DNA of 64,000 nucleotides, from assembly GCF_019375555.1 (NCBI RefSeq), contig NZ_JAHXDN010000005.1, positions 62,001-126,000 of the forward strand. The letters run 5' to 3'. This document shows positions 1-64,000 of this stretch, piece by piece; within the stretch, counting starts at the first letter, position 1; every line of letters begins with the position of its first letter. The notes under the pieces were generated by a model. That model was not told the DNA's origin, did no database searches, and saw nothing but the letters and a program-made list of their open reading frames with translations. The DNA comes from Roseobacter insulae (GTDB lineage: Bacteria > Pseudomonadota > Alphaproteobacteria > Rhodobacterales > Rhodobacteraceae). The translations under genes and the position numbers were made by a program.

Positions 1-1
1 T

Positions 2-1015
2 ATTTTTCCGGACTTTGCAAATGACGTCTTTGTGCGTCGATTGCGATTTTCTGGCTTTCGAGAAGATCTACTCGCTGGAAAAAATCAAATCGAACAAGTT
101 TACGGGCCACAGCTTTCCGCGACAGAGCGAGTTCGTAAACTCAATATCAGAGAGCCAGCGCGTATTCTAAAATTACAAACCGAATGGAGGACTGAGACGA
201 AGGACGCACTGAAGGAGCTTGCTGGAAAAGACTTGTTGTCTGCGAAGCTTGGCGAAATATGGATAAGGCAGAAGGGTGATGTTTTCGACTTGGATGTTCC
301 TAGAGGTAAACTTCCTTGGGAAGCTAAGTCGTACTGGAAAAAGGAACGGCGTGAAGCGGCAGCTCTACAGATTGCCTCTCAGGCACATCAGCGACCTTAC
401 TGGTGCGGAGCCGAAGAGATTATAGGTCTTTCCGGCGGAAATATTTTGGTCTTTCTAAGTCTGAACCAGTTCATCTGGGATACATGGATTCAGTATGCTG
501 GCGACGATTCTGAGGTTCGCTCCAAACTTCCTAAGATAACGGAGATTGTTCAGTCAATTGGAATACTGAAAGCAAGCAATTTCTGGATCGAGAAGATGGC
601 TCAAGAGACCGGTCGCAGCGCAGAGCGTCTACAGTTCGTCAACTTGGTCGCTGAAAAGCTGGCTGCAAAACTGTTCGCGGACGATAGGCTGAGCAACCCA
701 GGCCACACTGGGTTTTCCCTCATTGAGCAAGACATGAAACAGTTCCCGGAGATTCGTCGTTTTTTAGAGGAACTTGCGGACTATGGAAATATGCTCATGT
801 TGGATCACACAACAAAGAATCGAGATCGAAAGCATAGGAAAAAGTTCTATTTCCATCCGGTGTTTTGCCCACACTTCAGAATTCCATACATCAGAACTAA
901 AGAGCCGTATTATGCGAAGGCAAGTGAAGTTGCATCGTGGATCTACGAATCTGGATTCAAACTGTCCCTTTCGGATAATGAACCGAGCAGACAACGGTCG
1001 TTGTTTGAAGAATGA
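2..1015 (+). CDS. C-terminal part of an unrecognised protein, possibly ATPase-like (5' partial)
   Basis: The reading frame is open from base 2, so the gene begins outside the window; GTG at 32 is only the first possible start inside it. About 337 residues are visible. No Walker motif is in the visible part. The segment LSGGNILVFLSLNQF near residue 135 recalls the helical lid that follows the AAA core of ORC/CDC6-like and STAND ATPases, but this is a weak resemblance. The stop overlaps the start of the next gene (ATGA, 1012-1015), so the two are translationally coupled and probably act together. Base composition is AT-richer than the chromosome to the right, which suggests horizontal acquisition. 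Function not established. Confidence 0.55.
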   Translation: MFPDFANDVFVRRLRFSGFREDLLAGKNQIEQVYGPQLSATERVRKLNIREPARILKLQTEWRTETKDALKELAGKDLLSAKLGEIWIRQKGDVFDLDVPRGKLPWEAKSYWKKERREAAALQIASQAHQRPYWCGAEEIIGLSGGNILVFLSLNQFIWDTWIQYAGDDSEVRSKLPKITEIVQSIGILKASNFWIEKMAQETGRSAERLQFVNLVAEKLAAKLFADDRLSNPGHTGFSLIEQDMKQFPEIRRFLEELADYGNMLMLDHTTKNRDRKHRKKFYFHPVFCPHFRIPYIRTKEPYYAKASEVASWIYESGFKLSLSDNEPSRQRSLFEE

Positions 1016-2043
1016 GAAATTTTAACTTTCGCGCATGGGGCGATGCCAATTGGCTGTTGCCTCAGTTTCAATGCAACAATGACTGGGCGGTCCTTGCCTG
1101 TGTAGGGACTGAGCAACGAAGTGTAGAATCTGCACTCGAGCTATCAAGATACGCTAAACGGCTTTTTCTCGCACAGATTGACGATCCGTATCCCCAAGAC
1201 CCGGTCGCGACTCACTTGGAGGTCGCGAAAGCATGGAAGAAAATTGAGGAACACATACCGGGTCAGTACATTAAATTCGTTGGTGAGCTAAAGTCATCCT
1301 TGGACGAGGTTGCTGATTATGCCGAAGCAGCGGTTGGTGCTTCCAGAAACATTGTTTTGGATATTACATCATTTCCGAAACGGTGGTTCTTTCCAATGGT
1401 GCAGTTACTTTTAAACGACCAGCGTGTCGAGAACCTGGTCGTTGTTTACACTCAAGGCACCAAGTACGCTAAAGTGATTTCAAGAAATCCAGAGGCCCTC
1501 AGACCCATTCAAGGCTTTCCCTCAGTGAGCGGACGTAGCGAACACGATTTTGCTTTCGTTGGTGTGGGGTTTCATCTGCTGAACTTCTCAAGAATGTTTG
1601 GCGAAGACAGACCGCGCGCCCTCAAGATGTTGTTTCCTTTCCCGCCCGGCCCGCCTGGCTTGAAAAGAAACTGGAAGTTTGTTGAAAGCATGGAAAGGAT
1701 TGTTGGGCGCGAGAATGATGGATTGCGCAAGATCGACCCAATTGACTTCATTCAGCTCTCTGCGTTGGACGTCTCACAAGCCTTTGATGCTATGCGAAAA
1801 GTTACAAAAGATGGTGAACGCACCTCCTATATGCTTCCCTTTGGTCCGAAGCCAGTTTCGTTGGCGATGTGCTTATTCTCGGTAGCGGCAGACCAGGCAG
1901 AAAAATCTGAAGTACCTATCTACTACGCGCAACCGAGCCAGTACGCCTTGCACTACACAAAAGAGCCTTTGTTGAAGAACGGCCGCCTGTCGTGCTTGAG
2001 CTATGCTTTGAAGCATGCAGGCAGGCTACTTTATTCTGTTTGA
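1012..2043 (+). CDS. Conserved hypothetical protein, partner of the upstream gene
   Basis: 343 residues, ATG overlapping the previous stop. I do not recognise the family. The N-terminal half reads as an alpha/beta Rossmann-like domain: a first strand WAVLACVGTE (about residue 26) and further strands IVLDITSFPKRWFF (about 115) and NLVVVYT (about 142). The C-terminal part has a proline-rich FPFPPGPPG turn (about 208) and a YMLPFGPKPVSLAMC segment (about 275), which look like conserved motifs. No membrane segment or signal peptide. It is followed by a strong hairpin terminator, so the pair closes a transcription unit. A two-gene defence-like cassette is one possibility, inferred only from the island setting and the partner. 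Confidence 0.6.
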   Translation: MRNFNFRAWGDANWLLPQFQCNNDWAVLACVGTEQRSVESALELSRYAKRLFLAQIDDPYPQDPVATHLEVAKAWKKIEEHIPGQYIKFVGELKSSLDEVADYAEAAVGASRNIVLDITSFPKRWFFPMVQLLLNDQRVENLVVVYTQGTKYAKVISRNPEALRPIQGFPSVSGRSEHDFAFVGVGFHLLNFSRMFGEDRPRALKMLFPFPPGPPGLKRNWKFVESMERIVGRENDGLRKIDPIDFIQLSALDVSQAFDAMRKVTKDGERTSYMLPFGPKPVSLAMCLFSVAADQAEKSEVPIYYAQPSQYALHYTKEPLLKNGRLSCLSYALKHAGRLLYSV

Positions 2044-2050
2044 ACGCCAA

Positions 2051-2082
2051 GGGAGAGCCAGAACTGGCTCTCCCTAGCTTTT
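2051..2082 (+). terminator. Rho-independent terminator after the two-gene island operon
   Basis: An 11-bp perfect inverted repeat (GGGAGAGCCAG and its complement, 2051-2074) is followed by a T-rich tail (2077-2082), eight bases after the stop codon at 2043. Confidence 0.8.
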
Positions 2083-2497
2083 CGTTTCCTACTCAAGACA
2101 TCAGGTAAACGTGATGCCTACAACTGCGCCCTGCTCTGAGCACGCTCGCTTTGGCCTTCGCGATTTCGGAAGTAATGTCGGATAGCTGTAAGGTCAGATG
2201 TTGTCAAGCCCGCGTAGCAGACATTTCTTACTGATGCTTGGTTACCAGGAGGTGAAAGAGCCGACCAAAAAAACCTTCTGATCAAAAGAGACCTTGACCT
2301 CACCGAATGCTTAGAGCCCTGACCGCTGACTATGAAGACTGCAACCGGATCAGCAGCGGAAGTCGCAACCAACTCACTTGTGGCTCAACTGACAGATCGT
2401 ACAAGAGTAAACTGGATTTGCTTGGGGGATGCGTTGGGGGATTAAACTGCGCACAAACAGCATAACACCCTGTAATATATCAAGTATTACTGTTCTA
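2083..2497. other. Gene-poor stretch between the left island and the prophage
   Basis: About 415 bases. The only longer open frames (for example 2118-2372 on the minus strand) lack a ribosome-binding site and a recognisable product. The notable content is the pair of TTGGGGGAT repeats near its right end. It could be the decayed end of an older element inserted next to tRNA-Phe. Confidence 0.5.
2422..2442 (+). repeat. Two direct TTGGGGGAT copies 12 bp apart, just outside attL
   Basis: TTGGGGGAT at 2422-2430 and 2434-2442, start-to-start spacing 12. Inside the prophage, near both ends, GTTGCGGGAT pairs have the same 12-bp spacing and orientation and lie a comparable distance from the attachment core. 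The outer pair is therefore probably a related integrase arm-type site left by a different element at the same tRNA (inference). Confidence 0.5.
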
Positions 2498-2515
2498 ATG
2501 GTGCCCGGGGGCGGA
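2498..2515. other. attL core
   Basis: 18 bases identical to 41881-41898, where they form the acceptor stem, T-stem 3' strand and CCA of tRNA-Phe. Similarity then decays within about ten bases. This copy is the partial tRNA end moved away by integration. Confidence 0.9.
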
Positions 2516-2529
2516 TACAAACCGCAACA

Positions 2530-2571
2530 TTTTGTAACACAAACCTTCTTTAAAATCAGTGTGTTACAAAA
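2530..2571. repeat. 12-bp perfect inverted repeat next to attL
   Basis: TTTTGTAACACA (2530-2541) and TGTGTTACAAAA (2560-2571), 18-base AT-rich spacer. It lies between the attachment core and the tandem GTTGCGGGAT copies. It could be a terminator for the leftward late operon, as a T-rich stretch follows on either strand, or an excisionase/host-factor site. An inverted ATGTTGCG (complement at 2523-2530) abuts it. Confidence 0.5.
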
Positions 2572-2581
2572 ATCCCGTTTT

Positions 2582-3157
2582 TTAATGTTGCGGGATTTGT
2601 TGCGGGATTAATTCCAACCTGATCTTGGATTTTAGGTCCGCTATTCCCCCTGAATTGTCAATCAGCACATCGGCACATTCCGGGCCTAACGCTTCCGACG
2701 CATGGCTGATAGAGGTCCCGGGCGCGTCGCGGCGTTCAATGTATACGATCAGACCGCCAAGACGGCGGATCGCTTCGATCTCATTCGGAAAACGGACGTC
2801 CTCAACAACAGCAGAGGACCCGGCGGTGAGGATCGAGCGGGCGCGCGCTTCCCAGATCGAAACCCAAAGCCCGGGCGTGATCAGGTCGCGGCCCCATTCG
2901 GTGCCAAGGGTAATCATCGCTTGCCGGGGTGACTTCCCGCCAAGGATAGCGTCGGGGGTCTCTTTTAGATCGCCTTCGATCCGCCGGGTGATCTCGGCCG
3001 AACAAAGCCCGGCCGAGGCGTAGAGCGCCGTCAACATGGATTTGAGACCGGCGGCAAAGCGGGTCCGGGTGAAACCCTCGGCGGCGATGATCTCGGCCGC
3101 GGTTGACTTCCCTGCCCCCGCACGACCGACAAGACCGATCAAGCGCGGGGCCATCAC
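2582..3157 (-). CDS. Deoxynucleoside monophosphate kinase
   Basis: 191 residues. It opens with a textbook P-loop (GRAGAGKST, residues 11-19), followed by the LID/NMP-binding pattern of T4 gp1-type dNMP kinases, including TLGTEWGRDLI near residue 83 and VVEDVRFPNEI near 117. Such enzymes phosphorylate dNMPs, often released from host DNA, for phage DNA synthesis. ATG overlaps the stop of the phosphoesterase gene (ATGA). It is the last gene of the leftward late operon, and its C-terminal codons run into the tandem GTTGCGGGATT repeat, so the last eight residues may be functionally neutral. Together with the MazG-like and HD hydrolases it forms a nucleotide-pool set. Confidence 0.85.
   Translation of the reverse strand: MMAPRLIGLVGRAGAGKSTAAEIIAAEGFTRTRFAAGLKSMLTALYASAGLCSAEITRRIEGDLKETPDAILGGKSPRQAMITLGTEWGRDLITPGLWVSIWEARARSILTAGSSAVVEDVRFPNEIEAIRRLGGLIVYIERRDAPGTSISHASEALGPECADVLIDNSGGIADLKSKIRLELIPQQIPQH
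2587..2609 (+). repeat. Tandem pair of GTTGCGGGATT, left prophage end
   Basis: Copies at 2587-2597 and 2599-2609, 12 bp start to start, about 70 bases inside attL. They overlap the last codons of the dNMP kinase gene, whose C-terminus IPQQIPQH is the minus-strand translation of the repeat. The matching pair at the other end (41772-41793) suggests an integrase arm site or terminal operator. Confidence 0.8.
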
Positions 3158-4317
3158 TGCAAAACCTCCCCATTAACGACACCGACGATCTTCCGACCGA
3201 TCTCACCGCGGGTTTCGTTGAACTCGATCGCGATCATGGACCGGCCCGAGCCGGAATGCCCCGCGCCAACATGCCAAGCGTCACCCGGGATAATGGTTTG
3301 CAGGCACTCGATCGGGACGCCCATTTCCTCGCCAATCATCGCATTGTGCAAATGACCGTGATAGAAGCGGTGGACCTTTGCGGCCGCGTAATCTTGCGGG
3401 CGGCGCTGGATCATCACTCCGGGCATTTTGGCGGGCTTACAGGTGTGTCCGTGCGTCGCGCCGATCTGGACGATCCCACGGCGATAGAACCACCAAAGCC
3501 CGGGGTCTAGATCAAACTCGACGCGATCCTCGGCGTCAAAGAGAAGCGCCAACGCCTCGGCGAGGGCGACGGCCGTTTCTTCGTCATGGTTGCCGGGCAG
3601 TAGCCGGACGGTGACCTTCGGGAAACGCGCCAAGAGCAGGCGGATTGCCCATGCAAGGACCCGGATCACGGTTCGCCGGACCTTGGCGAACCGACCGTCC
3701 ACGTCGAGACGGTTCCCGCTGCGCTTCGTCGTCCCCGACTCGTCGTCCGAGTGCAGGAGATCGCCGAGGCCGAGCAAAATCGCTTCGTCGGCGTCAGGCG
3801 TTTGAGCAACCAAACGCGAAAAGGTGTCCATAACCAGACGCTCGGCGATTTTGAGGTCGAAAGACTCGCCGGTTTCCTCGGCCCAAGACAGCATCCCAAA
3901 GTGCAGGTCAGGCCACGGGAACAAGTGAAAGGACCCCTTGCCGTCGGCCGAGGTCTCAGGCGCAGGGACGGGCGGGATCGAGCCGACCAGGTCCTCGGCC
4001 ACATCGCGGATCACTTGGGCGAAATCCTCGGGGGTAAATCCTTCCTCGCGAGTCTTTGTCCAAATGGCCCGCCGTTCCATTTCACCCGTGACCGGGTTCA
4101 ACGTGTGCAGGGTAGAGACGCCTTTGACAACCTGACCGGCCGGGATTGCGGCGGGTGTTGAGCCGTCAAATCCGCGTTGTGCGATCCGGGCAAGGCGTCG
4201 GTAAAGTGCCGAGGTCGAGATCCCGAGCGCGCGCGCCGCGCCGGGGGTGTCGCCCGGGTGCGCTGCGACGACGTTTGCCGTGGTCTTCAATTCATCATCG
4301 GTCAACGGTGCGGCCAT
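3154..4317 (-). CDS. Metallophosphoesterase with N-terminal HTH
   Basis: 387 residues. Residues about 10-45 form a helix-turn-helix like resolvase/Fis-type domains (ARALGISTSALYRRL). The rest is a calcineurin-like phosphoesterase with its metal ligands in order: DLH (137-139), GDLLHSDD (185-192), GNHDE (242-246), THGH (about 290) and GHLH (about 317). Substrate unknown; phage members may act on DNA ends, nucleotides or phosphoproteins. It starts three bases after the stop of the small membrane-protein gene and overlaps the kinase gene. A DNA-binding N-terminus on a phosphoesterase suggests action at DNA (inference). Confidence 0.85.
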   Translation of the reverse strand: MAAPLTDDELKTTANVVAAHPGDTPGAARALGISTSALYRRLARIAQRGFDGSTPAAIPAGQVVKGVSTLHTLNPVTGEMERRAIWTKTREEGFTPEDFAQVIRDVAEDLVGSIPPVPAPETSADGKGSFHLFPWPDLHFGMLSWAEETGESFDLKIAERLVMDTFSRLVAQTPDADEAILLGLGDLLHSDDESGTTKRSGNRLDVDGRFAKVRRTVIRVLAWAIRLLLARFPKVTVRLLPGNHDEETAVALAEALALLFDAEDRVEFDLDPGLWWFYRRGIVQIGATHGHTCKPAKMPGVMIQRRPQDYAAAKVHRFYHGHLHNAMIGEEMGVPIECLQTIIPGDAWHVGAGHSGSGRSMIAIEFNETRGEIGRKIVGVVNGEVLQ

Positions 4318-4320
4318 AAG

Positions 4321-4620
4321 TCAGGACCCTTTCGTGAGGTAGTAAACAGCGACGCCCGAGATAATCGGGGTCGCCAGAGTTGCGGCGAACCAGAAAACCC
4401 GCTCAGCGACGCGGATTGACGTCTTGTTGCTTTGCGTGGTGGCCTCAAGCGCCGTGAGCCGGGCCGTCAGATTGACAACGGCCGAGGTGTTCGAGGACTG
4501 GTCGCGAAAGAGCGTCGCGGTCCGTTCCTCGACCCGAGCCAGCCGCACAACCGCCTCGGAGATCGCGTCCAGCTTACGCTCGACGCGGCCGCGCCATTCG
4601 CTATCGTCAACGGGTTTCAT
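4321..4620 (-). CDS. Small coiled-coil membrane protein, candidate holin or lysis accessory
   Basis: 99 residues. The N-terminal 60 are charged and heptad-like (RKLDAISEAVVRLARVEER), and one hydrophobic segment lies near residues 74-94, with a short basic tail. The layout resembles XhlA-type haemolysin/holin accessory proteins. Its start overlaps the end of the endolysin gene by 14 bases, which places it in the lysis cassette. No second membrane protein is adjacent, so whether it alone forms the membrane lesion is uncertain. Confidence 0.65.
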   Translation of the reverse strand: MKPVDDSEWRGRVERKLDAISEAVVRLARVEERTATLFRDQSSNTSAVVNLTARLTALEATTQSNKTSIRVAERVFWFAATLATPIISGVAVYYLTKGS

Positions 4621-5281
4621 TCGTGCGACCCCCGGACAAAGCGGCGACGATCCGTTCCCACGCGGTCGAGGGGCGGCGGTGAGGGGCCACGGGGGCGACC
4701 GTCACGGTGCCGTGCGGGATGACGTCCTCGATCGCCGATTCCTTCATCGTCGCGGCCTCACCGCCAGCGACCAGCGCAAAGTCCATCGTCCGGCGTGTCC
4801 AGCCCCGACCGAAGGTGACAAAGATCGCAAGCGACGTGTAGTGCAACAGTTGCCACGTCAGAAACTCACGCATGATCGCGAGAGGGTCAGCGTTCCACTT
4901 GTCCGAAACGGCGGCAAGCGTGCGAGGACCGATTGCACCGTCACGCTTTACGCCCGCGGCGCGTTGCAGAAATTTCGCGGCGCGGCCGGGGCCTTGGTTC
5001 ACGGTCGAGTTAAAGACCAGCATCGCGAGAGGCCCGGGCAAGAGATCACCCGAGATCGCGTCCCAGAAATGGACGCGGTACAGACGGCGGGCCTCGGACT
5101 TGGTCAGGTCGTGCAGGTCCCGGGCGTCAACGCGGCCGTCCATATTGACGTCGATCGCCTTCGCGACCAGCGTTTTCAAGGTCCAACCCCAACGGGTCAG
5201 GCCGCCGGGATCGTCCTTGTGGTCAGACCAGCCACCCTCCCAAATTGCGACGGTGTCCATTGCGGACTCGAAGTAATCCAT
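4607..5281 (-). CDS. Endolysin, glycoside hydrolase 108 family N-acetylmuramidase
   Basis: 224 residues. The GH108 signature EGGWSDHKDDPGGLTRWG (from E15) contains the catalytic glutamate. A peptidoglycan-binding-type segment follows (FNSTVNQGPGRAAKFLQRAAGVKRDGAIGPRTL, about 90-122). It cleaves the glycan backbone of murein at the end of infection. No signal peptide is present, so release needs a holin. Unusually, residues 44-55 (DVNMDGRVDARD) form a complete EF-hand/dockerin-like calcium loop inside the catalytic domain. The C-terminal 60 residues include a hydrophobic stretch and a basic tail. Confidence 0.9.
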   Translation of the reverse strand: MDYFESAMDTVAIWEGGWSDHKDDPGGLTRWGWTLKTLVAKAIDVNMDGRVDARDLHDLTKSEARRLYRVHFWDAISGDLLPGPLAMLVFNSTVNQGPGRAAKFLQRAAGVKRDGAIGPRTLAAVSDKWNADPLAIMREFLTWQLLHYTSLAIFVTFGRGWTRRTMDFALVAGGEAATMKESAIEDVIPHGTVTVAPVAPHRRPSTAWERIVAALSGGRTNETR

Positions 5282-5308
5282 ATGCGTTTTCCTTTTGAGT
5301 TGAGGCGA

Positions 5309-5770
5309 TCAGGCCAAGCCGAAGCGGGCGAGGATCGAAGGTGTTTCCGTGGGGCTTTCCAGCCATTGCGCAGCGAAAAGGCACTCGATCCGGGCGAAGC
5401 GTTCGGCCTCAGTCTGGATTTCGGTTTCGTTGTCGGACGGGTCGAGCGATCCCGTCAGATTTGCGAGGACGGAGTCGGCGAGGATCACGGCGCGAATATG
5501 ATCGGCGAGATCAGCCAGATCGAGGCGGTCGGTTTCCGGTGCCTTGACCCAAAGAACCGCCCGGATCGTCCCGGAAATCAAGCGGGCCGTTGTGTTGAGG
5601 CCCGCCGGTTCTGCGTTTTCATGCTCGACCCGGATCGCGAAAGCCGGGACGGTCTCATTCGGGACCGGGCGCGGGTCGTAAGAGCGACCCACGACGAGCG
5701 GGAATGCCGCGACGATCGCGGCGCGGGCGGCGTCCTCAAGTGCCGCTTGTGTTGTCGGTTGCCATCCCAT
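5309..5770 (-). CDS. Putative tail-terminator-like protein (gpU-like)
   Basis: 153 residues, alpha/beta composition, no membrane segment. The pattern (N-terminal helix, PAFAIRVEHENAE strand, DLADHIRAVI helix, C-terminal IECLFAAQWLE strand) fits the small tail-terminator/minor tail U fold; this is a shape match, not a firm family assignment. It starts on the stop of the DUF2793 gene (TGATG-like overlap), so it belongs to the tail operon, although a terminator gene normally lies upstream of the tube gene. Confidence 0.5.
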   Translation of the reverse strand: MGWQPTTQAALEDAARAAIVAAFPLVVGRSYDPRPVPNETVPAFAIRVEHENAEPAGLNTTARLISGTIRAVLWVKAPETDRLDLADLADHIRAVILADSVLANLTGSLDPSDNETEIQTEAERFARIECLFAAQWLESPTETPSILARFGLA

Positions 5771-6477
5771 CAGATCGGAACCCCCGGAATGATCGCCGAG
5801 ACGGCAAGACCGACACGTCCGCCGGTAAAGTCGGCCCCGTCCGACGTCACAATGACGTCGGCGAGCGAGTAGGTCGCGAAAGGACCCACAACGCCGATAT
5901 TCGAGGAATTGACCGCAACGCCGAGCGAACCGCCGAACTTGTTGACCTCACCAGTAATCCCGACCGAATAGGACGGCGCGCCGGTTACAGTCTGGATCGT
6001 CCAAGACGACACGCCGAGGATGATCGCGCGCGTCGGCAAGAGATCAGGGGCGGACGTCGATGCCCCCAACAGGTCCAGCGTCGCCTCGGCGACCACCAGA
6101 CCAAGCGACGCGCCCAATGGACCGGCGACCGATCCGCGCCGCCAGCCCGCGGCGGTGAAGATGATAGACGCGCCCTCATCCAAGATTTGCCACGTCCAGC
6201 CGATTGCGGGGGTGATTTTGTGCCATGCGCCCGCCCAACGGATTGCAATATCACCCGGGGCGGGGTCGCTATCATCAGCCGAGGTCCAGCCCGTCGCGCC
6301 CGTTGGCAAGATGTAGGCGTCACCCTCGACCGGCGATCCGGGCGGGGTCGCGGTTGTCGCGGACAGGGCGAGGCGGCCGCGGGCGAGGTCTGCGATCGAT
6401 GTCGCGTTGTTCGCCGTCACATGCGGTTGCGCCTGCCCTTCCGCAATCAGCGGCGCGCGCAGATACGGGGTCGCCAT
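5770..6477 (-). CDS. DUF2793-type tail fibre/appendage protein
   Basis: 235 residues. The N-terminal 110 match DUF2793: APLIAEGQAQPHVTANNA, SPVEGDAYILPTGATGWTSA and an IAIRWAGAWHKITPAIGWTWQILDE core, which is frequent in tail appendage genes of rhodobacterial phages and GTA-like clusters. The C-terminal 120 residues are Gly/Ser/Thr/Val-rich beta structure typical of a receptor-binding tip. It overlaps the neighbours on both sides by one base, downstream of the megatron and a small tail gene. Confidence 0.75.
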   Translation of the reverse strand: MATPYLRAPLIAEGQAQPHVTANNATSIADLARGRLALSATTATPPGSPVEGDAYILPTGATGWTSADDSDPAPGDIAIRWAGAWHKITPAIGWTWQILDEGASIIFTAAGWRRGSVAGPLGASLGLVVAEATLDLLGASTSAPDLLPTRAIILGVSSWTIQTVTGAPSYSVGITGEVNKFGGSLGVAVNSSNIGVVGPFATYSLADVIVTSDGADFTGGRVGLAVSAIIPGVPI

Positions 6478-6809
6478 TACTTGACCCCTGATGCACGGGG
6501 CGAGAGCGTCGAGATCGGCCCGGCCCCCGGATCGGCCCCCATCAGCGTAAAGGAGGACACGACGTCAATGCTCACGTTATTGCCATGAACAAAGACCCGC
6601 GGGCGGTAGGTCGAAAACAAGATGTTGACCCGCTCACCGGGCGCGAGCCTGTAAACGTCCCACGTCGGCGCGGCCGGTGTCTGCGGTGGCTCATCAGCAA
6701 AAACCAGAGTGACCGCAGCGATCGAGTCGAGGTTTTTCAGATTGCGGTAATTCTCATCGGGCGGGAAGATGATTTCGAGCCAGTCGGAGTCGAGGGTTTC
6801 AAGTGCCAT
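6477..6809 (-). CDS. Small tail-associated hypothetical protein
   Basis: 110 residues, mostly predicted beta, no cysteines or membrane segments. I do not recognise the family. It lies between the host-specificity protein and the DUF2793 fibre with minimal spacing, so a tail-tip or fibre-connector role is likely from position alone. Confidence 0.6.
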   Translation of the reverse strand: MALETLDSDWLEIIFPPDENYRNLKNLDSIAAVTLVFADEPPQTPAAPTWDVYRLAPGERVNILFSTYRPRVFVHGNNVSIDVVSSFTLMGADPGAGPISTLSPRASGVK

Positions 6810-6810
6810 G

Positions 6811-9800
6811 TCAGGAACCTTTCAGGTTGAGGGCCGCGGCAGGACCGGGGCCGAAGGTGTCGGAGATTTGGGAAACCCTGACCGCAACCGGCAGGGTGAT
6901 GCCGTCGGCCGACTGGTCGGCCGCGGTGTAGGTGAAGGTCGGCGCGGAAACCGTCTCGACCCGCAGCGGCGCGCCGATCGGGCCGATCTCGACCCGGTAG
7001 CTTTCCGAGACCTCGCCGACGGGGGGTTCCTGACCCGAGGCCGGGAACGTCCCGTCAAGCGTCCGGGTGCGGCGCGTCCAGTTGAGAACAGCATCACCAC
7101 CAGACCAAGCCGCTTTGAGGTGGACCGGCGAAAAGGGCCGGCGACCCAAACCTGAGAACGTGTAACGGGATTTCAGGTGTTCATCGGTCGAGACGTCCGA
7201 GGGGCCGTAGCGATACCAGAAAGGCAAACCGACGTCGGCCGAGGAAACGCCCGCAGGAGCGATTGCGTCGTCCAAGAGGACCACACGGGCAAATGCGGGA
7301 AGCGACGCCCTAGAGAGGCTTTCCGTCCCTCTTTGCCCCCTCAGAAGGCCCGAGAGGCGGTAGGTCCCGCCGTCGATCAATTCGGCATTGCGGAATTGAA
7401 CAACCTCCCATCCGTCGGCGTGCAGCACGGCAAGAGAGTTTGCCCCGCCGAGGATTTCAGGTTCGGAGCGTGAGACCAGCGACCCCGAAAACACCCGAAC
7501 GTCCAGCGGCCCCTCGGTGTAGGTCCAAGGGGTGCCGGGATCGAGATCGGCCACCGTCTCGCCGATCGTCGCCGGGATCGCCAGAGACGCCGAGACGGCA
7601 AAGCCGATGTTTTCGTCATAGGATCGTGCAACCACCACAAGGCCGGGCCAAGGCTCGGCATGGGCGGCGATAAAGCCGTCGGCCTCATCAGCCCCCGCCG
7701 TAATCAGGGGCAAGTCCATAAGCGCCAAAATCGAGGTTTGAGACCCGAAAACCCGCTTGTTTTGCGCGGGCAGGTAGATGCTCGCCCCGGGCGCATGTGT
7801 TCCGCGATCATAGGACTGCGCCTCGATTGCGAGCGCTTCCCCCTCGATAACCTTTTTGATCTCGAACGCCCGAGGCGGTTCGTCGCCGAACGCGATCGGA
7901 ACGATCATCCCCGGGCGAACCCGTCGGGCCGATCGCGGCAGTGAAAAGGACAGGGTTTCCCGGGCGGCCGAGGCCGCGCGAAGTATCCTCGCGACCGCAG
8001 ACGCGCCGCGATCAAAGTCGAGAATGAGCGGCGTTTCAGCCTCGGCCGTTCCATCCTCGGGGCCGTCCTCGATCTGGTCACGAACCGCCGCGGCCTGATA
8101 GTCGCGAACGCCGTCACGAAAGCGGAGAATTGCTGTCCCCGCCGTGTCCTCGATCGCAGATCGCAGCGCCGAAAAGGGCGCGGCACCGGCGGTGCCGGAC
8201 TGCGCCATGTCGTCAACCGTGATCCCCTCGACCTCGCGGGCGTAGGCCGGATTTGAGAAGATCAGGCGGCCGTCGTCCTCGCGGACGGTCAGACCTAAAG
8301 AGACCTCGAAAGGCTGGATATACTCGCGAAAGCTGATTGGCGCGCCCGAGGCGTAGCCGTCCCCCTGCCCGTAGGCTTCGGAGAAATCGAAATCCGCGTC
8401 GACCAGGTCGTGACGCTCGATCAAGCGGCGGCGCATCGCCTCGGCCGCCGGGGCGGTTCCGGCGCGGCCGTTCAACCAGTGTCCGAGACGCCAGTCCGGG
8501 CCGTCGGACCAAGTATCGGTATTATTCGGAAACTCAGGCCATGGCCGGGCGTCCCAACACCAGATTTGCACGTCGGCGACGTCCAGAACACCGGCCCCAT
8601 TATCGCGCCACCATTCGAGGGAAGCCCGGATAAACTGGCGCTGCATGAAGTCGTCACGAATGCCGGTCGAGAAGTAGGGCAAGCCGCCCTCGCTCGAAAT
8701 CCGAGAGTTGAAGACATTCGGCTGATTGCCGCCAAACTCGACGGCCGGGCAACCGATCTCGGTAAACCAAATCGGCTTGGACCCCGGCACCCAAGCGGTC
8801 GGCGTCGCGGCGCGGATGCCGCTTGCGTCACGCTCGTAATGTGCGTTCTGTTGCCAGTCCCGAATTGCCTTCTGGCGGTAGACCCAAGGCTCGCCATAAG
8901 CGAGGTCTTGGATCGGACTGCGATCCTGCGCGGCGCGTGCTGCGCTGTCCGCATAGAACCAGTCCCAATATTCGCCGCCCTCGATGTTCCCCTTGAGGTA
9001 ATCCAGATTGTAAGGCGTCGTGATCCCGTTGGTCGCGTCAAAGTCGGCATGTGAAGACCCGCCGCGCCAGTCGGACAAGGGCAGGTAGTTGTCAATTCCG
9101 ACAAAGTCGATTGCGGGGTCAGCCCAAAGCGGGTCAAGGTGAAACCGGATTTCACTACCCGGCCGGTCCGAGTGATATTCTGACCAGTCGGCGGCATAGC
9201 TGATCTTCGCGCCGGGCAGGATCGCGGAGACCTCGGCGGCGAGAGTGCGGAGGGCGTCAACAAAGGGATATGAGCCGTCCGAATGGCGGGCCATGGAAAG
9301 CCCGCGCATTTCTGTGCCGACAAGGAAAGCGTCAACGCCACCCGCGGCCTTTGCGACATGCGCAAGGTGCAGAATGAAGCGCCGGAAACCAAAGGCCGCC
9401 GGGCCGGAATAGTTGACCGTCTCGCCCGAAATCGAGAAATTCGCAGGCGATGCCGTTCCCATGAACGCGGCGACCTCGGCCGCGACCGATTGACCGGCCC
9501 GAGGCTCGATCCGACCGCGCCAAGGATAGGCCCCTTGAACGCCAGCCCCCGAAGGATCAGGCAAGGCTTGGGCGTCCGTTATGTCCATCATGATAAACGG
9601 ATAAAGCACGGTGCGTTTGCCGCGAGCGCGCAGGTTCTTGATCGCGCGCACAAGCGAAATATCGGCCGGGCTGGACCCGTAGGCCGGGCGGCCTTCGTCG
9701 GTTGTCGAGGTCACATTTGCCGTTGCGCGGGTCAGGCCACCAGCCCGCCAACGGGTCTTGGTCTCTTTGCCTTTCAATTCGACCCGCGGCTCAACGCTGC

Positions 9801-10695
9801 AAAGACCGGCGCGAAGATCGGTGCCAAACCAAGCCGCGATAAGGGAGACGGTCGAGGCGTTCGGCAGGTTCGCCGACAGCATATCCATAGACAGGGACCA
9901 GTCGGAAATACCCGCATGGCGGTTCGCATTCTCGACGTCCTCTTGAAATATGTTGCCCTGACCGTCTCGGCGGACCCGCGGGTTCGGGGTCGGCATGTAA
10001 CCCCATTCGGTCGCGCCCGGGATCACGTTCACGCCCTCGATCAAGTCTTCCATTTCGCCGGAGCGACCGAACACCTCAACCCGGACTTGCGGAATGCGGT
10101 TGCCGAATTGCCCAAGGGGAAGGTCCTCGAAAACGACGTATGCCGTCCCGCGGTATGCCGGGGCGTGACCTTCGATCGCCTCGATCAGGTAGTCGGGGCT
10201 TTGGGTCTCACTCCCGTTGTAGAACCGGACGCGGCCGCTGTTGATCATGGTCGAGAGATCGACAACCTGACTGTCAATCCATATCCGCCCCATGTGCGAC
10301 AACGGCCCCTCGCCGAGCGAGACGGCGAAAGATGCAGAATAGGAATAACTGGTTGTCGAGACGGTCTGGCGTGACTTGCCGGACCCCGAGGATTGCGACG
10401 TGCGGTTTGCCGTCTCTTTCAACCGGGCCGCCCAAATCACCTCACCAGAGACGGCCGTCCGCCCCGCTATGTCCGCCAAAGGTGCGCCCTCTTGCGAGGT
10501 CATGACGTCGAGACTATCGAGCCGCGGACCCTCTTGCGTGATCGTGCCGGTTCCACCCATCAGCTTAGAGTCGACCACCCGGCCGAGGGTCGCGCCGATA
10601 GCTTGCCCGATCGCCGCGGCCGAGACCCCGAGAACAGACCCGCCGATAGCGCCGCCGATTGCAGAACCGGCCGCAGCGAAAAGAAGCGTTGCCAT
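6811..10695 (-). CDS. GTA TIM-barrel-like host-specificity (megatron) protein
   Basis: 1294 residues, the usual size for the RcGTA g15-type baseplate megatron. The N-terminus is glycine/alanine-rich and hydrophobic (AAAGSAIGGAIGGSVLG). A TIM-barrel-like domain lies in the middle: DAFLVGTEMRGLSMAR, ISYAADWSEY, DFVGIDNYLPLSDWR and WFTEIGCPAVEFGG, with candidate acidic catalytic residues. A phage-tail-type C-terminal half follows, with fibronectin-like beta repeats (for example YTFSGLGRRPFSPVHLKAAW). It closes the tail tip and probably degrades or binds surface glycan during adsorption. It directly follows the NlpC/P60 gene, the same order as in RcGTA. Confidence 0.93.
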   Translation of the reverse strand: MATLLFAAAGSAIGGAIGGSVLGVSAAAIGQAIGATLGRVVDSKLMGGTGTITQEGPRLDSLDVMTSQEGAPLADIAGRTAVSGEVIWAARLKETANRTSQSSGSGKSRQTVSTTSYSYSASFAVSLGEGPLSHMGRIWIDSQVVDLSTMINSGRVRFYNGSETQSPDYLIEAIEGHAPAYRGTAYVVFEDLPLGQFGNRIPQVRVEVFGRSGEMEDLIEGVNVIPGATEWGYMPTPNPRVRRDGQGNIFQEDVENANRHAGISDWSLSMDMLSANLPNASTVSLIAAWFGTDLRAGLCSVEPRVELKGKETKTRWRAGGLTRATANVTSTTDEGRPAYGSSPADISLVRAIKNLRARGKRTVLYPFIMMDITDAQALPDPSGAGVQGAYPWRGRIEPRAGQSVAAEVAAFMGTASPANFSISGETVNYSGPAAFGFRRFILHLAHVAKAAGGVDAFLVGTEMRGLSMARHSDGSYPFVDALRTLAAEVSAILPGAKISYAADWSEYHSDRPGSEIRFHLDPLWADPAIDFVGIDNYLPLSDWRGGSSHADFDATNGITTPYNLDYLKGNIEGGEYWDWFYADSAARAAQDRSPIQDLAYGEPWVYRQKAIRDWQQNAHYERDASGIRAATPTAWVPGSKPIWFTEIGCPAVEFGGNQPNVFNSRISSEGGLPYFSTGIRDDFMQRQFIRASLEWWRDNGAGVLDVADVQIWCWDARPWPEFPNNTDTWSDGPDWRLGHWLNGRAGTAPAAEAMRRRLIERHDLVDADFDFSEAYGQGDGYASGAPISFREYIQPFEVSLGLTVREDDGRLIFSNPAYAREVEGITVDDMAQSGTAGAAPFSALRSAIEDTAGTAILRFRDGVRDYQAAAVRDQIEDGPEDGTAEAETPLILDFDRGASAVARILRAASAARETLSFSLPRSARRVRPGMIVPIAFGDEPPRAFEIKKVIEGEALAIEAQSYDRGTHAPGASIYLPAQNKRVFGSQTSILALMDLPLITAGADEADGFIAAHAEPWPGLVVVARSYDENIGFAVSASLAIPATIGETVADLDPGTPWTYTEGPLDVRVFSGSLVSRSEPEILGGANSLAVLHADGWEVVQFRNAELIDGGTYRLSGLLRGQRGTESLSRASLPAFARVVLLDDAIAPAGVSSADVGLPFWYRYGPSDVSTDEHLKSRYTFSGLGRRPFSPVHLKAAWSGGDAVLNWTRRTRTLDGTFPASGQEPPVGEVSESYRVEIGPIGAPLRVETVSAPTFTYTAADQSADGITLPVAVRVSQISDTFGPGPAAALNLKGS

Positions 10696-10698
10696 GTG

Positions 10699-11337
10699 TT
10701 AGACCCTTTCGACGTGAGCGATCGCCGGGGGGATCGCGTCGAGCGCGGCCCCGGGCGTCGGGTAGTGACGGGATCGGGACAAGGGCGTCCCATCCATCAT
10801 GTCTTGAACGGTGTAGAAAGCGCCCTCGGCGTCCTCTTGGACGATCGCCAGAAGGTCGGACGATTTCAGGTTTGGCTTGCCGGTCTCGCACCCTTCGGCG
10901 AGCGGGAAGCGCCAGCGCCCGGCAAGGTGCCACGGCGCGCGGGACTCCACAGTGCCGCGGCGCTCGCAGACGTGAACCACACGAGCGGGGCCGGTCTCGA
11001 TAAGATCATCCCGGGCGACAAGGACGCCCACATGGGCGACAGGTCCACCACCAATTCGGAAGGCGACGACGTCGCCAGCCGCGGGGGCGTCCAGTAGATA
11101 ACCCGGAACAAGATGGCGATTTCCGGCGGCGAGGATCGGCGAGGTGTCAGCCTCGGCCCAATCCTCGACAAAGGGCGGCGGGGTCACCATGACGCCCGAG
11201 GTTTCGGCGAGAATGCCACGGATCAGGCCGACACAGTCAGCGCCTACGCCACGAACGGCCGCGCGGCGATGCCACGGCGTCCCGATCCAAGCGGCGGCAT
11301 GAACGGCGATCACGGCAGGGTTGACGGCGGCGATCAT
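10699..11337 (-). CDS. NlpC/P60-type tail peptidase (GTA g14-like)
   Basis: 212 residues. The NlpC/P60 signature is clear: WIGTPWHRRAAVRGVGADCVG with nucleophile C35, then PVAHVGVLV with H102, and H122 as a likely third polar residue. It should cleave peptide cross-links of peptidoglycan while the tail penetrates. The catalytic domain ends near residue 145. About 65 further residues (DLLAIVQEDAEGAFYTVQDMM) are additional to the short GTA protein and may anchor it in the baseplate. ATG overlaps the hub gene stop. Confidence 0.88.
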   Translation of the reverse strand: MIAAVNPAVIAVHAAAWIGTPWHRRAAVRGVGADCVGLIRGILAETSGVMVTPPPFVEDWAEADTSPILAAGNRHLVPGYLLDAPAAGDVVAFRIGGGPVAHVGVLVARDDLIETGPARVVHVCERRGTVESRAPWHLAGRWRFPLAEGCETGKPNLKSSDLLAIVQEDAEGAFYTVQDMMDGTPLSRSRHYPTPGAALDAIPPAIAHVERV

Positions 11338-12209
11338 GAACGTGACCCCCCATCCTGAGAGGGGTCCCCGGTCCTAGCGTACTCCGCGGCGAAGGTCTCG
11401 CCGGGCATGTCGGGAAAGCCGCGGAAGTTGTCGAGATTTCCGAACCGCAAGCGGCATGTCTCGGCCGTCTTGTTGCAACCAACGGTAAGCGTCGCGGTGT
11501 CGCCGATCTCGATCCCCGAGGACGGGTCACGCCAGAGCGAAACCCGAAGGCGGCCGCCTGCGACGCGAGCGACCCGAATGTCCGAGGACGTCCCGGCCTT
11601 TGGACCGCTAGTCCAGTTGACGCGGCCGCGATCGAAGGCGTCGGCCGAGAAGTTTCCGAGGTCTGAGACGACGAAATGAAGCGCGTCGAGGGAGTCGACA
11701 GTCGCGGCCGCACTAAAGGCGGGACTGGACAGGTTGAGACCGCACCGGGCGTCGCCGATACGGGCGTCACACAGAACGGAATGAATGCGGCCAGTTTTGC
11801 GGGTCAGGCCAGCCGAGAGGGATCGCAATTCGGTGCGAAAGGCCACCGACCCGCGTTCCACCTGCCCGATCGTGTAGCGACCTAAGAGGCGGCGAACTGA
11901 GGTGTCGGACCAATCCACGTCAAAGACTTGGACAGCCGCGCCGTCAAACAGCCCTGCGGCGAGATCGCTTTCGGTGATCGCATCAGCTGAAAGAGCGCCG
12001 GACGCTTCCATTTCGTCGGCTGCCATGCCGAGAGCCGAGGCCGCGTCCGACGCGGTCAGGGCCGCCGATGCAAGGAAAGTGACACCGTCAAAGGACAAAT
12101 CCCGGTCGTGGTCAGTGAAACCCATCACGACACCGTCAAGGCGCGTCAGAAGAAAGCAGCGGCAAAGGCTGGTGTTGCCGGTGCCGAGGGCGTCGTCATA
12201 TGCGGTCAT
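11334..12209 (-). CDS. Baseplate hub protein, DUF2163 (GTA g13-like)
   Basis: 291 residues, normal for the family. It has the N-terminal LCRCFLLTRLDGVVMGFTDHDRDL pattern and the conserved C-terminal end FRGFPDMPG. Four cysteines in two pairs (C147/C156 and C245/C252) fit the metal or iron-sulfur site conserved in this hub family. It should form the trimeric hub under the distal tail ring. It is the first gene after an intrinsic terminator and a GTTGCGGGATT copy, and has a GGAGG ribosome-binding site, so it may be separately regulated from the genes upstream. Confidence 0.9.
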   Translation of the reverse strand: MTAYDDALGTGNTSLCRCFLLTRLDGVVMGFTDHDRDLSFDGVTFLASAALTASDAASALGMAADEMEASGALSADAITESDLAAGLFDGAAVQVFDVDWSDTSVRRLLGRYTIGQVERGSVAFRTELRSLSAGLTRKTGRIHSVLCDARIGDARCGLNLSSPAFSAAATVDSLDALHFVVSDLGNFSADAFDRGRVNWTSGPKAGTSSDIRVARVAGGRLRVSLWRDPSSGIEIGDTATLTVGCNKTAETCRLRFGNLDNFRGFPDMPGETFAAEYARTGDPSQDGGSRS

Positions 12210-12229
12210 GGAATTGCACCTCCAAAAGT

Positions 12230-12259
12230 AAAAACCGGCGACACACTAGCGTCGCCGGT
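12230..12259 (-). terminator. Intrinsic terminator between distal-tail and hub genes
   Basis: Minus strand: 9-bp stem ACCGGCGAC/GTCGCCGGT (12234-12259) with an 8-base loop, followed by TTTTT (12233-12230). It lies about 50 bases after the DUF2460 stop and would end or attenuate late transcription in the middle of the tail operon. Confidence 0.8.
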
Positions 12260-12263
12260 CAGG

Positions 12264-12274
12264 TGTTGCGGGAT
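12264..12274 (+). repeat. GTTGCGGGATT single copy
   Basis: Exact 11-mer in the short gap between the DUF2460 stop and the terminator upstream of the hub gene, same orientation as all other copies. A site next to a terminator inside an operon is what a stoperator-like element would look like. Confidence 0.75.
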
Positions 12275-12307
12275 TTTGGAAATCTAACCTACAACCGTGC
12301 GGTGAGG

Positions 12308-12952
12308 TTAATCGCCCAGAATGACCTCGATCAGAGAGACGTCCGGGGCCGAGGTGACCCCGTCGCCGTCGGGGCGAAAATAGGTCCACTCAGCAAGGAT
12401 CGAGTCGGCTTCGAACCGCACAGGAACGTCAAACAGAAACCCGACTGTGACGGTCAAGGCGGGGTCAGGCGGAACGTCAAAGGTAACGACACCGCCAGAC
12501 GCCGAGAGGGTCCAGCCGGTCAGGACTTCGACCCCGTTGACAGCAACCCGAAGCGAGGAAGCCCGGGGGAGATAGATCGGCCGGACGTATGGCAGGCCAA
12601 CCCCGTAGGTCTTAGACACTTGGAAATCGGTTTGAGACCCGTTGCCGATCCCGACAACCTGGTCGGTCGGCGACGGGGTTTCCGAGGGCCGACAGGATTT
12701 GTAATCAAGCCAGTCTTGAAAGCGGAACGAATGCCGCCGCCCTTGGGCTTCCTCCCAAAGATCGAGGACGTCGGACATATCGTCGGCCGATCGGATCGCG
12801 AGACCCGCCAACCATGACCGCCGAGCGTGTTTCCAGCGCTGATTGATTTCCTCGCGGCCGCTCGCGAGCGTGACAATTTCGTCGCGCCTTTGGGCGATCG
12901 CTTGGCAACCTTGAGCCACGTTGCGGGGGAAGTCTCGGTCTAAAAGTGCCAT
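12308..12952 (-). CDS. Distal tail protein, DUF2460 (GTA g12-like)
   Basis: 214 residues, family length. Typical features: LLDRDFPRNVAQGCQ at the N-terminus, EEINQRWKHARRSW, a RHSFRFQDWLDYKSC motif, VGIGNGSQTDFQVSKTY and a C-terminal FEADSILAEW strand. It forms the ring that joins the tail tube to the hub. ATG overlaps the tape-measure stop by one base. Confidence 0.9.
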   Translation of the reverse strand: MALLDRDFPRNVAQGCQAIAQRRDEIVTLASGREEINQRWKHARRSWLAGLAIRSADDMSDVLDLWEEAQGRRHSFRFQDWLDYKSCRPSETPSPTDQVVGIGNGSQTDFQVSKTYGVGLPYVRPIYLPRASSLRVAVNGVEVLTGWTLSASGGVVTFDVPPDPALTVTVGFLFDVPVRFEADSILAEWTYFRPDGDGVTSAPDVSLIEVILGD

Positions 12953-14895
12953 TACATACCCCGCTGTCCAGCCGCGACAGCGCGGCCGATTTGCTGGCCT
13001 ACCTGCGCCCGGGACGCATTGAAGGAATTGACGTCTTGCGCATAGATATTGACCGTCACAGGCGCGCCGGACGCGTCCCGCCCATTCGCCCGTGTGACCT
13101 TCACCTTTTCGCCCTGAGACAGGCGGACAGAGGCAAAGTTACGGTCAACACCAGCCCGGCCGCCGACGGTCAATGATCCGCCTTGGTCGAGGCCCGGGAT
13201 CAGGCTAGAGAACGCCGACCCGAGGCCCGAAAAGAGGCTCGACCCGAAGCTGTTCAAGAATGATCCACCCGCGCCGGACCCGGTCAGCCCAGACATGGAT
13301 TGCGTGAGGCCGTCGCCAATCCTGCCGAACACGTCCGACACGATCCGGTCGGCGTAGCTTTTGCCGACGTCCAGCAATGACCCCATGAAGCCTTTCCATG
13401 TCAGGGTGCCGGACGATGCAAGGTTGCCGATCTTGGACCCGACGTCGTTCATTAGGCCCTCAAACGAGCCGTTGACCTTCGACGTCGCATCGTCGGTCGG
13501 TTTGACCATATTGCCTTGCAGATAGCCGAAGTGTTTCCCGATTTCCTCGATCATGTCAGGAACCCATGAGTTGCCGACGACCTGATCGTAGAGCCAGAAA
13601 AACTTACGCTCGACCCATTCGACCCTCTGCCCAAGGCTTTCAAGGATCGCGTTAAACTTGCCGTTGATCCATTCACCAACCTTATCGACCACCTCGCCGA
13701 CAATCTGGGGGATCGCCCCGAAGGCGTCGCGAAAGACGTCGTGGATCATCTGCACTTTAGCGGCCCCGACAGTCATTGCCGCTGCAAGGCCGTTCACGAT
13801 AGCCGCGTCCAGAGCGCGGGACTGATCCTCCATAAACGACATGGCGTCAGACGCCCATTGCAGAGCGGCGGCGAATTTCTCGCCGACCCATTCGGTCGCG
13901 GCCTTGATCTCAGGCCAGAAGGCGACGACGGCCGAAGTCAGGCCCACGATCCCGGCGACAGTGAGGGCGACGGGTGCAGAAATCGCAGCGACAGCGCCCG
14001 CCAGAAGTCCAAGAGCAAGCGTCACGGGAGGGACAGCCACGGCAAGCGCACCCATAACGATAATCGTTTTCTGTGTGCCCGGCTCAAGGTCGCGGAAAGC
14101 GCCAGTGATCCGTTCGAGGACGGCGATCACAGGCGGCAGCATTTCCAGAAGGTTTTTGCCGACAACCTCCTTGACGTCCCCCCAAGTGTTCGACCAAGCG
14201 TCGAGAATACCAGCGCCAGCGGTCCGGGCGGCCGTAGCCTGCCCGCCATAGGCCGAAGCGATTTCATCAAGGATTAGTTTTTGCGCCTCGGCAATGTTCC
14301 CGGTTTCAGCAAGGGCCTTGATAACCTCTTGCTGGTCCTTCGTGAACGTCACGCCAGCGCGAGACATGGCAGATAGGCCCACGGCTGGGTCGTTCAATGC
14401 CTTTCCGAGCATGATCGAGGCCGATTGAAGATCGCCGTCGAGGACGGTCGCCAGATCGAGCGCAGCGACTTGCGCGCGGGTAAAGCTATCCCCTGCAATG
14501 TCCTTGAATGTGAGCAATTGCGAGGTGACTTCATTCAAAATGCGCTCATCGCCGAACCGGGTTGCCTGTTGCAGGGCTTGCGCCTGTTTTGCCAATTCAG
14601 CGGCGGTAAATCCGGCGGCCCCGCCGGTTGCCCGGATCGCTTGGGCGACTTTCGCCTCAGCGCGGGCTTGTTCGTCATAAAGGCCGATGGAGTCGCGAAA
14701 GAGGGCGACGATCCCGGCCGAGGCGACGGAACCAGCGGCCCCGGCGCGCCGCATGGCGGCCCCGGTGCGGTCGATCCTTTCGGACGCGGTCGCGGCGTGA
14801 CCGCCGGTCTCGCGCAGCTTTTTGTTGACCGACGAAAAGGCCGCCCCGGTCTTGTCGCGGGCGGTGATTGAGAAAAACAGATCGCGCAAACCCAT
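12952..14895 (-). CDS. Tail tape measure protein
   Basis: 647 residues. The N-terminal 230 are alanine-rich and helical with repeated glutamine/alanine heptads. A hydrophobic segment follows at about 275-335 (VMGALAVAVPPVTLALGLLAGAVAAI and following), then helices, then a glycine/serine-rich C-terminus (FLNSFGSSLFSGLGSAFSSLIPG). This is the usual plan of a siphovirus tape measure; at roughly 0.15 nm per residue it implies a tail near 100 nm (inference). It follows two small overlapping chaperone-like genes, as in lambda. Confidence 0.92.
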   Translation of the reverse strand: MGLRDLFFSITARDKTGAAFSSVNKKLRETGGHAATASERIDRTGAAMRRAGAAGSVASAGIVALFRDSIGLYDEQARAEAKVAQAIRATGGAAGFTAAELAKQAQALQQATRFGDERILNEVTSQLLTFKDIAGDSFTRAQVAALDLATVLDGDLQSASIMLGKALNDPAVGLSAMSRAGVTFTKDQQEVIKALAETGNIAEAQKLILDEIASAYGGQATAARTAGAGILDAWSNTWGDVKEVVGKNLLEMLPPVIAVLERITGAFRDLEPGTQKTIIVMGALAVAVPPVTLALGLLAGAVAAISAPVALTVAGIVGLTSAVVAFWPEIKAATEWVGEKFAAALQWASDAMSFMEDQSRALDAAIVNGLAAAMTVGAAKVQMIHDVFRDAFGAIPQIVGEVVDKVGEWINGKFNAILESLGQRVEWVERKFFWLYDQVVGNSWVPDMIEEIGKHFGYLQGNMVKPTDDATSKVNGSFEGLMNDVGSKIGNLASSGTLTWKGFMGSLLDVGKSYADRIVSDVFGRIGDGLTQSMSGLTGSGAGGSFLNSFGSSLFSGLGSAFSSLIPGLDQGGSLTVGGRAGVDRNFASVRLSQGEKVKVTRANGRDASGAPVTVNIYAQDVNSFNASRAQVGQQIGRAVAAGQRGM

Positions 14896-14898
14896 AGG

Positions 14899-15048
14899 TC
14901 AACCCCTTTCTTGTGGTTCCGTTTCGAGGAAGGCGGCCCAACCGTCCAATTCGGCGAGGGGGAAATCCATAACCTCGCGGACCGAACGCCCGAGGCGGGC
15001 TGCGAGGCGGTAATAAAACCGAACCTCGCGCCCCTCGGGTGAGGCCAT
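14899..15048 (-). CDS. Small tail assembly chaperone-like protein, 49 residues
   Basis: A short gene between the tail assembly chaperone and the tape measure. Its protein starts MASPEGREVRFYYRLAARLG and ends LETEPQERG. Start and previous stop overlap as TGATG (15046-15050), and its stop lies three bases before the tape-measure ATG, with AAAGGGG as that gene's ribosome-binding site. Position and content (VMDFPLAELDGWAAFL) match the second, gpT-like product of tail chaperone loci. Here it is a separate, translationally coupled gene. Confidence 0.75.
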   Translation of the reverse strand: MASPEGREVRFYYRLAARLGRSVREVMDFPLAELDGWAAFLETEPQERG

Positions 15049-15407
15049 CAGTTTCCCAGATCAGCCCCGCGGCCAGTGATACCAAGGATGGCTTGACCGA
15101 TCCGGGCGATCACTTCCGGGAGGACGTCATTCTCGAACGCCTTCAAGGTCGGCGCATCATCGGTAAAGATCGGTTTCCCGGCCTTATCCTTGGAATACAG
15201 GATTACCGCGAGAGCCGTCGCCCGAGCGTCGTTCCCCTTGGCCCGCTTCACAATGCTTTGCGACTGCGCGGCCGTGATCGGGTCATAGTAAATAACCAGC
15301 GGAGCGCCTTCGGACCCCCATTCGGGGACCTCGATTGTCTGACCACGCAGGCGGTCATAGTGGGCTGTTGCGGCGGCGAGGGCGGCGGTTGCTACAATTT
15401 CGGTCAT
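15048..15407 (-). CDS. Tail assembly chaperone (gpG-like)
   Basis: 119 residues from ATG 15407, one base after the tail-tube stop (TAACATG). A longer frame to 15437 would run into that gene and is not supported. The protein is helical, with an internal VIYYDPITAAQSQSIVKRAKGND segment typical of the chaperones that bind the tape measure. No slippery heptamer was evident near the overlap with the next gene. Confidence 0.8.
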   Translation of the reverse strand: MTEIVATAALAAATAHYDRLRGQTIEVPEWGSEGAPLVIYYDPITAAQSQSIVKRAKGNDARATALAVILYSKDKAGKPIFTDDAPTLKAFENDVLPEVIARIGQAILGITGRGADLGN

Positions 15408-15408
15408 G

Positions 15409-15801
15409 TTACGCCACCGTCGTTTTGGTGAGGGCACCGCGGCCCGTGAAGTTGATCGTCAGCATGGGGATGCCATCCTTCGACGCGGAGCGCGCAAGGG
15501 ACAGGATTTCCGCCGTGCCAGAGAAGTAAGTTTTGCCGCTCGACTCGCCGCCGGGGTAAAACTCGACCGCGATTTCGTCGCGAATTGCCAGACCGTCGGA
15601 CTCGTCCGATCCGTCCAGATAGACCTCGACCGACCCCGACCAGCGGGCGATTGTGGCAAAGCCGGTATCGTAATCCTCGCCCATGCCCCAACCGCGAACC
15701 TCGTCGGCGGTTTCGTCCACGTTCCACGACTGGACATGCCCAAGGGCCGCCGCAGGCGTCCCCACTTTCACGACGCCATCGCGCCCTTTTTCAAATGCCA
15801 T
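15409..15801 (-). CDS. Major tail tube protein
   Basis: 130 residues. The N-terminus AFEKGRDGVVKVG, the WNVDETADEVRGWGMGEDYDT core and the YFSGTAEILSL strand fit the short tail-tube family of siphoviruses. It polymerises into the tail tube around the tape measure. Two bases separate it from the head-tail joining gene upstream and one from the chaperone downstream. Confidence 0.88.
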   Translation of the reverse strand: MAFEKGRDGVVKVGTPAAALGHVQSWNVDETADEVRGWGMGEDYDTGFATIARWSGSVEVYLDGSDESDGLAIRDEIAVEFYPGGESSGKTYFSGTAEILSLARSASKDGIPMLTINFTGRGALTKTTVA

Positions 15802-15803
15802 TG

Positions 15804-16112
15804 TCAGGCCCTTTCAAGAATGAGACGGATCAGGCCCGATCCGTCGGGTTGCGGGTCGTTGACGACGAAATCGCCCTTACCCGAGATTGTGAGGCGGTCG
15901 TCCTGCGTGGGCGTCCGCGGTTGCGTGGTCGCGTCGATCGTGTAGATCGGCGCGGTTGAGGCGACACCCGGGCCGCTTTGGGCGAGGGCGTAGGCTTCGG
16001 AATAAATGCCGTCGATCGGCCATGATCCGCCCTCGACTGGAAAGAAGGTCGCGGGGGTTCCAAACACGGCCGGGTCGAAGAAAATCGAAGCCGATCCGGC
16101 GTCGATCGTCAT
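15804..16112 (-). CDS. Head-tail joining protein (lambda FII-like)
   Basis: 102 residues. The order FDPAVFGTPATFFP ... DDRLTISGKGDFVVNDPQPDGSGLIRLIL fits the FII/Phage_attach family, a small beta-barrel that completes the neck. It is placed just before the tail-tube gene, as expected, and its ATG overlaps the previous stop (ATGA). Confidence 0.75.
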   Translation of the reverse strand: MTIDAGSASIFFDPAVFGTPATFFPVEGGSWPIDGIYSEAYALAQSGPGVASTAPIYTIDATTQPRTPTQDDRLTISGKGDFVVNDPQPDGSGLIRLILERA

Positions 16113-16330
16113 TGTCCAAACTTCCCCTTGCGGGGCGCAGCGTTGACCGCCGGGCCGGATTGCGTGTCCCGGGCGACCCGATCGCCGCCGGTTTGATCCT
16201 CGACCAACTCAGCGCGACCCACTGCGACCAGCCCGAGACCACGAACCCGAGGCGCGGTGATCTCTTTGCCCGCGGGTTCGAGTTTGCCGAGGATTTTCGA
16301 GGGATGAATAAGGCGGATTCGGACGGTCAT
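16109..16330 (-). CDS. Small basic head-neck hypothetical protein
   Basis: 73 residues, basic, starting MTVRIRLIHPSKILGKL, no recognised family. It is coupled by ATGA overlaps to both neighbours within the head-completion genes, so a structural or assembly role is inferred from position. Confidence 0.6.
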   Translation of the reverse strand: MTVRIRLIHPSKILGKLEPAGKEITAPRVRGLGLVAVGRAELVEDQTGGDRVARDTQSGPAVNAAPRKGKFGQ

Positions 16331-16689
16331 TCGTCGCCCTCCCCTACGCGCGGCGGGAGATCGGCAACCGAAATCAATCCGCGGTCGTGGATGCTATGCG
16401 CCCCGAGACGCACAAGCCGGGAAGGCCCCTTGAATTTCGGGTCGGTAACGTAGACCGCCAATTCGCCAGAGGCGCGGCCGTGAGCCGAGAGGATCGCCGC
16501 GGCGACCGCATCGACGTTATGACCGGCAACCCGGTTCGGCACGACATAACAGGCGATAAGCGCGAGGGTCGAGGACAGCGCGACGAACGCCTCGGGCGGC
16601 AAATCACGCAAAGCCGGGACAAACAGCCCGGCAATCGACACGATCCCGGCGAACAGGACCGCAATCGCTTTCTGATAGCGTTCAAACAA
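16327..16689 (-). CDS. Two-helix membrane protein within the head gene cluster
   Basis: 120 residues from TTG 16689, chosen because GGAGG lies nine bases upstream. Two hydrophobic segments (about residues 8-28, AIAVLFAGIVSIAGLFV, and 34-54, FVALSSTLALIACYVV) precede a soluble C-terminal half (VYVTDPKFKGPSRLVRLG). Membrane proteins are unusual between major capsid and head-tail joining genes. It could be a holin moved out of the lysis cassette, or a head-cluster protein whose C-terminal half is its functional part. Confidence 0.65.
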   Translation of the reverse strand: MFERYQKAIAVLFAGIVSIAGLFVPALRDLPPEAFVALSSTLALIACYVVPNRVAGHNVDAVAAAILSAHGRASGELAVYVTDPKFKGPSRLVRLGAHSIHDRGLISVADLPPRVGEGDE

Positions 16690-16710
16690 GGGATAAGCCC
16701 TCCAATGCAA

Positions 16711-16743
16711 TAGAAACGGAACGGCCGCCCCGAAGGGCGGCCG
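16711..16743 (-). terminator. Intrinsic terminator after the major capsid gene
   Basis: On the minus strand a 9-bp GC stem CGGCCGCCC/GGGCGGCCG (16722-16743) is closed by a TTCG tetraloop and followed by a T-rich tail. It probably reduces expression of neck and tail genes relative to capsid. Confidence 0.75.
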
Positions 16744-16766
16744 CGGTGACAGGTCTTGCGCTGGTC

Positions 16767-18680
16767 TTAGGCGGCCTTGCCGAGCGTGAAGCCCTCAAGG
16801 TTGCGAACCGCAACGTCGAGGTCTTGGAATGCCCGCAGAACCACGCCGTCGGACTTCGCGAGGGTCGATCGATCCGTCCGCATGTCGAGACCGCCCCACA
16901 TGCCAATGACCAGGTTGTTCCATGCGCCGAAAAACGCCTCGGCGTCAGCAACCTGATTTGAGCGGGTGCGGCTGTATCCGTTGACCTCGCGGCCGCGTTC
17001 GATCGGGCGACCTTCGGACGCAAACTCTTGCGTCGTTTTCAGGTGGCCGGACATTTTCGCGCCGTAGATATAGGACATTGCCGACTCGTCAGCGTTGGCC
17101 GCGTTCACGTTGGTCTCAAGCTGAACCATTTCCTTGAAGTCCGGCAGGTTGCCGGTCGTGTCGGCCCACGTCACAACCCGGTCGCCGCCCGCGGCGATCA
17201 GTTTCGCGCGAAGCGCCTCGGGGGAGTCGGGTGATGCAAAGCCGGTCAGCGCCGCCTGATCGACGGACAGGGCCGCTTGTTCGATCAGGTCCATGCGGAC
17301 AAGTGCCTCGGCCGAGGGGTCGGCTTGTTTCAGCAAGCGACGTGTGATCGGAACGGCGATCGCCATCGTGTGCGGAGACATGGACACAACACCGACGGTA
17401 ATGTCGGAATCGGTGCCGTCGTCGCCCTCGCCAACCCAATAGGTGGTCGACCCGCCGGTTTGCTTGGGAATGTCCACATTGCCTTGCAGGCCGGACAGCA
17501 TACGAACGCCGAGGCCAGCAAGCGCCAGACGGTTACGCAGCAGACCGATGAAGGACCCGGACAAGTGATCCGTTGCCACCAAATGGCCACCAGCAGTTGC
17601 CGGGGTTGTCGCGGCCCGGGCAAAGTTGGCGTCCATCATCACGTCCGCAGGTACGAAAAGACCCTCGGGGTCCTTACCGGCCGCTTGTGCGGCGGCGCGG
17701 GATGCCTCAATCTCGAACGCCGCACGCTCGCGGTTGCGATCCGTCGGATTGTCGAGATAGCGGACAACATTCAGAAGCGAGAACGCGCGGATTTCATTGT
17801 CGGTCATGCCAATCTTGGCGGCCCCGGCGCGCGTTGCTTCGGCTTCGGAATTGTCGATCGTGTCCATGACCAGCTTGCGGAACTGGTCGGCTGTGGTGCC
17901 ATTGTCTTTCGCCTTGCGGACAGCTTCGGCGGGCATGTCAAAACGCTCGCCAATCGCCTCGATCTCCGCGGTCCGGGTGCGCTCATCGGTCAGCGCGCGG
18001 GCAATCTCGGCCGCGGGATCGGCTGCGGGTGTGGCCGGTGCGGCGGGGGCCGGTGCGGGGGCTGCGCGCTGTTCATCAGTCACGGGCGCGGGCGTGTTGT
18101 TCGGTTTGGTCATGTCTTTGCTTTCTGTGATTGAGAGGGTTTCAACGTCGGATTGATCGGCCCGGCCGTAGCCAACGGACGGGTCCGCGGGGATCGCGAC
18201 GAAAGAGATTTCCCGGGGGGTCCAGTTGACCGCCCGAACGATCGGGCGGCCGTCCTCGGCCATCCCGTCTTTTTCGGCCTGCGTGATGCCGTAGCCAACG
18301 GACACGCAAGTCACGTCCCCCACCCGGACACGGGCGAGAACGTCATCAGCCGCCGCATTGGTCGAGAACCGGACGACAGCCCGGCCCCGCCCTTCGGCGG
18401 TCCATGCCCGAACAACGACCCCGATCTGGGAGTCAATTCGGGCTTCGTGGTCTTTGAGAAGCGGCGCGGCCCCGGTATTGAGCCGCGACAGATCGACCTC
18501 GCCGGGGGCGTGGCCTAAGACTTCGTGGTAGTGCCGGATTTCCCCGGCGTCCTCATCCCAGAACGCCCGCAGGATGGGGGCCTCGGATGAAAAAGAGATT
18601 TCGACCTCACGGCTATCTTCGGCCGGGGCAGAAACAATTTCGCCCGCTCGGGTGGAGCGGGCGGCAATCTTGAAGGTCAT
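16767..18680 (-). CDS. Prohead protease fused to HK97-fold major capsid protein
   Basis: 637 residues. Residues 1-175 are an S78/U35-type prohead protease: PLLKDHEA with catalytic H78, VSVGY with S127 and the REISFVAIPADPSVGYG end. Residues about 190-300 are an alanine/proline linker plus helical scaffold-like region (PAPAPAAPATPAADPAAEIARALTDE split across it). From about 330 the HK97 capsid fold follows, with repeated beta patterns such as GNVDIPKQTGGSTTYWVGEG and PITRRLLKQADPSAEAL. The protease should free capsid from scaffold in the procapsid. An internal ATG at codon 190 (18113), after AGAAAG, could also give capsid precursor without protease. Confidence 0.93.
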   Translation of the reverse strand: MTFKIAARSTRAGEIVSAPAEDSREVEISFSSEAPILRAFWDEDAGEIRHYHEVLGHAPGEVDLSRLNTGAAPLLKDHEARIDSQIGVVVRAWTAEGRGRAVVRFSTNAAADDVLARVRVGDVTCVSVGYGITQAEKDGMAEDGRPIVRAVNWTPREISFVAIPADPSVGYGRADQSDVETLSITESKDMTKPNNTPAPVTDEQRAAPAPAPAAPATPAADPAAEIARALTDERTRTAEIEAIGERFDMPAEAVRKAKDNGTTADQFRKLVMDTIDNSEAEATRAGAAKIGMTDNEIRAFSLLNVVRYLDNPTDRNRERAAFEIEASRAAAQAAGKDPEGLFVPADVMMDANFARAATTPATAGGHLVATDHLSGSFIGLLRNRLALAGLGVRMLSGLQGNVDIPKQTGGSTTYWVGEGDDGTDSDITVGVVSMSPHTMAIAVPITRRLLKQADPSAEALVRMDLIEQAALSVDQAALTGFASPDSPEALRAKLIAAGGDRVVTWADTTGNLPDFKEMVQLETNVNAANADESAMSYIYGAKMSGHLKTTQEFASEGRPIERGREVNGYSRTRSNQVADAEAFFGAWNNLVIGMWGGLDMRTDRSTLAKSDGVVLRAFQDLDVAVRNLEGFTLGKAA

Positions 18681-20173
18681 GGGTCGGCGTCCTCCTTATC
18701 AGGATCAGGACCGGGGGGTTTCGGCGGCGAGGACCCGAAGTCGAGTTTCAATCGCTCGGCGCGTTGCTTGTCCTCGGCGATTTCCTTATCGACTTCCTCA
18801 ATGTCCCGACCGCGCTCGGCGGCGATCTCGCGGCGGGATCGAAGCCCGAGCGCAAGGTCTTTCTCTGCCGCGGTGGCGTCGTCTTTGGGGTTGACCGAAG
18901 GCCAGCCCCGCGGCCGCCACTCCGCAGCGTCGAATTTCTCGATTTTGGCGAGAGGCAGTCGGACCGCTTGGGTTAGCAAAGCCATGTTGAGCCATTGGCT
19001 AAAAACGACGCCGTGAAAGGACTCGAACATGGCCCGTTGCAACATGCGCCATTCGTCCCTTTCCTCACCCTTGCCAGCCCGAAGACTGGAAAAGTTAGCG
19101 CCGGTCAGGTCGCCGGTCAGCGTCTCGCGAGAGACGCCGAGGCCCGAAGCCGTCGAAGCGTTCATATTACGCATGAACGGCTCAACGGCCGCGTCCGGGT
19201 AGTGCGGCACATGCGGGACAGGCTCGACACCCGGGGGCAGATCAAGGATCGTCCCGGCTTCGATTGTGTCGATCGGCGGCCCGCCGTCGTCGGCGGTGTC
19301 GTCCGTTTGGCTCAAGGTTGAGGTTTCCGCCTCCCGCTTGAAAAAGAGCATCGCCGCCGCGCCGAAGTGAGCGGCCTCCATGCCCGCTTTCTGGAAAGCG
19401 TCAGCCATATTCATCAACCGCAACGCGGTAGAGGACCGCGGGACGTTAAGGGCCTGACCGATTTCCTCCGGGACAAGGACGTGAACCATATCCCTAGCCG
19501 GAACACGTACCCGGCGGCGGATACCCATATGGGCGACGTCCTCGGGTGCGGTCCAGATGTGGAACGCAAGGGGGCGGCCGTCGGCGTCAAACTCAATCCC
19601 GGACTCGATGTATCCACCGCCCGGTATTGGCTGCGTGTGGTCGAGGTCCAAGAGGTCAAACGGGATCGGCTCGATACGAAGGCCGAAAGGCCCACCCTTA
19701 CGGCCGCGGTGAAGCCGGACAAAGGCCCCGCCCTCCCGGGCGATCGCAGTCGCTATCTGGCACTCGATGCCCCAGAACGACAGCCGACCACAAATCGAGG
19801 GCGACCCCTTTCGGCCCCATTTTTTCCAAGCGGTCTCAATGACGGTGTTTGCCCGCAGATCGCGGCGGCCGTCGTCCTCGACCACATTCATTTGCAGGCG
19901 AATGCCGGAAGGCCCGACCACATGCCGACGAATGAGCATTTCGTAAGCCCGGGCGTGATCGAAGTTTTGGGACGCGTGCCGGGCATGACTGACCAGACCG
20001 CGAATTTCGCGGCGGGTTTCCTCGCGGGGTGAAACGGAACCAAACACATTAAATCCGCCCGCAAGGCGGTGCGAGTGAGCGGCCCGAAAGGACCGCTTTG
20101 CGACGACAGGCTCGACGCGGGCCGAGATCTCGGCCTCGGCCGCCGGGCGGCGACGTAGGAAAGGGAATTTCAA
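18677..20173 (-). CDS. Portal protein, lambda gpB family
   Basis: 498 residues. N-terminal basic region followed by a typical lambda-type portal core: NFDHARAYEMLIRRHVVGPSGIRLQ, RLSFWGIECQIATAIAREGGAFVRL, the HVLVPEEIGQALNVPRSSTAL stem segment and GLGVSRETLTGDLTGANFSSLRAG. The C-terminus is charged and ends in a Pro/Asp-rich tail. It forms the dodecameric DNA channel. The capsid gene start overlaps its stop (ATGA). Confidence 0.93.
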   Translation of the reverse strand: MKFPFLRRRPAAEAEISARVEPVVAKRSFRAAHSHRLAGGFNVFGSVSPREETRREIRGLVSHARHASQNFDHARAYEMLIRRHVVGPSGIRLQMNVVEDDGRRDLRANTVIETAWKKWGRKGSPSICGRLSFWGIECQIATAIAREGGAFVRLHRGRKGGPFGLRIEPIPFDLLDLDHTQPIPGGGYIESGIEFDADGRPLAFHIWTAPEDVAHMGIRRRVRVPARDMVHVLVPEEIGQALNVPRSSTALRLMNMADAFQKAGMEAAHFGAAAMLFFKREAETSTLSQTDDTADDGGPPIDTIEAGTILDLPPGVEPVPHVPHYPDAAVEPFMRNMNASTASGLGVSRETLTGDLTGANFSSLRAGKGEERDEWRMLQRAMFESFHGVVFSQWLNMALLTQAVRLPLAKIEKFDAAEWRPRGWPSVNPKDDATAAEKDLALGLRSRREIAAERGRDIEEVDKEIAEDKQRAERLKLDFGSSPPKPPGPDPDKEDADP

Positions 20174-20706
20174 TGCGTGACCCTCCGAACCTTAAAGGGT
20201 GCCGATCGGCCGCGCTCGGCGTCCACAAGGGCGGAATAGATGTTCTTGAGACGGATCAGATCAGCGATCGGCGTCCGGGTGATCGACCGGCCCTCAATCG
20301 TCCAAGCGTCGGCGTCCTTGGTGGCGCGGCCCTCGATGGTCGCTTCGATCGCGTCCAGAATGCGGGCGTTGTTCGACCGGGTGTCGCCGGTCGCGGTCGC
20401 CGGGTCCGGGTCAACCGTGAGGGTTCCCCGGCAGATCGTCGTCCGGTTGCCCGTGCCGCCCTCGGTCGCCAGCACGGCCCAAGCATAAACGCCCGGGGTG
20501 AGGGTCGAGGTCACGGCAGAATCGACAGTGAAGCGCCAAGCGGTCGCATCGGCCGCCGCGTTCAAGGTCGTGACCGGCCCCCCGGTTTGCAGAGACAGCG
20601 TCAAGGCAAGCGCGTAGTAAGGGGACGGATAGGCGGAAAGAGTCTCGGGCATACCCCAAGACCAAGCATCGCCCGCGGTCAGGCGGGCCGGGGGGAAAGA
20701 AGTCAT
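20170..20706 (-). CDS. Head-completion-region protein with gpW-like C-terminus
   Basis: 178 residues from ATG 20706 (MTSFPPARLTAGDAWSWG); a longer frame to 20778 is not supported. The first 110 residues form an Ig-like beta domain. The C-terminal 60 (TPIADLIRLKNIYSALVDAERG) resemble small gpW-type connector motifs. In this place, right before the portal gene and overlapping its start, lambda-type phages carry gpW, so a head-completion or decoration role is probable but not proven. Confidence 0.65.
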   Translation of the reverse strand: MTSFPPARLTAGDAWSWGMPETLSAYPSPYYALALTLSLQTGGPVTTLNAAADATAWRFTVDSAVTSTLTPGVYAWAVLATEGGTGNRTTICRGTLTVDPDPATATGDTRSNNARILDAIEATIEGRATKDADAWTIEGRSITRTPIADLIRLKNIYSALVDAERGRSAPFKVRRVTH

Positions 20707-20919
20707 GGTGGGACTCACATTGTTTGAACAACAGGAGAAAGCACCTTTGCCATGTACCCACCTAGAAACCCGAATCACTTAAGTTTCTCGGCGAATCAGA
20801 TAGTTAAGCTTGCAAAGATGACATCGTCAGTTTTTCAAGGGTTTACGCTGCTGTGGAGATTCGGCACTCTGTTCTTAGAAAAGTCCCCACAATTACATTA
20901 GCCTCTAAGGTGAAACGAG
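20707..20919. promoter_or_regulatory. AT-rich gap between the head operon and the plus-strand moron
   Basis: About 210 bases with no credible gene. It must hold the rightward promoter of the moron genes; several AT-rich hexamers exist, but none is clear enough to name. No GTTGCGGGAT copy is present, which suggests the cassette is controlled differently from the phage genes. Confidence 0.4.
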
Positions 20920-21036
20920 ATGGAACTTAACGACTTCCATATACTCCTTCTGTGCCTAGTCGCACTGTCATTAGTTGCCTTGAACGTCGTCAAAATCCTT
21001 CAGATTTGGAAGGACTGGAAAAAACGTGACGACTAG
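20920..21036 (+). CDS. 38-residue single-span membrane microprotein
   Basis: ATG 20920 with AAGG nine bases upstream, stop TAG 21034. The peptide starts MELNDFHILLLCLVALSLVA, one hydrophobic helix of about 20 residues, and ends with a charged cytoplasmic tail containing KDWKKRDD. Its composition is AT-rich like the two genes downstream. It could be a lysogenic-conversion, superinfection-exclusion or toxin-like peptide; the function is not known. Confidence 0.5.
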   Translation: MELNDFHILLLCLVALSLVALNVVKILQIWKDWKKRDD

Positions 21037-21239
21037 GACAAGGACATTGTTGTGAAAGTCGCAAAACGCCACTGAAAATCCCTGCCAAGCTACTCTGGTC
21101 TTTATTCGAATGAGAGGCGCGCATTGGTGTTTGCTGTGCTTTCGCAGGACGTTCATCTGCCAAGTTGGCGCGAGCTGCAATTGGATTGACTTTGAGTCTT
21201 ACAAACAGTAAGAATAACTTGAATTACAGGAGTCGCGAC

Positions 21240-21533
21240 GTGATACCCAGACTTTCAAAGATCGAATATCAGGTGCTGGATTTGCTCAGATCAGGGGTAG
21301 AGATGTACGGCCTCGAATTGGTCAAAGCATCTAACGGCGCACTGAAACGAGGGACAATTTACGTCACTCTCAACCGCATGGTCGAGAAGGGCTACCTCAC
21401 GAGCCGCGCTGAGGATGAACCCTCAGAACCCGGTTTACCTCGCCGCAGATACCGCGTGAGTGGTCACGGAGCACGGGTATTGAGTGCGACCGATACGGCC
21501 TCGGCGGCTTTCGAGGGAGGCTCCTATGCCTAA
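21240..21533 (+). CDS. PadR-like winged-helix regulator
   Basis: 97 residues from GTG 21240, preceded by AGGAG; the longer frame from 21165 has no ribosome-binding site. The sequence IEYQVLDLLRSGVEMYGLELVKAS ... LKRGTIYVTLNRMVEKGYLTSR ... RRRYRVSGHG is a compact PadR domain with wing. PadR proteins repress a neighbouring membrane or transport gene. The next ATG overlaps its stop region, so the partner is likely a direct functional mate. Confidence 0.75.
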   Translation: MIPRLSKIEYQVLDLLRSGVEMYGLELVKASNGALKRGTIYVTLNRMVEKGYLTSRAEDEPSEPGLPRRRYRVSGHGARVLSATDTASAAFEGGSYA

Positions 21534-22116
21534 GAGGAACATAACCAAAGAGCGGTTCATCGAATTGTTTTACATTTCAAGTTTGGCTTTCTCGAAGGAC
21601 ACCGAAAACACACACGACGTTCTTGGGAGAGCTTGGCAGAAGCTGGAAGATTCGAAGTACCCCACGGTTCCTAGTAGTGTTTTCCTTAGCCACGATGATA
21701 AGGACCATTGGGATCTGGACTTCCTAGTGGAGCGGCTTGTTGCCAGAAATGAGGAACTTCGCGATAGCATTTTGAAGGACTACAGCGACCGCGTCACGGT
21801 CGACCCCGATACAGACCAACTTGTTCTTCGGGAAGATTTCTTGGGCAGTAGCAAACGCTCTAGAATTCACAAGCCCGCTGGCCATTTCGCAAACAACTTG
21901 CTGTCCTCCTTACTTCCAAAGAAGGTGTTTGAGACCCATTTCGCACAACACATTGCCGACATGAGGTTTGAGGCGAACGAGTTAGACGCCGAGGGGCGGC
22001 TGTGGAAACGGCGCTGGCTTGTGGTTTGGTATCACTGCTCGATAGCTTATAGCGCCGTCATGGTACCAATGCTTGCCGCTTTTAAGCGGATCGTCGGGAT
22101 CTGGGGGTCACTCTAG
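21526..22116 (+). CDS. PadR-coupled protein with C-terminal membrane segment
   Basis: 196 residues from ATG 21526, with GGAGG nine bases upstream, overlapping the PadR gene by eight bases. The N-terminal 150 residues are soluble and mixed-charge (FIELFYISSLAFSKDTENTHDVLG, LDFLVERLVARNEELRDS). A hydrophobic C-terminal segment (WYHCSIAYSAVMVPMLAAFKRIVGIW) suggests membrane attachment. No family recognised. Its 3' end overlaps the convergent SSB gene by four bases. With PadR and the 38-residue peptide it forms a plus-strand cassette inserted in the leftward late region. Confidence 0.65.
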   Translation: MPKRNITKERFIELFYISSLAFSKDTENTHDVLGRAWQKLEDSKYPTVPSSVFLSHDDKDHWDLDFLVERLVARNEELRDSILKDYSDRVTVDPDTDQLVLREDFLGSSKRSRIHKPAGHFANNLLSSLLPKKVFETHFAQHIADMRFEANELDAEGRLWKRRWLVVWYHCSIAYSAVMVPMLAAFKRIVGIWGSL

Positions 22117-22547
22117 AAGGGAATTTCGTCGTCCGGATCACGCGACGGTGGCGGGGTGTCTGACCCATTCGATCCACCAGGCGCGGCCGATCCCTCGCGA
22201 CGATCAAGAGAAATCAAAACACCCTCATAGGGTGCGAGGACGACTTCGGTCGAATAGCGATCCTGCCCCGACTGGTCTTGCCACTTACGGGTCTCAAGGC
22301 GGCCAGAAAGAAACACCTTCGACCCCTTGCGCAAGAAATCCTCGGCGACCTTTACAAGATGGTCAGCCGTCACATTGATCCGGTGCCATTCGGTTCTTTC
22401 CGTGACCTCGCCCGTGTTTCGGTTTTTCCAGCGGCGCGAGGTCGCAACGGAGAAATTCGCGACGCGGCCACCGTTTTCAAACGAACGGATTTGCGGGGCC
22501 TCCCCCACATTGCCGAGGATTTTGACTTCGTTGACGCTTAGGCTCAT
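22113..22547 (-). CDS. ssb: Single-stranded DNA-binding protein
   Basis: 144 residues. OB fold typical of bacterial SSB (VNEVKILGNVGEAPQIRSFENG, VANFSVATSRRW, TEWHRINV, GSKVFLSGRLETRKWQDQ) and the acidic partner-binding tip DDEIPF. It protects ssDNA during phage replication and recruits repair and replication proteins. It lies in the late operon, downstream of terminase and spanins, rather than with primase and helicase. Confidence 0.93.
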   Translation of the reverse strand: MSLSVNEVKILGNVGEAPQIRSFENGGRVANFSVATSRRWKNRNTGEVTERTEWHRINVTADHLVKVAEDFLRKGSKVFLSGRLETRKWQDQSGQDRYSTEVVLAPYEGVLISLDRREGSAAPGGSNGSDTPPPSRDPDDEIPF

Positions 22548-22563
22548 TTGGGAGTGTCCCTAT

Positions 22564-22770
22564 TCATTGAGGCCCGGCGGCCGCGTCGATCGAAGCGATC
22601 AGATCGCGGCCAGTCCGGCGCATTTCGTTGACGTCCTCGCCCGCGAGGGCGGCGGCGTGGGGTGTGGCGAGGTCTTGCAGCCTATCGAGGGCGGCCCGCG
22701 CGTTCAGCGGTGCCTCGGTTGCGCAGCCAATCAAGATCAGCGGCAGGATTGCCGCGGCTAGTGTCCGCAT
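22564..22770 (-). CDS. Outer-membrane lipoprotein spanin (Rz1-like)
   Basis: 68 residues. A signal peptide with lipobox LILIGC puts the lipidated cysteine at residue 16; the mature part is small and alanine-rich. The gene lies partly inside the Rz-like gene in another frame (overlap 22682-22770), the hallmark of a two-component spanin. The pair fuses inner and outer membranes at the last step of lysis. Confidence 0.7.
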   Translation of the reverse strand: MRTLAAAILPLILIGCATEAPLNARAALDRLQDLATPHAAALAGEDVNEMRRTGRDLIASIDAAAGPQ

Positions 22771-22933
22771 CGTTCATCCTTTCCAGAGTTTCGATCGCGG
22801 CCGTCGCGTCCCGGGCGGTTTCCTCGGAACGCTCAACCGCAGCGCCCGAAAGGACGCCGATTTGATAGAGCGCGAAAGCCGCCAGAACGGCGGCCAGAGC
22901 GAGCCATGCCCGAAGCGGAATAAACTTCACCAC
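22682..22933 (-). CDS. Inner-membrane spanin (Rz-like)
   Basis: 83 residues from GTG 22933 (GTG 22930 equally possible). One N-terminal transmembrane helix (AWLALAAVLAAFALYQIGVL) is followed by a helical periplasmic part (ERSEETARDATAAIETLERM). It overlaps the terminase stop on one side and the lipoprotein gene on the other. The topology and the overlapping lipoprotein gene identify an i-spanin. Confidence 0.7.
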   Translation of the reverse strand: MVKFIPLRAWLALAAVLAAFALYQIGVLSGAAVERSEETARDATAAIETLERMNDADTSRGNPAADLDWLRNRGTAERAGRPR

Positions 22934-25020
22934 TTGCTACCCCCTCGCCGGACACCCCATCCCCGGCGCGCCTTGGCTTTAGGTTGTGGCGCGGGAACGT
23001 CCGGGCCTTCCGGGTCCTCGACCAGGTTGTCAGGATCGCCGAGCGGGACCGCCCGGGGATTGTCCGGGCCAATCGTCAGAACGGCAGGCGGTTTTTCCCA
23101 ATCGACGGCCTCGATTTCGAGGACGATCGCGAGGGCCAGCGCATAAACCGACAGGTCCAACGCCTCGTTTCGCTTAACGCCCGGGCGCGGTTCCCAACCC
23201 TTCGGGCCGCGGCGCTCGGCCGCAAATTCGTCAAATACCTCTGCGGGAGCATGGGCAGAAATGTGCAGCTTGCGCGGACCGGGTTCGGTCCGCAGAAGTG
23301 ACGCCGCAATCTCATCTTTGAGGCGGTCGGTCCCGGTGTTGATCGCCGGAACGTCCCGGGCCACATGATCTTTGCCCTTATGCGCCGTCTCCGGGTACAA
23401 AAGGGCTGCACGCTTGACGTTGTCGCCACCCCGGCCCCGTTGCAGGAAGAACCGGCCGCGGTGTTTCGACTTCATGTCACGCCAGAAGGTCCGCGCGTTT
23501 GGGGTGACCCCTGCCTCGCCCTGCATGTCGATCACGACGGCGAGAGGGCGCAGGCCGTGAGCCGCGCCCGTCACAGGATAAACCTTGTTGGCGAGCGGTT
23601 CCAAAACCAGCCAGTCCTCGGCGTATTTCGCCGGATCGAGGCGGCGACCGTCGTCACCACCCACGGGCGTAAACAGATCGAAACGGTCGATAACGACGCG
23701 CTCCATATCCTGACCCCAAGCCTCGACTTGAACGACAAACCGGCCCGACTGGACGTCAACCGCAACCGTGACAAACCGCGTCTCGGGCGGACATTCCTGC
23801 CAAGGGTGAAGCGACGCCAGATCGCGCAGAGCGTCGGCGGTCAGACCTTCCGCCGCGCCGCGGGCGCGGGACAGATAAGGCAAGCCCAACTCGACATTGT
23901 ATGCCGCGCGCAACGCCGTTTCGCCGCCAGTCTCGGAATAGGTTTCCTCGGCCTCAAGGACGCGAGAAACGATCCGCGACCACGGCGCGAGTGCGGCGGC
24001 CGGACCGGGCAACCAGAAAGAGGCGGTCGCCACGTTCCGTTTCAGGTCATGGATCGGGACGATCTCGCCCCCCTCGCATTCGTGCAGCCATTGCGCGAGC
24101 GCATTCAATTCGGCTTTCTGCCGAGCCTCGATTACGCCGCCGCAGTGCGGGCAGACCATGTAAGCCCCCGCCCCCCGGTCGGCGGGTGAGCCTTCGTCGG
24201 GATAGGCCAAGCGATCATAGGTCGGCTGAAAAAGCCCGCTGCAATCTGGACAGGTCCAGTATAGCCGCCCGCGCGAGCCGCGGTTGTATATCCCGACGAT
24301 GCCCTCGCAAGGCGGGGCTTCATGCGGGGTCTTGGCTGTCCAGTTTTCATTTAGGATCGGCTTTCGCGGAGACGATTCAACCGCTGTCATGCCGCGTGAT
24401 CCCGCGGCCTCAGTCCGCTTTCGCATCAATGGGAAAGCCTCGCCGTCGCCGCCAATATCATCAGGAAAGGCGTCGTAGTCAGTGCCGACCACAAGCGAGA
24501 TTGACCGCTGCGCCAGCTTTTGCTTAACCGGCCAATCAATCGTCAAACGGCAACCGCCGCGGAATTTCTTCCCGAAGACGTTGTCGCCACCCTTGCCGGA
24601 CAGCAAGCGCTCGCGCAATTCCGGGCTATTGGCGATCAGTGAGTCCAGCGCCCCGACCGACCACTCTTGCGCCGCGTCTTTGGTCGGAGAGAAGACGGAG
24701 ACGACCCGCGGCTGCGCTAGGATCGCATGGGTCAAAGGGTTGATAACAAGGCCCTCTGACTTAGAGGACCGCGCCGGGCCGACAAAGGCCACGGAGTCGA
24801 ACCGGCGCGACGTGATGAGGTCGCCCGGCTCATTCATGTACGGTGCGACGTCGGGACGCCACTTGACCCACTGCCCCCCGGCTTCGATCGAGCGAAGTGG
24901 GGCGGTCTCGGAAACCGAAACACGCGCAAGCGGTCTCAGGTTCGGCAGCGCCTCGGCGATTGCCTTATCAACGGTCACCCAAGGGGGCAGCGGGTCAGCC
25001 TGATACGGTGCCTTTTTCAT
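22927..25020 (-). CDS. Terminase large subunit, GpA family
   Basis: 697 residues from ATG 25020 (MKKAPYQADPLPPWV). N-terminal ATPase: Walker A-like FVGPARSSKSEG, acidic segment LVVGTDYDAFPDDIGGDGEA and ESSPRKP coupling motif. A Cys4 zinc ribbon (CPDC ... CPHC) sits in the middle. The C-terminal nuclease begins at VTVAVDVQSGRFVVQVEAWG and contains further acidic residues (VVIDMQGEAG). It cuts concatemers and pumps DNA through the portal. It overlaps the small subunit gene. GpA types usually make cohesive ends. Confidence 0.93.
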   Translation of the reverse strand: MKKAPYQADPLPPWVTVDKAIAEALPNLRPLARVSVSETAPLRSIEAGGQWVKWRPDVAPYMNEPGDLITSRRFDSVAFVGPARSSKSEGLVINPLTHAILAQPRVVSVFSPTKDAAQEWSVGALDSLIANSPELRERLLSGKGGDNVFGKKFRGGCRLTIDWPVKQKLAQRSISLVVGTDYDAFPDDIGGDGEAFPLMRKRTEAAGSRGMTAVESSPRKPILNENWTAKTPHEAPPCEGIVGIYNRGSRGRLYWTCPDCSGLFQPTYDRLAYPDEGSPADRGAGAYMVCPHCGGVIEARQKAELNALAQWLHECEGGEIVPIHDLKRNVATASFWLPGPAAALAPWSRIVSRVLEAEETYSETGGETALRAAYNVELGLPYLSRARGAAEGLTADALRDLASLHPWQECPPETRFVTVAVDVQSGRFVVQVEAWGQDMERVVIDRFDLFTPVGGDDGRRLDPAKYAEDWLVLEPLANKVYPVTGAAHGLRPLAVVIDMQGEAGVTPNARTFWRDMKSKHRGRFFLQRGRGGDNVKRAALLYPETAHKGKDHVARDVPAINTGTDRLKDEIAASLLRTEPGPRKLHISAHAPAEVFDEFAAERRGPKGWEPRPGVKRNEALDLSVYALALAIVLEIEAVDWEKPPAVLTIGPDNPRAVPLGDPDNLVEDPEGPDVPAPQPKAKARRGWGVRRGGSKW

Positions 25021-25651
25021 TTTCCAGATCAACCTCACCAATGATTGCCGTCACCTTCCGGGCGGCCTCTGCGAGGACGTCGTCGCAAGCCGTTTCGATC
25101 CGTTCCAGATCGCGACCCTCGACCCCGATCTCCCGGGCAAGGCGGTCGGGAAGTGCGTCGAGAGCATCCCGGATAGCAGCGAAAACAACCTCGAAACCCT
25201 CGACAACCTCGGGCCGCCGGATCAACTCGCCCCGGTCTCGGGCGGCGACAGCGTGAACGTGTTCCAATTCCAAAATCTGCCGTTGCTCAGCAAGCGAGAG
25301 TCCGGCATTCGCGCCCAACCCGCCGTCGCCTAACAGCGCCAGCGCAAGTTGCTGCGCGGCGGCCTCGGCCTCGGCGTCCCGCGCCCGGTCCTCGGCTTGC
25401 CGGGCGGCATTCCATGCGAATGCTACCGAAAGCCGGAATTGCCACGCCCGGCCGTTCGTCCCCTCTTGCTCACACGGCAGACCTTTGCGAATCCACGCCG
25501 CAAGCGTGACGCCGGAAACGCCTAGGGCAGTTTCCAACTGCGTCTTATTCACGAGCGCGTCCGAAACCCCATCGGGCAACGGATACCGCGAGACCAGATC
25601 GGCCTCGGCGGCGGTGAGAGATCGAAAGTCGGACTTGATTTCGTCGGACAT
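24995..25651 (-). CDS. Terminase small subunit (Nu1-like)
   Basis: 218 residues from ATG 25651 (MSDEIKSDFRSL), just after GGAGACC. The DNA-binding part is a MerR/excisionase-type HTH: LVNKTQLETALGVSGVTLAAWIRKGLPCEQEG. The remainder is helical with an IDR-like acidic end (GEVDLENEKGTVSG). It recognises the cos site and loads the large subunit. It opens the late packaging operon. Confidence 0.85.
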   Translation of the reverse strand: MSDEIKSDFRSLTAAEADLVSRYPLPDGVSDALVNKTQLETALGVSGVTLAAWIRKGLPCEQEGTNGRAWQFRLSVAFAWNAARQAEDRARDAEAEAAAQQLALALLGDGGLGANAGLSLAEQRQILELEHVHAVAARDRGELIRRPEVVEGFEVVFAAIRDALDALPDRLAREIGVEGRDLERIETACDDVLAEAARKVTAIIGEVDLENEKGTVSG

Positions 25652-25785
25652 GGGCGGGGTCTCCAAGGGCAAGGGAACAACAACAGAAACCCAAACCCGA
25701 AGTCGCGGCGAAGAATAAAAACCCCCACAAAACGGGGCGCGAATTACCCGTGTGCGCTAGACGCCAGAGAGGACCCGAAGACCCT
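25652..25785 (-). promoter_or_regulatory. Short intergenic gap upstream of terminase
   Basis: About 130 bases between the gpZ-like stop and the terminase small subunit. It could hold the late promoter and the cos site, which usually lies next to the small subunit gene. No operator repeat is visible here. Confidence 0.3.
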
Positions 25786-26376
25786 CTATCTCGACGCTTT
25801 CAGCGCCACGGCTAAAGCCCGCTCGATTTGGACTGAAAAACGGGCGTCGGCAGTCTTGGTCGCGGTCTCGACAAATCGAAGCCGGTCCGAGTAGCGCGCC
25901 CGGGAGACGTAAGCGACCATGAGTTTCAGGCCGCGCTTGGTTCTTTTGTAGATACCGCCTCGACCAGGTCGTCCGCCCGGCGATCCCGAGAACGTATCGG
26001 ACCGACCCAAGAGACGGCCGATCGAACGGCGCGGCATGTTGCCATATTTATTGACACGCTGACCAATCGGCACGACGATCGCCTGCCCTTTTGGGGTTCG
26101 CGTCCCGCCTTCCTCGGCCCACTTGAGATATGCGGCCTGTATCGGCTGCGCCTTGACCGATCCGGTCAGGCGACGCTTTGTCGATCGAAAGACCCGAAAG
26201 GCTCGCATGGTGAATGGGGTCGGATTGTCGAGGACGCGCAACATGCGCTTATCCGTGTTTCGCTTGACGTCCTCTAGGGTCTTATTGATCCCGAGGGAAA
26301 CGGCGAAAGGGATTTGACGGCGGGCGGTATTGTTCAAGCCGCGCTCAAGGTCTTTGATATTGTGCTGGATCGGCAT
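25786..26376 (-). CDS. Minor tail protein Z-like, displaced upstream of terminase
   Basis: 196 residues from ATG 26376 (MPIQHNIKDLERG). Matches the GPZ-type pattern: basic helices, PFAVSLGINKTLEDVKRNTDKRM and PTPFTMRAFRVF, then AAYLKWAEEGG and a basic C-terminus. These proteins complete the tail-head joint. In lambda the gene lies between FII and U; here it lies before terminase. Assignment is by motif pattern, not exact. Confidence 0.6.
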   Translation of the reverse strand: MPIQHNIKDLERGLNNTARRQIPFAVSLGINKTLEDVKRNTDKRMLRVLDNPTPFTMRAFRVFRSTKRRLTGSVKAQPIQAAYLKWAEEGGTRTPKGQAIVVPIGQRVNKYGNMPRRSIGRLLGRSDTFSGSPGGRPGRGGIYKRTKRGLKLMVAYVSRARYSDRLRFVETATKTADARFSVQIERALAVALKASR

Positions 26377-26550
26377 TGCATCCCCCGGAAACAAAACCGC
26401 CCGGCGATCCTCGGGGTGCGGTCGAGGCTCAAGCCGGGCGGTGTATCGAGAAAGGGGCAGGATCGGGAGAGCAAGAGAACCGATCCGCCGCGCAATTCCT
26501 CGACTATGGCAAGGGATATAGCACGGCCGAGCGGGTGTTGCGGGATTTCG
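26377..26550 (-). promoter_or_regulatory. Intergenic region with one GTTGCGGGATT copy and a TTGACG box
   Basis: The repeat (plus strand 26537-26547) lies one base from a minus-strand TTGACG (26549-26554). It looks like a -35 box for the genes downstream (gpZ-like, terminase). No clean -10 is visible at 16-18 bases, so the promoter call is tentative. Confidence 0.45.
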
Positions 26551-27192
26551 TCAATCCAACCGAATGTCCGATCGGTGTCCGAGGGCGGCCGCAACAATCG
26601 CCGAGGCGATCGGAATTGCACCTTTCACGGCGGCGAAGGCGGGGCGGGACGGGCGTTCCTTTGGTTTCAGGTCCAGCTTTCGGGCGATCACGGTCGGGCT
26701 GACTTCATCCACGGCAAGCAACTCGATCAAGCGACGGAATGAGAGCGCGCGGCCCCGTGGGTGCGCCTGTATCTCCCGCCCCTTCAAGGCGTCATGGACA
26801 CGGCCGAGCGCTTGGGCGGCCTCGATCCGGGACAGGCTCGGCCCGGTCGGCGTGGGCCTCGATCCCCCGCCGCCGCTTGTAGGGTCGCTTGCGCCAGAGG
26901 ACGCGCCTACATGGGAGACGAAAAAGGCATATTCTGCCAGCGCCTCGCGGTCGGTCTCGGGTAAACTGGCCACCGCGCCCGAGATTTTGCCGCGCCAGAC
27001 CGGCACCCGCTCGCGCTCGACCGTTTCGCCATTCTCGGCGAGGGTCCGAACCTCGATCGCCGTCAACTCCACAGCTTTTCGGGCCAAAGGCGCACGGATC
27101 GGGCGTCCCTTCGCGTCCTTTGTGCCGGTATCGCCGTCAGTATTCCACGCGAAGGGCGGCAATGTGACGGGTTTGGTTTTGCGTTTCGCCAT
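26551..27192 (-). CDS. Hypothetical protein at the early/late junction
   Basis: 213 residues, ATG 27192 preceded by AGAGG. The N-terminus is basic, the middle is a Gly/Ser/Pro linker (SSGASDPTSGGGGSRPTPTGP), and the C-terminal 90 residues are helical with an HTH-like stretch (FRRLIELLAVDEVSPTVIARKLDLKPK). I do not recognise the family. A DNA-binding role, such as late-gene activator, fits its position between the candidate origin and the packaging genes, but this is inference. Confidence 0.65.
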   Translation of the reverse strand: MAKRKTKPVTLPPFAWNTDGDTGTKDAKGRPIRAPLARKAVELTAIEVRTLAENGETVERERVPVWRGKISGAVASLPETDREALAEYAFFVSHVGASSGASDPTSGGGGSRPTPTGPSLSRIEAAQALGRVHDALKGREIQAHPRGRALSFRRLIELLAVDEVSPTVIARKLDLKPKERPSRPAFAAVKGAIPIASAIVAAALGHRSDIRLD

Positions 27193-27215
27193 GTGTTAGC
27201 CTCTTTTTTCATGCC

Positions 27216-27390
27216 GAGGGGACTTAGGGGAAGAAGGGGAGCGAACTAGCCCCATCCATCCTATTTTTTCTGTAGCAATTCTTTCTCATGTGATTAGCGG
27301 CCTCCCCTTTCTCCCCTTTCTCCCCTTTTTGTTATTTCTCAATAGATTAGATGATATTTCAAAGGGGATAGTTGGGGGAATTAGGGGAGG
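27216..27390. other. Iteron-like cluster, candidate phage replication origin
   Basis: Three groups of AGGGGA-type units. Group A, plus strand, 27216-27242: three 9-mers GAGGGGACT, TAGGGGAAG, AAGGGGAGC. Group B, minus strand, 27302-27328: three perfect CTCCCCTTT units. Group C, plus strand, 27361-27390: three 10-mers AAAGGGGATA, GTTGGGGGAA, TTAGGGGAGG. Between B and C lies a 32-base stretch (27329-27360) with only seven G/C. Inverted iterons around an AT-rich core next to the primase-helicase gene is the layout of an iteron origin. Confidence 0.65.
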
Positions 27391-27608
27391 TATTGCGGTC
27401 GATTTATTCGTTTTTTCCATTTTGCGCTTTCCGCCTTCATGTCCTCGCCGCCGAATAGGCGGCCTGCAATTTCGCCCCCGCCCCCGTCAGGGGTGCGGCG
27501 GGGGCCGTATTCCCCTTGCGATCCCCCGGATCGCTCCGCTTTCCTCCCCCCGCCCCGATAGGGGGAAAAGGGGGGAGTCCCCTTAATATCCCCAAGGGGG
27601 CGCGGGGG
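27391..27608. other. G/C-run-rich non-coding stretch after the helicase gene
   Basis: More G-runs (27557-27578, 27596-27607) and further inverted units (TCCCC at 27578-27582 and 27589-27593), plus the small hairpin GCCGCC-GAATA-GGCGGC (27447-27463). It may extend the origin or hold the helicase terminator. No credible gene. Confidence 0.4.
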
Positions 27609-29273
27609 TCAGAAAGGGGGCCTTTCGGGCGGGAGGGGAGCGCGGGGCATTGCGTCAGCCCCGAGGACGTCACTAACGATCGGGGCCGCATCTGCCGCCC
27701 ATGTGAGGCCCTTCCAGCAGTGATACCCTTGATATTTCGTCTTATCGAAGCCCTTTTCGACCATGATCTCGCGGACCGTTTTTGACTGGTAAAGCGTGTG
27801 CCCGGCTTCGTCACACCAGCGTTCATAGACCTTGTAAAAGTCTGTGACATTGATCCGTGAGCCGGTGTCAATCGCGACCATGTCGTCCAGAAAGACCCCC
27901 ACCGGGTCAGCAGATTGCATGAGCGAGGCTTTCAATTCCTGCATGGCCTCGGGCATATCAATGCCCTTGTGCATAAACTCTGCGAAGCCGTCCAAAAGCC
28001 AGTTTAGAATGCCCGAGCCTTCGGCCTGCAATTCCGCTTCCACTTCGGCTTGCGGCCGTTGTTCCTCGACCGGGAGAGCGCGCAGATTGACGTCAAAGGG
28101 GACAAATACCAGACGGCGGCGGGTCCCTTCGTCCTCATCCTTGATCTTGGGCGTCCGGTTGCAAGACAGGATAGGAACGCCGCGGGGGGTCCAGAAGAAG
28201 AAATCCTTATTCAGACCGCGCGACATGCGCTTGTCACCCCCGGTCAGGCCCTTGATCTTTTTCGCCGACAGAATGTCCCGCGCGCCCGGTTCGGTCGCGA
28301 TATAGGCGCGTGCGCCCGGGAGGTTGATTTCCTCGGGCGTTGGCCCGCCGCTCGATCCGTTGCCAGTTTCCAGAAACATTTCGATTTTGCAGGGGGCCGC
28401 ATAACCGTCCTTCGTGCCGAGGACGGCTTGGAGGCCGTTCAAGAGCGTGGATTTGCCGTTGCCGCCGGGGCCGCGCAGTATGATGCAGACTTGCGCGCGG
28501 TTTTCGCCGAGCAAGGTCGCCCCGAGGATACGCTGGACGCAATCGCGGACCTCGGGATCAGGCAAGATCAACTCAATGAAGTCGATCCAGCCGGGAGCGG
28601 CGGCGAGGGGATCGAAGGCGACGCCCCCGCATTTGGACGGCAGACTGCCCCGATCCGTCGGACGCAACCAGTCGGCTTTTGCGGCCTGCGCCTCGCGCTC
28701 ATCAGAGAAGCCCGCAGGGTCCCAAGCGGCTGCCTTGCGCAGATCGACTTGGCCGTTTGTCACGACAAATGCAAAGGGATCATTGTCGAGATCGTCAACC
28801 TCAGCGCGGCGGCGGTGTTCGGCCGACTCCAGCGCTTTCTTGATCTTGTCGAGATTACCGCATTTTGTGGCGTGGTTTTTCAGTTTGACCACGGCCTCTT
28901 GAACCAATTCCGCCCGGGCGGCGTCCGGCTGAACAAGGATCGGCTTTGTGCGGCGGGAGCGGCTTTCCTCTAGGCGCGCCATGATTTGCCATTCTGGAAA
29001 TTCGAGCAATTCGCGGGCGGCCTCGGCTTCCTCTTGGATGATCTCGCGCAGTCGGTGTCCGATCTCGATCGCGGCAAGGTTGCCGGACCGAAAGGAGTAA
29101 CGAGACCCATCCCATACCGCCCAACCCTTGCCGTCCACAAAGACCAGGTCCTCGCCATAAACGGCCAACAGCCGGGCGGCGTTGTCGGCGTCGTTCAATT
29201 CGAGGTTTAGCCGTTCGGACATGGTCAGGGAGGCCGGGCGTGGGCCACCCGGCAGATTTGGGGTTTTGGACAT
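27609..29273 (-). CDS. SF3 helicase, D5/P4-type primase-helicase
   Basis: 554 residues. The N-terminal 200 match the D5_N region. The SF3 ATPase follows: Walker A GPGGNGKST (about 284), then the RAYIATEPG, GLTGGDKRMSRGLNKDFF and GVPILSCNRTPKIKDEDEGTRRRLVFVPF motifs including Walker B-like and arginine-finger segments. The C-terminus has a winged-helix-like region. It unwinds DNA at the phage origin. The candidate iterons begin about 220 bases after its stop, and the primase is encoded two genes upstream. Confidence 0.92.
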   Translation of the reverse strand: MSKTPNLPGGPRPASLTMSERLNLELNDADNAARLLAVYGEDLVFVDGKGWAVWDGSRYSFRSGNLAAIEIGHRLREIIQEEAEAARELLEFPEWQIMARLEESRSRRTKPILVQPDAARAELVQEAVVKLKNHATKCGNLDKIKKALESAEHRRRAEVDDLDNDPFAFVVTNGQVDLRKAAAWDPAGFSDEREAQAAKADWLRPTDRGSLPSKCGGVAFDPLAAAPGWIDFIELILPDPEVRDCVQRILGATLLGENRAQVCIILRGPGGNGKSTLLNGLQAVLGTKDGYAAPCKIEMFLETGNGSSGGPTPEEINLPGARAYIATEPGARDILSAKKIKGLTGGDKRMSRGLNKDFFFWTPRGVPILSCNRTPKIKDEDEGTRRRLVFVPFDVNLRALPVEEQRPQAEVEAELQAEGSGILNWLLDGFAEFMHKGIDMPEAMQELKASLMQSADPVGVFLDDMVAIDTGSRINVTDFYKVYERWCDEAGHTLYQSKTVREIMVEKGFDKTKYQGYHCWKGLTWAADAAPIVSDVLGADAMPRAPLPPERPPF

Positions 29274-29317
29274 AAATCAGCCTTCGTTCTAAGGGCAGAT
29301 AGGCAGGGGCGCGGGGA

Positions 29318-30004
29318 TCAATAGTCGATCTCATCGGGGCCGCAGTCGGGGCAATCCCAGACGCATCCAGCCGCATCTTCGACCGTGCCTTCATCGCAAT
29401 TTGGACATGCCGCCGGGCGGACTGGCGTTCGGATATGCTCGATCCGTTTTGTCGGGTCGGCCGTGCGCCAGTCTGGCCAATCCCGGGCGTCATTCTTGGA
29501 CATTTTGGCCAGCCACGTTCCGGCGATCGCTTCGGCGTTGTGCCCATGCCGGGCCGCGCCTTGGATCGCCAGTAAGATCAGGTCGACCCATTCCTCGCAA
29601 TCGTGCGGATCGGCCTTGATCTCGACCAGCTCGTCCTCGATGTGATCGAGGGTCCCCGCGAGGCGTTCCCCCGGCCCGAACGTCTTGAACGAAAAGCCGA
29701 TATGGTGGTCGATCACGGTAAGCAGATCGAGGCGCGGCGTCACTTGCGCAAGCGCCGCCTCGGCCGCCCAATAATCAAAGGGCGCGTGCCCCCCTTCTTT
29801 ATCGACCTTGCAGCCGTGGCGAACCTGAAAGATCGCGTCGGCCGCGGCCTCGATTGCGGACCCGTCCACCGCAGGCGGGTTAATCCAAGCCATGCCAGAC
29901 AGCGCCGACCGAATGCGGGCTTTCGACCAGGGTGTGAGGTTTGCGGCGTCAATCTCGGATTTGATCGCGGTGAAGTCTGCGGGCGTTTTTGGGGCGTCGG
30001 TCAT
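29318..30004 (-). CDS. MazG-like dATP/dGTP pyrophosphohydrolase domain protein (MazZ-like)
   Basis: 228 residues from ATG 30004, overlapping the primase stop (ATGA). Residues about 90-180 form a MazG-type domain: RLDLLTVIDHHIGFSFKTFGPG, IEDELVEI (EDELVE metal site) and EEWVDLILLAIQGA (ExxD). It resembles the DUF550/MazZ group, which hydrolyses purine dNTPs to monophosphates. The C-terminus is a Cys4 zinc ribbon (CPNC ... CPDC). It lies with the HD hydrolase and primase, so it probably edits the nucleotide pool during replication. Confidence 0.8.
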   Translation of the reverse strand: MTDAPKTPADFTAIKSEIDAANLTPWSKARIRSALSGMAWINPPAVDGSAIEAAADAIFQVRHGCKVDKEGGHAPFDYWAAEAALAQVTPRLDLLTVIDHHIGFSFKTFGPGERLAGTLDHIEDELVEIKADPHDCEEWVDLILLAIQGAARHGHNAEAIAGTWLAKMSKNDARDWPDWRTADPTKRIEHIRTPVRPAACPNCDEGTVEDAAGCVWDCPDCGPDEIDY

Positions 30005-31167
30005 TTCAGGAGTCCTTTCTGGGCGAGATCGGCAAAATCCTCGCCGTGGTCCCATCGGTCGAGGGGGATCGCGAGGCTTGCGGCATGGGTGCAGCGCGGG
30101 GAGATTTTGGCGCGGGCGCGCTCGGCGTTGAGGCGGGCAGTCTCAGGGCATTTTGTCGAGGGATCGGTGAGGATCATGCAGAAGTGAACCGGCTCGGCCG
30201 GAAGCCATCCGGGGCGGTCGGTGTCGAACAAGGGGCGCGGGGACGGAAGCGCCTTGCCGGTTGCAGACGACACACCCTCGGCCGGAGCGTCCGGGTCGGC
30301 GGGGCCGGTCATAGCGCCGAGGTTCAAGGCACACTCGGCCGCGACCTTGTCGCCCATATCACGACGGAAGCGGACTAGGCCCGCCAGTGTGGTTTCGATC
30401 CCCTCCCCGACAATCATATCCCCGCCCGGCGCAGGCGGTGTCAGGCGCACAGGTTGACCGTAGATCGAGCCGGTCCGGCCAAGGGACGCTTTGGGGACTT
30501 TGGTTCCATCAGGAAGGCGGGCGCGGGTGGGGCCGTCGATCCATGTCCGATGGACGCCGACCAGACGGCCGCGGCCGATCGCGGCGACCATGGCCGGGCC
30601 GCGATAGATGATCTGGCCGGACTCGGATCGGGCGGGCAAATTTGGGTGATAACGCAGGGTCGGAGGCACGCCCCCGAGCGCGTCGAGGTCGATCCCCCGG
30701 CCGATCAGATAATCCGCGACCGGCCCGATATGGTTCGGCGCGCAGTCTTTCCAAAGGCGCAAAGCAGACGCGTGCCTTTGTTCGGCCTCTGCCTCGGCCT
30801 CCGCTTCGGCGGCGGCCTGACGCGCGGCCGCTTCGTCACGGACGCGCTTTTGCTGCGCGGGATCTACAACTCGGCCGACGCCGCCGCTATCAGCGAGACG
30901 CTTGACCGCCTCGCCAAATGAGACGCCGTCAAGAGCCATGACAAAGTCGATCACAGACCCCTTTGCGAAACACCCGAAACAATAGAATTGGCCGGGTGTG
31001 CCGGGCTTTTCCGTCACATGGAAAGAGGGCGTCGCCTCGCCATGGAAGGGGCACGGCGACCAGTAGTCGCCCCGCTTTGGGGAGGATTTGCGGGTGTCCC
31101 ATGTGACAACCCGCTCGGCCTCGTCCACAAGCGAAACCTGCTTTTTCACGTCGTCAGACAAAGCCAT
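30001..31167 (-). CDS. DNA primase with CHC2 zinc finger and Toprim
   Basis: 388 residues. The CHC2 zinc finger has C39, H42, C63 and C66 (SPCPFHGEATPSFHV ... FYCFGCFAKG). An Ala/Glu-rich linker follows (QAAAEAEAEAEAEQ, about 118-131). The Toprim-like catalytic part includes IVGEGIETTLAG (about 252). It makes RNA primers for phage replication. It overlaps the microprotein upstream and the MazG-like gene downstream, so all are translated from one message. Confidence 0.9.
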   Translation of the reverse strand: MALSDDVKKQVSLVDEAERVVTWDTRKSSPKRGDYWSPCPFHGEATPSFHVTEKPGTPGQFYCFGCFAKGSVIDFVMALDGVSFGEAVKRLADSGGVGRVVDPAQQKRVRDEAAARQAAAEAEAEAEAEQRHASALRLWKDCAPNHIGPVADYLIGRGIDLDALGGVPPTLRYHPNLPARSESGQIIYRGPAMVAAIGRGRLVGVHRTWIDGPTRARLPDGTKVPKASLGRTGSIYGQPVRLTPPAPGGDMIVGEGIETTLAGLVRFRRDMGDKVAAECALNLGAMTGPADPDAPAEGVSSATGKALPSPRPLFDTDRPGWLPAEPVHFCMILTDPSTKCPETARLNAERARAKISPRCTHAASLAIPLDRWDHGEDFADLAQKGLLK

Positions 31168-31256
31168 CAGAGCACCAGTGCTTGAAGGGTCCCGACAAGC
31201 GCACCGCCAAGCGCGCTCACCAGAACCATTGCGAGGATCAAGAGGGGACCGGGCAC
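31167..31256 (-). CDS. 29-residue hydrophobic microprotein
   Basis: GTG 31256, one base after the stop of the previous microprotein gene, and a stop that overlaps the primase ATG (TGATG-type, 31165-31169). Nearly all residues are hydrophobic (PGPLLILAMVLVSALGGA and following), one membrane helix. The exact start-stop linkage supports translation. Function unknown. Confidence 0.45.
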   Translation of the reverse strand: MPGPLLILAMVLVSALGGALVGTLQALVL

Positions 31257-31257
31257 G

Positions 31258-31380
31258 TCAGCCCCGGAACCAAGGGACCGCCGCGAGCGCTGCAAAGGCG
31301 ACCCCCGCGATCTCGTTTCCCGTGTAGAACTGAGGGACGGCCGCCATGGCGCAGAGGCCCGAGAAGATAAACCCGGGCAT
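31258..31380 (-). CDS. 40-residue hydrophobic microprotein
   Basis: ATG 31380 overlaps the HD-hydrolase stop by one base, and the stop is one base before the next GTG. Peptide MPGFIFSGLCAMAAVPQFYT and a second hydrophobic half (GVAFAALAAVPWFRG) could form a short helical hairpin. Such small membrane proteins between replication genes may be exclusion or inhibitor peptides. Function unknown. Confidence 0.45.
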   Translation of the reverse strand: MPGFIFSGLCAMAAVPQFYTGNEIAGVAFAALAAVPWFRG

Positions 31381-32270
31381 CAGCGCAGCCCCAGACTGTC
31401 AGCGACCCGCAGAAAATAGGCGGCTGGTTTCGTGGTGCGGCAAATGCCGTCCGGGTGACCGTCGGACATGCCGGGCCATGCGGGCATTTTCGGCAAGAAG
31501 ACCCGGGCCTCAGTATCGCAGGCGAGGCGATCCACTTCCCGGACTTCGTCGCATTCCAGAATGAAGGCAGGCAGGCCGAAACGGGTCTCGACAGCCCGAG
31601 ACATAAACCCATCGATGTCACGGTAGGCCGGGCATTGGCGCTTGATCGGGGAAAGCATGTCGCCAATCAGGTATTCGGGGGCGTCATGCAGAAGCGCCGC
31701 GCGCTCCAAATTGAGGCGGGTTTGAGGGTCCCAACCTTCGTCAATCCCGATCGACCGCATGATACGGAATGCGCCGACCGAATGCTCGGCAACCGTGTAA
31801 TCGTCCTCCATGGCAGGGCCGAAGCGGTATTGACGCGCAAGGCCGCGGGCGACCTCTTGAAGGTTGATCGCCAGCGGATCAGGGTCGAGGACGTCCAGAT
31901 AGCCCTTGCCTGTCCAGACCGCGCTTTCGGTCCAGCCTTCGGGGACGTCCATAAACGGGGCCTCTTTGTCCTTGCTCGCTTTCGCGATCAGGGCGGCCGG
32001 GTCTTCGCAATTGGTTTCAAGTTTGCCGACCGTTAGCTTTGTGTCGGCTGGCATTTTGAACTCGGCGGGGGTGGTCGGTGGCGCGGCGGGGGCCGGTGGC
32101 TTAGCGGTTGCGTCTGTCACCGCCTCGGGCTTCGGCTCGACCGGACCGACAGTTTGCGAGGCCGTTTTCGGGGGTTCGCCTTCATGTTCGGGCGCGGCTT
32201 CGGGGTGGACTGATCCCGAGAGGCTTGGAGCCGATTTCTTGAGTGTGGTGGTCGGCTTTTTCTTGGTCAT
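31380..32270 (-). CDS. HD-domain dNTP hydrolase (DatZ/YfbR-like) with long low-complexity N-terminus
   Basis: 296 residues from ATG 32270, which overlaps the previous stop (TTATGA). Residues 1-80 are Pro/Ala/Thr/Lys-rich and probably disordered. The HD domain has YTVAEHSV (H163), LLHDAPEYLIGD (H195-D196, E199, D204) and SPIKR (about 207), the metal and nucleotide pattern of phage HD phosphohydrolases including DatZ. The best inference is hydrolysis of dATP or another dNTP. No purZ-like gene lies in this prophage, so a 2-aminoadenine genome is not shown. Confidence 0.75.
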   Translation of the reverse strand: MTKKKPTTTLKKSAPSLSGSVHPEAAPEHEGEPPKTASQTVGPVEPKPEAVTDATAKPPAPAAPPTTPAEFKMPADTKLTVGKLETNCEDPAALIAKASKDKEAPFMDVPEGWTESAVWTGKGYLDVLDPDPLAINLQEVARGLARQYRFGPAMEDDYTVAEHSVGAFRIMRSIGIDEGWDPQTRLNLERAALLHDAPEYLIGDMLSPIKRQCPAYRDIDGFMSRAVETRFGLPAFILECDEVREVDRLACDTEARVFLPKMPAWPGMSDGHPDGICRTTKPAAYFLRVADSLGLR

Positions 32271-32614
32271 AACAGGAGTCCTTGTTTGTCGTTTTCTGGG
32301 GGTTGAGGTTTCGGCGTTGAGGGGGCGCGGGGGCGTGGCGGGGGTTCCCCGGTGATCTCGGCGACACGGTCGCGGACGTCTTTCGAGTAGAAGGTCGAGG
32401 GCCAAGGGAACGGGGTTCGGGCCGCCTTCTGCATCCGGGCGATACCTTGCGCGTTGCACTCGACCGACCCGCAGTGCCGGAAGATGCCAGCGTCGCGGAT
32501 CGAGGCCGGTCGCGCGTCCTTGAAGCCGGGCCAGCGTAACCCGTAGGGCGCAGGCTCGACGCCGCAGACCATGCAGGGAAACGGGCGCGGGGCGAGAGGT
32601 TCAACCTTTGCCAC
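32267..32614 (-). CDS. Small zinc-ribbon hypothetical protein
   Basis: 115 residues. A CMVCG pair (C14, C17) and HCGSVECN (two further cysteines near 48-53) would bind one zinc. The C-terminus is proline-rich. Embedded in the early operon, three bases after the DUF6456-type gene and overlapping the HD hydrolase. No known family. Confidence 0.65.
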   Translation of the reverse strand: MAKVEPLAPRPFPCMVCGVEPAPYGLRWPGFKDARPASIRDAGIFRHCGSVECNAQGIARMQKAARTPFPWPSTFYSKDVRDRVAEITGEPPPRPRAPSTPKPQPPENDKQGLLL

Positions 32615-32617
32615 GGG

Positions 32618-33502
32618 TCAGGCCGCATATCCGCGGTCGCGGGCCAGATCGAGCGCGATCAGGAAGATCATTTTGCAGGACCGCGCGGGCCAGCCGAGCG
32701 CCTTTTCGATCGCCTCGAACCCCAGACCGTCCACAATCAGAGCCTTGAAAATCGCGGTCAGCGTCTCCCCGATGTTGAGGTCGGCGATCGCGTCCAGAAA
32801 GCGGGCAGGATCGGTCTGGGCTGTCTCGATCATGGACCAGACAAGCGCGATATGCTCGGCCTCAAATCTGGCGGCCGACATGCGGCTGGCCCGTTCCATC
32901 TGGGCAATCAGCGCCGAACCTAACGCCGGGCCGTACCTCTTTCGACCCTCGGAGGCGATCCGATGGACGGCGGGCCGGACAGGCGGGGGCGTCTTGATCT
33001 CGCCGAGGGCGTCGGGGGCGACGCCGGTCAATTCCAGCCGGGCAACCCGGACGGTCCCCTGCCCCGGCTTGCAGCGCGCCACGCCGGACAAGACCAGACC
33101 AAGAGCAGCAGGGCGGGAGATCGTCGCGACTTGGTCGCCATTTTGCAGGACGGGCGATCGGGCGGTCTCGATCCCGACCAAAATCGAGACCGTAGACTTC
33201 CGGCCGATCGAGGCGGTCGCGAGCGCGGCCGAAACTTCGTAAGCAGACGTTCCGAGGTAGTAGAGCAGCGACTCAAGGTCGAAGCCGCGGGGGGCGTCGG
33301 TCTTGGGGGCGGCATACTCGCGGGAAATGTCGTCCCAGATCTGAGACCAAATCGGGCAATCCCGCGCATCCTCGATTGAGCGGATACGGCGCAAGACGGT
33401 TGAGGCGTGAACACTTTCGGCGCGAGCGATCTCGCGGATCGGCTCAGCCCCTACGGTGTGGCGAAGATATGCGGCGGCTTGGTCGGGAGTGATCGCGGGC
33501 AT
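32618..33502 (-). CDS. HTH-DUF6456-type regulator
   Basis: 294 residues. Residues about 17-42 (GAEPIREIARAESVHASTVLRRIRSI) form an HTH followed by the DARDCP turn. The C-terminal 130 residues end with GLGFEAIEKALGWPARSCKMIFLIALDLARDRGY, the DUF6456 signature seen in host HTH regulators of Rhodobacterales. A phage copy could mimic or replace that host regulator, or act in phage replication or transcription control. It lies mid-operon. Confidence 0.75.
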   Translation of the reverse strand: MPAITPDQAAAYLRHTVGAEPIREIARAESVHASTVLRRIRSIEDARDCPIWSQIWDDISREYAAPKTDAPRGFDLESLLYYLGTSAYEVSAALATASIGRKSTVSILVGIETARSPVLQNGDQVATISRPAALGLVLSGVARCKPGQGTVRVARLELTGVAPDALGEIKTPPPVRPAVHRIASEGRKRYGPALGSALIAQMERASRMSAARFEAEHIALVWSMIETAQTDPARFLDAIADLNIGETLTAIFKALIVDGLGFEAIEKALGWPARSCKMIFLIALDLARDRGYAA

Positions 33503-33514
33503 GGCGAAAGGTCC

Positions 33515-33784
33515 TTACTTATCGGCGGTGAGGGGAGAACGGGGTGCGAGATTTCGGGCGGTTTCGTCCGCATTGATCGAGGCGATCAGGTCGGCGACCG
33601 CTTGGACGTGGGCCGCCCAAGTGTGGAAAACTGCGCCCCGGTGCGGATTGTGCCGGGCCGCTTCCAGTGCGGCCTCATCTGCAAGAGCGACAGTCAGCGG
33701 CTTGACCTTCGCGCCCCCGTTGGAAACGACGATCGAGGCGGCCGCGACCAGAAGCCGAGGGCGGCGGGGATAGGGGGACAGCAT
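33515..33784 (-). CDS. Hypothetical early protein
   Basis: 89 residues, helical, no motif recognised. Three bases after the preceding stop and twelve before the next start, so it is part of the early operon. Function unknown. Confidence 0.6.
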   Translation of the reverse strand: MLSPYPRRPRLLVAAASIVVSNGGAKVKPLTVALADEAALEAARHNPHRGAVFHTWAAHVQAVADLIASINADETARNLAPRSPLTADK

Positions 33785-33787
33785 GGA

Positions 33788-34081
33788 TCAGGACCCCCGA
33801 TCAGCTTTGGCAAGCAGTGCGGCAAAAGGGGCGAACTCGCCCGCAGCCCATTTGCACCCGGCCCGGGTCACGCGGTCGGTGCCGTGATCCAGAAAACCGC
33901 GTTCAATTGCCGCCGCGCGAAAAAGCATTAGGTTTGCGCCATCCAGACCCGCCACACGGGCCAGCGGGCGGTCGCTGACTTCGGCAGTCGCGGCGGCGGC
34001 AAGAAAGTGCAGCAGCTTCGGGTTAGCGAAAGAGGTCAATGCCTCGGCGCGGGTCGGGTTTAGGTGAAATGCAGCGTTCAT
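33788..34081 (-). CDS. Hypothetical early protein, possible winged helix
   Basis: 97 residues. SDRPLARVAGLDGANLMLFRAAAIERGFLDHGTDRVTRAGCKW has the helix-helix-wing order of small wHTH proteins. ATG overlaps the methyltransferase stop (ATGA). Perhaps a DNA-binding accessory of the early operon. Confidence 0.6.
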   Translation of the reverse strand: MNAAFHLNPTRAEALTSFANPKLLHFLAAAATAEVSDRPLARVAGLDGANLMLFRAAAIERGFLDHGTDRVTRAGCKWAAGEFAPFAALLAKADRGS

Positions 34082-35628
34082 TTTGTGACGTCTCCAAAGA
34101 GAGAGGGTTGCTTATCGGTCGCGCTTTCGGCGGCCGACTTGGCTCGGGCCGCGGCGGCCTCGGCAATTCGGGTCGGATCAAATTCAGGAAGGCGTGACCG
34201 GATATGCGCGGCATATTCGGCGTCGCGCTCGATCAGGTGGCAGCGGCGACCCTCAGTCGCGGCCGCCCAAGCGGTCGAGCCGGACCCGCCGAACGGGTCG
34301 AGGACAAGGCCGCCGCGCGCCGTCGTCATGCGAACAAGCCAGCGCATCAGGCTTTGAGGTTTGACGGTCGGGTGCTTTGCCCCGGCACGGTCGGCCTTGC
34401 TGGCCTTGGATGAATAGAAGAACCGACCGAAAGAGCCGGTTTCGTCAAAGGGGAACCGCTTCAAAACTTCGGTCGAACCGTCATGCGTCACGTTCGCAGG
34501 CCAGCGATCGCCGTCCGGTATCCGGGCGGCGTCGATATTCAATCCGCCGGTCCCGGTCGCAATCGTCTGGCGGGCGACAGACCCGGCGGCAAGCGGCTTA
34601 CGGGCGAGAACGATCGGCTCAATCGCGGGCTTAAGGCAGGTCCCCCACCCTTCCCATTGCAATGCCGCCTCGGTTGCGCGGGTTATCTTGCGGGTGCGAT
34701 CACCGCCCTTAAACATGCCGCTTTCGACATGCTCGGCCCATGATCCGTTATCAGTCCGGGAATAGGTTTCCTCGCCGACGACCTCGCGCCGACCCCACGC
34801 GTCGCCGGGCTTCCCTTTGCGATCATTTAGGCGATCGACCAGGTCCTCGATTTCGGCGGGGACCGACATAGCAAAAAGACTATTGAGCCGGTTCCATTGG
34901 TCAGGCTTCGGGATAGCGGCTTGCGCACCTCTTGTCGTCCAGTGACCGGCCATGCCGTTCGTCCCGAACACCTCGTCAATCTTAGCATTCGTCAGACCGG
35001 CACGATCGCGAGCCTCGGCGATCCATGCAGTGACCTTGATGATTTCGGCGTGATCGTCGCGCAGCATGTCGATACCGGCCGCAACGTCGTGAGATTTTGG
35101 AAAGCCAGTCCCGTAAAGCCATCCCATCAGCGGGCCGTCAGCCCCGGCGAGGGCGCGGTGCAAGCCTTTGGCTTGATCGGCGGTGAGGGTATCGAGGAAG
35201 TCGGACCAAGCGTCGGCCGTGTCGTAGAGATCAAAGATCGAGTCTCGGATTTCCCAACCGGCCGCCTCGATCGCGGTCGCCATGTGGTGAAAGGTGCGGG
35301 AGTGGTTGAAGGCGACCAGATGTGCGCCGGGCTTCGCGACCCGCAGCATTGCGGCCCACGTCTCAGGACGAAAGGCAATATCGCCGCCGTCCCATTCCTT
35401 GCCCATGAAGCCCTTAGAGGATCGCTGAAAGAGACCGTCGGTCCCCTCTTTCGCCTCGGCCGCATTCGGACCGCCGAACCGCTTTACGATCGACGCTAGA
35501 TGATAAGGCGGATCGGTTACGATCGCGTCGAATGAGTTTTCGGGAAGGGCAGCGAGAACGGCGAGGCAATCGCCTTCGGATAACGTGACGTTTTCGCCTT
35601 TGGGTTGATCTGCGTCATGGTCAGACAT
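34078..35628 (-). CDS. Orphan N6-adenine DNA methyltransferase (beta-class order)
   Basis: 516 residues. DPPY at 39-42 (catalytic motif IV) near the N-terminus and DPFGGSGS (motif I, SAM binding) at 444-451 near the C-terminus, with SKASKADRAGAKHPTVKP before it, the usual beta-class arrangement. A roughly 300-residue central region carries target recognition (for example EVFGTNGMAGHWTTRGAQ). No restriction gene lies nearby, so it probably protects or regulates phage DNA. It is the first gene of the early operon, behind a promoter with an embedded GTTGCGGGATT. Confidence 0.92.
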   Translation of the reverse strand: MSDHDADQPKGENVTLSEGDCLAVLAALPENSFDAIVTDPPYHLASIVKRFGGPNAAEAKEGTDGLFQRSSKGFMGKEWDGGDIAFRPETWAAMLRVAKPGAHLVAFNHSRTFHHMATAIEAAGWEIRDSIFDLYDTADAWSDFLDTLTADQAKGLHRALAGADGPLMGWLYGTGFPKSHDVAAGIDMLRDDHAEIIKVTAWIAEARDRAGLTNAKIDEVFGTNGMAGHWTTRGAQAAIPKPDQWNRLNSLFAMSVPAEIEDLVDRLNDRKGKPGDAWGRREVVGEETYSRTDNGSWAEHVESGMFKGGDRTRKITRATEAALQWEGWGTCLKPAIEPIVLARKPLAAGSVARQTIATGTGGLNIDAARIPDGDRWPANVTHDGSTEVLKRFPFDETGSFGRFFYSSKASKADRAGAKHPTVKPQSLMRWLVRMTTARGGLVLDPFGGSGSTAWAAATEGRRCHLIERDAEYAAHIRSRLPEFDPTRIAEAAAARAKSAAESATDKQPSLFGDVTK

Positions 35629-35665
35629 GGAAAAGCACCTCTAATCGGATGCCTTAACTTGTGGA

Positions 35666-35693
35666 CCAATATGTTGCGGGATTACAGTTTCAA
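35666..35693 (-). promoter_or_regulatory. Early leftward promoter with embedded operator
   Basis: Minus strand: TTGAAA (35693-35688), 16-base spacer, TATTGG (35671-35666). The spacer contains the complement of GTTGCGGGATT (35673-35683), so binding there would block RNA polymerase. About 40 bases downstream the methyltransferase gene starts at 35628. Confidence 0.55.
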
Positions 35694-35843
35694 ACCGTGC
35701 CTGATTTGGATGTGTTCTTCCAGAATGACGATCTGATCGGCTTTAAGAAAGGAAAAGGTGGGACAAAACGGCTAAAATTATCCCTTACAGCCAACTCTTT
35801 CCGGTTTTCGGCCCTGGTTTCCCAAAGGTTCGATTACTTTTAT

Positions 35844-35854
35844 GTTGCGGGATT
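35844..35854 (+). repeat. GTTGCGGGATT single copy upstream of the Fis-HTH gene
   Basis: Exact copy, the only one placed directly upstream of a plus-strand gene. Its TTGCGG could also serve as a rightward -35 with TAGAGT 17 bases later; this is weak. Confidence 0.7.
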
Positions 35855-35925
35855 TTCGCCTTAGAGTAGAGTGTACAAAATCACCCGGTGATTTGCGATT
35901 ACCCATTTTTAGCGAGGTGCGTCCC

Positions 35926-36162
35926 ATGGCGGAGACTGAGAGCAGCCAACCCACGGTTGAGGCAAAAACGATGAAGATCGACATGGCAGGCCGGACACTT
36001 GCAGACGTGATAAAATCCGTCGAGGCAAACTATCTCGGCCACGTCCTGACCGAAGCCGGGGGCAACAAGCGCAAGGCGGCCGATCTCGCCGGTCTCGCGC
36101 CGGACACGTTCCGCAAGAAACTGTCCCTCTACTCGATCCGGGCGGTCTTCAGTGTCGGTTGA
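35926..36162 (+). CDS. Small Fis-type HTH regulator, candidate phage switch protein
   Basis: 78 residues from ATG 35926 (MAETESSQPTVEAKT); an upstream ATG at 35842 has no ribosome-binding site and overlaps the repeat. The C-terminal 45 residues (VEANYLGHVLTEAGGNKRKAADLAGLAPDTFRKKL) are a HTH_8/Fis DNA-binding domain. It is the only DNA-binding gene at the divergent control region. It may be the repressor or antirepressor, but it lacks the dimerisation domain of a CI-type repressor. Confidence 0.75.
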   Translation: MAETESSQPTVEAKTMKIDMAGRTLADVIKSVEANYLGHVLTEAGGNKRKAADLAGLAPDTFRKKLSLYSIRAVFSVG

Positions 36163-36328
36163 CAAAGAGCAGCTAGAAAAGGCGCTCACGGTGGCCGCTG
36201 CACTGGTGTCAGAGTACGGCGACGCCTACCTGCCCGCATTTTTGCGGATTGAGGCAGAACTGGAAAAACGCCAAGCCCAAACTTGCGCGATTGACCGGGC
36301 GAGAGTGATCGCCCGGCGCATGGGCTAG
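36152..36328 (+). CDS. 58-residue hypothetical protein coupled to the Fis-HTH gene
   Basis: GTG 36152, overlapping the HTH gene by 11 bases. Mostly helical (LEKALTVAAALVSEYGDAYLP, then LRIEAELEKR), no family recognised. Its close coupling suggests a partner of the regulator, for example an anti-regulator. It converges on yedK. Confidence 0.55.
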   Translation: MSVDKEQLEKALTVAAALVSEYGDAYLPAFLRIEAELEKRQAQTCAIDRARVIARRMG

Positions 36329-36356
36329 AGCAACACGCGCCGACCACTCACCCCTA

Positions 36357-36974
36357 TCAGATGATTTGCAGCGCGCCAGCCTCTAGCGGTCGTTGAAGTG
36401 TCAAAGCCTCATCCATCGGCGCGGACAACCACAAGTCGACCTCGGCCTGCGTCGTCAGGATCACCGGCATAGCTTTTTTATGAACCGCGGCAACGGTGGC
36501 GTTAGGTTCGGTGGTCAGGAAGGCAAAAAGCGTGTCGTCCGTCGGCCCATCCCTGACTTTCCGAATTGACGTCCATTCCGTCCATATACCCGCGAAGAAG
36601 GCGAGCGGGAGGCTTTCGTCCAGAGCAAACCAAACCTTTGCTTTCGTGCGATCGTCGTTTTCGCAAAAGCTGGTGAACGGCACCACGCAACGATTGTCCG
36701 GGCCTAACCAGCGCCGCCAGTGGCCGGACTTTGTATTCCGAACAATTGCCAAGCCCGGGTCCCGACCGCTCGCCGGTAGCTTAGACTTGGGTGACGGCAT
36801 TCCCCAACGCATCATCGAGAGAACGCGGCCGTCCGGCCCCTCCCGAACGGTCGGAGCCATTTTGTCCCGATAGATTTCGGGCAGCGCTTGCAGGTTGCCG
36901 GTTCGATCCTCCCAAACCTTGGCGACCTCGCGAATGGCGTCCTGAGATTTGGTCATTGAATAGAGATTGCACAT
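36357..36974 (-). CDS. yedK: SOS response-associated peptidase YedK (HMCES/SRAP)
   Basis: 205 residues. The catalytic Cys is residue 2 after Met removal (MCNLYSMT), with RWGM, NTKSGHW, FCEN and HKKAMPV motifs conserved in SRAP proteins. The family forms a covalent link to abasic sites in ssDNA and protects them. Here it would guard replicating phage DNA. The upstream gap contains a GTTC-N7-GTTC box shared with the divergent gene at 37021. Confidence 0.92.
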   Translation of the reverse strand: MCNLYSMTKSQDAIREVAKVWEDRTGNLQALPEIYRDKMAPTVREGPDGRVLSMMRWGMPSPKSKLPASGRDPGLAIVRNTKSGHWRRWLGPDNRCVVPFTSFCENDDRTKAKVWFALDESLPLAFFAGIWTEWTSIRKVRDGPTDDTLFAFLTTEPNATVAAVHKKAMPVILTTQAEVDLWLSAPMDEALTLQRPLEAGALQII

Positions 36975-37000
36975 ATCACCCCCCTAGACTGGCATTGAAT

Positions 37001-37015
37001 GTTCTTTATATGTTC
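37001..37015. promoter_or_regulatory. LexA-type SOS box
   Basis: GTTCTTTATATGTTC, an exact GTTC-N7-GTTC direct repeat, the LexA target known in alphaproteobacteria. It lies in the 46-base gap between yedK and the divergent gene, so both may be induced by DNA damage. Confidence 0.8.
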
Positions 37016-37020
37016 ACGCC

Positions 37021-37296
37021 ATGCCACTCAATCCCGTCTCTCTAGGCTTCAAGTTTCAAATCCGGGTGGAAGACCTTACCCCGCGCGACATGCTCATGGT
37101 GACGTGCCCGGGGTGTTCTGCGTCGTACAAGGTGGCAACCTATCAGCTATACATGCGCTTTGAGCCCTTCATGCCACTGATCGAAGCCGAGAAACACATG
37201 AAATGCAGGCGTTGCCCCTACAAGGGAGAAATGAGGTGGGCCGTTTTTCGAGCGTCACCGACGGTTGGGCTAGTCCGCGCAACGACGCGGCTGTGA
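37021..37296 (+). CDS. Small zinc-ribbon protein divergent from yedK
   Basis: 91 residues. A CPGC and a CRRC pair (residues about 30 and 62) would bind zinc; an aromatic middle (YQLYMRFEPFMPL) lies between. No family recognised. It starts six bases after the SOS box, so it may be damage-inducible. Confidence 0.6.
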   Translation: MPLNPVSLGFKFQIRVEDLTPRDMLMVTCPGCSASYKVATYQLYMRFEPFMPLIEAEKHMKCRRCPYKGEMRWAVFRASPTVGLVRATTRL

Positions 37297-37370
37297 TCCG
37301 ACACAAGTGTCCACATGCAGCCCAAACTGGACGTTCATCAGGCGGCCTCACAAGAACATCACCCAAGGGA

Positions 37371-37619
37371 TTATGCGGCGGTGTCGAGGATAAGCACCAG
37401 AGCAATAGCTGTAATAAGCAACAGCAGGCCAAAAATCACCTTAATGACTGTCCAGAGCCGTCGAAGCCCGCCGCGCTCTACCCAGTCGAATGCTTCCTCG
37501 ACGACCTCTTCAGTAAAAGCGTCAGCCGCCTTCTTTCTGTTTAGAGCAACGTCCCGCACTCGCCTGTCGGAACGTTGCTTCCTTGCCCGTTCGCTATCGC
37601 GCTCCTGCTTCAATTTCAC
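37371..37619 (-). CDS. Small membrane protein with basic N-terminus
   Basis: 82 residues from GTG 37619, with GGAAGGGA about ten bases upstream. The N-terminal 40 are very basic (ERARKQRSDRRVRDVALNRKK); the C-terminus is one strong membrane helix (VIKVIFGLLLLITAIALVLIL). It lies downstream of the HEPN-like gene in the same direction. Function unknown. Confidence 0.5.
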   Translation of the reverse strand: MKLKQERDSERARKQRSDRRVRDVALNRKKAADAFTEEVVEEAFDWVERGGLRRLWTVIKVIFGLLLLITAIALVLILDTAA

Positions 37620-37800
37620 CTGACAGTCCCTTCCTGACAGAAACTAATGCGCAGACACGACCGTAATGGATTCGAGTTGCTGAACCAACCGGGCCAGCCC
37701 GAACCGGACGTTGAACTTGAAGGCTGGTAGGCGGTGCTGTTGGACAAAACACAACATTGCCGCAATTGCGCTCTGTCGGCTATCGTTAAGTTTTCGACAA
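37620..37800. other. Intergenic gap in the cargo zone
   Basis: 180 bases, no gene. It may hold the end of the HEPN-like gene's transcript and the start signals for the small membrane protein. Confidence 0.4.
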
Positions 37801-39087
37801 CTACAAAGAACTTAAGACCGAACTGGACCGAACCAAAGCATTTTGCGCGACAAACTGCATCAACTCGGTATACGCCCACATATCTTCTTCTGCAGTCGAA
37901 AATGGTAGAATCATCTCCGATTGAGGGCCTTCAAAGCCGTTCTTAGTATGAACAATGCGGCAGCGGATATCATAGAGAAGCTCCGCAATATCAGATCGAT
38001 GATCGTGGTCTCTTCGAACAACGTTTACGGTTTTATCTGTGATGCCCTTTCGTTTTTTGCCAATTATTTCTGAGATCTCTTCGTTGTCGTCAAAAAACTG
38101 CCTAACATCGTCCAATGTTAGCACTTCCAACACAGTCACTTTCATCTGCTCGCGCTCACTGGCGCCCACTCTTCCACTACCGGATATCGTTGCAACCAAT
38201 TTGGTAAGGTCAGATTCCCGATCCACTCTAAAACTGGGGTTTTTGAGAATCTTTCGAGCTCCCCTAACGGCATCGAGCCTAGCAAAATTTGGGAAATAGT
38301 ATTCAACCACCTGATAATAGGCTAGAAACTGCAAGAGTGGCATTCCCCGAGCACTTCTTGCATACCAATACAGAGAGATTGGTGCTTCGTCGTACTCGAA
38401 CGCAGGAAACCGAATACTTGCCGGTTCATCAGTGGTTGAACTTCGGGACCGAACTGGTTGGCCTCTACGAAGCGTCTTTCGAAGAGCCAAGGCCACGCCT
38501 CTCTCCATGTCCAACTGAAAAAAGAGCGAGTTGGAGATCGTTTCCAGTGCCTTCAGCGCTGAAGCGTACTTTCGCTCACCGCCAAGAGAAATCTTTAGAC
38601 TGATTGGTCGGCGAGCAGCGGGCCGCAAAGCTAGGGCTGCAAAGTCTTCTGTACATTTCGATATCTCCACCCAGATACCGTCGGGCCGCTCAGCCCGCAA
38701 GGCGAAATCTGCTACTTCGTCATTGCCTTCTACTTCATCACTTCCTGAAACCTGAGCGAGACCTAACCGTCTTTCCATTAGTGCAAAATTAAATGGATCC
38801 CTTGGCGAAATGGCAGCTTCAATTCGCCCGCTTTTCAAGTCCACAATCGCATCGTAGCTGCCCAAGAAGGAGAATCGCTCAAATTCAACTGCTAGTAGTA
38901 GTTCGGCTCTTTCTTGGCTGGACACGCCAAATCGCCGCTTTTCTTTACCTTGAGGAAAAAGGACGTAATAGTGATTTGTAACGTTCCCGCGAAATTCAGA
39001 TACTACGCAATCAGTTTCAAGGCCCGCTTCTTCTGCCCGTTTGATCACCGAAGCGGTTTCGTCCGAGATATGCATTAAACCTTCCAT
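37801..39087 (-). CDS. HEPN-like domain protein, candidate prophage-encoded defence effector
   Basis: 428 residues from ATG 39087 (AGAGG about ten bases upstream; ATG at codon 5 is an alternative). Near the C-terminus DIRCRIVHTKNGFEG carries an R-x4-H motif (R375, H380), the active-site signature of HEPN ribonucleases of the ApeA-like type. The N-terminal 250 residues are mixed alpha/beta (VSEFRGNVTNHYYVLFPQGKEKRRFG). Codon use is much AT-richer than neighbouring phage genes, suggesting transfer. It has its own promoter region, not coupled to integrase. Abortive infection against other phages is plausible but not shown. Confidence 0.65.
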   Translation of the reverse strand: MEGLMHISDETASVIKRAEEAGLETDCVVSEFRGNVTNHYYVLFPQGKEKRRFGVSSQERAELLLAVEFERFSFLGSYDAIVDLKSGRIEAAISPRDPFNFALMERRLGLAQVSGSDEVEGNDEVADFALRAERPDGIWVEISKCTEDFAALALRPAARRPISLKISLGGERKYASALKALETISNSLFFQLDMERGVALALRKTLRRGQPVRSRSSTTDEPASIRFPAFEYDEAPISLYWYARSARGMPLLQFLAYYQVVEYYFPNFARLDAVRGARKILKNPSFRVDRESDLTKLVATISGSGRVGASEREQMKVTVLEVLTLDDVRQFFDDNEEISEIIGKKRKGITDKTVNVVRRDHDHRSDIAELLYDIRCRIVHTKNGFEGPQSEMILPFSTAEEDMWAYTELMQFVAQNALVRSSSVLSSL

Positions 39088-39304
39088 TGAAACAGGCCTC
39101 TCGATGTCGAATAGAGCGCCAACCTGCTATGCGGCTCCTCTAGTCTTGTATTCTCAGAACTGGCAAGTAGCAAAGAAATATCGTGGCTTGTAACGCCGCA
39201 AGCTACTGTTCGAGAGAGTTGCAGCTTTGGGACTTTGGGTTCGAAGTAGACACCAAGGTCCCAACTTTGCAAAGTCGGCTTTCTGCGCACTGTGTTCATC
39301 AGAG
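39088..39304. promoter_or_regulatory. Promoter region of the HEPN-like gene
   Basis: 217 bases, AT-rich, no gene. The HEPN-like gene is transcribed leftward from here. The region also separates it from the integrase-nuclease operon. Confidence 0.4.
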
Positions 39305-39667
39305 TCAGCTTTTGCACCAGTCTTTACGCTCACCTGCCCATGGGACGGCTAACCCTTCCTCGACCAGGACGTGGCCAACACGCCGACCGTCGGGCAACCG
39401 AAGGTGGATCAAGGGTCGGTTGAAGTTGTCAAACCGACCCAAAAACTCGATTTCGACACCCGCCGAGACCAGTTCTTCCATGCGGCGCTTTGATTGCACC
39501 CCAAGCAGTTTTTCCGGCAGGCACTCTGCACGCCAATCCGGCGCGGGGGCGTCGATCCCCTCGATCCTCATGCGACCGCGCTCGCGGTTCTTGACCGTGT
39601 CGCCATCAACCACAACGAGGGGGTCCGAGACGTCAAAGAGCGCCACCAGAAGGAGCGCCGGGATCAA
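39305..39667 (-). CDS. Staphylococcal nuclease-like protein coupled to integrase
   Basis: 120 residues, ATG overlapping the integrase stop (39664-39667). Short hydrophobic N-terminus (MIPALLLVALFD) may be a signal peptide. SNase core: VVVDGDTVK (D21, D23), MRIEGIDAPA (R34), AECLPE (E48) and FNRPLIHL (R84) match the calcium and catalytic residues. It would cut DNA, possibly in the periplasm to block incoming DNA, or have a role in integration. Small for the family but complete. Confidence 0.8.
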   Translation of the reverse strand: MIPALLLVALFDVSDPLVVVDGDTVKNRERGRMRIEGIDAPAPDWRAECLPEKLLGVQSKRRMEELVSAGVEIEFLGRFDNFNRPLIHLRLPDGRRVGHVLVEEGLAVPWAGERKDWCKS

Positions 39668-41010
39668 GTTTCGGCGTCCTCGGGTCGGGCAGGATAGGCG
39701 ACCTTCTCCAAGACCTCCAAACGAGCAGGAAGTGCGCCGCCGTCCCCGTACTTCGGCCGCGCGTACTTGTGGCCCAAGATGTCAGCCCGAATGCGGTCGT
39801 CAGCGCCGACACGCTGCAAAGCATCTTCCATCGCGTGGCGCAGACTGTAAGGGGTGTGTTTGTCAGTCTCACGAAGACCATGGACCCGAAGGTGCTTTGT
39901 CACGGCCGCCGACCAGCCGTTTGCCTTGTGGGCATATCGTCCGATGCCACCGCGGGCGACGATCCGGCGGGCGGCGGCGAGAGATACGCCGAGCAAGGGA
40001 ATTTCGCGTTCGGTGTGGGAGACTTTCAATTCGCGGCCGTGGGCGGCGACCCGAAAAAACGGTATCGGCGCGTCGGTTTCGAAATCAGTCAGCGGCGCGT
40101 CCGTGATCTCGGAAGGTCGCAAGCCGGTGTTGATCATCATCAGGAAAACGTCCGCCGCTTCATCATTGAGCGCGTCAAAAGCGCCCGGAGCGAGTAGCTT
40201 GCCGCTGATCCACTCGGGAGAAAAGGGCGGGATTCGACCTTCCTTTCCGGGGGCAAGGCGTAGACCCTTGAACGGGTTCGCAAGAGGGACGTCGGTCAGC
40301 TTGGACCACGTCTCAAGGATCGTCGCGAGGATGCCGATATGCTTGTTTGCCGCGCCTGCGGTGACCTCGCCCGCCTCAACCCGCTTTGCCCAATGCTCGC
40401 GATAGGCAAGCGCATGAGCGCGGGTGATAGAACCAACCGGCAAAGGGTCCTCTGAAAACCTCGGGTCCTCAAAAATGACCTTGTTGAAGACCTCAACCGC
40501 ATGACGGCGCAGGCTTTCCCACCGCTTCGCTTGCGCCTCGGATTTCTCGCGGCGATCGACGGACGTCAAGGATTTGTATTCCTCGAAGACCTCCATAAGC
40601 GTTGGCGTTGCCGCGGGAACCGTCCCCATGATCGCCGAGGCGATTTCAGGCGGCGCGACGGTTTCCCCCTCGCCGAGGGCCAGAAGACGACGGACCAGGT
40701 CCTGCAAGTCACCCGCGGCGACGTCGTCAATCGGCTTATAGGTGAAGCCATAGGTCGAGGCGATCTTGCGGGCATTCTGATAGTGTTTGTGGGCCGACGC
40801 GCCATCCCCCGCCGCGAGCGCTTCCCATTGCGCCAGATAGGCCGCCTCGACTTGTTTCGCCTTGGCGCGGGCTTCGTCTCTACTATCGGTAAAGAGGGCT
40901 TGGCGGACTTGTGAGACGGGCTTTCCATCCTTTCCGCAAACGATACCCTTAAACCTCTTAGGAACCCGCATCACGAAATAGTAGCGGCCCCGATCATTGG
41001 TGATCCCCAC
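39664..41010 (-). CDS. int: Tyrosine integrase of the prophage
   Basis: 448 residues. N-terminal arm-binding part of the DUF6538 type (YYFVMRVPKRFKGIV), SAM-like core domain, then catalytic domain: TGLRPSE, YSLRHAMED (R391, H392), ILGHK and nucleophile Y421 in KYGDGG. It integrates at tRNA-Phe. It lies about 870 bases from the right attachment core, with two small membrane/exported protein genes between. Confidence 0.93.
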   Translation of the reverse strand: MGITNDRGRYYFVMRVPKRFKGIVCGKDGKPVSQVRQALFTDSRDEARAKAKQVEAAYLAQWEALAAGDGASAHKHYQNARKIASTYGFTYKPIDDVAAGDLQDLVRRLLALGEGETVAPPEIASAIMGTVPAATPTLMEVFEEYKSLTSVDRREKSEAQAKRWESLRRHAVEVFNKVIFEDPRFSEDPLPVGSITRAHALAYREHWAKRVEAGEVTAGAANKHIGILATILETWSKLTDVPLANPFKGLRLAPGKEGRIPPFSPEWISGKLLAPGAFDALNDEAADVFLMMINTGLRPSEITDAPLTDFETDAPIPFFRVAAHGRELKVSHTEREIPLLGVSLAAARRIVARGGIGRYAHKANGWSAAVTKHLRVHGLRETDKHTPYSLRHAMEDALQRVGADDRIRADILGHKYARPKYGDGGALPARLEVLEKVAYPARPEDAET

Positions 41011-41013
41011 AGA

Positions 41014-41412
41014 TCAGCCTCCCGAGCAATCGCCTGCCCAGACCTTTGAGCCGGTCGGAGCGATTGTGAGGCGACAAGAGAACGCAGGGGCAGCCGTCTC
41101 GACAGCATCAGACGCCGCAAGGAAAGAGGCCGGGGCGGCAGTGAGGGAAAGACGGGCGGCCTCGGCGTCGGCCGGGGCGTAAAGGTAGGCGGCCGTCAAT
41201 TGTCCCTCAGTCCAAGGGGCACGGTCCAAAATCGCGCGGGCGTCGCCGGGATCATCCGGAATCGGCGCAGTGTAGATCAACAGGCGGTTGCGTTCCGGCG
41301 TCTTGAAGTAGGCGACCCGGTCGGCCGTGTTGCGGGTTAGCGTCAACCCTGCCACAATCAAAAAAATCAAGAAGAAAGAAACAGAAAACATGAAAATCAA
41401 TACCTTGCGCAT
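41014..41412 (-). CDS. Exported or membrane-anchored hypothetical protein
   Basis: 132 residues. N-terminal hydrophobic segment (VLIFMFSVSFFLIFLIVAGLTL), then a soluble part with two cysteines (SCRLTIAP and GDCSGG) that may form a disulfide in the periplasm. No family recognised. It sits behind a promoter with an embedded GTTGCGGG element, so it may be expressed or blocked in the lysogen; a superinfection-exclusion role is possible. Confidence 0.55.
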   Translation of the reverse strand: MRKVLIFMFSVSFFLIFLIVAGLTLTRNTADRVAYFKTPERNRLLIYTAPIPDDPGDARAILDRAPWTEGQLTAAYLYAPADAEAARLSLTAAPASFLAASDAVETAAPAFSCRLTIAPTGSKVWAGDCSGG

Positions 41413-41444
41413 ACAGTAGCCCCCGCGGCGACAAAAGATTTCCC

Positions 41445-41473
41445 TGTCTACGTTGCGGGTTTTTAAAAATCAA
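41445..41473 (-). promoter_or_regulatory. Promoter with embedded GTTGCGGG variant
   Basis: Minus strand: TTGATT (41473-41468), 17-base spacer, TAGACA (41450-41445). The spacer contains the complement of GTTGCGGGTTT (41452-41462). The gene at 41412 begins 33 bases downstream. Confidence 0.5.
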
Positions 41474-41482
41474 CTCGCGAGA

Positions 41483-41746
41483 TCAGGGGATAAGTAGTTT
41501 GGCAAGAACCCACCAGTTTAACGCGAATAGTGCATAACCGATCAGCGCAGGCAAATAGGTGTCCCAAATCGGGCGAGATTTGTGGGGTCGGCGATCCTTT
41601 ACGAGTCGATCGCAAGCGGCAAGGCTGGCGTCAAAGTCTGGCGGGGGTGCGTCGCTTACGCACCTAAACAAAATCCGGTCGCAAACCTTTGAGACCGCGG
41701 CGTCGGTCGCCTCTTTAGTGATGTTTTCGAAGGATAGTCGAGTCAT
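41483..41746 (-). CDS. Small tail-anchored membrane protein
   Basis: 87 residues. Soluble N-terminus (ITKEATDAAVSKVCDRILFRC) and a C-terminal membrane helix (YLPALIGYALFALNWWVLAKLLIP). Placed near attR, after the tandem GTTGCGGGAT pair. Function unknown. Confidence 0.55.
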   Translation of the reverse strand: MTRLSFENITKEATDAAVSKVCDRILFRCVSDAPPPDFDASLAACDRLVKDRRPHKSRPIWDTYLPALIGYALFALNWWVLAKLLIP

Positions 41747-41771
41747 TTCAGCTTACCCGGTTTTCAATTTT

Positions 41772-41793
41772 GTTGCGGGATTTGTTGCGGGAT
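41772..41793 (+). repeat. Tandem pair of GTTGCGGGAT, right prophage end
   Basis: Copies at 41772-41781 and 41784-41793, spacing 12, about 90 bases from the attR core. On the minus strand TTGACA (41811-41806) lies just upstream, so the pair also covers a likely promoter of the small membrane gene. An inverted ATGTTGCG lies at 41796-41803, mirroring the left end. Confidence 0.8.
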
Positions 41794-41880
41794 CACGCAA
41801 CATTTGTCAACATGAAAAACCCGAAAAACAAGGGAAATCCCTGTCTTTCGGGTACTTAGGCTAATTTTTTCTGGTAATTT

Positions 41881-41898
41881 ATGGTGCCCGGGGGCGGA
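41881..41898. other. attR core
   Basis: 18 bases identical to 2498-2515, forming the 3' end of the intact tRNA-Phe gene (bases 41882-41898) plus one flanking base. Confidence 0.9.
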
Positions 41899-41958
41899 AT
41901 CGAACCACCGACACGAGGATTTTCAATCCACTGCTCTACCCCTGAGCTACCCGGGCAG
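41882..41958 (-). tRNA. tRNA-Phe (GAA)
   Basis: 77 nt on the minus strand with encoded CCA. Acceptor GCCCGGG pairs with CCCGGGC; D-arm GCTC/GAGC; anticodon loop in ATTGAAAAT gives GAA; T-loop TTCGATT with GGTGG/CCGCC stem. Standard Phe identity elements. Its 3' end is the prophage attachment site; integration keeps the gene whole. Confidence 0.97.
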
Positions 41959-42202
41959 GGTTGCCAAATGAATGACTGGGTGCGCGGTTTCTATGAGGTT
42001 GCATAGATACTGTCCAGTGCCTTTTTCGCCCGAGTCACATTTGCTGGGCGCATTGGTAAAACATCCACGTCATCCGAGAGGTTGGCACTGTTCCTGCTCG
42101 CATCCCACGCTGTTTCATATCGCAATGCTCACGCTCCATGGCAGCCAGTTTGCGGCGGTTCATCGCTCCTCGGGCGGATGCAAGGTCAGGGGTCTTCCAG
42201 TT

Positions 42203-42403
42203 TCAATGGGGTTTGCATGTCGGATCGTCGCTCAGCGTCGCCTCGTCCAGAGCTTTGTCCAGCTCCTCCAGATCTTCTGGGTCATTGGATGGCACCGCAT
42301 AGCTTCCGTTGAACCAGCGGGCCAGATCAAGATCGGCACAGCGCTTGGAACAAAAGGGGCGCAGGCTTTGCGAGACTTTCTTTCCACAGATCGGACAGCT
42401 CAC
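42203..42403 (-). CDS. yacG: DNA gyrase inhibitor YacG
   Basis: 66 residues. The zinc site CPIC ... CSKRC is intact, with the RPFCSKRCADLDLARWFNG core of the family. YacG binds GyrB and inhibits DNA binding. Its ATG overlaps the RNase E/G stop (ATGA). First host gene to the right of the tRNA. Confidence 0.93.
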   Translation of the reverse strand: MSCPICGKKVSQSLRPFCSKRCADLDLARWFNGSYAVPSNDPEDLEELDKALDEATLSDDPTCKPH

Positions 42404-43422
42404 CGCAATACCTCTTCAAGCGGAAGCCTTGCGCGCTTGCGCTGCAGCTCGTAATGGCCCAACGGCGTCCAACCCACGAGCGCTGTTTCCACGTCATCCG
42501 CGCGGAAACTCTGGCGCAGGGCAGTCTCGAATGCGCGGCGATCTTTCTTGGGCATGGGCGCTAAGTCCACCACAATCTGCCCACCCAAGCCCCTCAGACG
42601 GAGCTCGCGGGGCAGCGCCCTGGCACAGGCGAGATTTGCCTTGATCCCGGCAGCCAGAGACGTGTCTTTGCCGGTGTTCACGTCGACCGCGACCAGCGCG
42701 CGTGTCGGTTCGACAAAAAGACTGGCGCCGTCTGCCAGCGCCACGTCTGCACGACGCAGGTTGTCGAGCATATCATACACCCCAAGCGCGTTGAGCCCGC
42801 CGGGTTCCGTGATGATGTCAGCCGGATCGACCCAATCGCGCCAGGCCAGCACATGGGGTCCGTCACCCTCGGCGAGGGTTTCCATGCCCTGACCGTCATC
42901 CAGGGTGACACGCCGGGCCAGATCGGCCATGTTGGCAACGTCCTCGGCTATCTCGTCAGCATCTGCCGAAACGCAGGAGGACCGCAGGATCAGCCCGGTT
43001 TGCTGGCCATCCAGAACATCATGGGCAATTTCCAGCAGCCGGTCCCGTTCGGCCTCGTCCTTGATCGCGCGGCTGATGTTCACACCCGGCGCGCCCGGCG
43101 TGACGATGGCATAGCGGCTCTTGAAGAGAAGCTTTTGCGTCACGGGCAGCGCCTTGCCGGGCTCGGCATATCCGGTGACCTGCACAAGCAGAGGCTGACC
43201 GGGGGCCAGGCCCTTGACCTTTCGCAGAAATGCGGGGCCATCGGGTGTTTTCAGAAACATGCCGCCCTGCCCTTTTACGGGACGATCCGCCACCGCGCGA
43301 TACACGGTGCCCGGACGCGGGGCATCAGCGTCTATCAGCAGGTCCTGTAACTGACCATCGACAACCAGGGCGGCCGTTTCGCGATCGTTCACATGGTCCA
43401 GAATGATGCTGCGCCCTTTCAT
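42400..43422 (-). CDS. Ribonuclease E/G family protein
   Basis: 340 residues from ATG 43422 ([12 protein letters not shown]), which overlaps the maf stop. Catalytic core of RNase E/G is present: [14 protein letters not shown] with metal-binding aspartates and [17 protein letters not shown]. It lacks the long C-terminal scaffold of RNase E and the zinc-link CPxCxG, so it is a short RNase G-like form common here. It processes rRNA and mRNA. Confidence 0.88.
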
Positions 43423-43994
43423 GAAACCCGACCTTTCAGGGACACGCCTGCTGCGCGCAAAAGATTTGCGGTCTCTGCCAGAGGCAGGCCGACAATGCCG
43501 GTGAAAGATCCGCTGATCCACGGAATCAGAGCACCGGCAGGACCCTGTATGCCATAGCCACCTGCTTTGCCGCGCCAATCCCCGGTATCAAGATAGGCGC
43601 ATAGTTCTTCTTGCGAGAGGGACTTCATTCGCACCGTGCTCACCACATCTTTTTTCCAGAGATCCGTGCCACGCTTCACCGCAACGGCGGTAATGACACG
43701 ATGCCGCCTGCCTGAAAGACGCGACAGGAACTCCGCGGCCTCAGCCCGATCTGCCGGTTTTCCCAGAATGCGCCGCCCCATGGCAACGGTAGTGTCGGCG
43801 CAGAGCACGACATCCGACGCATCCGCCTCGATGGCCAGCACCTTTTGATGAGCGATGCGCACGCAATACGGGCGCGGTAATTCGCCCTTCATGGGGTCCT
43901 CATCAACGTCAGGTGCCCTGATCGCATCTGGTACAACGCCGATTTGCGCCAGCAATTCCTTGCGGCGCGGACTCCCAGACCCCAGTATAAACAA
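43419..43994 (-). CDS. maf: Maf-like nucleotide pyrophosphatase
   Basis: 191 residues. Maf signature [21 protein letters not shown] with active acid, and the [13 protein letters not shown] loop. It hydrolyses non-canonical NTPs to monophosphates. In the infA-maf-RNase-yacG order. Confidence 0.95.
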
Positions 43995-43998
43995 GGGC

Positions 43999-44217
43999 TT
44001 ACTTGAAGCGGTAGTTGATCCGACCCTTGGTCAGATCATAGGGGGTCATCTCGACCTGCACCTTGTCGCCAGCCAGAACGCGGATGCGGTTCTTACGCAT
44101 CTTGCCTGCCGTATGTGCGATAATCTCATGGCCGTTTTCAAGCTCGACCCGAAATGTCGCGTTCGGCAGGAGTTCCTTCACGACACCGGGAAATTCGAGC
44201 GTATCTTCCTTGGCCAT
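43999..44217 (-). CDS. infA: Translation initiation factor IF-1
   Basis: 72 residues with the OB-fold pattern [36 protein letters not shown] and RINYRFK. Essential; blocks the A site at initiation. Four bases separate its stop from the maf start. Confidence 0.97.
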
Positions 44218-44296
44218 GGTTTCTCCTTGTTTGCACGCCCACCAAGTTGCGGACGACGCTTAAATGCGCGCATTCGCTGGCATTTTCAAGGGGGAT

Positions 44297-45172
44297 TCAG
44301 CGCATGGACACAAATGGCGCAGCGTTTTCCCGCCCTTTCTGCTCCGTCCAGTGGCGGCGTCCAAGTACACGGCCGTCGGCGCGCACATTGGCGATGGTGT
44401 CCAGCTCTATCTCCGCACAGGTCCAACCCGGGGCATTCATATCACCCACCGCGATGACGCCGGTCTGCGGAAAGCCGACATCGGGAGGCCCGAATACGCC
44501 TCCGGCACCGGTTGTCACATCGACCGCTGGCGACCAGGACGCCTCCCCTACCAGTGCGGACATGATCACGACACACTGGGTCTCCAGCGCGCGCGCCATT
44601 GCGCCAATGCGCACCCGCCAGTAGCCTGAAAGGGCCTCGGTGCACGAAGGAACGAGGATAAAATCGCATTCCGACAGAGCGCGGCCCAAAAGCGGGAATT
44701 CGCAATCATAACAGATCAGGATGCCGCACCTACCCAGAGCGGTGTCAAACACCTGCAATGGTTCTCCCCCCACGACACGCCAGACGTCACGCTCGAACCG
44801 GGTCATGATCTGTTTATCCTGAACACCCATCTGTCCGCCCGGTGCAAACAAGCGCGCACGGTTGACAGGTCTCGTTCCGGTGGCCGCGGGACCAGATGCC
44901 GCCAGAATGTGCATCCCGTAGGACGCGGCGAGGCTCTTGTGCACTGCGTTGGCATCCTCCAAGCGCTCGGACACGGCGAAAAGAGATTTTTCCAGATCCC
45001 CCGCGACGTCGCGACCGGCCAGCGTGGCCAGTTCCATTGCGCCATACTCGGGGAACACGGCAAGGTCGGCCCCCGCTTGCGACGCCTCTGCGACCCAGGT
45101 TTCGAGCTTGTCCTCATATTGCGCCCAGGAGGACAGGAAATCGAGTGGATAGGCGGCGGTTGCGATTTTCAT
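44297..45172 (-). CDS. Carbon-nitrogen hydrolase (nitrilase superfamily)
   Basis: 291 residues from ATG 45172 (MKIATAAYPLDF). Catalytic triad visible: E in FPEYGAMEL, K in QDKQIMTRFE, C in GILICYDCEFPL. It likely hydrolyses an amide, nitrile or omega-amide; substrate not known. Divergent LysR gene at 45350 probably regulates it. Confidence 0.85.
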   Translation of the reverse strand: MKIATAAYPLDFLSSWAQYEDKLETWVAEASQAGADLAVFPEYGAMELATLAGRDVAGDLEKSLFAVSERLEDANAVHKSLAASYGMHILAASGPAATGTRPVNRARLFAPGGQMGVQDKQIMTRFERDVWRVVGGEPLQVFDTALGRCGILICYDCEFPLLGRALSECDFILVPSCTEALSGYWRVRIGAMARALETQCVVIMSALVGEASWSPAVDVTTGAGGVFGPPDVGFPQTGVIAVGDMNAPGWTCAEIELDTIANVRADGRVLGRRHWTEQKGRENAAPFVSMR

Positions 45173-45349
45173 GGGGCGGTTCCTCAACACTTTTGCCCCA
45201 TCGTCACGGATTGCACCAGCGGGTGCAAGGCACCCTCATCATGGCAGGCAGTTTTACATTATCTTCATCTGACATGCGCCAGATCCATGTTTTCATACGC
45301 TCCTGATCGTTTAAGCTTACAAAATCGAAAACTGCGCGGAGGCGATGCA
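45173..45349. promoter_or_regulatory. Divergent promoter region of the hydrolase and LysR genes
   Basis: 177 bases between divergent genes, the usual site for LysR autoregulation. No definite T-N11-A box was singled out. Confidence 0.4.
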
Positions 45350-46309
45350 ATGATGAAAGGGATTACCTTGCGCGGACTGGAGGTCTTTGAGGCGCTTGCC
45401 AGCTCCGGATCGGTGGCACAGGCGGCCAGCCTGACCGGGCTTAGTCAGCCCGCCGTCAGCCAGCAGCTGCGCAATCTGGAGGCAGCACTTGACACCGCAC
45501 TTGTCGATCATGGGCGCCGACCGATGCGCTTGACGCCCGCTGGCACGCTGTTTCTGGCACGGGCCGAGGTGGCGCTGGCTGAGATCAGGCTGGCGCAGAG
45601 CGAGTTGACGGTCATGGACCTTGCCCACCTCAAGGCGTTGAGTATCGGCATCATTGACGATTTCGATGACAAGCTGACCCCGCGCCTGGCCACCATTCTC
45701 GCGGATAGTCTGACGGGATGTCAGCTCAAGATGATCACCGCATCCAGCAACGAGCTGACGGATGCCATTGCCGGAAAGCGTTTGCATCTGGCGATATCGG
45801 CGAACGCCGGGCGACCGGTCGACAGTGTAGTGGAATACCCGCTGGCGCGCGATCCGTTTATCCTGGTGGCGCCGCGTGGTGTTCACCTGGCCAACGGCGC
45901 CTTGCCGCCCCCCGATGGCTTGCCCTTTCTTCGCTACGATGCGGATCAGCTGATCCGCCACCAGATCGATGAAGCCTTGGCGAAACACACTGGAAATCAC
46001 CCCAACCGGTTTGAAATCGGCAGCCATCTCGCCTTGATGGCAATGGTCGCGCGCGGGATCGGCTGGGCGGTTACGACCCCCTTGGGATACATGCGCGCGC
46101 AGCGGTTTCACGATCAGCTGGTTGCCCACCCGCTGCCTTTCAGGCCATTTGCGCGCCGGATTTCGCTGTTTGCAAGCGACGATTGGGCCGACGATGTGCC
46201 GCGCAACATCGCCGAGACGATGCGCCGCCTGATACAAACCCAGGTGATTGATCCCGCCTTGACGGAGTTACCGTTTCTGGCCGGTGAGCTGCGTGTTTTA
46301 GCAGGCTGA
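45350..46309 (+). CDS. LysR-family transcription regulator
   Basis: 319 residues from ATG 45350, GGAGG just upstream; the longer frame from 44909 is antisense to the hydrolase and not used. N-terminal wHTH (LEVFEALASSGSVAQAASLTGLSQPAVSQQL) and a substrate-binding domain. It likely controls the divergent hydrolase. Confidence 0.92.
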   Translation: MMKGITLRGLEVFEALASSGSVAQAASLTGLSQPAVSQQLRNLEAALDTALVDHGRRPMRLTPAGTLFLARAEVALAEIRLAQSELTVMDLAHLKALSIGIIDDFDDKLTPRLATILADSLTGCQLKMITASSNELTDAIAGKRLHLAISANAGRPVDSVVEYPLARDPFILVAPRGVHLANGALPPPDGLPFLRYDADQLIRHQIDEALAKHTGNHPNRFEIGSHLALMAMVARGIGWAVTTPLGYMRAQRFHDQLVAHPLPFRPFARRISLFASDDWADDVPRNIAETMRRLIQTQVIDPALTELPFLAGELRVLAG

Positions 46310-46376
46310 CCGCAATCCGCTTTGACACCGTCGCACCAGCACGGCATGAAAGCAGTCGCGAAAAGGACTTCCGAAC

Positions 46377-47069
46377 ATGAATAAGATCGTAATCCTCACA
46401 GGTGCAGGCATATCCGCTGAAAGCGGCCTTGGGACGTTCAGAGCCGAAGGCGGGTTGTGGGCACAGCACAAGATCGAAGACGTGGCCACGCCCGAAGGCT
46501 TTGCCCGCGACCCCAGGCTGGTTGTCGATTTTTACAACGCCCGCCGCGCGCAGGCGGCTGAGGCGTCGCCCAATGCAGGCCATCTTGCACTGGCAAAGCT
46601 GGAAGCGGCGTTCCCCGGCGAAGTCGTTTTGATCACCCAAAACGTGGATGACCTGCACGAGAGAGCGGGCATGTCGCGTGTCATGCACATGCATGGGGCT
46701 CTGAGCGGCGCGCTGTGTGCGGCTTGCGATCATCGCTGGCCTGCGCCCATGGTCATGGCGGCGGGGGACAGTTGCCCCAACTGCCAACGGCCCAGCGCGC
46801 GACCGGATATCGTGTGGTTCGGGGAGATGCCATACGACATGGACGAGATCTTCGAGCACCTGTCAGGTGCAGATATGTTTGCCAGTATCGGAACATCCGG
46901 CAATGTCTACCCTGCTGCGGGATTTGTCGCCGAGGCCAGGCGTTTCGGCGCCCGGACGGTTGAATTCAATCTGGAACCGTCGCTGGTAGGCAGCCAGTTC
47001 GATGACATTCGCATCGGGCCGGCAACGCAAACGCTGCCTGTCTGGGTGGACGAAATTCTCGCAAGTTAG
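46377..47069 (+). CDS. cobB: NAD-dependent protein deacylase (sirtuin)
   Basis: 230 residues. NAD motif GAGISAESGLGTFRAEGG, QNVDDLHERAG, catalytic H in HMHGAL, and a Cys4 zinc site (CAAC ... CPNC). Y and R in DFYNARR fit the acyl-pocket residues of SIRT5-type desuccinylases, so it may prefer acidic acyl groups. Confidence 0.95.
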   Translation: MNKIVILTGAGISAESGLGTFRAEGGLWAQHKIEDVATPEGFARDPRLVVDFYNARRAQAAEASPNAGHLALAKLEAAFPGEVVLITQNVDDLHERAGMSRVMHMHGALSGALCAACDHRWPAPMVMAAGDSCPNCQRPSARPDIVWFGEMPYDMDEIFEHLSGADMFASIGTSGNVYPAAGFVAEARRFGARTVEFNLEPSLVGSQFDDIRIGPATQTLPVWVDEILAS

Positions 47070-47079
47070 GCCCGTAAAC

Positions 47080-47107
47080 AAAAAACCCCCGCCCGATGCC
47101 GGGCAGG
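47080..47107 (-). terminator. rpmB terminator
   Basis: Minus strand GC stem CCCTGCCCG/CGGGCGGGG with GCAT loop, followed by TTTTTT. It lies about 30 bases after the rpmB stop and also separates it from convergent cobB. Confidence 0.85.
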
Positions 47108-47135
47108 GTTAATTCCGGGAAGTGTTCAGTGCGCC

Positions 47136-47435
47136 TTAGCTCAGCGCTTCGGCTGTGTCAGACGACTTCGCAATTGCCTTTTTCACTTTCAGCGCATTGG
47201 CCGACAGGTCGCTGTCCTTGGCTTTCGCCAGGAACTTGTCCAGGCCACCCCGATGATCGACGGTGCGCAGTGCAGCCGCGGAAATGCGGAATTTGAACGC
47301 GCGGCCCAACGCTTCGGATTGCAGGGACACGTCGTTCAGGTTCGGCAGGAACCGGCGGCGGGTTTTATTGTTGGCATGGCTGACGTTGTTGCCAGTCATC
47401 GGGCCTTTTCCGGTCAATTCGCAAACGCGCGACAT
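47136..47435 (-). CDS. rpmB: 50S ribosomal protein L28
   Basis: 99 residues, opening [32 protein letters not shown] and the [19 protein letters not shown] core. Structural protein of the large ribosomal subunit. Confidence 0.97.
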
Positions 47436-47574
47436 GGGTTCATCCTTTTTTTCTCAGGTCGTCCCGGCGGTTCGGTCAACGACAAAAGGGGGCAGCCACA
47501 GGCCACACCCCGGAAATTCGTTCGCTGGCTTTAGTGGGAATCGCAGGGCTGGTCAACCCGAACGGCACCGGATT

Positions 47575-48573
47575 TCATGACTTTGATGCGTTGCTATTCT
47601 TCAGATCGGTCAGAAACCGCTCCGCCGCGACCGAAGGCGTCATGTCGCCCGAAGCAACCTGTGCGCCCAATATGGCCAGCATGTGCCGCGCGGCCGTACT
47701 CTCCAGTTGCGACAAGAGCGTATTTCTGACCTCCTGCTCGAACCAGTATCTTGCCTGCTCCGATCTTGTCGCGTCCCAGAACCCGTTGGTCTTGCGCCAT
47801 TCCGTCAGCGCTGAAAGCTCTGCCCAGACGTCATTCAAACCGGCCTCCTGCAGCGCTGAAACCATCATCGCCTTGGGATACCCCGGCGGATCCTGCGGCC
47901 GTTTCCGCAACAGGCGCAGCGCGCCGGTATAATCCGCGCAGGTTCGCGTGGCCGCCGCCCTGAGGTCACCATCTGCCTTGTTGATCAATATGATGTCCGC
48001 AATCTCCATGATGCCGCGTTTCACGCCCTGTAACTCGTCACCGCCCGCCGGCGCCAGAAGCAGCAGAAAGATGTCGGCCATCTGCGCCACCACGGTCTCC
48101 GATTGCCCGACACCAACGGTTTCGATCAGAATGACGTCGAATCCAGCGCCTTCGCAAAGGGCCACCGCCTCCCGGGACCGACGTGCGACGCCTCCAAGGT
48201 GAGTCTGGCTGGGAGACGGGCGAATGAACGCTCCCTTGGCCCGCGACAGGCGGTCCATCCGGGTTTTATCGCCCAGAATAGACCCGCCAGAGCGTGTGGA
48301 CGACGGATCGACGGCCAGAACCGCAACCTTGAGCCCCTGCGCCACCAGCATCATGCCAAAGCTTTCAATAAAGGTGGATTTGCCGACGCCCGGAGTGCCC
48401 GACAAGCCGATACGCAAGGCCTGCCGGTCCTTTGGCAGGGAATCCAGCAGGGCGGCTGCGTGATCCCTGTGATCCGGCCGCGCGCTTTCCACCAGGGTGA
48501 TCGCCCGCGCCAAAGCCCGGCGTTCCCCCTGTGCCACCCGCTCTGCCAGATCGCCAATGTCCATCCAGATCAT
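47575..48573 (-). CDS. meaB: Methylmalonyl-CoA mutase-associated GTPase MeaB
   Basis: 332 residues. P-loop GLSGTPGVGKST, Mg-switch VDPSSTRSGGSILGDKTRM, ETVGVGQSE and NKADGD of the G3E GTPase MeaB/ArgK. It loads and protects adenosylcobalamin in methylmalonyl-CoA mutase. Start chosen for GGAGG about ten bases upstream. Confidence 0.95.
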   Translation of the reverse strand: MIWMDIGDLAERVAQGERRALARAITLVESARPDHRDHAAALLDSLPKDRQALRIGLSGTPGVGKSTFIESFGMMLVAQGLKVAVLAVDPSSTRSGGSILGDKTRMDRLSRAKGAFIRPSPSQTHLGGVARRSREAVALCEGAGFDVILIETVGVGQSETVVAQMADIFLLLLAPAGGDELQGVKRGIMEIADIILINKADGDLRAAATRTCADYTGALRLLRKRPQDPPGYPKAMMVSALQEAGLNDVWAELSALTEWRKTNGFWDATRSEQARYWFEQEVRNTLLSQLESTAARHMLAILGAQVASGDMTPSVAAERFLTDLKNSNASKS

Positions 48574-48657
48574 CCCCTTTGCCTCCGCAGGTTTTCAGCC
48601 AGGTGCATGGATTTGTCCAGTGCTTGGCGCGGGCGGGGACATTCGATAAGCAAAGGC

Positions 48658-51096
48658 ATGAGCGCCACTCTTCCCATTGATGCCATTCTTCCACAGGTGG
48701 TCGACACCCTGCGCGCAGCCGGCAGGCTGGTTCTGCAGGCGCCCCCCGGCGCAGGTAAAACCACGCGTGTGCCGCTCGCCCTGCTGGACGGACAGGTCAC
48801 CGATGGCCGCATCATCATGCTGGAGCCACGCCGCCTTGCTGCCCGCGCGGCCGCGCAGCGCATGGCGGACACGTTGGGCGAACCCGTGGGCGGAACAGTG
48901 GGTTACCGCATCCGGGGCAGCGCCAAGATATCCAAAGTGACAAGGATCGAGGTCGTCACCGAAGGCATTCTTACCCGGATGATCCAGTCGCAACCCGATC
49001 TGGCCGGTGTTGGCGTTGTGATTTTCGACGAATTTCACGAGCGCTCTCTGAACGCTGATCTGGGGCTGGCGCTCTGTCTCGATATTGCCGGGGCATTGCG
49101 CGATGACCTCTTGCTTGTGGCCATGTCGGCAACCCTTGAGGCCGAACCGGTAGCTGCCCTGATGCAAGCACCCGTGCTGACCTCCGAAGGCCGCGCCTTC
49201 GAGGTGACGTCGCATTGGCTGGCCCGACCGCTGGCAAAAACACACAGACTTGAACAGGCGGTTGCTGATCTGACGCTCAGGGCGCTGTCTGAAAATGCCG
49301 GCAGCGCATTGGTCTTTCTGCCGGGTGAAGGAGAAATCCGCCGGACCGAGGCCGCCTTGCGCCCGCATTTGCCGCCGAATACCCAGCTGCGTCCGTTGTT
49401 TGGCGCGATGCCGTTCAAAGATCAGCGTGCCGCGATCGCGCCCGCCGCCGCCGGTCGCAAGGTCGTGCTTGCCACCGCGATCGCGGAAACATCGCTGACC
49501 ATTGAAGACATCCGCATCGTCGTGGATGCAGGGCGTGCCCGCAGGGCGGAGTTCGACCCGTCCTCCGGCATGTCCCGCCTGATCACGACGCGGGTCACCC
49601 GTGCGGAGGCAGCGCAACGCGCCGGGCGGGCCGGGCGCGTTGCACCGGGCGTGTGCTACAAGCTCTGGACGAAGGGGGAGGACGGCGCGCTGACGGCCCA
49701 TCCCCCGGCAGAGATCGACGTCGGCGATCTGACCGGGTTGGCGTTGGAACTGGCGATATGGGGCAGCACCGCTGCGCAGATGCAATTTGTAACACCGCCG
49801 CACGCGGGGCGTCTGGAAGAGGCGCAAGCGGTCTTACGGATGCTGGGCGCCCTGACCTCTGAAGGACGGATCACCCCGCACGGGCAAACCCTTGCAACAC
49901 TGCCCCTGCACCCCCGGCTTGCGCATATGGTCGCCACCGGCGGCCCCGATGCGCCGCTGTTGGCCGCAGTGCTGTCGGAACGTGACATCCTGCGCGGAGC
50001 CCCGGTTGATCTGTCGTTGAGACTGGCGGCGGCAAAAGACCCCGCGGATTTTCAGAAAATTCACGGGTGGGAACCAAACAGGCAGGCCGTTGCCCGCATG
50101 CGCGATGACGCTAAACGGTTGGCGGCACGCGTGTGCGGCGAAGGCCCCAACGGCACCGCTGTGCTGGCCGCGCTGGCCTATCCTGACCGCATTGGTCAAC
50201 GCCGCCCCGGGGACGCGCCGCGTTACATCCTGTCGGGCGGCAAGGGAGCGGTGATGCCAGAGGGCGATCCCCTGTCCAACGCGCCGTTTCTGGTGGCCAC
50301 CGATCTGGATGGCGACCCGCGGGAAGCCCGCATACGTCAGGCCGTTGCCCTGACGCAATCCGAACTCCGTGCGACATTCCCCGACCAGATTGCCTGGCAC
50401 ACCCTGTGTGACTGGTCACGCCGCCACGGGCGCGTCTTAACACGTCGGCAAGAACGCTTCGGCGCGCTGGTCCTGGAAGACCGTGTCTGGCCCGATGCTC
50501 CCGCCGAGGACATCGCGATCGCCATGCTGGAGGGCGTGCGCCAACTGGGCCTGCATCCGAACGCGCAGTCAAAACGTCTGCTGGCGCGGGCACGGCTGAT
50601 GCAACAGGAAACAGCCGATTTCCCCGATTTCTCGGAGCCATACCTGATGACCACGCTGGAGGCATGGTTATTGCCACATCTGACCGGCGTGCGATCCACC
50701 GAAGACTGGAAACGATTTGATTTCACGCCGGCGCTGCTGGCGCGCCTGACATGGGATCAGTCGCAGGCGCTGCAGCAGGCGGCGCCCGCGCATTTCACTA
50801 CGCCCCTCGGGCGCAAGGTGCCAATCGACTATGAGGACGGTCGGCCTCGTATCGCGGTACGGTTGCAAGAGGTTTTTGGCGTCACCCGCCACCCGATGAT
50901 TGCCGGAACACCTTTGCAGGTGACCTTGCTGTCACCTGCACAGCGTCCAGTACAGGTGACCGAAGACCTCCCTGGGTTCTGGGCATCTTCCTATGCGGAG
51001 GTGCGCAAGGACATGCGCGGCCGTTACCCCAAACACCCCTGGCCGGAAGACCCCACCCAGGCAGATCCCACGGTGCGCGCAAAGCCAAGGAAATAA
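48658..51096 (+). CDS. hrpB: ATP-dependent helicase HrpB
   Basis: 812 residues from ATG 48658 (MSATLPIDAILPQ). DExH motifs: APPGAGKTT, FDEFHERS, MSATLEA, AETSLTIEDIRIVVDAG and QRAGRAGR, then the HrpB C-terminal domain. RNA helicase of uncertain role. The very long upstream extension of the frame runs antisense into meaB and is not used. Confidence 0.95.
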   Translation: MSATLPIDAILPQVVDTLRAAGRLVLQAPPGAGKTTRVPLALLDGQVTDGRIIMLEPRRLAARAAAQRMADTLGEPVGGTVGYRIRGSAKISKVTRIEVVTEGILTRMIQSQPDLAGVGVVIFDEFHERSLNADLGLALCLDIAGALRDDLLLVAMSATLEAEPVAALMQAPVLTSEGRAFEVTSHWLARPLAKTHRLEQAVADLTLRALSENAGSALVFLPGEGEIRRTEAALRPHLPPNTQLRPLFGAMPFKDQRAAIAPAAAGRKVVLATAIAETSLTIEDIRIVVDAGRARRAEFDPSSGMSRLITTRVTRAEAAQRAGRAGRVAPGVCYKLWTKGEDGALTAHPPAEIDVGDLTGLALELAIWGSTAAQMQFVTPPHAGRLEEAQAVLRMLGALTSEGRITPHGQTLATLPLHPRLAHMVATGGPDAPLLAAVLSERDILRGAPVDLSLRLAAAKDPADFQKIHGWEPNRQAVARMRDDAKRLAARVCGEGPNGTAVLAALAYPDRIGQRRPGDAPRYILSGGKGAVMPEGDPLSNAPFLVATDLDGDPREARIRQAVALTQSELRATFPDQIAWHTLCDWSRRHGRVLTRRQERFGALVLEDRVWPDAPAEDIAIAMLEGVRQLGLHPNAQSKRLLARARLMQQETADFPDFSEPYLMTTLEAWLLPHLTGVRSTEDWKRFDFTPALLARLTWDQSQALQQAAPAHFTTPLGRKVPIDYEDGRPRIAVRLQEVFGVTRHPMIAGTPLQVTLLSPAQRPVQVTEDLPGFWASSYAEVRKDMRGRYPKHPWPEDPTQADPTVRAKPRK

Positions 51097-51325
51097 CCAC
51101 ATCCAGGATCACTGCGGCGGCAGACCGGGTTGTAGCTGCGTCATGTCCATGGACGCCGGCAAATTCTCCACCATTAAAAAATTCTTTGCGCGAAGCCGTT
51201 TACAGAAAATTTTAACTTTCCTGCGAAAGTATTGTGAAACGAGGGGCGGAAACCTTCTGAAATGGCAACAATTTGAAATAAATAAACAAATCTGGTAGGG
51301 TTTAAAAAAATGAGCAGAAAATAAG
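51097..51325. other. AT-rich intergenic region upstream of the Nudix gene
   Basis: 229 bases. Strongly AT-rich in its right half (51165-51320), presumably promoter for the Nudix gene. No RNA or terminator was recognised. Confidence 0.4.
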
Positions 51326-51781
51326 ATGAGCATGCAAAAGAGACTCCCCAAAACTGCGTCCTGCGCAGAAGCTGAGCCAAAACGACAGCGTCAGGTGGCG
51401 GCTGTTTGCTACCGGAACACGCGCGCAGGTAAAAAGGTCTTGTTGGTCACAAGCCGGGACACCGGCAGGTGGATTGTCCCCAAAGGCTGGCCGATCGACG
51501 GGCTTGATGATCCGGACGCCGCCCTGCAGGAAGCCTGGGAAGAAGCCGGCGTCAAATCGGCCGATGTGCAGACCGATCCCGTGGGCCACTTTGACTATGA
51601 CAAACGGTTGGCGGACGGCGATGTGACGCCGGTGCAGGCTCAGGTCTACATGGCCGAGGTCGAAGGGTTGGCCGACACGTACCCCGAAGACCACCAGCGT
51701 GACCGCGAGTGGTTCTCTCAGGAGGAAGCCGCCGCGCGCGTGGATGAACCCGAGCTTAAGGCGATCTTGCGCAAACTGTGA
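51326..51781 (+). CDS. Nudix hydrolase
   Basis: 151 residues. Nudix box in slightly relaxed form: GWPIDGLDDPDAALQEAWEEAG, with the EEAG metal ligands intact. It resembles diphosphoinositol-polyphosphate/dinucleoside polyphosphate hydrolases (WIVPKGWP). The ribosome-binding site is weak. Confidence 0.88.
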   Translation: MSMQKRLPKTASCAEAEPKRQRQVAAVCYRNTRAGKKVLLVTSRDTGRWIVPKGWPIDGLDDPDAALQEAWEEAGVKSADVQTDPVGHFDYDKRLADGDVTPVQAQVYMAEVEGLADTYPEDHQRDREWFSQEEAAARVDEPELKAILRKL

Positions 51782-51787
51782 GCGGGC

Positions 51788-52714
51788 TCAGACCTGCAGG
51801 CACCACCTTAAAATCGCCTTTTGTGCGTGCAGACGGTTTTCCGCTTCATCGAAGATTACCGAATGCGGGCCATCCATCACGTCCGATGTCGCCTCGTCGT
51901 CGCGATGCGCGGGCAAACAGTGCATGAACAAGGCGTCTGGCTTGGCTTTTGACATCAGTGCGGCGTCCACGCGGTAGGGCCGCAGCTGATTGTGCCGCCG
52001 CTCCCGGGCGGATTGCGCGTCATGCATGGACACCCAGGTATCCGTGACCACCAGATCGGCGCCTTCGACGGCTTTCGCCGGGTCCCGCTCGATCTTGACT
52101 GTCGACCCCTTCGCCCGTGCCAGACTGACGAACTCCTCCTCTGGGTCCAGGGTCGGAGGACCGGTGAACGTCAGATCGAAACCGAACTGGCCTGCCGCAT
52201 GCAGGAAGGATGCGCAGACGTTGTTGCCATCTCCGGACCAGACGACTTTCTTGCCCCGGATGGGTCCCCTGTGTTCCTCGAAGGTCATCACATCCGCCAT
52301 GATCTGGCAGGGATGGGTCCGGTCGGTGAGACCGTTCACCACCGGCACCGACGCGAATTCAGCCATTTCAGTCAGAACCGCCTCGTCAAAAGTGCGGATC
52401 ATGATCAGATCGACGTAGCGGCTCAGAACGCGCGCGGTGTCGGCAATGGTTTCGCCATGGCCCAACTGCATGTCCGACCCCGACAATACCATGGTTTGCC
52501 CACCCATCTGGCGCACGCCCACATCAAAGGACACGCGTGTCCTTGTAGAGGGCTTTTCGAAAATCAGCGCCACCATACGACCTTCAAGGGGCTTGTCATC
52601 ATCCAGCGCCCCGCGGGGACGGCCCGACCGCGCGGATTTCATTTGCGCAGCGTTATCAATGATGAGCCGCAGGTCTGCCGGATCGGTTAGGTGGATATCG
52701 AGAAAGTGGTTCAT
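51788..52714 (-). CDS. argF: Ornithine carbamoyltransferase
   Basis: 308 residues from ATG 52714 ([11 protein letters not shown]). Carbamoyl phosphate site EKPSTRTR, ornithine site HCLPAH and DTWVSMHD. Arginine biosynthesis step. It follows argD in the same direction. Confidence 0.96.
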
Positions 52715-52790
52715 GTCAGTTCGCCTTTTAGGACGCGGAGGTGGCGCGATACGCTCATTTCCTTCACAGGTGTGGGGATCAGGTTGGTGG

Positions 52791-53966
52791 TCAGGCTGCC
52801 GACAGGGATGCCGCGGCGGCCTCAAGACGGTCGACGGCCTGCGCGATTTCTGCATCCTCGATCGTCAGAGGTGGCAACAGCCGGACAACGTTGTCCGCGG
52901 CAGGCACCGTCAGCACCAGAGCGTCGTAACCGGCTTGCACCACATCGGTATTCGCCGCCTTGCACTTGATCCCCAGCATCAGGCCTGACCCCCGCACCTC
53001 TTCGAATACGTCCGGATGCGCCGCCACAAGCCCTTCGAGCTTTTGGCGGAACAGCCCTGCCTTGCGGTTGACGTCATCCAGAAAGGCCGGGTCGGTCACG
53101 TGATCCATCACGGCGCAGCCGACGGCGCACCCCAGCGGATTGCCCCCGTAGGTCGACCCATGGGTGCCCAGCGTCATGCCGCTGGCGGCCGCTTCGGTGG
53201 CCAGCACGGCGCCGATGGGAAAGCCGCCCCCGATCCCCTTTGCCACCATCATGATGTCCGGCGTGATCCCCGACCATTCATGGGCAAAAAGTTTGCCGGT
53301 CCGCGCGACGCCACATTGCACCTCGTCGAAAATCAATAAAATGCCGTGCTCGTCGCAGAGATCCCGCAGCCCCTTGAGGCATTGGTCCGGCACCGGACGG
53401 ATACCCCCTTCACCCTGCACCGGCTCAATAATGATGGCGCCCGTGGTCTCGGTAATCGCCGCCGTCAGCGCGTCATGATCGCCGAATTCCAGATGGACGA
53501 AACCCGGCAGCAGCGGCCCAAATCCCTTTGTCATCTTTTCCGATCCCGCGGCCGCGATCCCTGCGGAGGACCGTCCATGGAACGACCCGGTGAAGGCAAT
53601 GATATCCGCCTTTTCGGGATGGCCCTTCTCCGTCCAGTACTTGCGTGCCATTTTCACGGCCAGTTCGCAGGCCTCCGTGCCGGAATTGGTGAAAAACACC
53701 GTGTCGGCGAAAGTGTGTTCCGTCAGTCTGTCGGCCAGAGCCTGCTGTTGCGGAATCTGGTAGAGGTTGGATGTGTGCCACAGCGCATTTGCCTGATCGG
53801 TCAATGCCTTGACCAATGCGGGATGTGCATGTCCCAGCGCGGTGACCGCAATGCCCGCCGCGAGGTCCAGAAAACGTCGGCCATCCGCCTCGATCAGCCA
53901 AGCGCCTTCGCCTTTGACAAAGCTGAGCGGTGCACGGGCATAAGTGGGCAGAAGGGTCGGGATCAT
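52791..53966 (-). CDS. argD: Acetylornithine aminotransferase
   Basis: 391 residues from ATG 53966 ([13 protein letters not shown]). PLP enzyme: [25 protein letters not shown] and Schiff-base lysine in MVAKGIGGG. Makes N-acetylornithine; may also serve in lysine synthesis. Operon with argF. Confidence 0.96.
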
Positions 53967-54220
53967 CGGATCGTCCTTGTAAAAGGTCTGCGGCAAGAGC
54001 ACGGAACGTGCATGAGGCGGACAGACAGGTCAATATGTTTTGGAAGGGAGGGATGCGCACCGGGGGCGGGATCACGGCAGCGGGATTAAGCGCCTGCGCG
54101 TCGTCGGACAGAAATATGTGCCATCGTGATCATAGAAGCCGGATAGCCTAAGCGCATGCATTTTGCAAAGGTGTTTTTGCGCTCTTGATAGCCGTCCGCA
54201 TAAGGGTCATAGCGGGCCAC
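53967..54220. promoter_or_regulatory. Divergent gap between argD and the transporter
   Basis: 254 bases, no gene. Must hold the argDF promoter leftward and the transporter promoter rightward; no ARG box was recognised with confidence. Confidence 0.4.
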
Positions 54221-55123
54221 ATGTTTCAACCGAAAGCGCACAATCCCCGCCTCGCCGTTCTGCTGATGGTGACGGCCACCGCTTTCATTGCCGGCACCAC
54301 GCTCTTCGCAAAAGCGCTTGGCAGCGAAGCTCTCGGCCCCGCGCTGCACCCCCTGCAGGTCAGCCACGGGCGGTTCGTCTTTGCGTTCATGGCGATTTCG
54401 GGTGCTGTTGCGATCATGCGTCCTGCATTGACGCGCCCGAACTGGGGCCTGCACTGTGCCCGGACTTTCTTTGGATGGGGCGGGGTGACGCTGATGTTCG
54501 CCTCGGTCGCATTCATTCCGCTGGCGGATGCCACGGCGATCGTGTTTCTGAACCCCGTCTTCGGAATGATCCTCGCCATTCCCCTTCTGGGAGAAAAAGT
54601 CGGACCTGTCCGCTGGACGGCGGCAACAATCGCCTTTGCAGGCGCGATGATCCTGCTGCGCCCGACACCCGACAGCTTTCAGATCGCCAGCCTTCTGGCG
54701 CTGGCCGCCGCCGTGATCATGGGGGTGGAAGTGATCTTCATCAAAAAGCTGTCGGGACGCGAGTTGCCGGTGCAGGTCTTGCTGATCAACAACTTCCTGG
54801 GCGTGATCATCGCCTCGGCGGCTGTCCTTGCCGTCTGGCAAATGCCCACCCCCGCTCAATGGGCCGTACTGGTCGCCCTGGGGGTATGTATGGCCTTGGC
54901 GCAGGCCTGTTTTGTCAACGCGATGGCCCGCGCGGACGCCAGTTTCGTTGCCCCGTTCAGCTACGGCACACTGATCTTCGCAACCCTCTACGACATGGCG
55001 TTCTTTGCACAAATTCCGGATATCGTGACGCTCGTCGGAACGGGCACGATCCTGTCCGGCGGAACTTTTTTGGCCTGGCGCGAGGCCCGGCTGCGCCAGC
55101 GTGCGCGAAACACTGCGTCATGA
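54221..55123 (+). CDS. EamA-family (DMT) transporter
   Basis: 300 residues from ATG 54221 (MFQPKAHNPRL). Ten hydrophobic segments in two EamA repeats. Metabolite or drug exporter; substrate unknown. Confidence 0.88.
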   Translation: MFQPKAHNPRLAVLLMVTATAFIAGTTLFAKALGSEALGPALHPLQVSHGRFVFAFMAISGAVAIMRPALTRPNWGLHCARTFFGWGGVTLMFASVAFIPLADATAIVFLNPVFGMILAIPLLGEKVGPVRWTAATIAFAGAMILLRPTPDSFQIASLLALAAAVIMGVEVIFIKKLSGRELPVQVLLINNFLGVIIASAAVLAVWQMPTPAQWAVLVALGVCMALAQACFVNAMARADASFVAPFSYGTLIFATLYDMAFFAQIPDIVTLVGTGTILSGGTFLAWREARLRQRARNTAS

Positions 55124-55235
55124 TTGCACGTTCACCGCTTGTAACTCCGCCCTCAGTGATTAAAATAGGGCGCTGACGAGAATGATCGGACGGTCCTCAC
55201 ACTGCAGGGCCGTTTTTAATTTTGGGGAATGCCTG

Positions 55236-55802
55236 ATGTCGTGGACTGACGATCGCGTGGAACTGCTCAAGAAAATGTGGGGCGAAGGGCAATCCGCCAG
55301 CCAGATCGCCAAGGAACTGGGTGGTGTGACGCGCAATGCGGTCATCGGCAAAGTGCATCGGCTGGGCCTCTCCAACCGGGCGACGGCCTCTGCCACCGCC
55401 AAGCCGGAGCCTAAGGCAAAGGCTACGCCCAAGACCGAGGCAAAGCCCAAGCCCGCGCCGAAGGCCGCGGAACCGGCTGCGAAGGCCCCGGCTGATGCAG
55501 CCCCGAAACCACTGCCCGCGCGCAAGCAGATCATTCCTGCCGGTCAGCCTTTGCCGCCGCAGCCGTCGGCCAATGAAATCAGCCCCGAAGCGCTGGCCAA
55601 GGTCTCCGAGATCGAGAAGAAGGCCAAGAAGCTCTCCTTGATGGAATTGACCGAGCGCACCTGCAAATGGCCGGTCGGCGACCCCGCAACCGAGGATTTC
55701 TGGTTCTGCGGATTGCCGGTTCAACAGGGTAAACCCTACTGCGAGGCTCACGTGGGCGTGGCTTTCCAGCCCATGTCATCGCGCCGTGACCGTCGCCGCT
55801 GA
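55236..55802 (+). CDS. gcrA: Cell-cycle regulator GcrA
   Basis: 188 residues from ATG 55236. N-terminal DNA-binding WTDDRVELLKKMWGEGQSASQIAKELGGVTRNAVIGKVHRLGL, a long Ala/Pro/Lys linker, and a C-terminal CKWPVGDP ... CGLP ... YCEAH zinc-like sigma70-binding domain. It binds methylated GANTC promoters in alphaproteobacteria. Confidence 0.96.
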   Translation: MSWTDDRVELLKKMWGEGQSASQIAKELGGVTRNAVIGKVHRLGLSNRATASATAKPEPKAKATPKTEAKPKPAPKAAEPAAKAPADAAPKPLPARKQIIPAGQPLPPQPSANEISPEALAKVSEIEKKAKKLSLMELTERTCKWPVGDPATEDFWFCGLPVQQGKPYCEAHVGVAFQPMSSRRDRRR

Positions 55803-55833
55803 CACAGCTTGTTAACGCAGAACAGTCGACTTA

Positions 55834-55865
55834 AGCCCGACCCCGGCAGGTTCGGGCTTTTTTTC
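55834..55865 (+). terminator. gcrA terminator
   Basis: Stem AAGCCCGA / TTCGGGCTT with a 10-base loop and a T-run up to 55864. Confidence 0.9.
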
Positions 55866-55956
55866 CCGTTGAAACAGTTCGAACGCAATGGTGAATTGCG
55901 CTGCGCTCTGCTTCGTTTATGACCGAGCGGAGAGTTTTTGGCGGGAGGGGGCACAG

Positions 55957-57579
55957 GTGTCCACATCATCAACGATCCGGGCGGCAGATGCGCTGGCCAG
56001 ACGCCTTTATGCAGAGGGTTGTCGTTACGCCTTCGGGATGCCGGGCGGCGAGGTCCTGACCCTTGTCGATGCTTTGGAGGACGCGGGCATCCGGTTCGTC
56101 CTGGCCAAGCATGAGAACGCCGCCGCCTTCATGGCCGAAGGAGCCTACCACCGCACCGGTGCGCCCGGCATCCTTGTGGCAACTGTTGGTCCCGGCGCCT
56201 TGAACGGTGTGAATGCTGTCGCCAACGCGCACCAGGACCGTGTGCCGATGATCGTTCTGGCAGGGGCGGTGGACGCGGATGAAGCGCAAACCTATACACA
56301 TCAGGTGCTCGACCAGCAGGCAGTCTTCAGACCGATCACCAAAGCGACGTTTTCGCTGGTGCCGGGTGCGGCCCATGTGATCGCGGATAAGGCCGTCGCC
56401 ATCGCCACCGAAGGCAGGCCCGGACCCGTGCATATTGATGTGCCTATTTCCGTCGCCGATGCCTCGGTGCCCGCTGTCGCACCGCCGACCCGGCCGAAGG
56501 CCTCGCCGACGGCACCCTCCGGGGCGGATCTGGCGACCGCGCGCAGGTGGCTGTCGGAGGCAAAGCGCCCGATAATGGTTGTGGGGCTCGATGCCATGGT
56601 TGAAGGTGCAGGGGCCGAAATCACTGCCTTCGCAGAGAAGTACAACGTCCCCGTTGTCACCACCTACAAGGCGAAAGGGCTGCTTGCCGAGGATCACGCG
56701 CTCTCTCTGGGCGGGGCGGGGTTATCACCGTTGGCGGATAGCCACCTGTTGCCCCTGATCGAAAAGGCGGACCTGGTCCTCTGTGTCGGCTACGATCCGA
56801 TAGAAATGCGCGTCGGCTGGCGCGATGTCTGGGATCCGGCCCGACAGCGGGTGATCGACATCACCGCCGTGCCGAACCACCACTACATGCATCAGTCCGG
56901 TCTGAATTTTGTCGCCGGATGCGCAGCCAGTCTGGCCGCGATCGCCGAAGGTGTCGCCCCCTCTGACACATGGCCAGAGGGCGAGGTTGCCGCCACGAAA
57001 TCAAGCCTCGCAGAGGCCTTTCCAAAGCAGGAAGCCTGGGGGCCCGCAGCCATCATGGACACCTGCCGTCAGGTGCTGCCCCGGAATGCCCTGGCCACTG
57101 TCGACAGCGGCGCACACCGCATCCTGCTCAGCCAGATGTGGGAGTGCTACGAGCCGCGGGGGCTGACGCAGTCGACCGCGCTGTGCACGATGGGCTGTGC
57201 CATCCCGCTGGCGATGGGGACCAAGCTTGCCGATCCGGGCCGCACAGTGATCGGCTTTTGCGGCGATGCCGGCTTCCTGATGGTGGCGGGCGAGCTCTCC
57301 ACCGCGGCGGAGCTGGCGGTAACGCCGATCATCCTTGTATTCGTGGATGCATCCCTGTCGCTGATTGAGCTCAAGCAGCGGTCGCGCCAGATGAAGAACC
57401 GCGGGGTGGATTTCGCGCGGCATGACTTCGCAGCCATGGGCGCGGCTTTCGGGGGCGCGGGTCACACGGTGACAACGCGTGACGAGCTGACAGACGCACT
57501 GAACGCGGCGATGTCGGCAGATACCTTCACGGTGATAGCCGCCGTCATTGACCGGGGGGCGTATGATGGTCGCCTCTGA
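55957..57579 (+). CDS. ThDP-dependent enzyme, acetolactate synthase-like
   Basis: 540 residues from GTG 55957, GGAGG eight bases upstream. N-terminal Pyr domain with catalytic E in AKHENAAAFMAEGA, central domain, and PP domain with GDAGFLM and VFVDASLSLIELKQ. The family includes acetolactate synthase, oxalyl-CoA decarboxylase and 2-hydroxyacyl-CoA lyase. The next gene, a CoA-transferase, overlaps it, which favours a CoA-thioester pathway. Confidence 0.88.
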   Translation: MSTSSTIRAADALARRLYAEGCRYAFGMPGGEVLTLVDALEDAGIRFVLAKHENAAAFMAEGAYHRTGAPGILVATVGPGALNGVNAVANAHQDRVPMIVLAGAVDADEAQTYTHQVLDQQAVFRPITKATFSLVPGAAHVIADKAVAIATEGRPGPVHIDVPISVADASVPAVAPPTRPKASPTAPSGADLATARRWLSEAKRPIMVVGLDAMVEGAGAEITAFAEKYNVPVVTTYKAKGLLAEDHALSLGGAGLSPLADSHLLPLIEKADLVLCVGYDPIEMRVGWRDVWDPARQRVIDITAVPNHHYMHQSGLNFVAGCAASLAAIAEGVAPSDTWPEGEVAATKSSLAEAFPKQEAWGPAAIMDTCRQVLPRNALATVDSGAHRILLSQMWECYEPRGLTQSTALCTMGCAIPLAMGTKLADPGRTVIGFCGDAGFLMVAGELSTAAELAVTPIILVFVDASLSLIELKQRSRQMKNRGVDFARHDFAAMGAAFGGAGHTVTTRDELTDALNAAMSADTFTVIAAVIDRGAYDGRL

Positions 57580-58771
57580 CAGTCCGATGGCGCTGGACGG
57601 TCTTGTTGTGCTTGATCTCAGCCGCATTCTGGCAGGACCCACGGCAACCCAGCTGCTGGGTGATCTCGGCGCGACGGTGATCAAGGTGGAAAATCCCAGA
57701 ACCAAGGGCGATGACACCCGTGGCTGGGGGCCGAACTATGTGCGTGACAGCGATGGCGCGCGCACGGATTTGTCGGCCTATTTCATGGCGGCAAACCGCA
57801 ACAAGCTGTCGATCTCCGTCGATCTGGCATCGGACGACGGGCAGGAAACCATCCGTCACCTTGCCGCCCGCGCGGATGTGATCGTTGAGAACTACAAGCC
57901 GGGCGGGCTGGAAAAATACGGGCTGGACCACGCAACCCTTCTGGCCGCGCATCCGCAGCTGGTTTACTGCTCGATCTCCGGTTTTGGTCAGACAGGACCG
58001 AACCGGGACCAGCCGGGTTATGATCTGATGGCGCAGGGATACGGCGGGATCATGTCTCTGACCGGTGCCCCCGACGGGCCGCCCATGAAAGTCGGCGTTG
58101 GCATCGCCGATGTGATGTGTGGCATGTATGCCACCGTGGGCGTTCTGGCCGCTTTGCGTCACCGCGACGCCACCGGCGAAGGCCAGCACATTGATCTGGC
58201 CCTTGTCGATGCGCAAATGGCGTGGTTGATCAACGAGGGTACCAATTTCCTGACCTCGGGCAAACTGCCCGAACGGCGCGGCAACGCGCATCCGAATATC
58301 GTGCCCTATGACGCTTTCCCCTGCGCAGAAGGTCACTTCTTGCTTGCTGTGGGCAATGATGCACAGTTCGCCCGGTTCTGCGACGCCTTTGGCCTCGCCT
58401 CGCTGGCGGATGATCCGGCCTATCAGACGAATTTGTCCCGGATCGAAAACCGCGTGAGCCTTACCGAAATCCTGTCGCGCACGCTGGCCGACCTGCCGCG
58501 AGACGAGATCCTCAGGAGGTGTCACGCCGTCAAAGTCCCGGCAGGTCCGATCCACACGGTCGAGGAAGCGCTGCAGTCCGATCAGGCCATCGCGCGCGAC
58601 ACGGTGGTTGCGGTGGACACGCCGGGCGCCGCCACTGGATCTGTCGCGCTTCTGGGCAATCCCCTGAAGTTTTCGCGCACGCCGGTTCAGTACAGACGCC
58701 CGCCGCCAAGGTTCGGGCAAAACACAAACACCGTTCTTGAAATGTTTGGAATCGCGCCCAAAGCGGATTGA
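57563..58771 (+). CDS. Class III CoA-transferase (CaiB/BaiF family)
   Basis: 402 residues from ATG 57563 (57566 is an alternative). Conserved segments VLDLSRILAGPTATQLLGDLGATVIKVE, NYKPGGLEKYGLD and GYDLMAQGYGG. It moves CoA between carboxylates. It overlaps the ThDP gene by 17 bases; together they resemble oxalate- or 2-hydroxyacid-CoA modules. Confidence 0.92.
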   Translation: MMVASDSPMALDGLVVLDLSRILAGPTATQLLGDLGATVIKVENPRTKGDDTRGWGPNYVRDSDGARTDLSAYFMAANRNKLSISVDLASDDGQETIRHLAARADVIVENYKPGGLEKYGLDHATLLAAHPQLVYCSISGFGQTGPNRDQPGYDLMAQGYGGIMSLTGAPDGPPMKVGVGIADVMCGMYATVGVLAALRHRDATGEGQHIDLALVDAQMAWLINEGTNFLTSGKLPERRGNAHPNIVPYDAFPCAEGHFLLAVGNDAQFARFCDAFGLASLADDPAYQTNLSRIENRVSLTEILSRTLADLPRDEILRRCHAVKVPAGPIHTVEEALQSDQAIARDTVVAVDTPGAATGSVALLGNPLKFSRTPVQYRRPPPRFGQNTNTVLEMFGIAPKAD

Positions 58772-58923
58772 AACAAGGCTGCCCGATCGGCCCGAATCCG
58801 CCTGTTTTCAGACCGAATTTCTGAAACATAGGCAGAATCTTAACACGTCGCTTCACGTTGGCGTGTAACGACGCCTCTGATCCTTCGCGCCTTCCGATAT
58901 TGCGTTAAACAAAATGCAGATCA

Positions 58924-60294
58924 ATGAACGAAGGCGCGATCCCGATGATGTATGATATCTGTTACAGCCCTGTTACGCTCTCCACGCCTGAGGCACTGGC
59001 CGACTGGAACGGCATGATCCATGCCTTTCTGGCGCATGGAACCGCTACCCCGACGCATCTGGGCGCGGTTTTGACCAGCCACCCGAATTTCGCGATGGGC
59101 CACGCCGCCCGGGGATTGTTTTCCCTGATGATGGGCCGGGCGGAGCTGGTGCAAACGGCGCATGACGCATTGAGGGATGCGCGGACGGCACAAGACGCCT
59201 GCCCCCTGTCCGATCGCGAAAGGCTGTGGGTGGAGGCTCTGGATCACTGGCTGGACGGCAAACCATCCGGCGCCATTGCCGCCATGGAACAGATTTTGAC
59301 GACGCATCCGGCCGATACGCTGTCTGCCAAAGTCAGCCATGCCATTCGCTTCATTCTCGGCGATGCAAATGGGATGCGCACCTCGATCGAGCGGGTGTTG
59401 GGTGCACATGGGCAAGACCACGCCTGCCGCGGGTTCGCCCTTGGGTGCCATGCGTTTTCTCTGGAAGAAACCGGCGACTATGACCGCGCCGAAGCCGCCG
59501 GGCGCGAAGGTCTCTTGCTTGCGCCTGACGATTCCTGGGGGCTTCACGCCATTACCCATGTCTACGACATGACAGCGCGGCCCGACCTCGGGATCAACCT
59601 GATCGAAAGCCATGCGAGCGCCTGGGATCATTGCAACAACTTCCGCTACCACGTCTGGTGGCACAAGGCGCTGCTGCATATGGACAAGGGGGAGCTGGAT
59701 GTAGCTCTCGGCCTCTATGACGCCCAGATCCGAGCCGACAAGACCGACGACTATCGCGACATCTCCAACGCGACATCGCTGCTGGTGCGGCTGGAGCTTG
59801 AGGGTATGGATGTCGGACCCCGCTGGGAAGAACTGGCGGACCTCGCGCAGAACCGTACGGATGATGGCTGCGTGGTATTTGCTGACCTGCATTACATGCT
59901 GGCCCTGACCGGCGCGGACCGCCCGGACGCCAGGGACGCCATGGCCCGGCGTTTCGCCAAGGATGCCGCAAAATCCGGCGAGATGCCGCAACGCTACGCC
60001 GATCCGGGTGTGGCCGCCCTGTCGGGCCTGAACGCCTTCGCCGAAGGGCGGTATGACGCCGCCTTTGCCGATCTGGTTGTCGCGCGGCCCGCCATGCAGA
60101 CCATCGGTGGCAGCCATGCGCAACGCGACGTGTTCGAACGCATCACCATCGATGCGGGGTTGCGGGCCGGCCGCTATGATCAAACCGAAGCCGTGATCCA
60201 GGATCGCCTCGCGCGGCGGGCCGGTCGCAAGGATCGTTTCACACTTACCCGCCTCGCCACGATCGAGCAGGCCCGGCGGATCCCCGCACAGTAA
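58924..60294 (+). CDS. TTC38-like tetratricopeptide repeat protein
   Basis: 456 residues. Repeated helical pairs and the W/H-rich core AITHVYDMTARPDLGINLI ... NNFRYHVWWHKALLHMDKG of the TTC38 family. Cytoplasmic, role unknown. Confidence 0.88.
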   Translation: MNEGAIPMMYDICYSPVTLSTPEALADWNGMIHAFLAHGTATPTHLGAVLTSHPNFAMGHAARGLFSLMMGRAELVQTAHDALRDARTAQDACPLSDRERLWVEALDHWLDGKPSGAIAAMEQILTTHPADTLSAKVSHAIRFILGDANGMRTSIERVLGAHGQDHACRGFALGCHAFSLEETGDYDRAEAAGREGLLLAPDDSWGLHAITHVYDMTARPDLGINLIESHASAWDHCNNFRYHVWWHKALLHMDKGELDVALGLYDAQIRADKTDDYRDISNATSLLVRLELEGMDVGPRWEELADLAQNRTDDGCVVFADLHYMLALTGADRPDARDAMARRFAKDAAKSGEMPQRYADPGVAALSGLNAFAEGRYDAAFADLVVARPAMQTIGGSHAQRDVFERITIDAGLRAGRYDQTEAVIQDRLARRAGRKDRFTLTRLATIEQARRIPAQ

Positions 60295-60342
60295 AGCGTT
60301 GCCCCTGATGACAAATGTAATCTCACAGCATAAAGACCGGCC

Positions 60343-61584
60343 ATGACACTTGCCGATCCTACTCATCTGGTGCGCAGCGCCACTGGTCATGCCGTGAACG
60401 CCGCGGCAGGTGTGAAGCAGCGCGACCTCCGTCTGGATTTCTTCCGCGGCATCGCGATGTTCATCATCCTGTTCGCGCACACGCCCGGTAACTTCTTTAC
60501 CTCATGGATACCCGCGCGATGGGGGTTTTCCGACGCCACGGAAATCTTTGTCTTCTGCTCGGGCATGGCCTCTGCCATCGCCTTCGGTCGCGCCTATGAC
60601 ACTGCGGGCTGGAGACTGGGCACCGCCCGGGTCAGTTTTCGCGTCTGGCAGGTCTACTGGGCCCATCTCGGGCTATTCTTCGCGGTGGCAACCCTGCTGG
60701 CTGGCATCGACATGACCGGCGCCTATGACAAGGTCTACATCGGCTCCCTGAACCTGTGGAAATTCTTTGCCGAGCCCGGCCCGCAACTTGTCGGGCTTAT
60801 GACCCTCACCTACGTGCCGAACTATTTCGACATTCTGCCCATGTATATGGTGGTACTGGCAATGATGCCGCTGATCATGGCCCTGTCCCGGGTGCATCTG
60901 GGTCTGGTTGCGCTCTTTGTGGGCGGTATGTGGCTTTTTGCCCAGAGGCGCGTACTGGCAGAGGCGGGGCTGGAGGCGTATCACTTTGGCCTGCCGGCAG
61001 AGCCTTGGTCCGACCGCAAATGGTTCTTTAACCCGTTTGGCTGGCAGCTGATCTTCTTCACTGGATTTGCCTTCATGCGCGGCTGGTTGCCAAAACCGCC
61101 CGTGACACCCCTGCTGATCGGGCTGGCGACTGTCGTGGTGCTGTTGAACATCCCGCTGTCCAATATCGGCGTGCGCGAGTTTGGCTTTGACTGGGCGCGC
61201 GACTGGCGCATCGCCAATCGCATCTGGATCACCAAGTCCGATTTTGGTCTTCTGCGCTATGTGCATTTCCTTGCACTGGCCTATCTGTGCTGGGTGGCCG
61301 CGGGGGACAAGGGCGCGCGGCTGCTGGCGCAGGGTGAAGGGATGCTGGCAAAGCTATGGCAGAATATTCTGGCGATCATACTCAAGGTCGGGCAGCAGTC
61401 GCTGGCCGTGTTCATCGTCAGCATGTTCACGGCGCGTGTCAGCGGGTTTGTAATGGATAACATCGGGCGTGACACCCTTACCGTGGTCGCCGTGAACTTT
61501 GCCGGCATGGGCGTTCTGGTTCTGACAGCCTATGGCGCGGGGTGGTACAAGTCACAGCCCTGGCGCAAGAAGGCAGACACCTGA
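60343..61584 (+). CDS. opgC: OpgC, succinyl-modifying membrane protein of periplasmic glucans
   Basis: 413 residues. Ten or so membrane helices and the acyltransferase-type N-terminus QRDLRLDFFRGIAMFIILFAHT. It substitutes osmoregulated periplasmic glucans. Its stop overlaps the opgG start (TGATG). Confidence 0.9.
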   Translation: MTLADPTHLVRSATGHAVNAAAGVKQRDLRLDFFRGIAMFIILFAHTPGNFFTSWIPARWGFSDATEIFVFCSGMASAIAFGRAYDTAGWRLGTARVSFRVWQVYWAHLGLFFAVATLLAGIDMTGAYDKVYIGSLNLWKFFAEPGPQLVGLMTLTYVPNYFDILPMYMVVLAMMPLIMALSRVHLGLVALFVGGMWLFAQRRVLAEAGLEAYHFGLPAEPWSDRKWFFNPFGWQLIFFTGFAFMRGWLPKPPVTPLLIGLATVVVLLNIPLSNIGVREFGFDWARDWRIANRIWITKSDFGLLRYVHFLALAYLCWVAAGDKGARLLAQGEGMLAKLWQNILAIILKVGQQSLAVFIVSMFTARVSGFVMDNIGRDTLTVVAVNFAGMGVLVLTAYGAGWYKSQPWRKKADT

Positions 61585-63107
61585 TGCTGCGCCGCGACCT
61601 TCTGAAATCTCTGGCGGCTCTGGCCGCTACCCCTTCGGTCAGTTTCGCGGGGGAACCCGGGCTGCAACTGGGCGATGCCAAGCCATTTGACGGCGAAACC
61701 GTGCGGACCCGCGCAAAAGCGCTTGCGGCTCAGGATTACGTCCCCCGTCCGCTGATCCCTGAAAGCTGGCGCAATCTCACCTATGACCAGTACCGCAAGA
61801 TCTGGTTTGACGGCCGGAATGCGCTTTGGGAAGGGTCGGACAAGCCGCAACGCGTCGATGTCTTTCCGCCCGGGCTGTATTTCCCGCAGGCCGTCGAAGT
61901 GAACGTCGTCGAGAACGGTGCCGCCCGGCCGCTGGCGTTCGACATGGGCGTTTTCGACACCACCGACAAATTCCCGGAAGTGGAAATAGATGCGACCCTT
62001 GGCTATTCGGGGTTGCGGCTACGAGCCGAACTGGAACAGGCCGATATCTTTCAGGAATACGCCGTTTTTCAGGGCGCGAGCTATTTCCGCGGGATCGGTA
62101 CCGGCGAGACATACGGTCTGTCAGCGCGCGGGCTCGCCCTGAAAACCGGCGATCCGATGGGCGAGGAATTTCCCGACTTCACGGCCTTCTGGCTGGAAAC
62201 GCCGCACCCCGGTTCCGGCACGGTTGTGCTGCATGCCCTGCTCGACAGTGTGAGCTGTACCGGTGCCTACCGTTTCGACATCTCGCATGGCGACACGCTG
62301 CGCATGTCTGTCTCCGCCGAGATCTTTGCCCGTGCCGAAATGCGTCACGTCGGTATCGCGCCACTGACATCCATGTTCCTGTTTGACGAGACCATGCGCC
62401 AGCGGTTCGATGATTTCCGCCCGGCGGTACACGACAGCGATGGATTGCTGATCCACAATGGCGCCGGAGAGGTGATCTGGCGGCCGCTGGCGAACCCCCT
62501 GACACTGCAGATCAGTGCGTTTGCCGACAACAATCCGCGCGGCTTTGGCCTGATGCAGCGTCCGCGGAATTTCCGCGACTACGCGGATCTCGAAGCGCTT
62601 TACCACTCGCGTCCCTCAGTCTGGATCACTCCGCAGGAAGACTGGGGGCAAGGCTCCGTCACCCTTGTCGAGATTCCCGCTGATCTGGAAATCTACGACA
62701 ACATCGTCGCTTACTGGCGCCCCTCGGAACCGATTGCCGCAGGCGCCAGCCACAAAATGAGCTACCTGCTGGATTGGGGAGAGGACCCGGCGCCACAGGC
62801 GGAAATGCCGCTGCGCGTCGTCAACACGGCAATCGGCGGGCGGCCTGAAGGCGGCAATATCGTCGCGATTGATTTTGAAGACGGTGCACTTGTTCCCGAC
62901 GATCTGTCACGCGTGGATATCATACTGCGCGGCAGCGCGGGAACGGTGACGCCCGGACTGGTGCAAAGAAATCCTGAAACCAATGGGCCGCGACTGGCGT
63001 TTACCTTTCAACCAGAAGAGGCCCGCTACATCGAATTCCGGGCACAGTTGCGCCTGGATGGCGCGCCGCTCAGCGAGGTGTGGCTTTACCGTTGGACAAC
63101 CGGATGA
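61584..63107 (+). CDS. opgG: Periplasmic glucan biosynthesis protein OpgG
   Basis: 507 residues from ATG 61584. Signal peptide MLRRDLLKSLAALAATPSVSFA, Tat-like RRDLLK start. The mature part is MdoG/OpgG family (YDQYRKIWFDGRNALWEG, IDFEDGAL). It acts in the periplasm on the glucan backbone. Its stop overlaps opgH (ATGA). Confidence 0.94.
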   Translation: MLRRDLLKSLAALAATPSVSFAGEPGLQLGDAKPFDGETVRTRAKALAAQDYVPRPLIPESWRNLTYDQYRKIWFDGRNALWEGSDKPQRVDVFPPGLYFPQAVEVNVVENGAARPLAFDMGVFDTTDKFPEVEIDATLGYSGLRLRAELEQADIFQEYAVFQGASYFRGIGTGETYGLSARGLALKTGDPMGEEFPDFTAFWLETPHPGSGTVVLHALLDSVSCTGAYRFDISHGDTLRMSVSAEIFARAEMRHVGIAPLTSMFLFDETMRQRFDDFRPAVHDSDGLLIHNGAGEVIWRPLANPLTLQISAFADNNPRGFGLMQRPRNFRDYADLEALYHSRPSVWITPQEDWGQGSVTLVEIPADLEIYDNIVAYWRPSEPIAAGASHKMSYLLDWGEDPAPQAEMPLRVVNTAIGGRPEGGNIVAIDFEDGALVPDDLSRVDIILRGSAGTVTPGLVQRNPETNGPRLAFTFQPEEARYIEFRAQLRLDGAPLSEVWLYRWTTG

Positions 63108-64000
63108 AAGACCTGACTGCGGATATCGGCACAACCGACACGCGGGCAATGCCGCCGCGGGCACCTCTGAGCATGCGCGCGCAGGATTTTTCCGCGCCGC
63201 CCGACGCCGCCGTTGCCTTGGGCGATCAGACACCCCGGCGTACACTGGGGTGGCGGCTGGCGGTTTTTGTCCCGGCGCTTGTCGGAACGGCGCTGCTGGT
63301 ATCGGGAATTTATGGCTGGCTGGCGGAAACCGGCATGACTGGTCTGGAATGGGCGTTGCTGATGATGATCGGCGTGACGTTCATCTGGGTCACCCTGTCG
63401 GTCAGCACCGTTGGTGTGGCCATCGCCGGTCTTCTGGCCCGCGAGGAGGCACAGACGCGGCCTCGCGGGGATGTGCACCCCCTGAATGTCGCGCTGCTCG
63501 TCCCGGTCTACAACGAGGTTCCCAGCGATGTTTTCGGGAATGCCGCCGCAATGCTCGAGGACCTCGCGCGGCGTGACACCAGACATCGCTACGCGATCTT
63601 TGTTCTTTCCGACACCCGCGATGCCGCCATTGCGCTTGAAGAAGAACAGGCCTTCGAGGTCCTGCGCACCTCCGCACCCGCTGGGATCGCCGTGCACTAT
63701 CGTCGCCGCGCGACGAATACCGACAAGAAGGTCGGCAACCTCGTTGATTGGATCACCGGGTGGGGGGCTGCCCACGATGCGATGGTGGTGCTTGACGCGG
63801 ACAGCCTGATGACCGGCCGCGCAATCGATCGGCTGGCCGATGAACTCAGCGTCGACCCGCACGCGGGATTGATCCAGACCTTCCCCATGCTGATCGGGGC
63901 AGAAACGCTTTTCGCGCGGCTGCAACAGTTTTCTAACATCGCTTACGGATGGCTGCTCGCCGAAGGGTTGGCAAAGTGGGCACGCAGCGAAGGGAACTAC
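63104..64000 (+). CDS. opgH: Glucan glucosyltransferase OpgH (3' partial)
   Basis: About 299 residues visible, cut at the window end. Two N-terminal membrane helices (about 50-72 and 80-107), then a GT2 domain: VALLVPVYNEVP, the TDKKVGNLVDWI segment and VVLDADSLM with the metal-binding aspartates. It polymerises UDP-glucose into linear beta-1,2 glucan through the membrane. Last gene of the opgC-G-H operon. Confidence 0.93.
   Translation, partial: MKDLTADIGTTDTRAMPPRAPLSMRAQDFSAPPDAAVALGDQTPRRTLGWRLAVFVPALVGTALLVSGIYGWLAETGMTGLEWALLMMIGVTFIWVTLSVSTVGVAIAGLLAREEAQTRPRGDVHPLNVALLVPVYNEVPSDVFGNAAAMLEDLARRDTRHRYAIFVLSDTRDAAIALEEEQAFEVLRTSAPAGIAVHYRRRATNTDKKVGNLVDWITGWGAAHDAMVVLDADSLMTGRAIDRLADELSVDPHAGLIQTFPMLIGAETLFARLQQFSNIAYGWLLAEGLAKWARSEGNY

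Follow-up and report, generated by a model that had tools for sequence, protein, structure and literature searches.

The window analysed here is a stretch of 64,000 nucleotides from Roseobacter insulae (NZ_JAHXDN010000005.1, positions 62,001 to 126,000) which carries a prophage of 39.4 kb. The attachment cores, the copies of a short repeated motif and the genes discussed are collected in Table 1.

Table 1. Sites and genes of the prophage, with positions counted along the window
Feature	Position	Strand	Remarks
attL core	2498..2515	.	18 bp identical to the tRNA-Phe 3' end
left arm pair	2586..2609	+	TGTTGCGGGATT twice (2586/2598); overlaps the 3' end of the kinase gene
single, intra-operon	12264..12275	+	immediately upstream of an intra-operon terminator hairpin (12260-12233, -)
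conserved hairpin	26397..26441	-	between late promoter and first late gene; by eye, unlisted by scan
single, late	26536..26547	+	covers the -35 of the candidate late promoter, whose extended -10, TGCTATAT, is at 26523-26516; by eye
DUF6456 (GafA/GafZ-like) regulator	32618..33502	-	rival binder at promoters
DNA methylase	34078..35628	-	first gene of the leftward early operon; named after the R4C annotation of its homologue
single, switch	35672..35683	+	spacer of the candidate leftward early promoter (TTGAAA-16-TATTGG); by eye
single, divergent switch	35843..35854	+	-35 position of the candidate rightward Fis-like-gene promoter (TTGCGG-16-TAGAGT); by eye
Fis-like HTH_8 protein	35926..36162	+	78 aa; rival binder
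58-aa protein	36152..36328	+	conserved beside several related integrases
tyrosine integrase	39664..41010	-	448 aa, N-terminal DUF6538; PHROG 1 integrase; proposed binder
variant TGTTGCGGGTTA	41328..41339	+	inside CDS 41014-41412; present in H9 too
single variant CGTTGCGGGTTT	41451..41462	+	17-bp spacer of the candidate leftward int-operon promoter (TTGATT 41473-41468, TAGACA 41450-41445); by eye
right arm pair	41771..41794	+	TGTTGCGGGATT and TGTTGCGGGATC (41771/41783)
attR core	41881..41898	.	3' end of tRNA-Phe (41882-41956, -)

The exact 10-mer GTTGCGGGAT was found eight times in the prophage, every copy on the plus strand, and is absent from the host part of the window. This recount agrees with the initial annotation, apart from one listed position (12264), which becomes 12265 for the 10-mer. 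The variant copy reported at 41452 is present, and a second variant, GTTGCGGGTTA at 41329, had been overlooked. The statement that all copies except the left pair are intergenic is nearly right, the exceptions being the variant at 41329, which lies within a CDS, and the copy at 35844, which would overlap the Fis-like ORF if that ORF is extended at its 5' end. Shuffled sequences held a mean of 0.28 and at most 2 copies of GTTGCGGGAT against the 8 observed, and the 12-mer TGTTGCGGGATT occurs 7 times in the prophage where Markov models of order 1-4 expect 0.005-0.012. An equal density of the motif in host DNA, named beforehand as the result that would count against a phage operator, is ruled out by the genome-wide count: among 30 exact copies of GTTGCGGGAT in 4.88 Mb, 8 fall within the 39.4-kb prophage and 22 in the other 4.84 Mb. 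Eighteen of these 22 lie within ORFs of at least 187 aa. Three others (C10:123392, 123412 and 124470; longest covering ORF 62, 62 and 16 aa) stand in a 1.25-kb stretch bounded by a 12-bp repeat of the tRNA-Gly 3' end, a tRNA-Gly relic, and the last (L030) is covered solely by a 63-aa ORF.

The sites are of two kinds, tandem pairs flanking the att core and dispersed single copies. The pairs form short direct repeats on both sides of the core, at 86 and 70 bp, and a partial inverted copy (41791-41802, minus strand) adjoins the right one. Next to them lies the gene of a tyrosine integrase that has an arm domain at its N terminus. Among 17 related loci (integrase identity at least 43%), 16 carry tandem 12-bp units on the side of int that faces att; one unit is degenerate in G396, in G623 and in the second locus of H9, and the G400 record stops at int. 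The unit is of CGGG, AGGG or ATG type, and its sequence shifts with the integrase N-domain: residue 6 is D in 9/9 CGGG/AGGG loci and N or V in 4/4 ATG loci, the ATG class comprising only two independent lineages. Within residues 1-65 no column but this one separates the classes, while 15 other columns of the whole protein separate them too; in the three loci examined later (G643, G460 and the second H9 locus), D goes with arms that contain CGG. Because tandem 12-bp units adjoin related integrases and vary with residue 6, the pairs are best read as integrase arm-type sites, and TGTTGCGGGATT is very probably the arm-type site of the phage tyrosine integrase. For more distant integrases (33-40% identity), tandem 12-bp repeats lying no further than about 150 bp from int were seen in 5 of 12 loci fetched from those listed and compared by exact 8-mers (G254, G354, G188, G107 and G388), so the tandem-unit rule weakens with distance. 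Tandem matches to GTTGCGGGNNNNGTTGCGGG occur in 29 of 394 genomes, the match regions being examined for 6 of the 28 others (G075, G255, G266, G166, G250 and G108), and a pattern scan of viral contigs gave at least 80 loci, L104 being the one followed.

The integrase matches the DUF6538 profile above cut-off and the Phage_integrase profile below it. The catalytic-type residues R298, K329, R391, H414 and Y421 (roles assigned by eye) are conserved in 4/4 members of its clade, and the His position of HxxR is Tyr throughout the integrase family. A first structure model was poor (pLDDT 54) and a second moderate (67.7, pTM 0.37); the model was matched to Tn1549 Int at 3e-07 with a low TM, and its N-domain has three strands and one helix. 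Comparison of the model yielded no solved arm domain matching this N-domain, and the sequence search of the PDB found nothing useful.

The single copies (12264, 26536, 35672, 35843 and the variant at 41451) stand at operon starts or in an intra-operon gap. As the initial annotation had asked of related phages, positions are kept: the first four match in the window, H9 and G623, and three match in Allgaiera, whose contig is without the fourth position. The single at 41451 is kept in H9 only and was not seen in Allgaiera or G623. Each of the four singles in G623 has one mismatch; a second arm was looked for there and not found, and two copies of opposite orientation lie inside an ORF (166461/166472). 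In H9 the arm unit ends in GAAT against GATT in the singles, hence the unit endings do not clearly track. A three-way alignment of the switch has 125 invariant columns out of 289 ungapped ones, and its longest invariant runs, of 14 and 13 nt (the next being 6), are the two motif copies. These runs, the shuffles and the Markov expectation rule out a chance origin of the motif set. A signal at the RNA level or of the strand was also rejected, as candidate promoters facing either way carry the motif. Scanning for canonical sigma-70 promoters picked out 3 promoter-like sites against 2.9 in shuffles in one region and 0 in two others, and the boxes around 41451 are absent from its list; the promoter boxes therefore rest on inspection by eye and on alignments.

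The profile search showed no CI-type (HTH_3) repressor, among the matches listed, in any of the four phages with singles, and HTH_3 is present in 5/5 relatives without dispersed singles (one of these, G399, has a one-mismatch copy inside an ORF, at 7266). The match in phage R4C is borderline (22.8 and 20.3 bits against 23), and G398, with a truncated int, has neither singles nor HTH_3 among the matches listed. In R4C and G399 the CI-type gene sits between the divergent switch genes. Single arm units at operon starts and a usual repressor gene not found in four phages suggest that the integrase may silence the phage. The window prophage, H9, G623 and Allgaiera form one integrase clade (support 99/98), and therefore the singles and the CI absence count as one event.

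The best explanation overall, to which we give a probability of roughly 0.5, is that the arm unit doubles as an operator through which the integrase represses the lytic operons. The tandem pairs at both attP arms very probably serve integration and excision. In this clade the singles would cover the promoters of the early operon, the Fis-like gene and the late operon and occupy the intra-operon gap, and in the window and H9 they would also cover the int promoter, so that the integrase may be kept at a low level by its own operator. Its N-terminal arm domain would bind the singles, and the bound protein might repress or roadblock lytic transcription in the lysogen. Binding of the singles by the integrase stands at about even odds on the sequence comparisons. 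Integrases mostly bind arm sites jointly with the core, and a solitary site may therefore be weak. It is a more tentative proposal, somewhat short of even odds, that a working integrase also acts as lysogeny repressor through one 12-bp unit, replacing the CI-type repressor of related phages; if it takes that place, integration and immunity would be one function. The initial annotation had offered silencing by one phage protein or sites for both control and recombination. The second idea is the better supported, given pairs that are att arms and singles conserved at operon starts and an intra-operon gap in four prophages. Of the proteins named there, the Fis-HTH and DUF6456 proteins are less favoured than the integrase.

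The main rival is the Fis-like HTH_8 protein, which would be an excision factor and lysogeny regulator in one and bind arms and singles alike. Its gene is kept in 4/4 phages with singles. It is divergent to the early operon, and each of the two promoters has a motif copy, at the place where R4C and G399 carry the CI-type gene. Yet the Fis-like profile found no copy in five arm-bearing elements (G075, G326, G020, G643 and G460), elsewhere matching only long host proteins (open frames of 413-523 aa), while the divergent G400 copy is detected; the absence test was rerun with the profile after the Fis-like genes in G395 and G400 had escaped tblastn at 1e-4. Nor does the HTH track the motif (TYQTF.RKL in R4C and G399 and AYQTFTRKL in G395, where the arms differ). 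Fis-type dimers favour symmetric sites, which also counts against this protein. The parallel would be Apl of phage 186 and Cox-type RDFs, in which a single protein works both at att and at the lytic/lysogenic switch; in the passages of PMC7498355 considered, however, the switch sites of Apl are seven adjacent repeats and its binding in vitro required at least three. Here the switch has two lone copies, 171 bp apart, in place of several adjacent direct repeats, the other singles are dispersed, and each side of the core has an arm pair. The Fis-like protein is an unlikely binder.

Less likely still, the singles may be promoter elements for a phage activator such as the DUF6456 protein, their likeness to the arms being secondary. 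The motif occupies the -35 position at the late and Fis-like promoters (by eye), the DUF6456 protein has a weak, sub-cut-off match to sigma region 4, a C-terminal piece of GafA binds a fragment that carries a predicted -35 element, and the late leader of R4C has CGCAAC at a like place (by eye). At 35672 and 41451, however, the motif lies in the spacer and not at -35, and identity to the arm unit in 12/12 bases would be left unexplained; moreover, DUF6456 relatives occur in R4C (30%) and G399 (23%), yet without dispersed singles outside ORFs.

The L5 parallel drawn in the initial annotation holds as a functional likeness only. As in the stoperators of cluster A mycobacteriophages, described in the passages of PMC9283540 considered as asymmetric sites that keep one orientation and lie genome-wide in promoters and short gaps, the sites here are asymmetric, fixed in orientation relative to transcription and found in promoters (called by eye) and gaps, including within an operon. 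True L5-type stoperators, at which a separate, unrecognised asymmetric repressor would halt transcription while integration borrows its protein or site, are nevertheless improbable. L5 has a dedicated repressor and more than twenty sites, not described as attachment-site arms in those passages, against about 10 here; the motif here is also the arm unit of the integrase, relatives without dispersed singles carry the unit as arms alone, and the window prophage has no HTH_3 repressor among the matches listed. A host DNA-binding protein as binder, with nothing specific in its favour, is very unlikely, since the host copies are few and lie mostly in long ORFs or the tRNA-Gly relic.

Repression of the lytic operons by the integrase would sit between integrase autoregulation and the recombinase-fold repressor MrpR. 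In IntS of KplE1 and other autoregulated integrases, according to the parts of PMC2951348 considered, the arm sites overlap the int promoter, which the integrase represses; the copy at 41451 here may overlap an int promoter, as it lies between a candidate -35 and -10. Unlike KplE1, where int regulation only is described, single arm units stand here also at early, late and intra-operon positions, the one in the tail gap being about 29 kb from the arms beside int. MrpR of Bacillus phage SPbeta is a master repressor of tyrosine-recombinase fold that works through a conserved element (SPBRE) repeated across the prophage, and a dispersed, conserved element is likewise found in this prophage. In the portions of PMC10516654 considered, however, MrpR is without several catalytic residues and has only core-binding and catalytic domains, excision of SPbeta being carried out by a serine recombinase, whereas the sole integrase here seems intact, with its catalytic-type residues kept, and the element is its arm unit. 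Phage vB_DshS-R4C (MK882925) has an identical arm unit, a related integrase (57%) and similar gene order, and differs in its HTH-type repressor gene gp034 and in having no dispersed singles (PMC6836515, as far as considered). Among the titles and abstract openings covered, with partial journal coverage, we found no report of integrase arm units as phage-wide operators. If the integrase does repress the phage, a single protein would link recombination to immunity, excision and induction would come under joint control, and this would be the step between self-repressing integrases and dead recombinases turned repressors, such as MrpR. Arm-like motifs far from att may then mark regulons.

The conserved hairpin downstream of the late promoter is a possible antitermination target. 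A second element, GGTTnGAWW, was also observed beside the single copies.

An exact search found eight copies of GTTGCGGGAT in the window, all on the + strand, against 0.28 expected from shuffled windows, which confirms the eight exact copies in one orientation described in the initial annotation. The density of the motif in the host, raised there as a check, was also determined. Of the 30 copies in the genome of 4,882,487 bases, 8 belong to the prophage; the other 22 are spread over both strands, and 18 of them fall within ORFs of at least 187 aa. The longer form TGTTGCGGGATT has 7 exact copies in the prophage against 0.005-0.012 expected. Three of the copies outside the prophage are enclosed in a 1.25-kb relic (locus L008, G000:C10 123240-124570) bounded by a 12-bp tRNA-Gly 3'-end repeat, which is perhaps a second, deleted element of the window integrase's family.

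The prophage extends from about 2498 to 41906, with an 18-bp repeat at one end and the tRNA-Phe 3' end at the other. Judged from the sequence, its tandem pairs of the motif are integrase arm sites, lying 70 and 86 bp from the core on the circular phage form. At 41819-41853 (-) a terminator-like hairpin separates arm from core (attP), and such hairpins were judged by eye also in H9, R4C and G399. On the host side of attL, 2420-2443 holds GCTTGGGGGATGCGTTGGGGGATT, a 12-bp tandem that resembles an arm unit and is perhaps the trace of an earlier element at tRNA-Phe. The integrase model resembles the Tn1549 integrase with low TM scores and weakly matches (E 0.068) the DNA-bound structure of the Phi3T protein SroF; a literature search found no paper naming SroF. 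Related integrases occur in Roseobacter sp. H9 (87%), Allgaiera indica (76%), the R4C phage (57%), G402 (63%), G399 (58%), the Pseudophaeobacter/Phaeobacter loci (57-59%; G395, G396 and G398 examined, L035 resembling G396), G064 (54% over residues 1-179), G326 and G643 (52%), G075 and G020 (49%), G460 (48%), a second, split H9 locus on C57 (46% over residues 1-306) and G400 (45%). G623 was taken as the same prophage as G402 because of equal score and sites.

Tandem 12-bp units were found on the att side of int at 16 of the 17 loci counted, window included, the remaining one being accounted for by the G400 record, which stops at int. The G400 integrase (L282, 37-1305) has Gly at the expected first catalytic Arg (NTGAGPNE) and, by sequence, may be inactive. 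One unit is degenerate in each of G396, G623 and the second H9 locus. The arm unit does not track the core, since the target tRNAs vary among loci (Phe, Leu, Gln, Arg, Ser). Within integrase columns 1-65, residue 6 alone splits the CGGG and AGGG arm classes (D, 9/9) from the ATG class (N, N, V, V), and another 15 columns do so beyond column 65; the later-examined G643, G460 and second H9 locus also carry D. As three of its four rows resemble one another at 88-90%, the ATG class amounts to two lineages. In G326, a 19-kb element (C1 2285531-2304481) with TGTTGAGGGATT arm pairs at its bounds and the 52% integrase has almost no genes like those of the window phage. Tandem TGTTGCGGGATT- and GGTTGCGGGAAT-type units at L212 (G255, 10722-10757) and L213 (G266, 10635-10670), close to tRNA-Gln and tRNA-Leu, are possible relics; neither genome gave an integrase match at 1e-40.

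Motif copies, arm units and the integrase (G, L and C codes denote genomes, loci and contigs)
Genome or locus	Feature	Position	Remark
Window	tandem arm pairs	2586/2598, 41771/41783	within both prophage ends
Window	single	12264	
Window	single	26536	over -35 place of candidate extended -10 (TGCTATAT)
Window	single	35672	in candidate TTGAAA-16-TATTGG
Window	single	35843	supplies -35 of candidate TTGCGG-16-TAGAGT
Window	variant single	41451	in spacer of candidate TTGATT-17-TAGACA
Window	variant copy	41328	within CDS
Window	integrase	39664-41010 (-)	N-terminal DUF6538; Phage_integrase match below cut-off
H9	singles	54962, 55085, 57590, 57761, 67148, 80432	
H9	arms	52116/52128, 90099/90111	
Allgaiera	singles	1297, 10228, 10380	
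Allgaiera	arms	13256/13268	
G623	switch singles	168398, 168549	TGTTGCGGGAAT
G623	late single	178552	TGTTGCGTGATT
G623	tail-gap single	192413	TGTTGCGGGAGT
G623	arms	165903/165926	
C10	GTTGCGGGAT, non-prophage	123392, 123412, 124470	longest covering ORFs 62, 62, 16 aa
L030	GTTGCGGGAT, remaining non-prophage		covering ORF 63 aa only
Window, H9, Allgaiera, R4C, G399, G075, G643	arm unit		TGTTGCGGGATT type
G623	arm unit		TGTTGCGGGAA.
G064	arm unit		TGTTGCGG..
G326	arm unit		TGTTGAGGGATT
G395, G396, G398, G020	arm unit		TGTTGATGnATT type
G460, second H9 locus	arm unit		ATGCGGGATT..

Conservation of the lone copies in related phages, the other check suggested initially, was borne out, as singles are kept where present in H9, Allgaiera and G623. 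They are oriented like the arms in all three, the exception being G623 copies 166461/166472, reversed relative to the arms and within an ORF. A far arm was looked for in G623 and not found; the Allgaiera contig ends short of the tail gap and has an extra weak copy at 12719, in an ORF. When the switch was aligned across three phages, 125 of the 289 columns without gaps were invariant; the two longest invariant runs, of 14 and 13 nt, are the motif copies, the next longest being 6. The late-region alignment is more conserved overall (117/181 columns), and the motif is among its four invariant runs of at least 11. Scanning with at most one mismatch gave zero copies outside the arms in R4C, G075, G395 (to 435000) and G400 and one in G399 (7266, in an 87-aa ORF); two-mismatch copies are scattered in these five. 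In G326 and 4.9 kb of G020 their own unit is confined to the arms. A second element like GGTTnGAWW, partly retained in relatives, adjoins singles 12264, 26536, 35672 and 35843, on one side or the other.

The promoter boxes were called by eye, and a sigma-70 consensus scan gave them no support. The extended -10 has counterparts (TGGTATAT and TGTATAG) in Allgaiera and G402, and a terminator hairpin comes after single 12264.

A CI-type repressor gene (HTH_3) was found at or near the switch in R4C (borderline, 22.8 and 20.3 bits against a cut-off of 23), G399, G400 and G405, and within the elements of G395 and G075. With G405 and G395 counted once owing to their like integrase, the comparison covers five elements without singles (R4C, G399, G400, G395 and G075), and HTH_3 is present in 5/5. 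Among elements with singles it does not figure in the matches listed for G402, nor in those for the window, H9 and Allgaiera (prophage partial), a list that ends at weak matches. RcCronus has neither an HTH_3 nor an integrase match; the G398 integrase is truncated, singles are lacking there, and the matches listed for its contig include no HTH_3. The four phages with singles form one integrase clade (99/98), so the singles and the lack of HTH_3 represent one evolutionary event, not four. By sequence, the singles are conserved and match the arm unit, in phages where no HTH_3 was found.

The main rival explanation is that the Fis-like protein encoded at the switch binds the motif; a profile search of five elements with arms detected it in none of them, and its HTH does not track arm type. 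We favour the integrase, whose arm domain would bind the singles; bound singles would repress early and late initiation, block transcription at 12264 and exert negative autoregulation of int at 41451. In prophage KplE1 the int promoter overlaps the arm sites of IntS and is repressed by it (PMC2951348); SPbeta MrpR, of tyrosine-recombinase fold with recombinase function lost, binds a repeated prophage element (PMC10516654); L5-type repressors have asymmetric, oriented sites (PMC9283540); and Apl is active at att and switch alike (PMC7498355). The window prophage is unlike each of them. KplE1-like autoregulation could be ancestral, because outside the clade (e.g. G075, G020) the arms start just 55-62 bp upstream of int; the single units found at other operons would then be an extension of it.

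Some further features were noted. A low-GC insert at 20780-22116 carries a PadR-like ORF (likeness by eye) and a second ORF on +; the relatives compared lack homologues. Within 26397-26547 a hairpin, conserved as judged by eye, separates the candidate late promoter from the first late gene, and 32618-33502 encodes a DUF6456 (GafA/GafZ-like) protein; the late-leader hairpin and this protein together resemble an antitermination layout such as that of lambda Q or Caulobacter GafZ.
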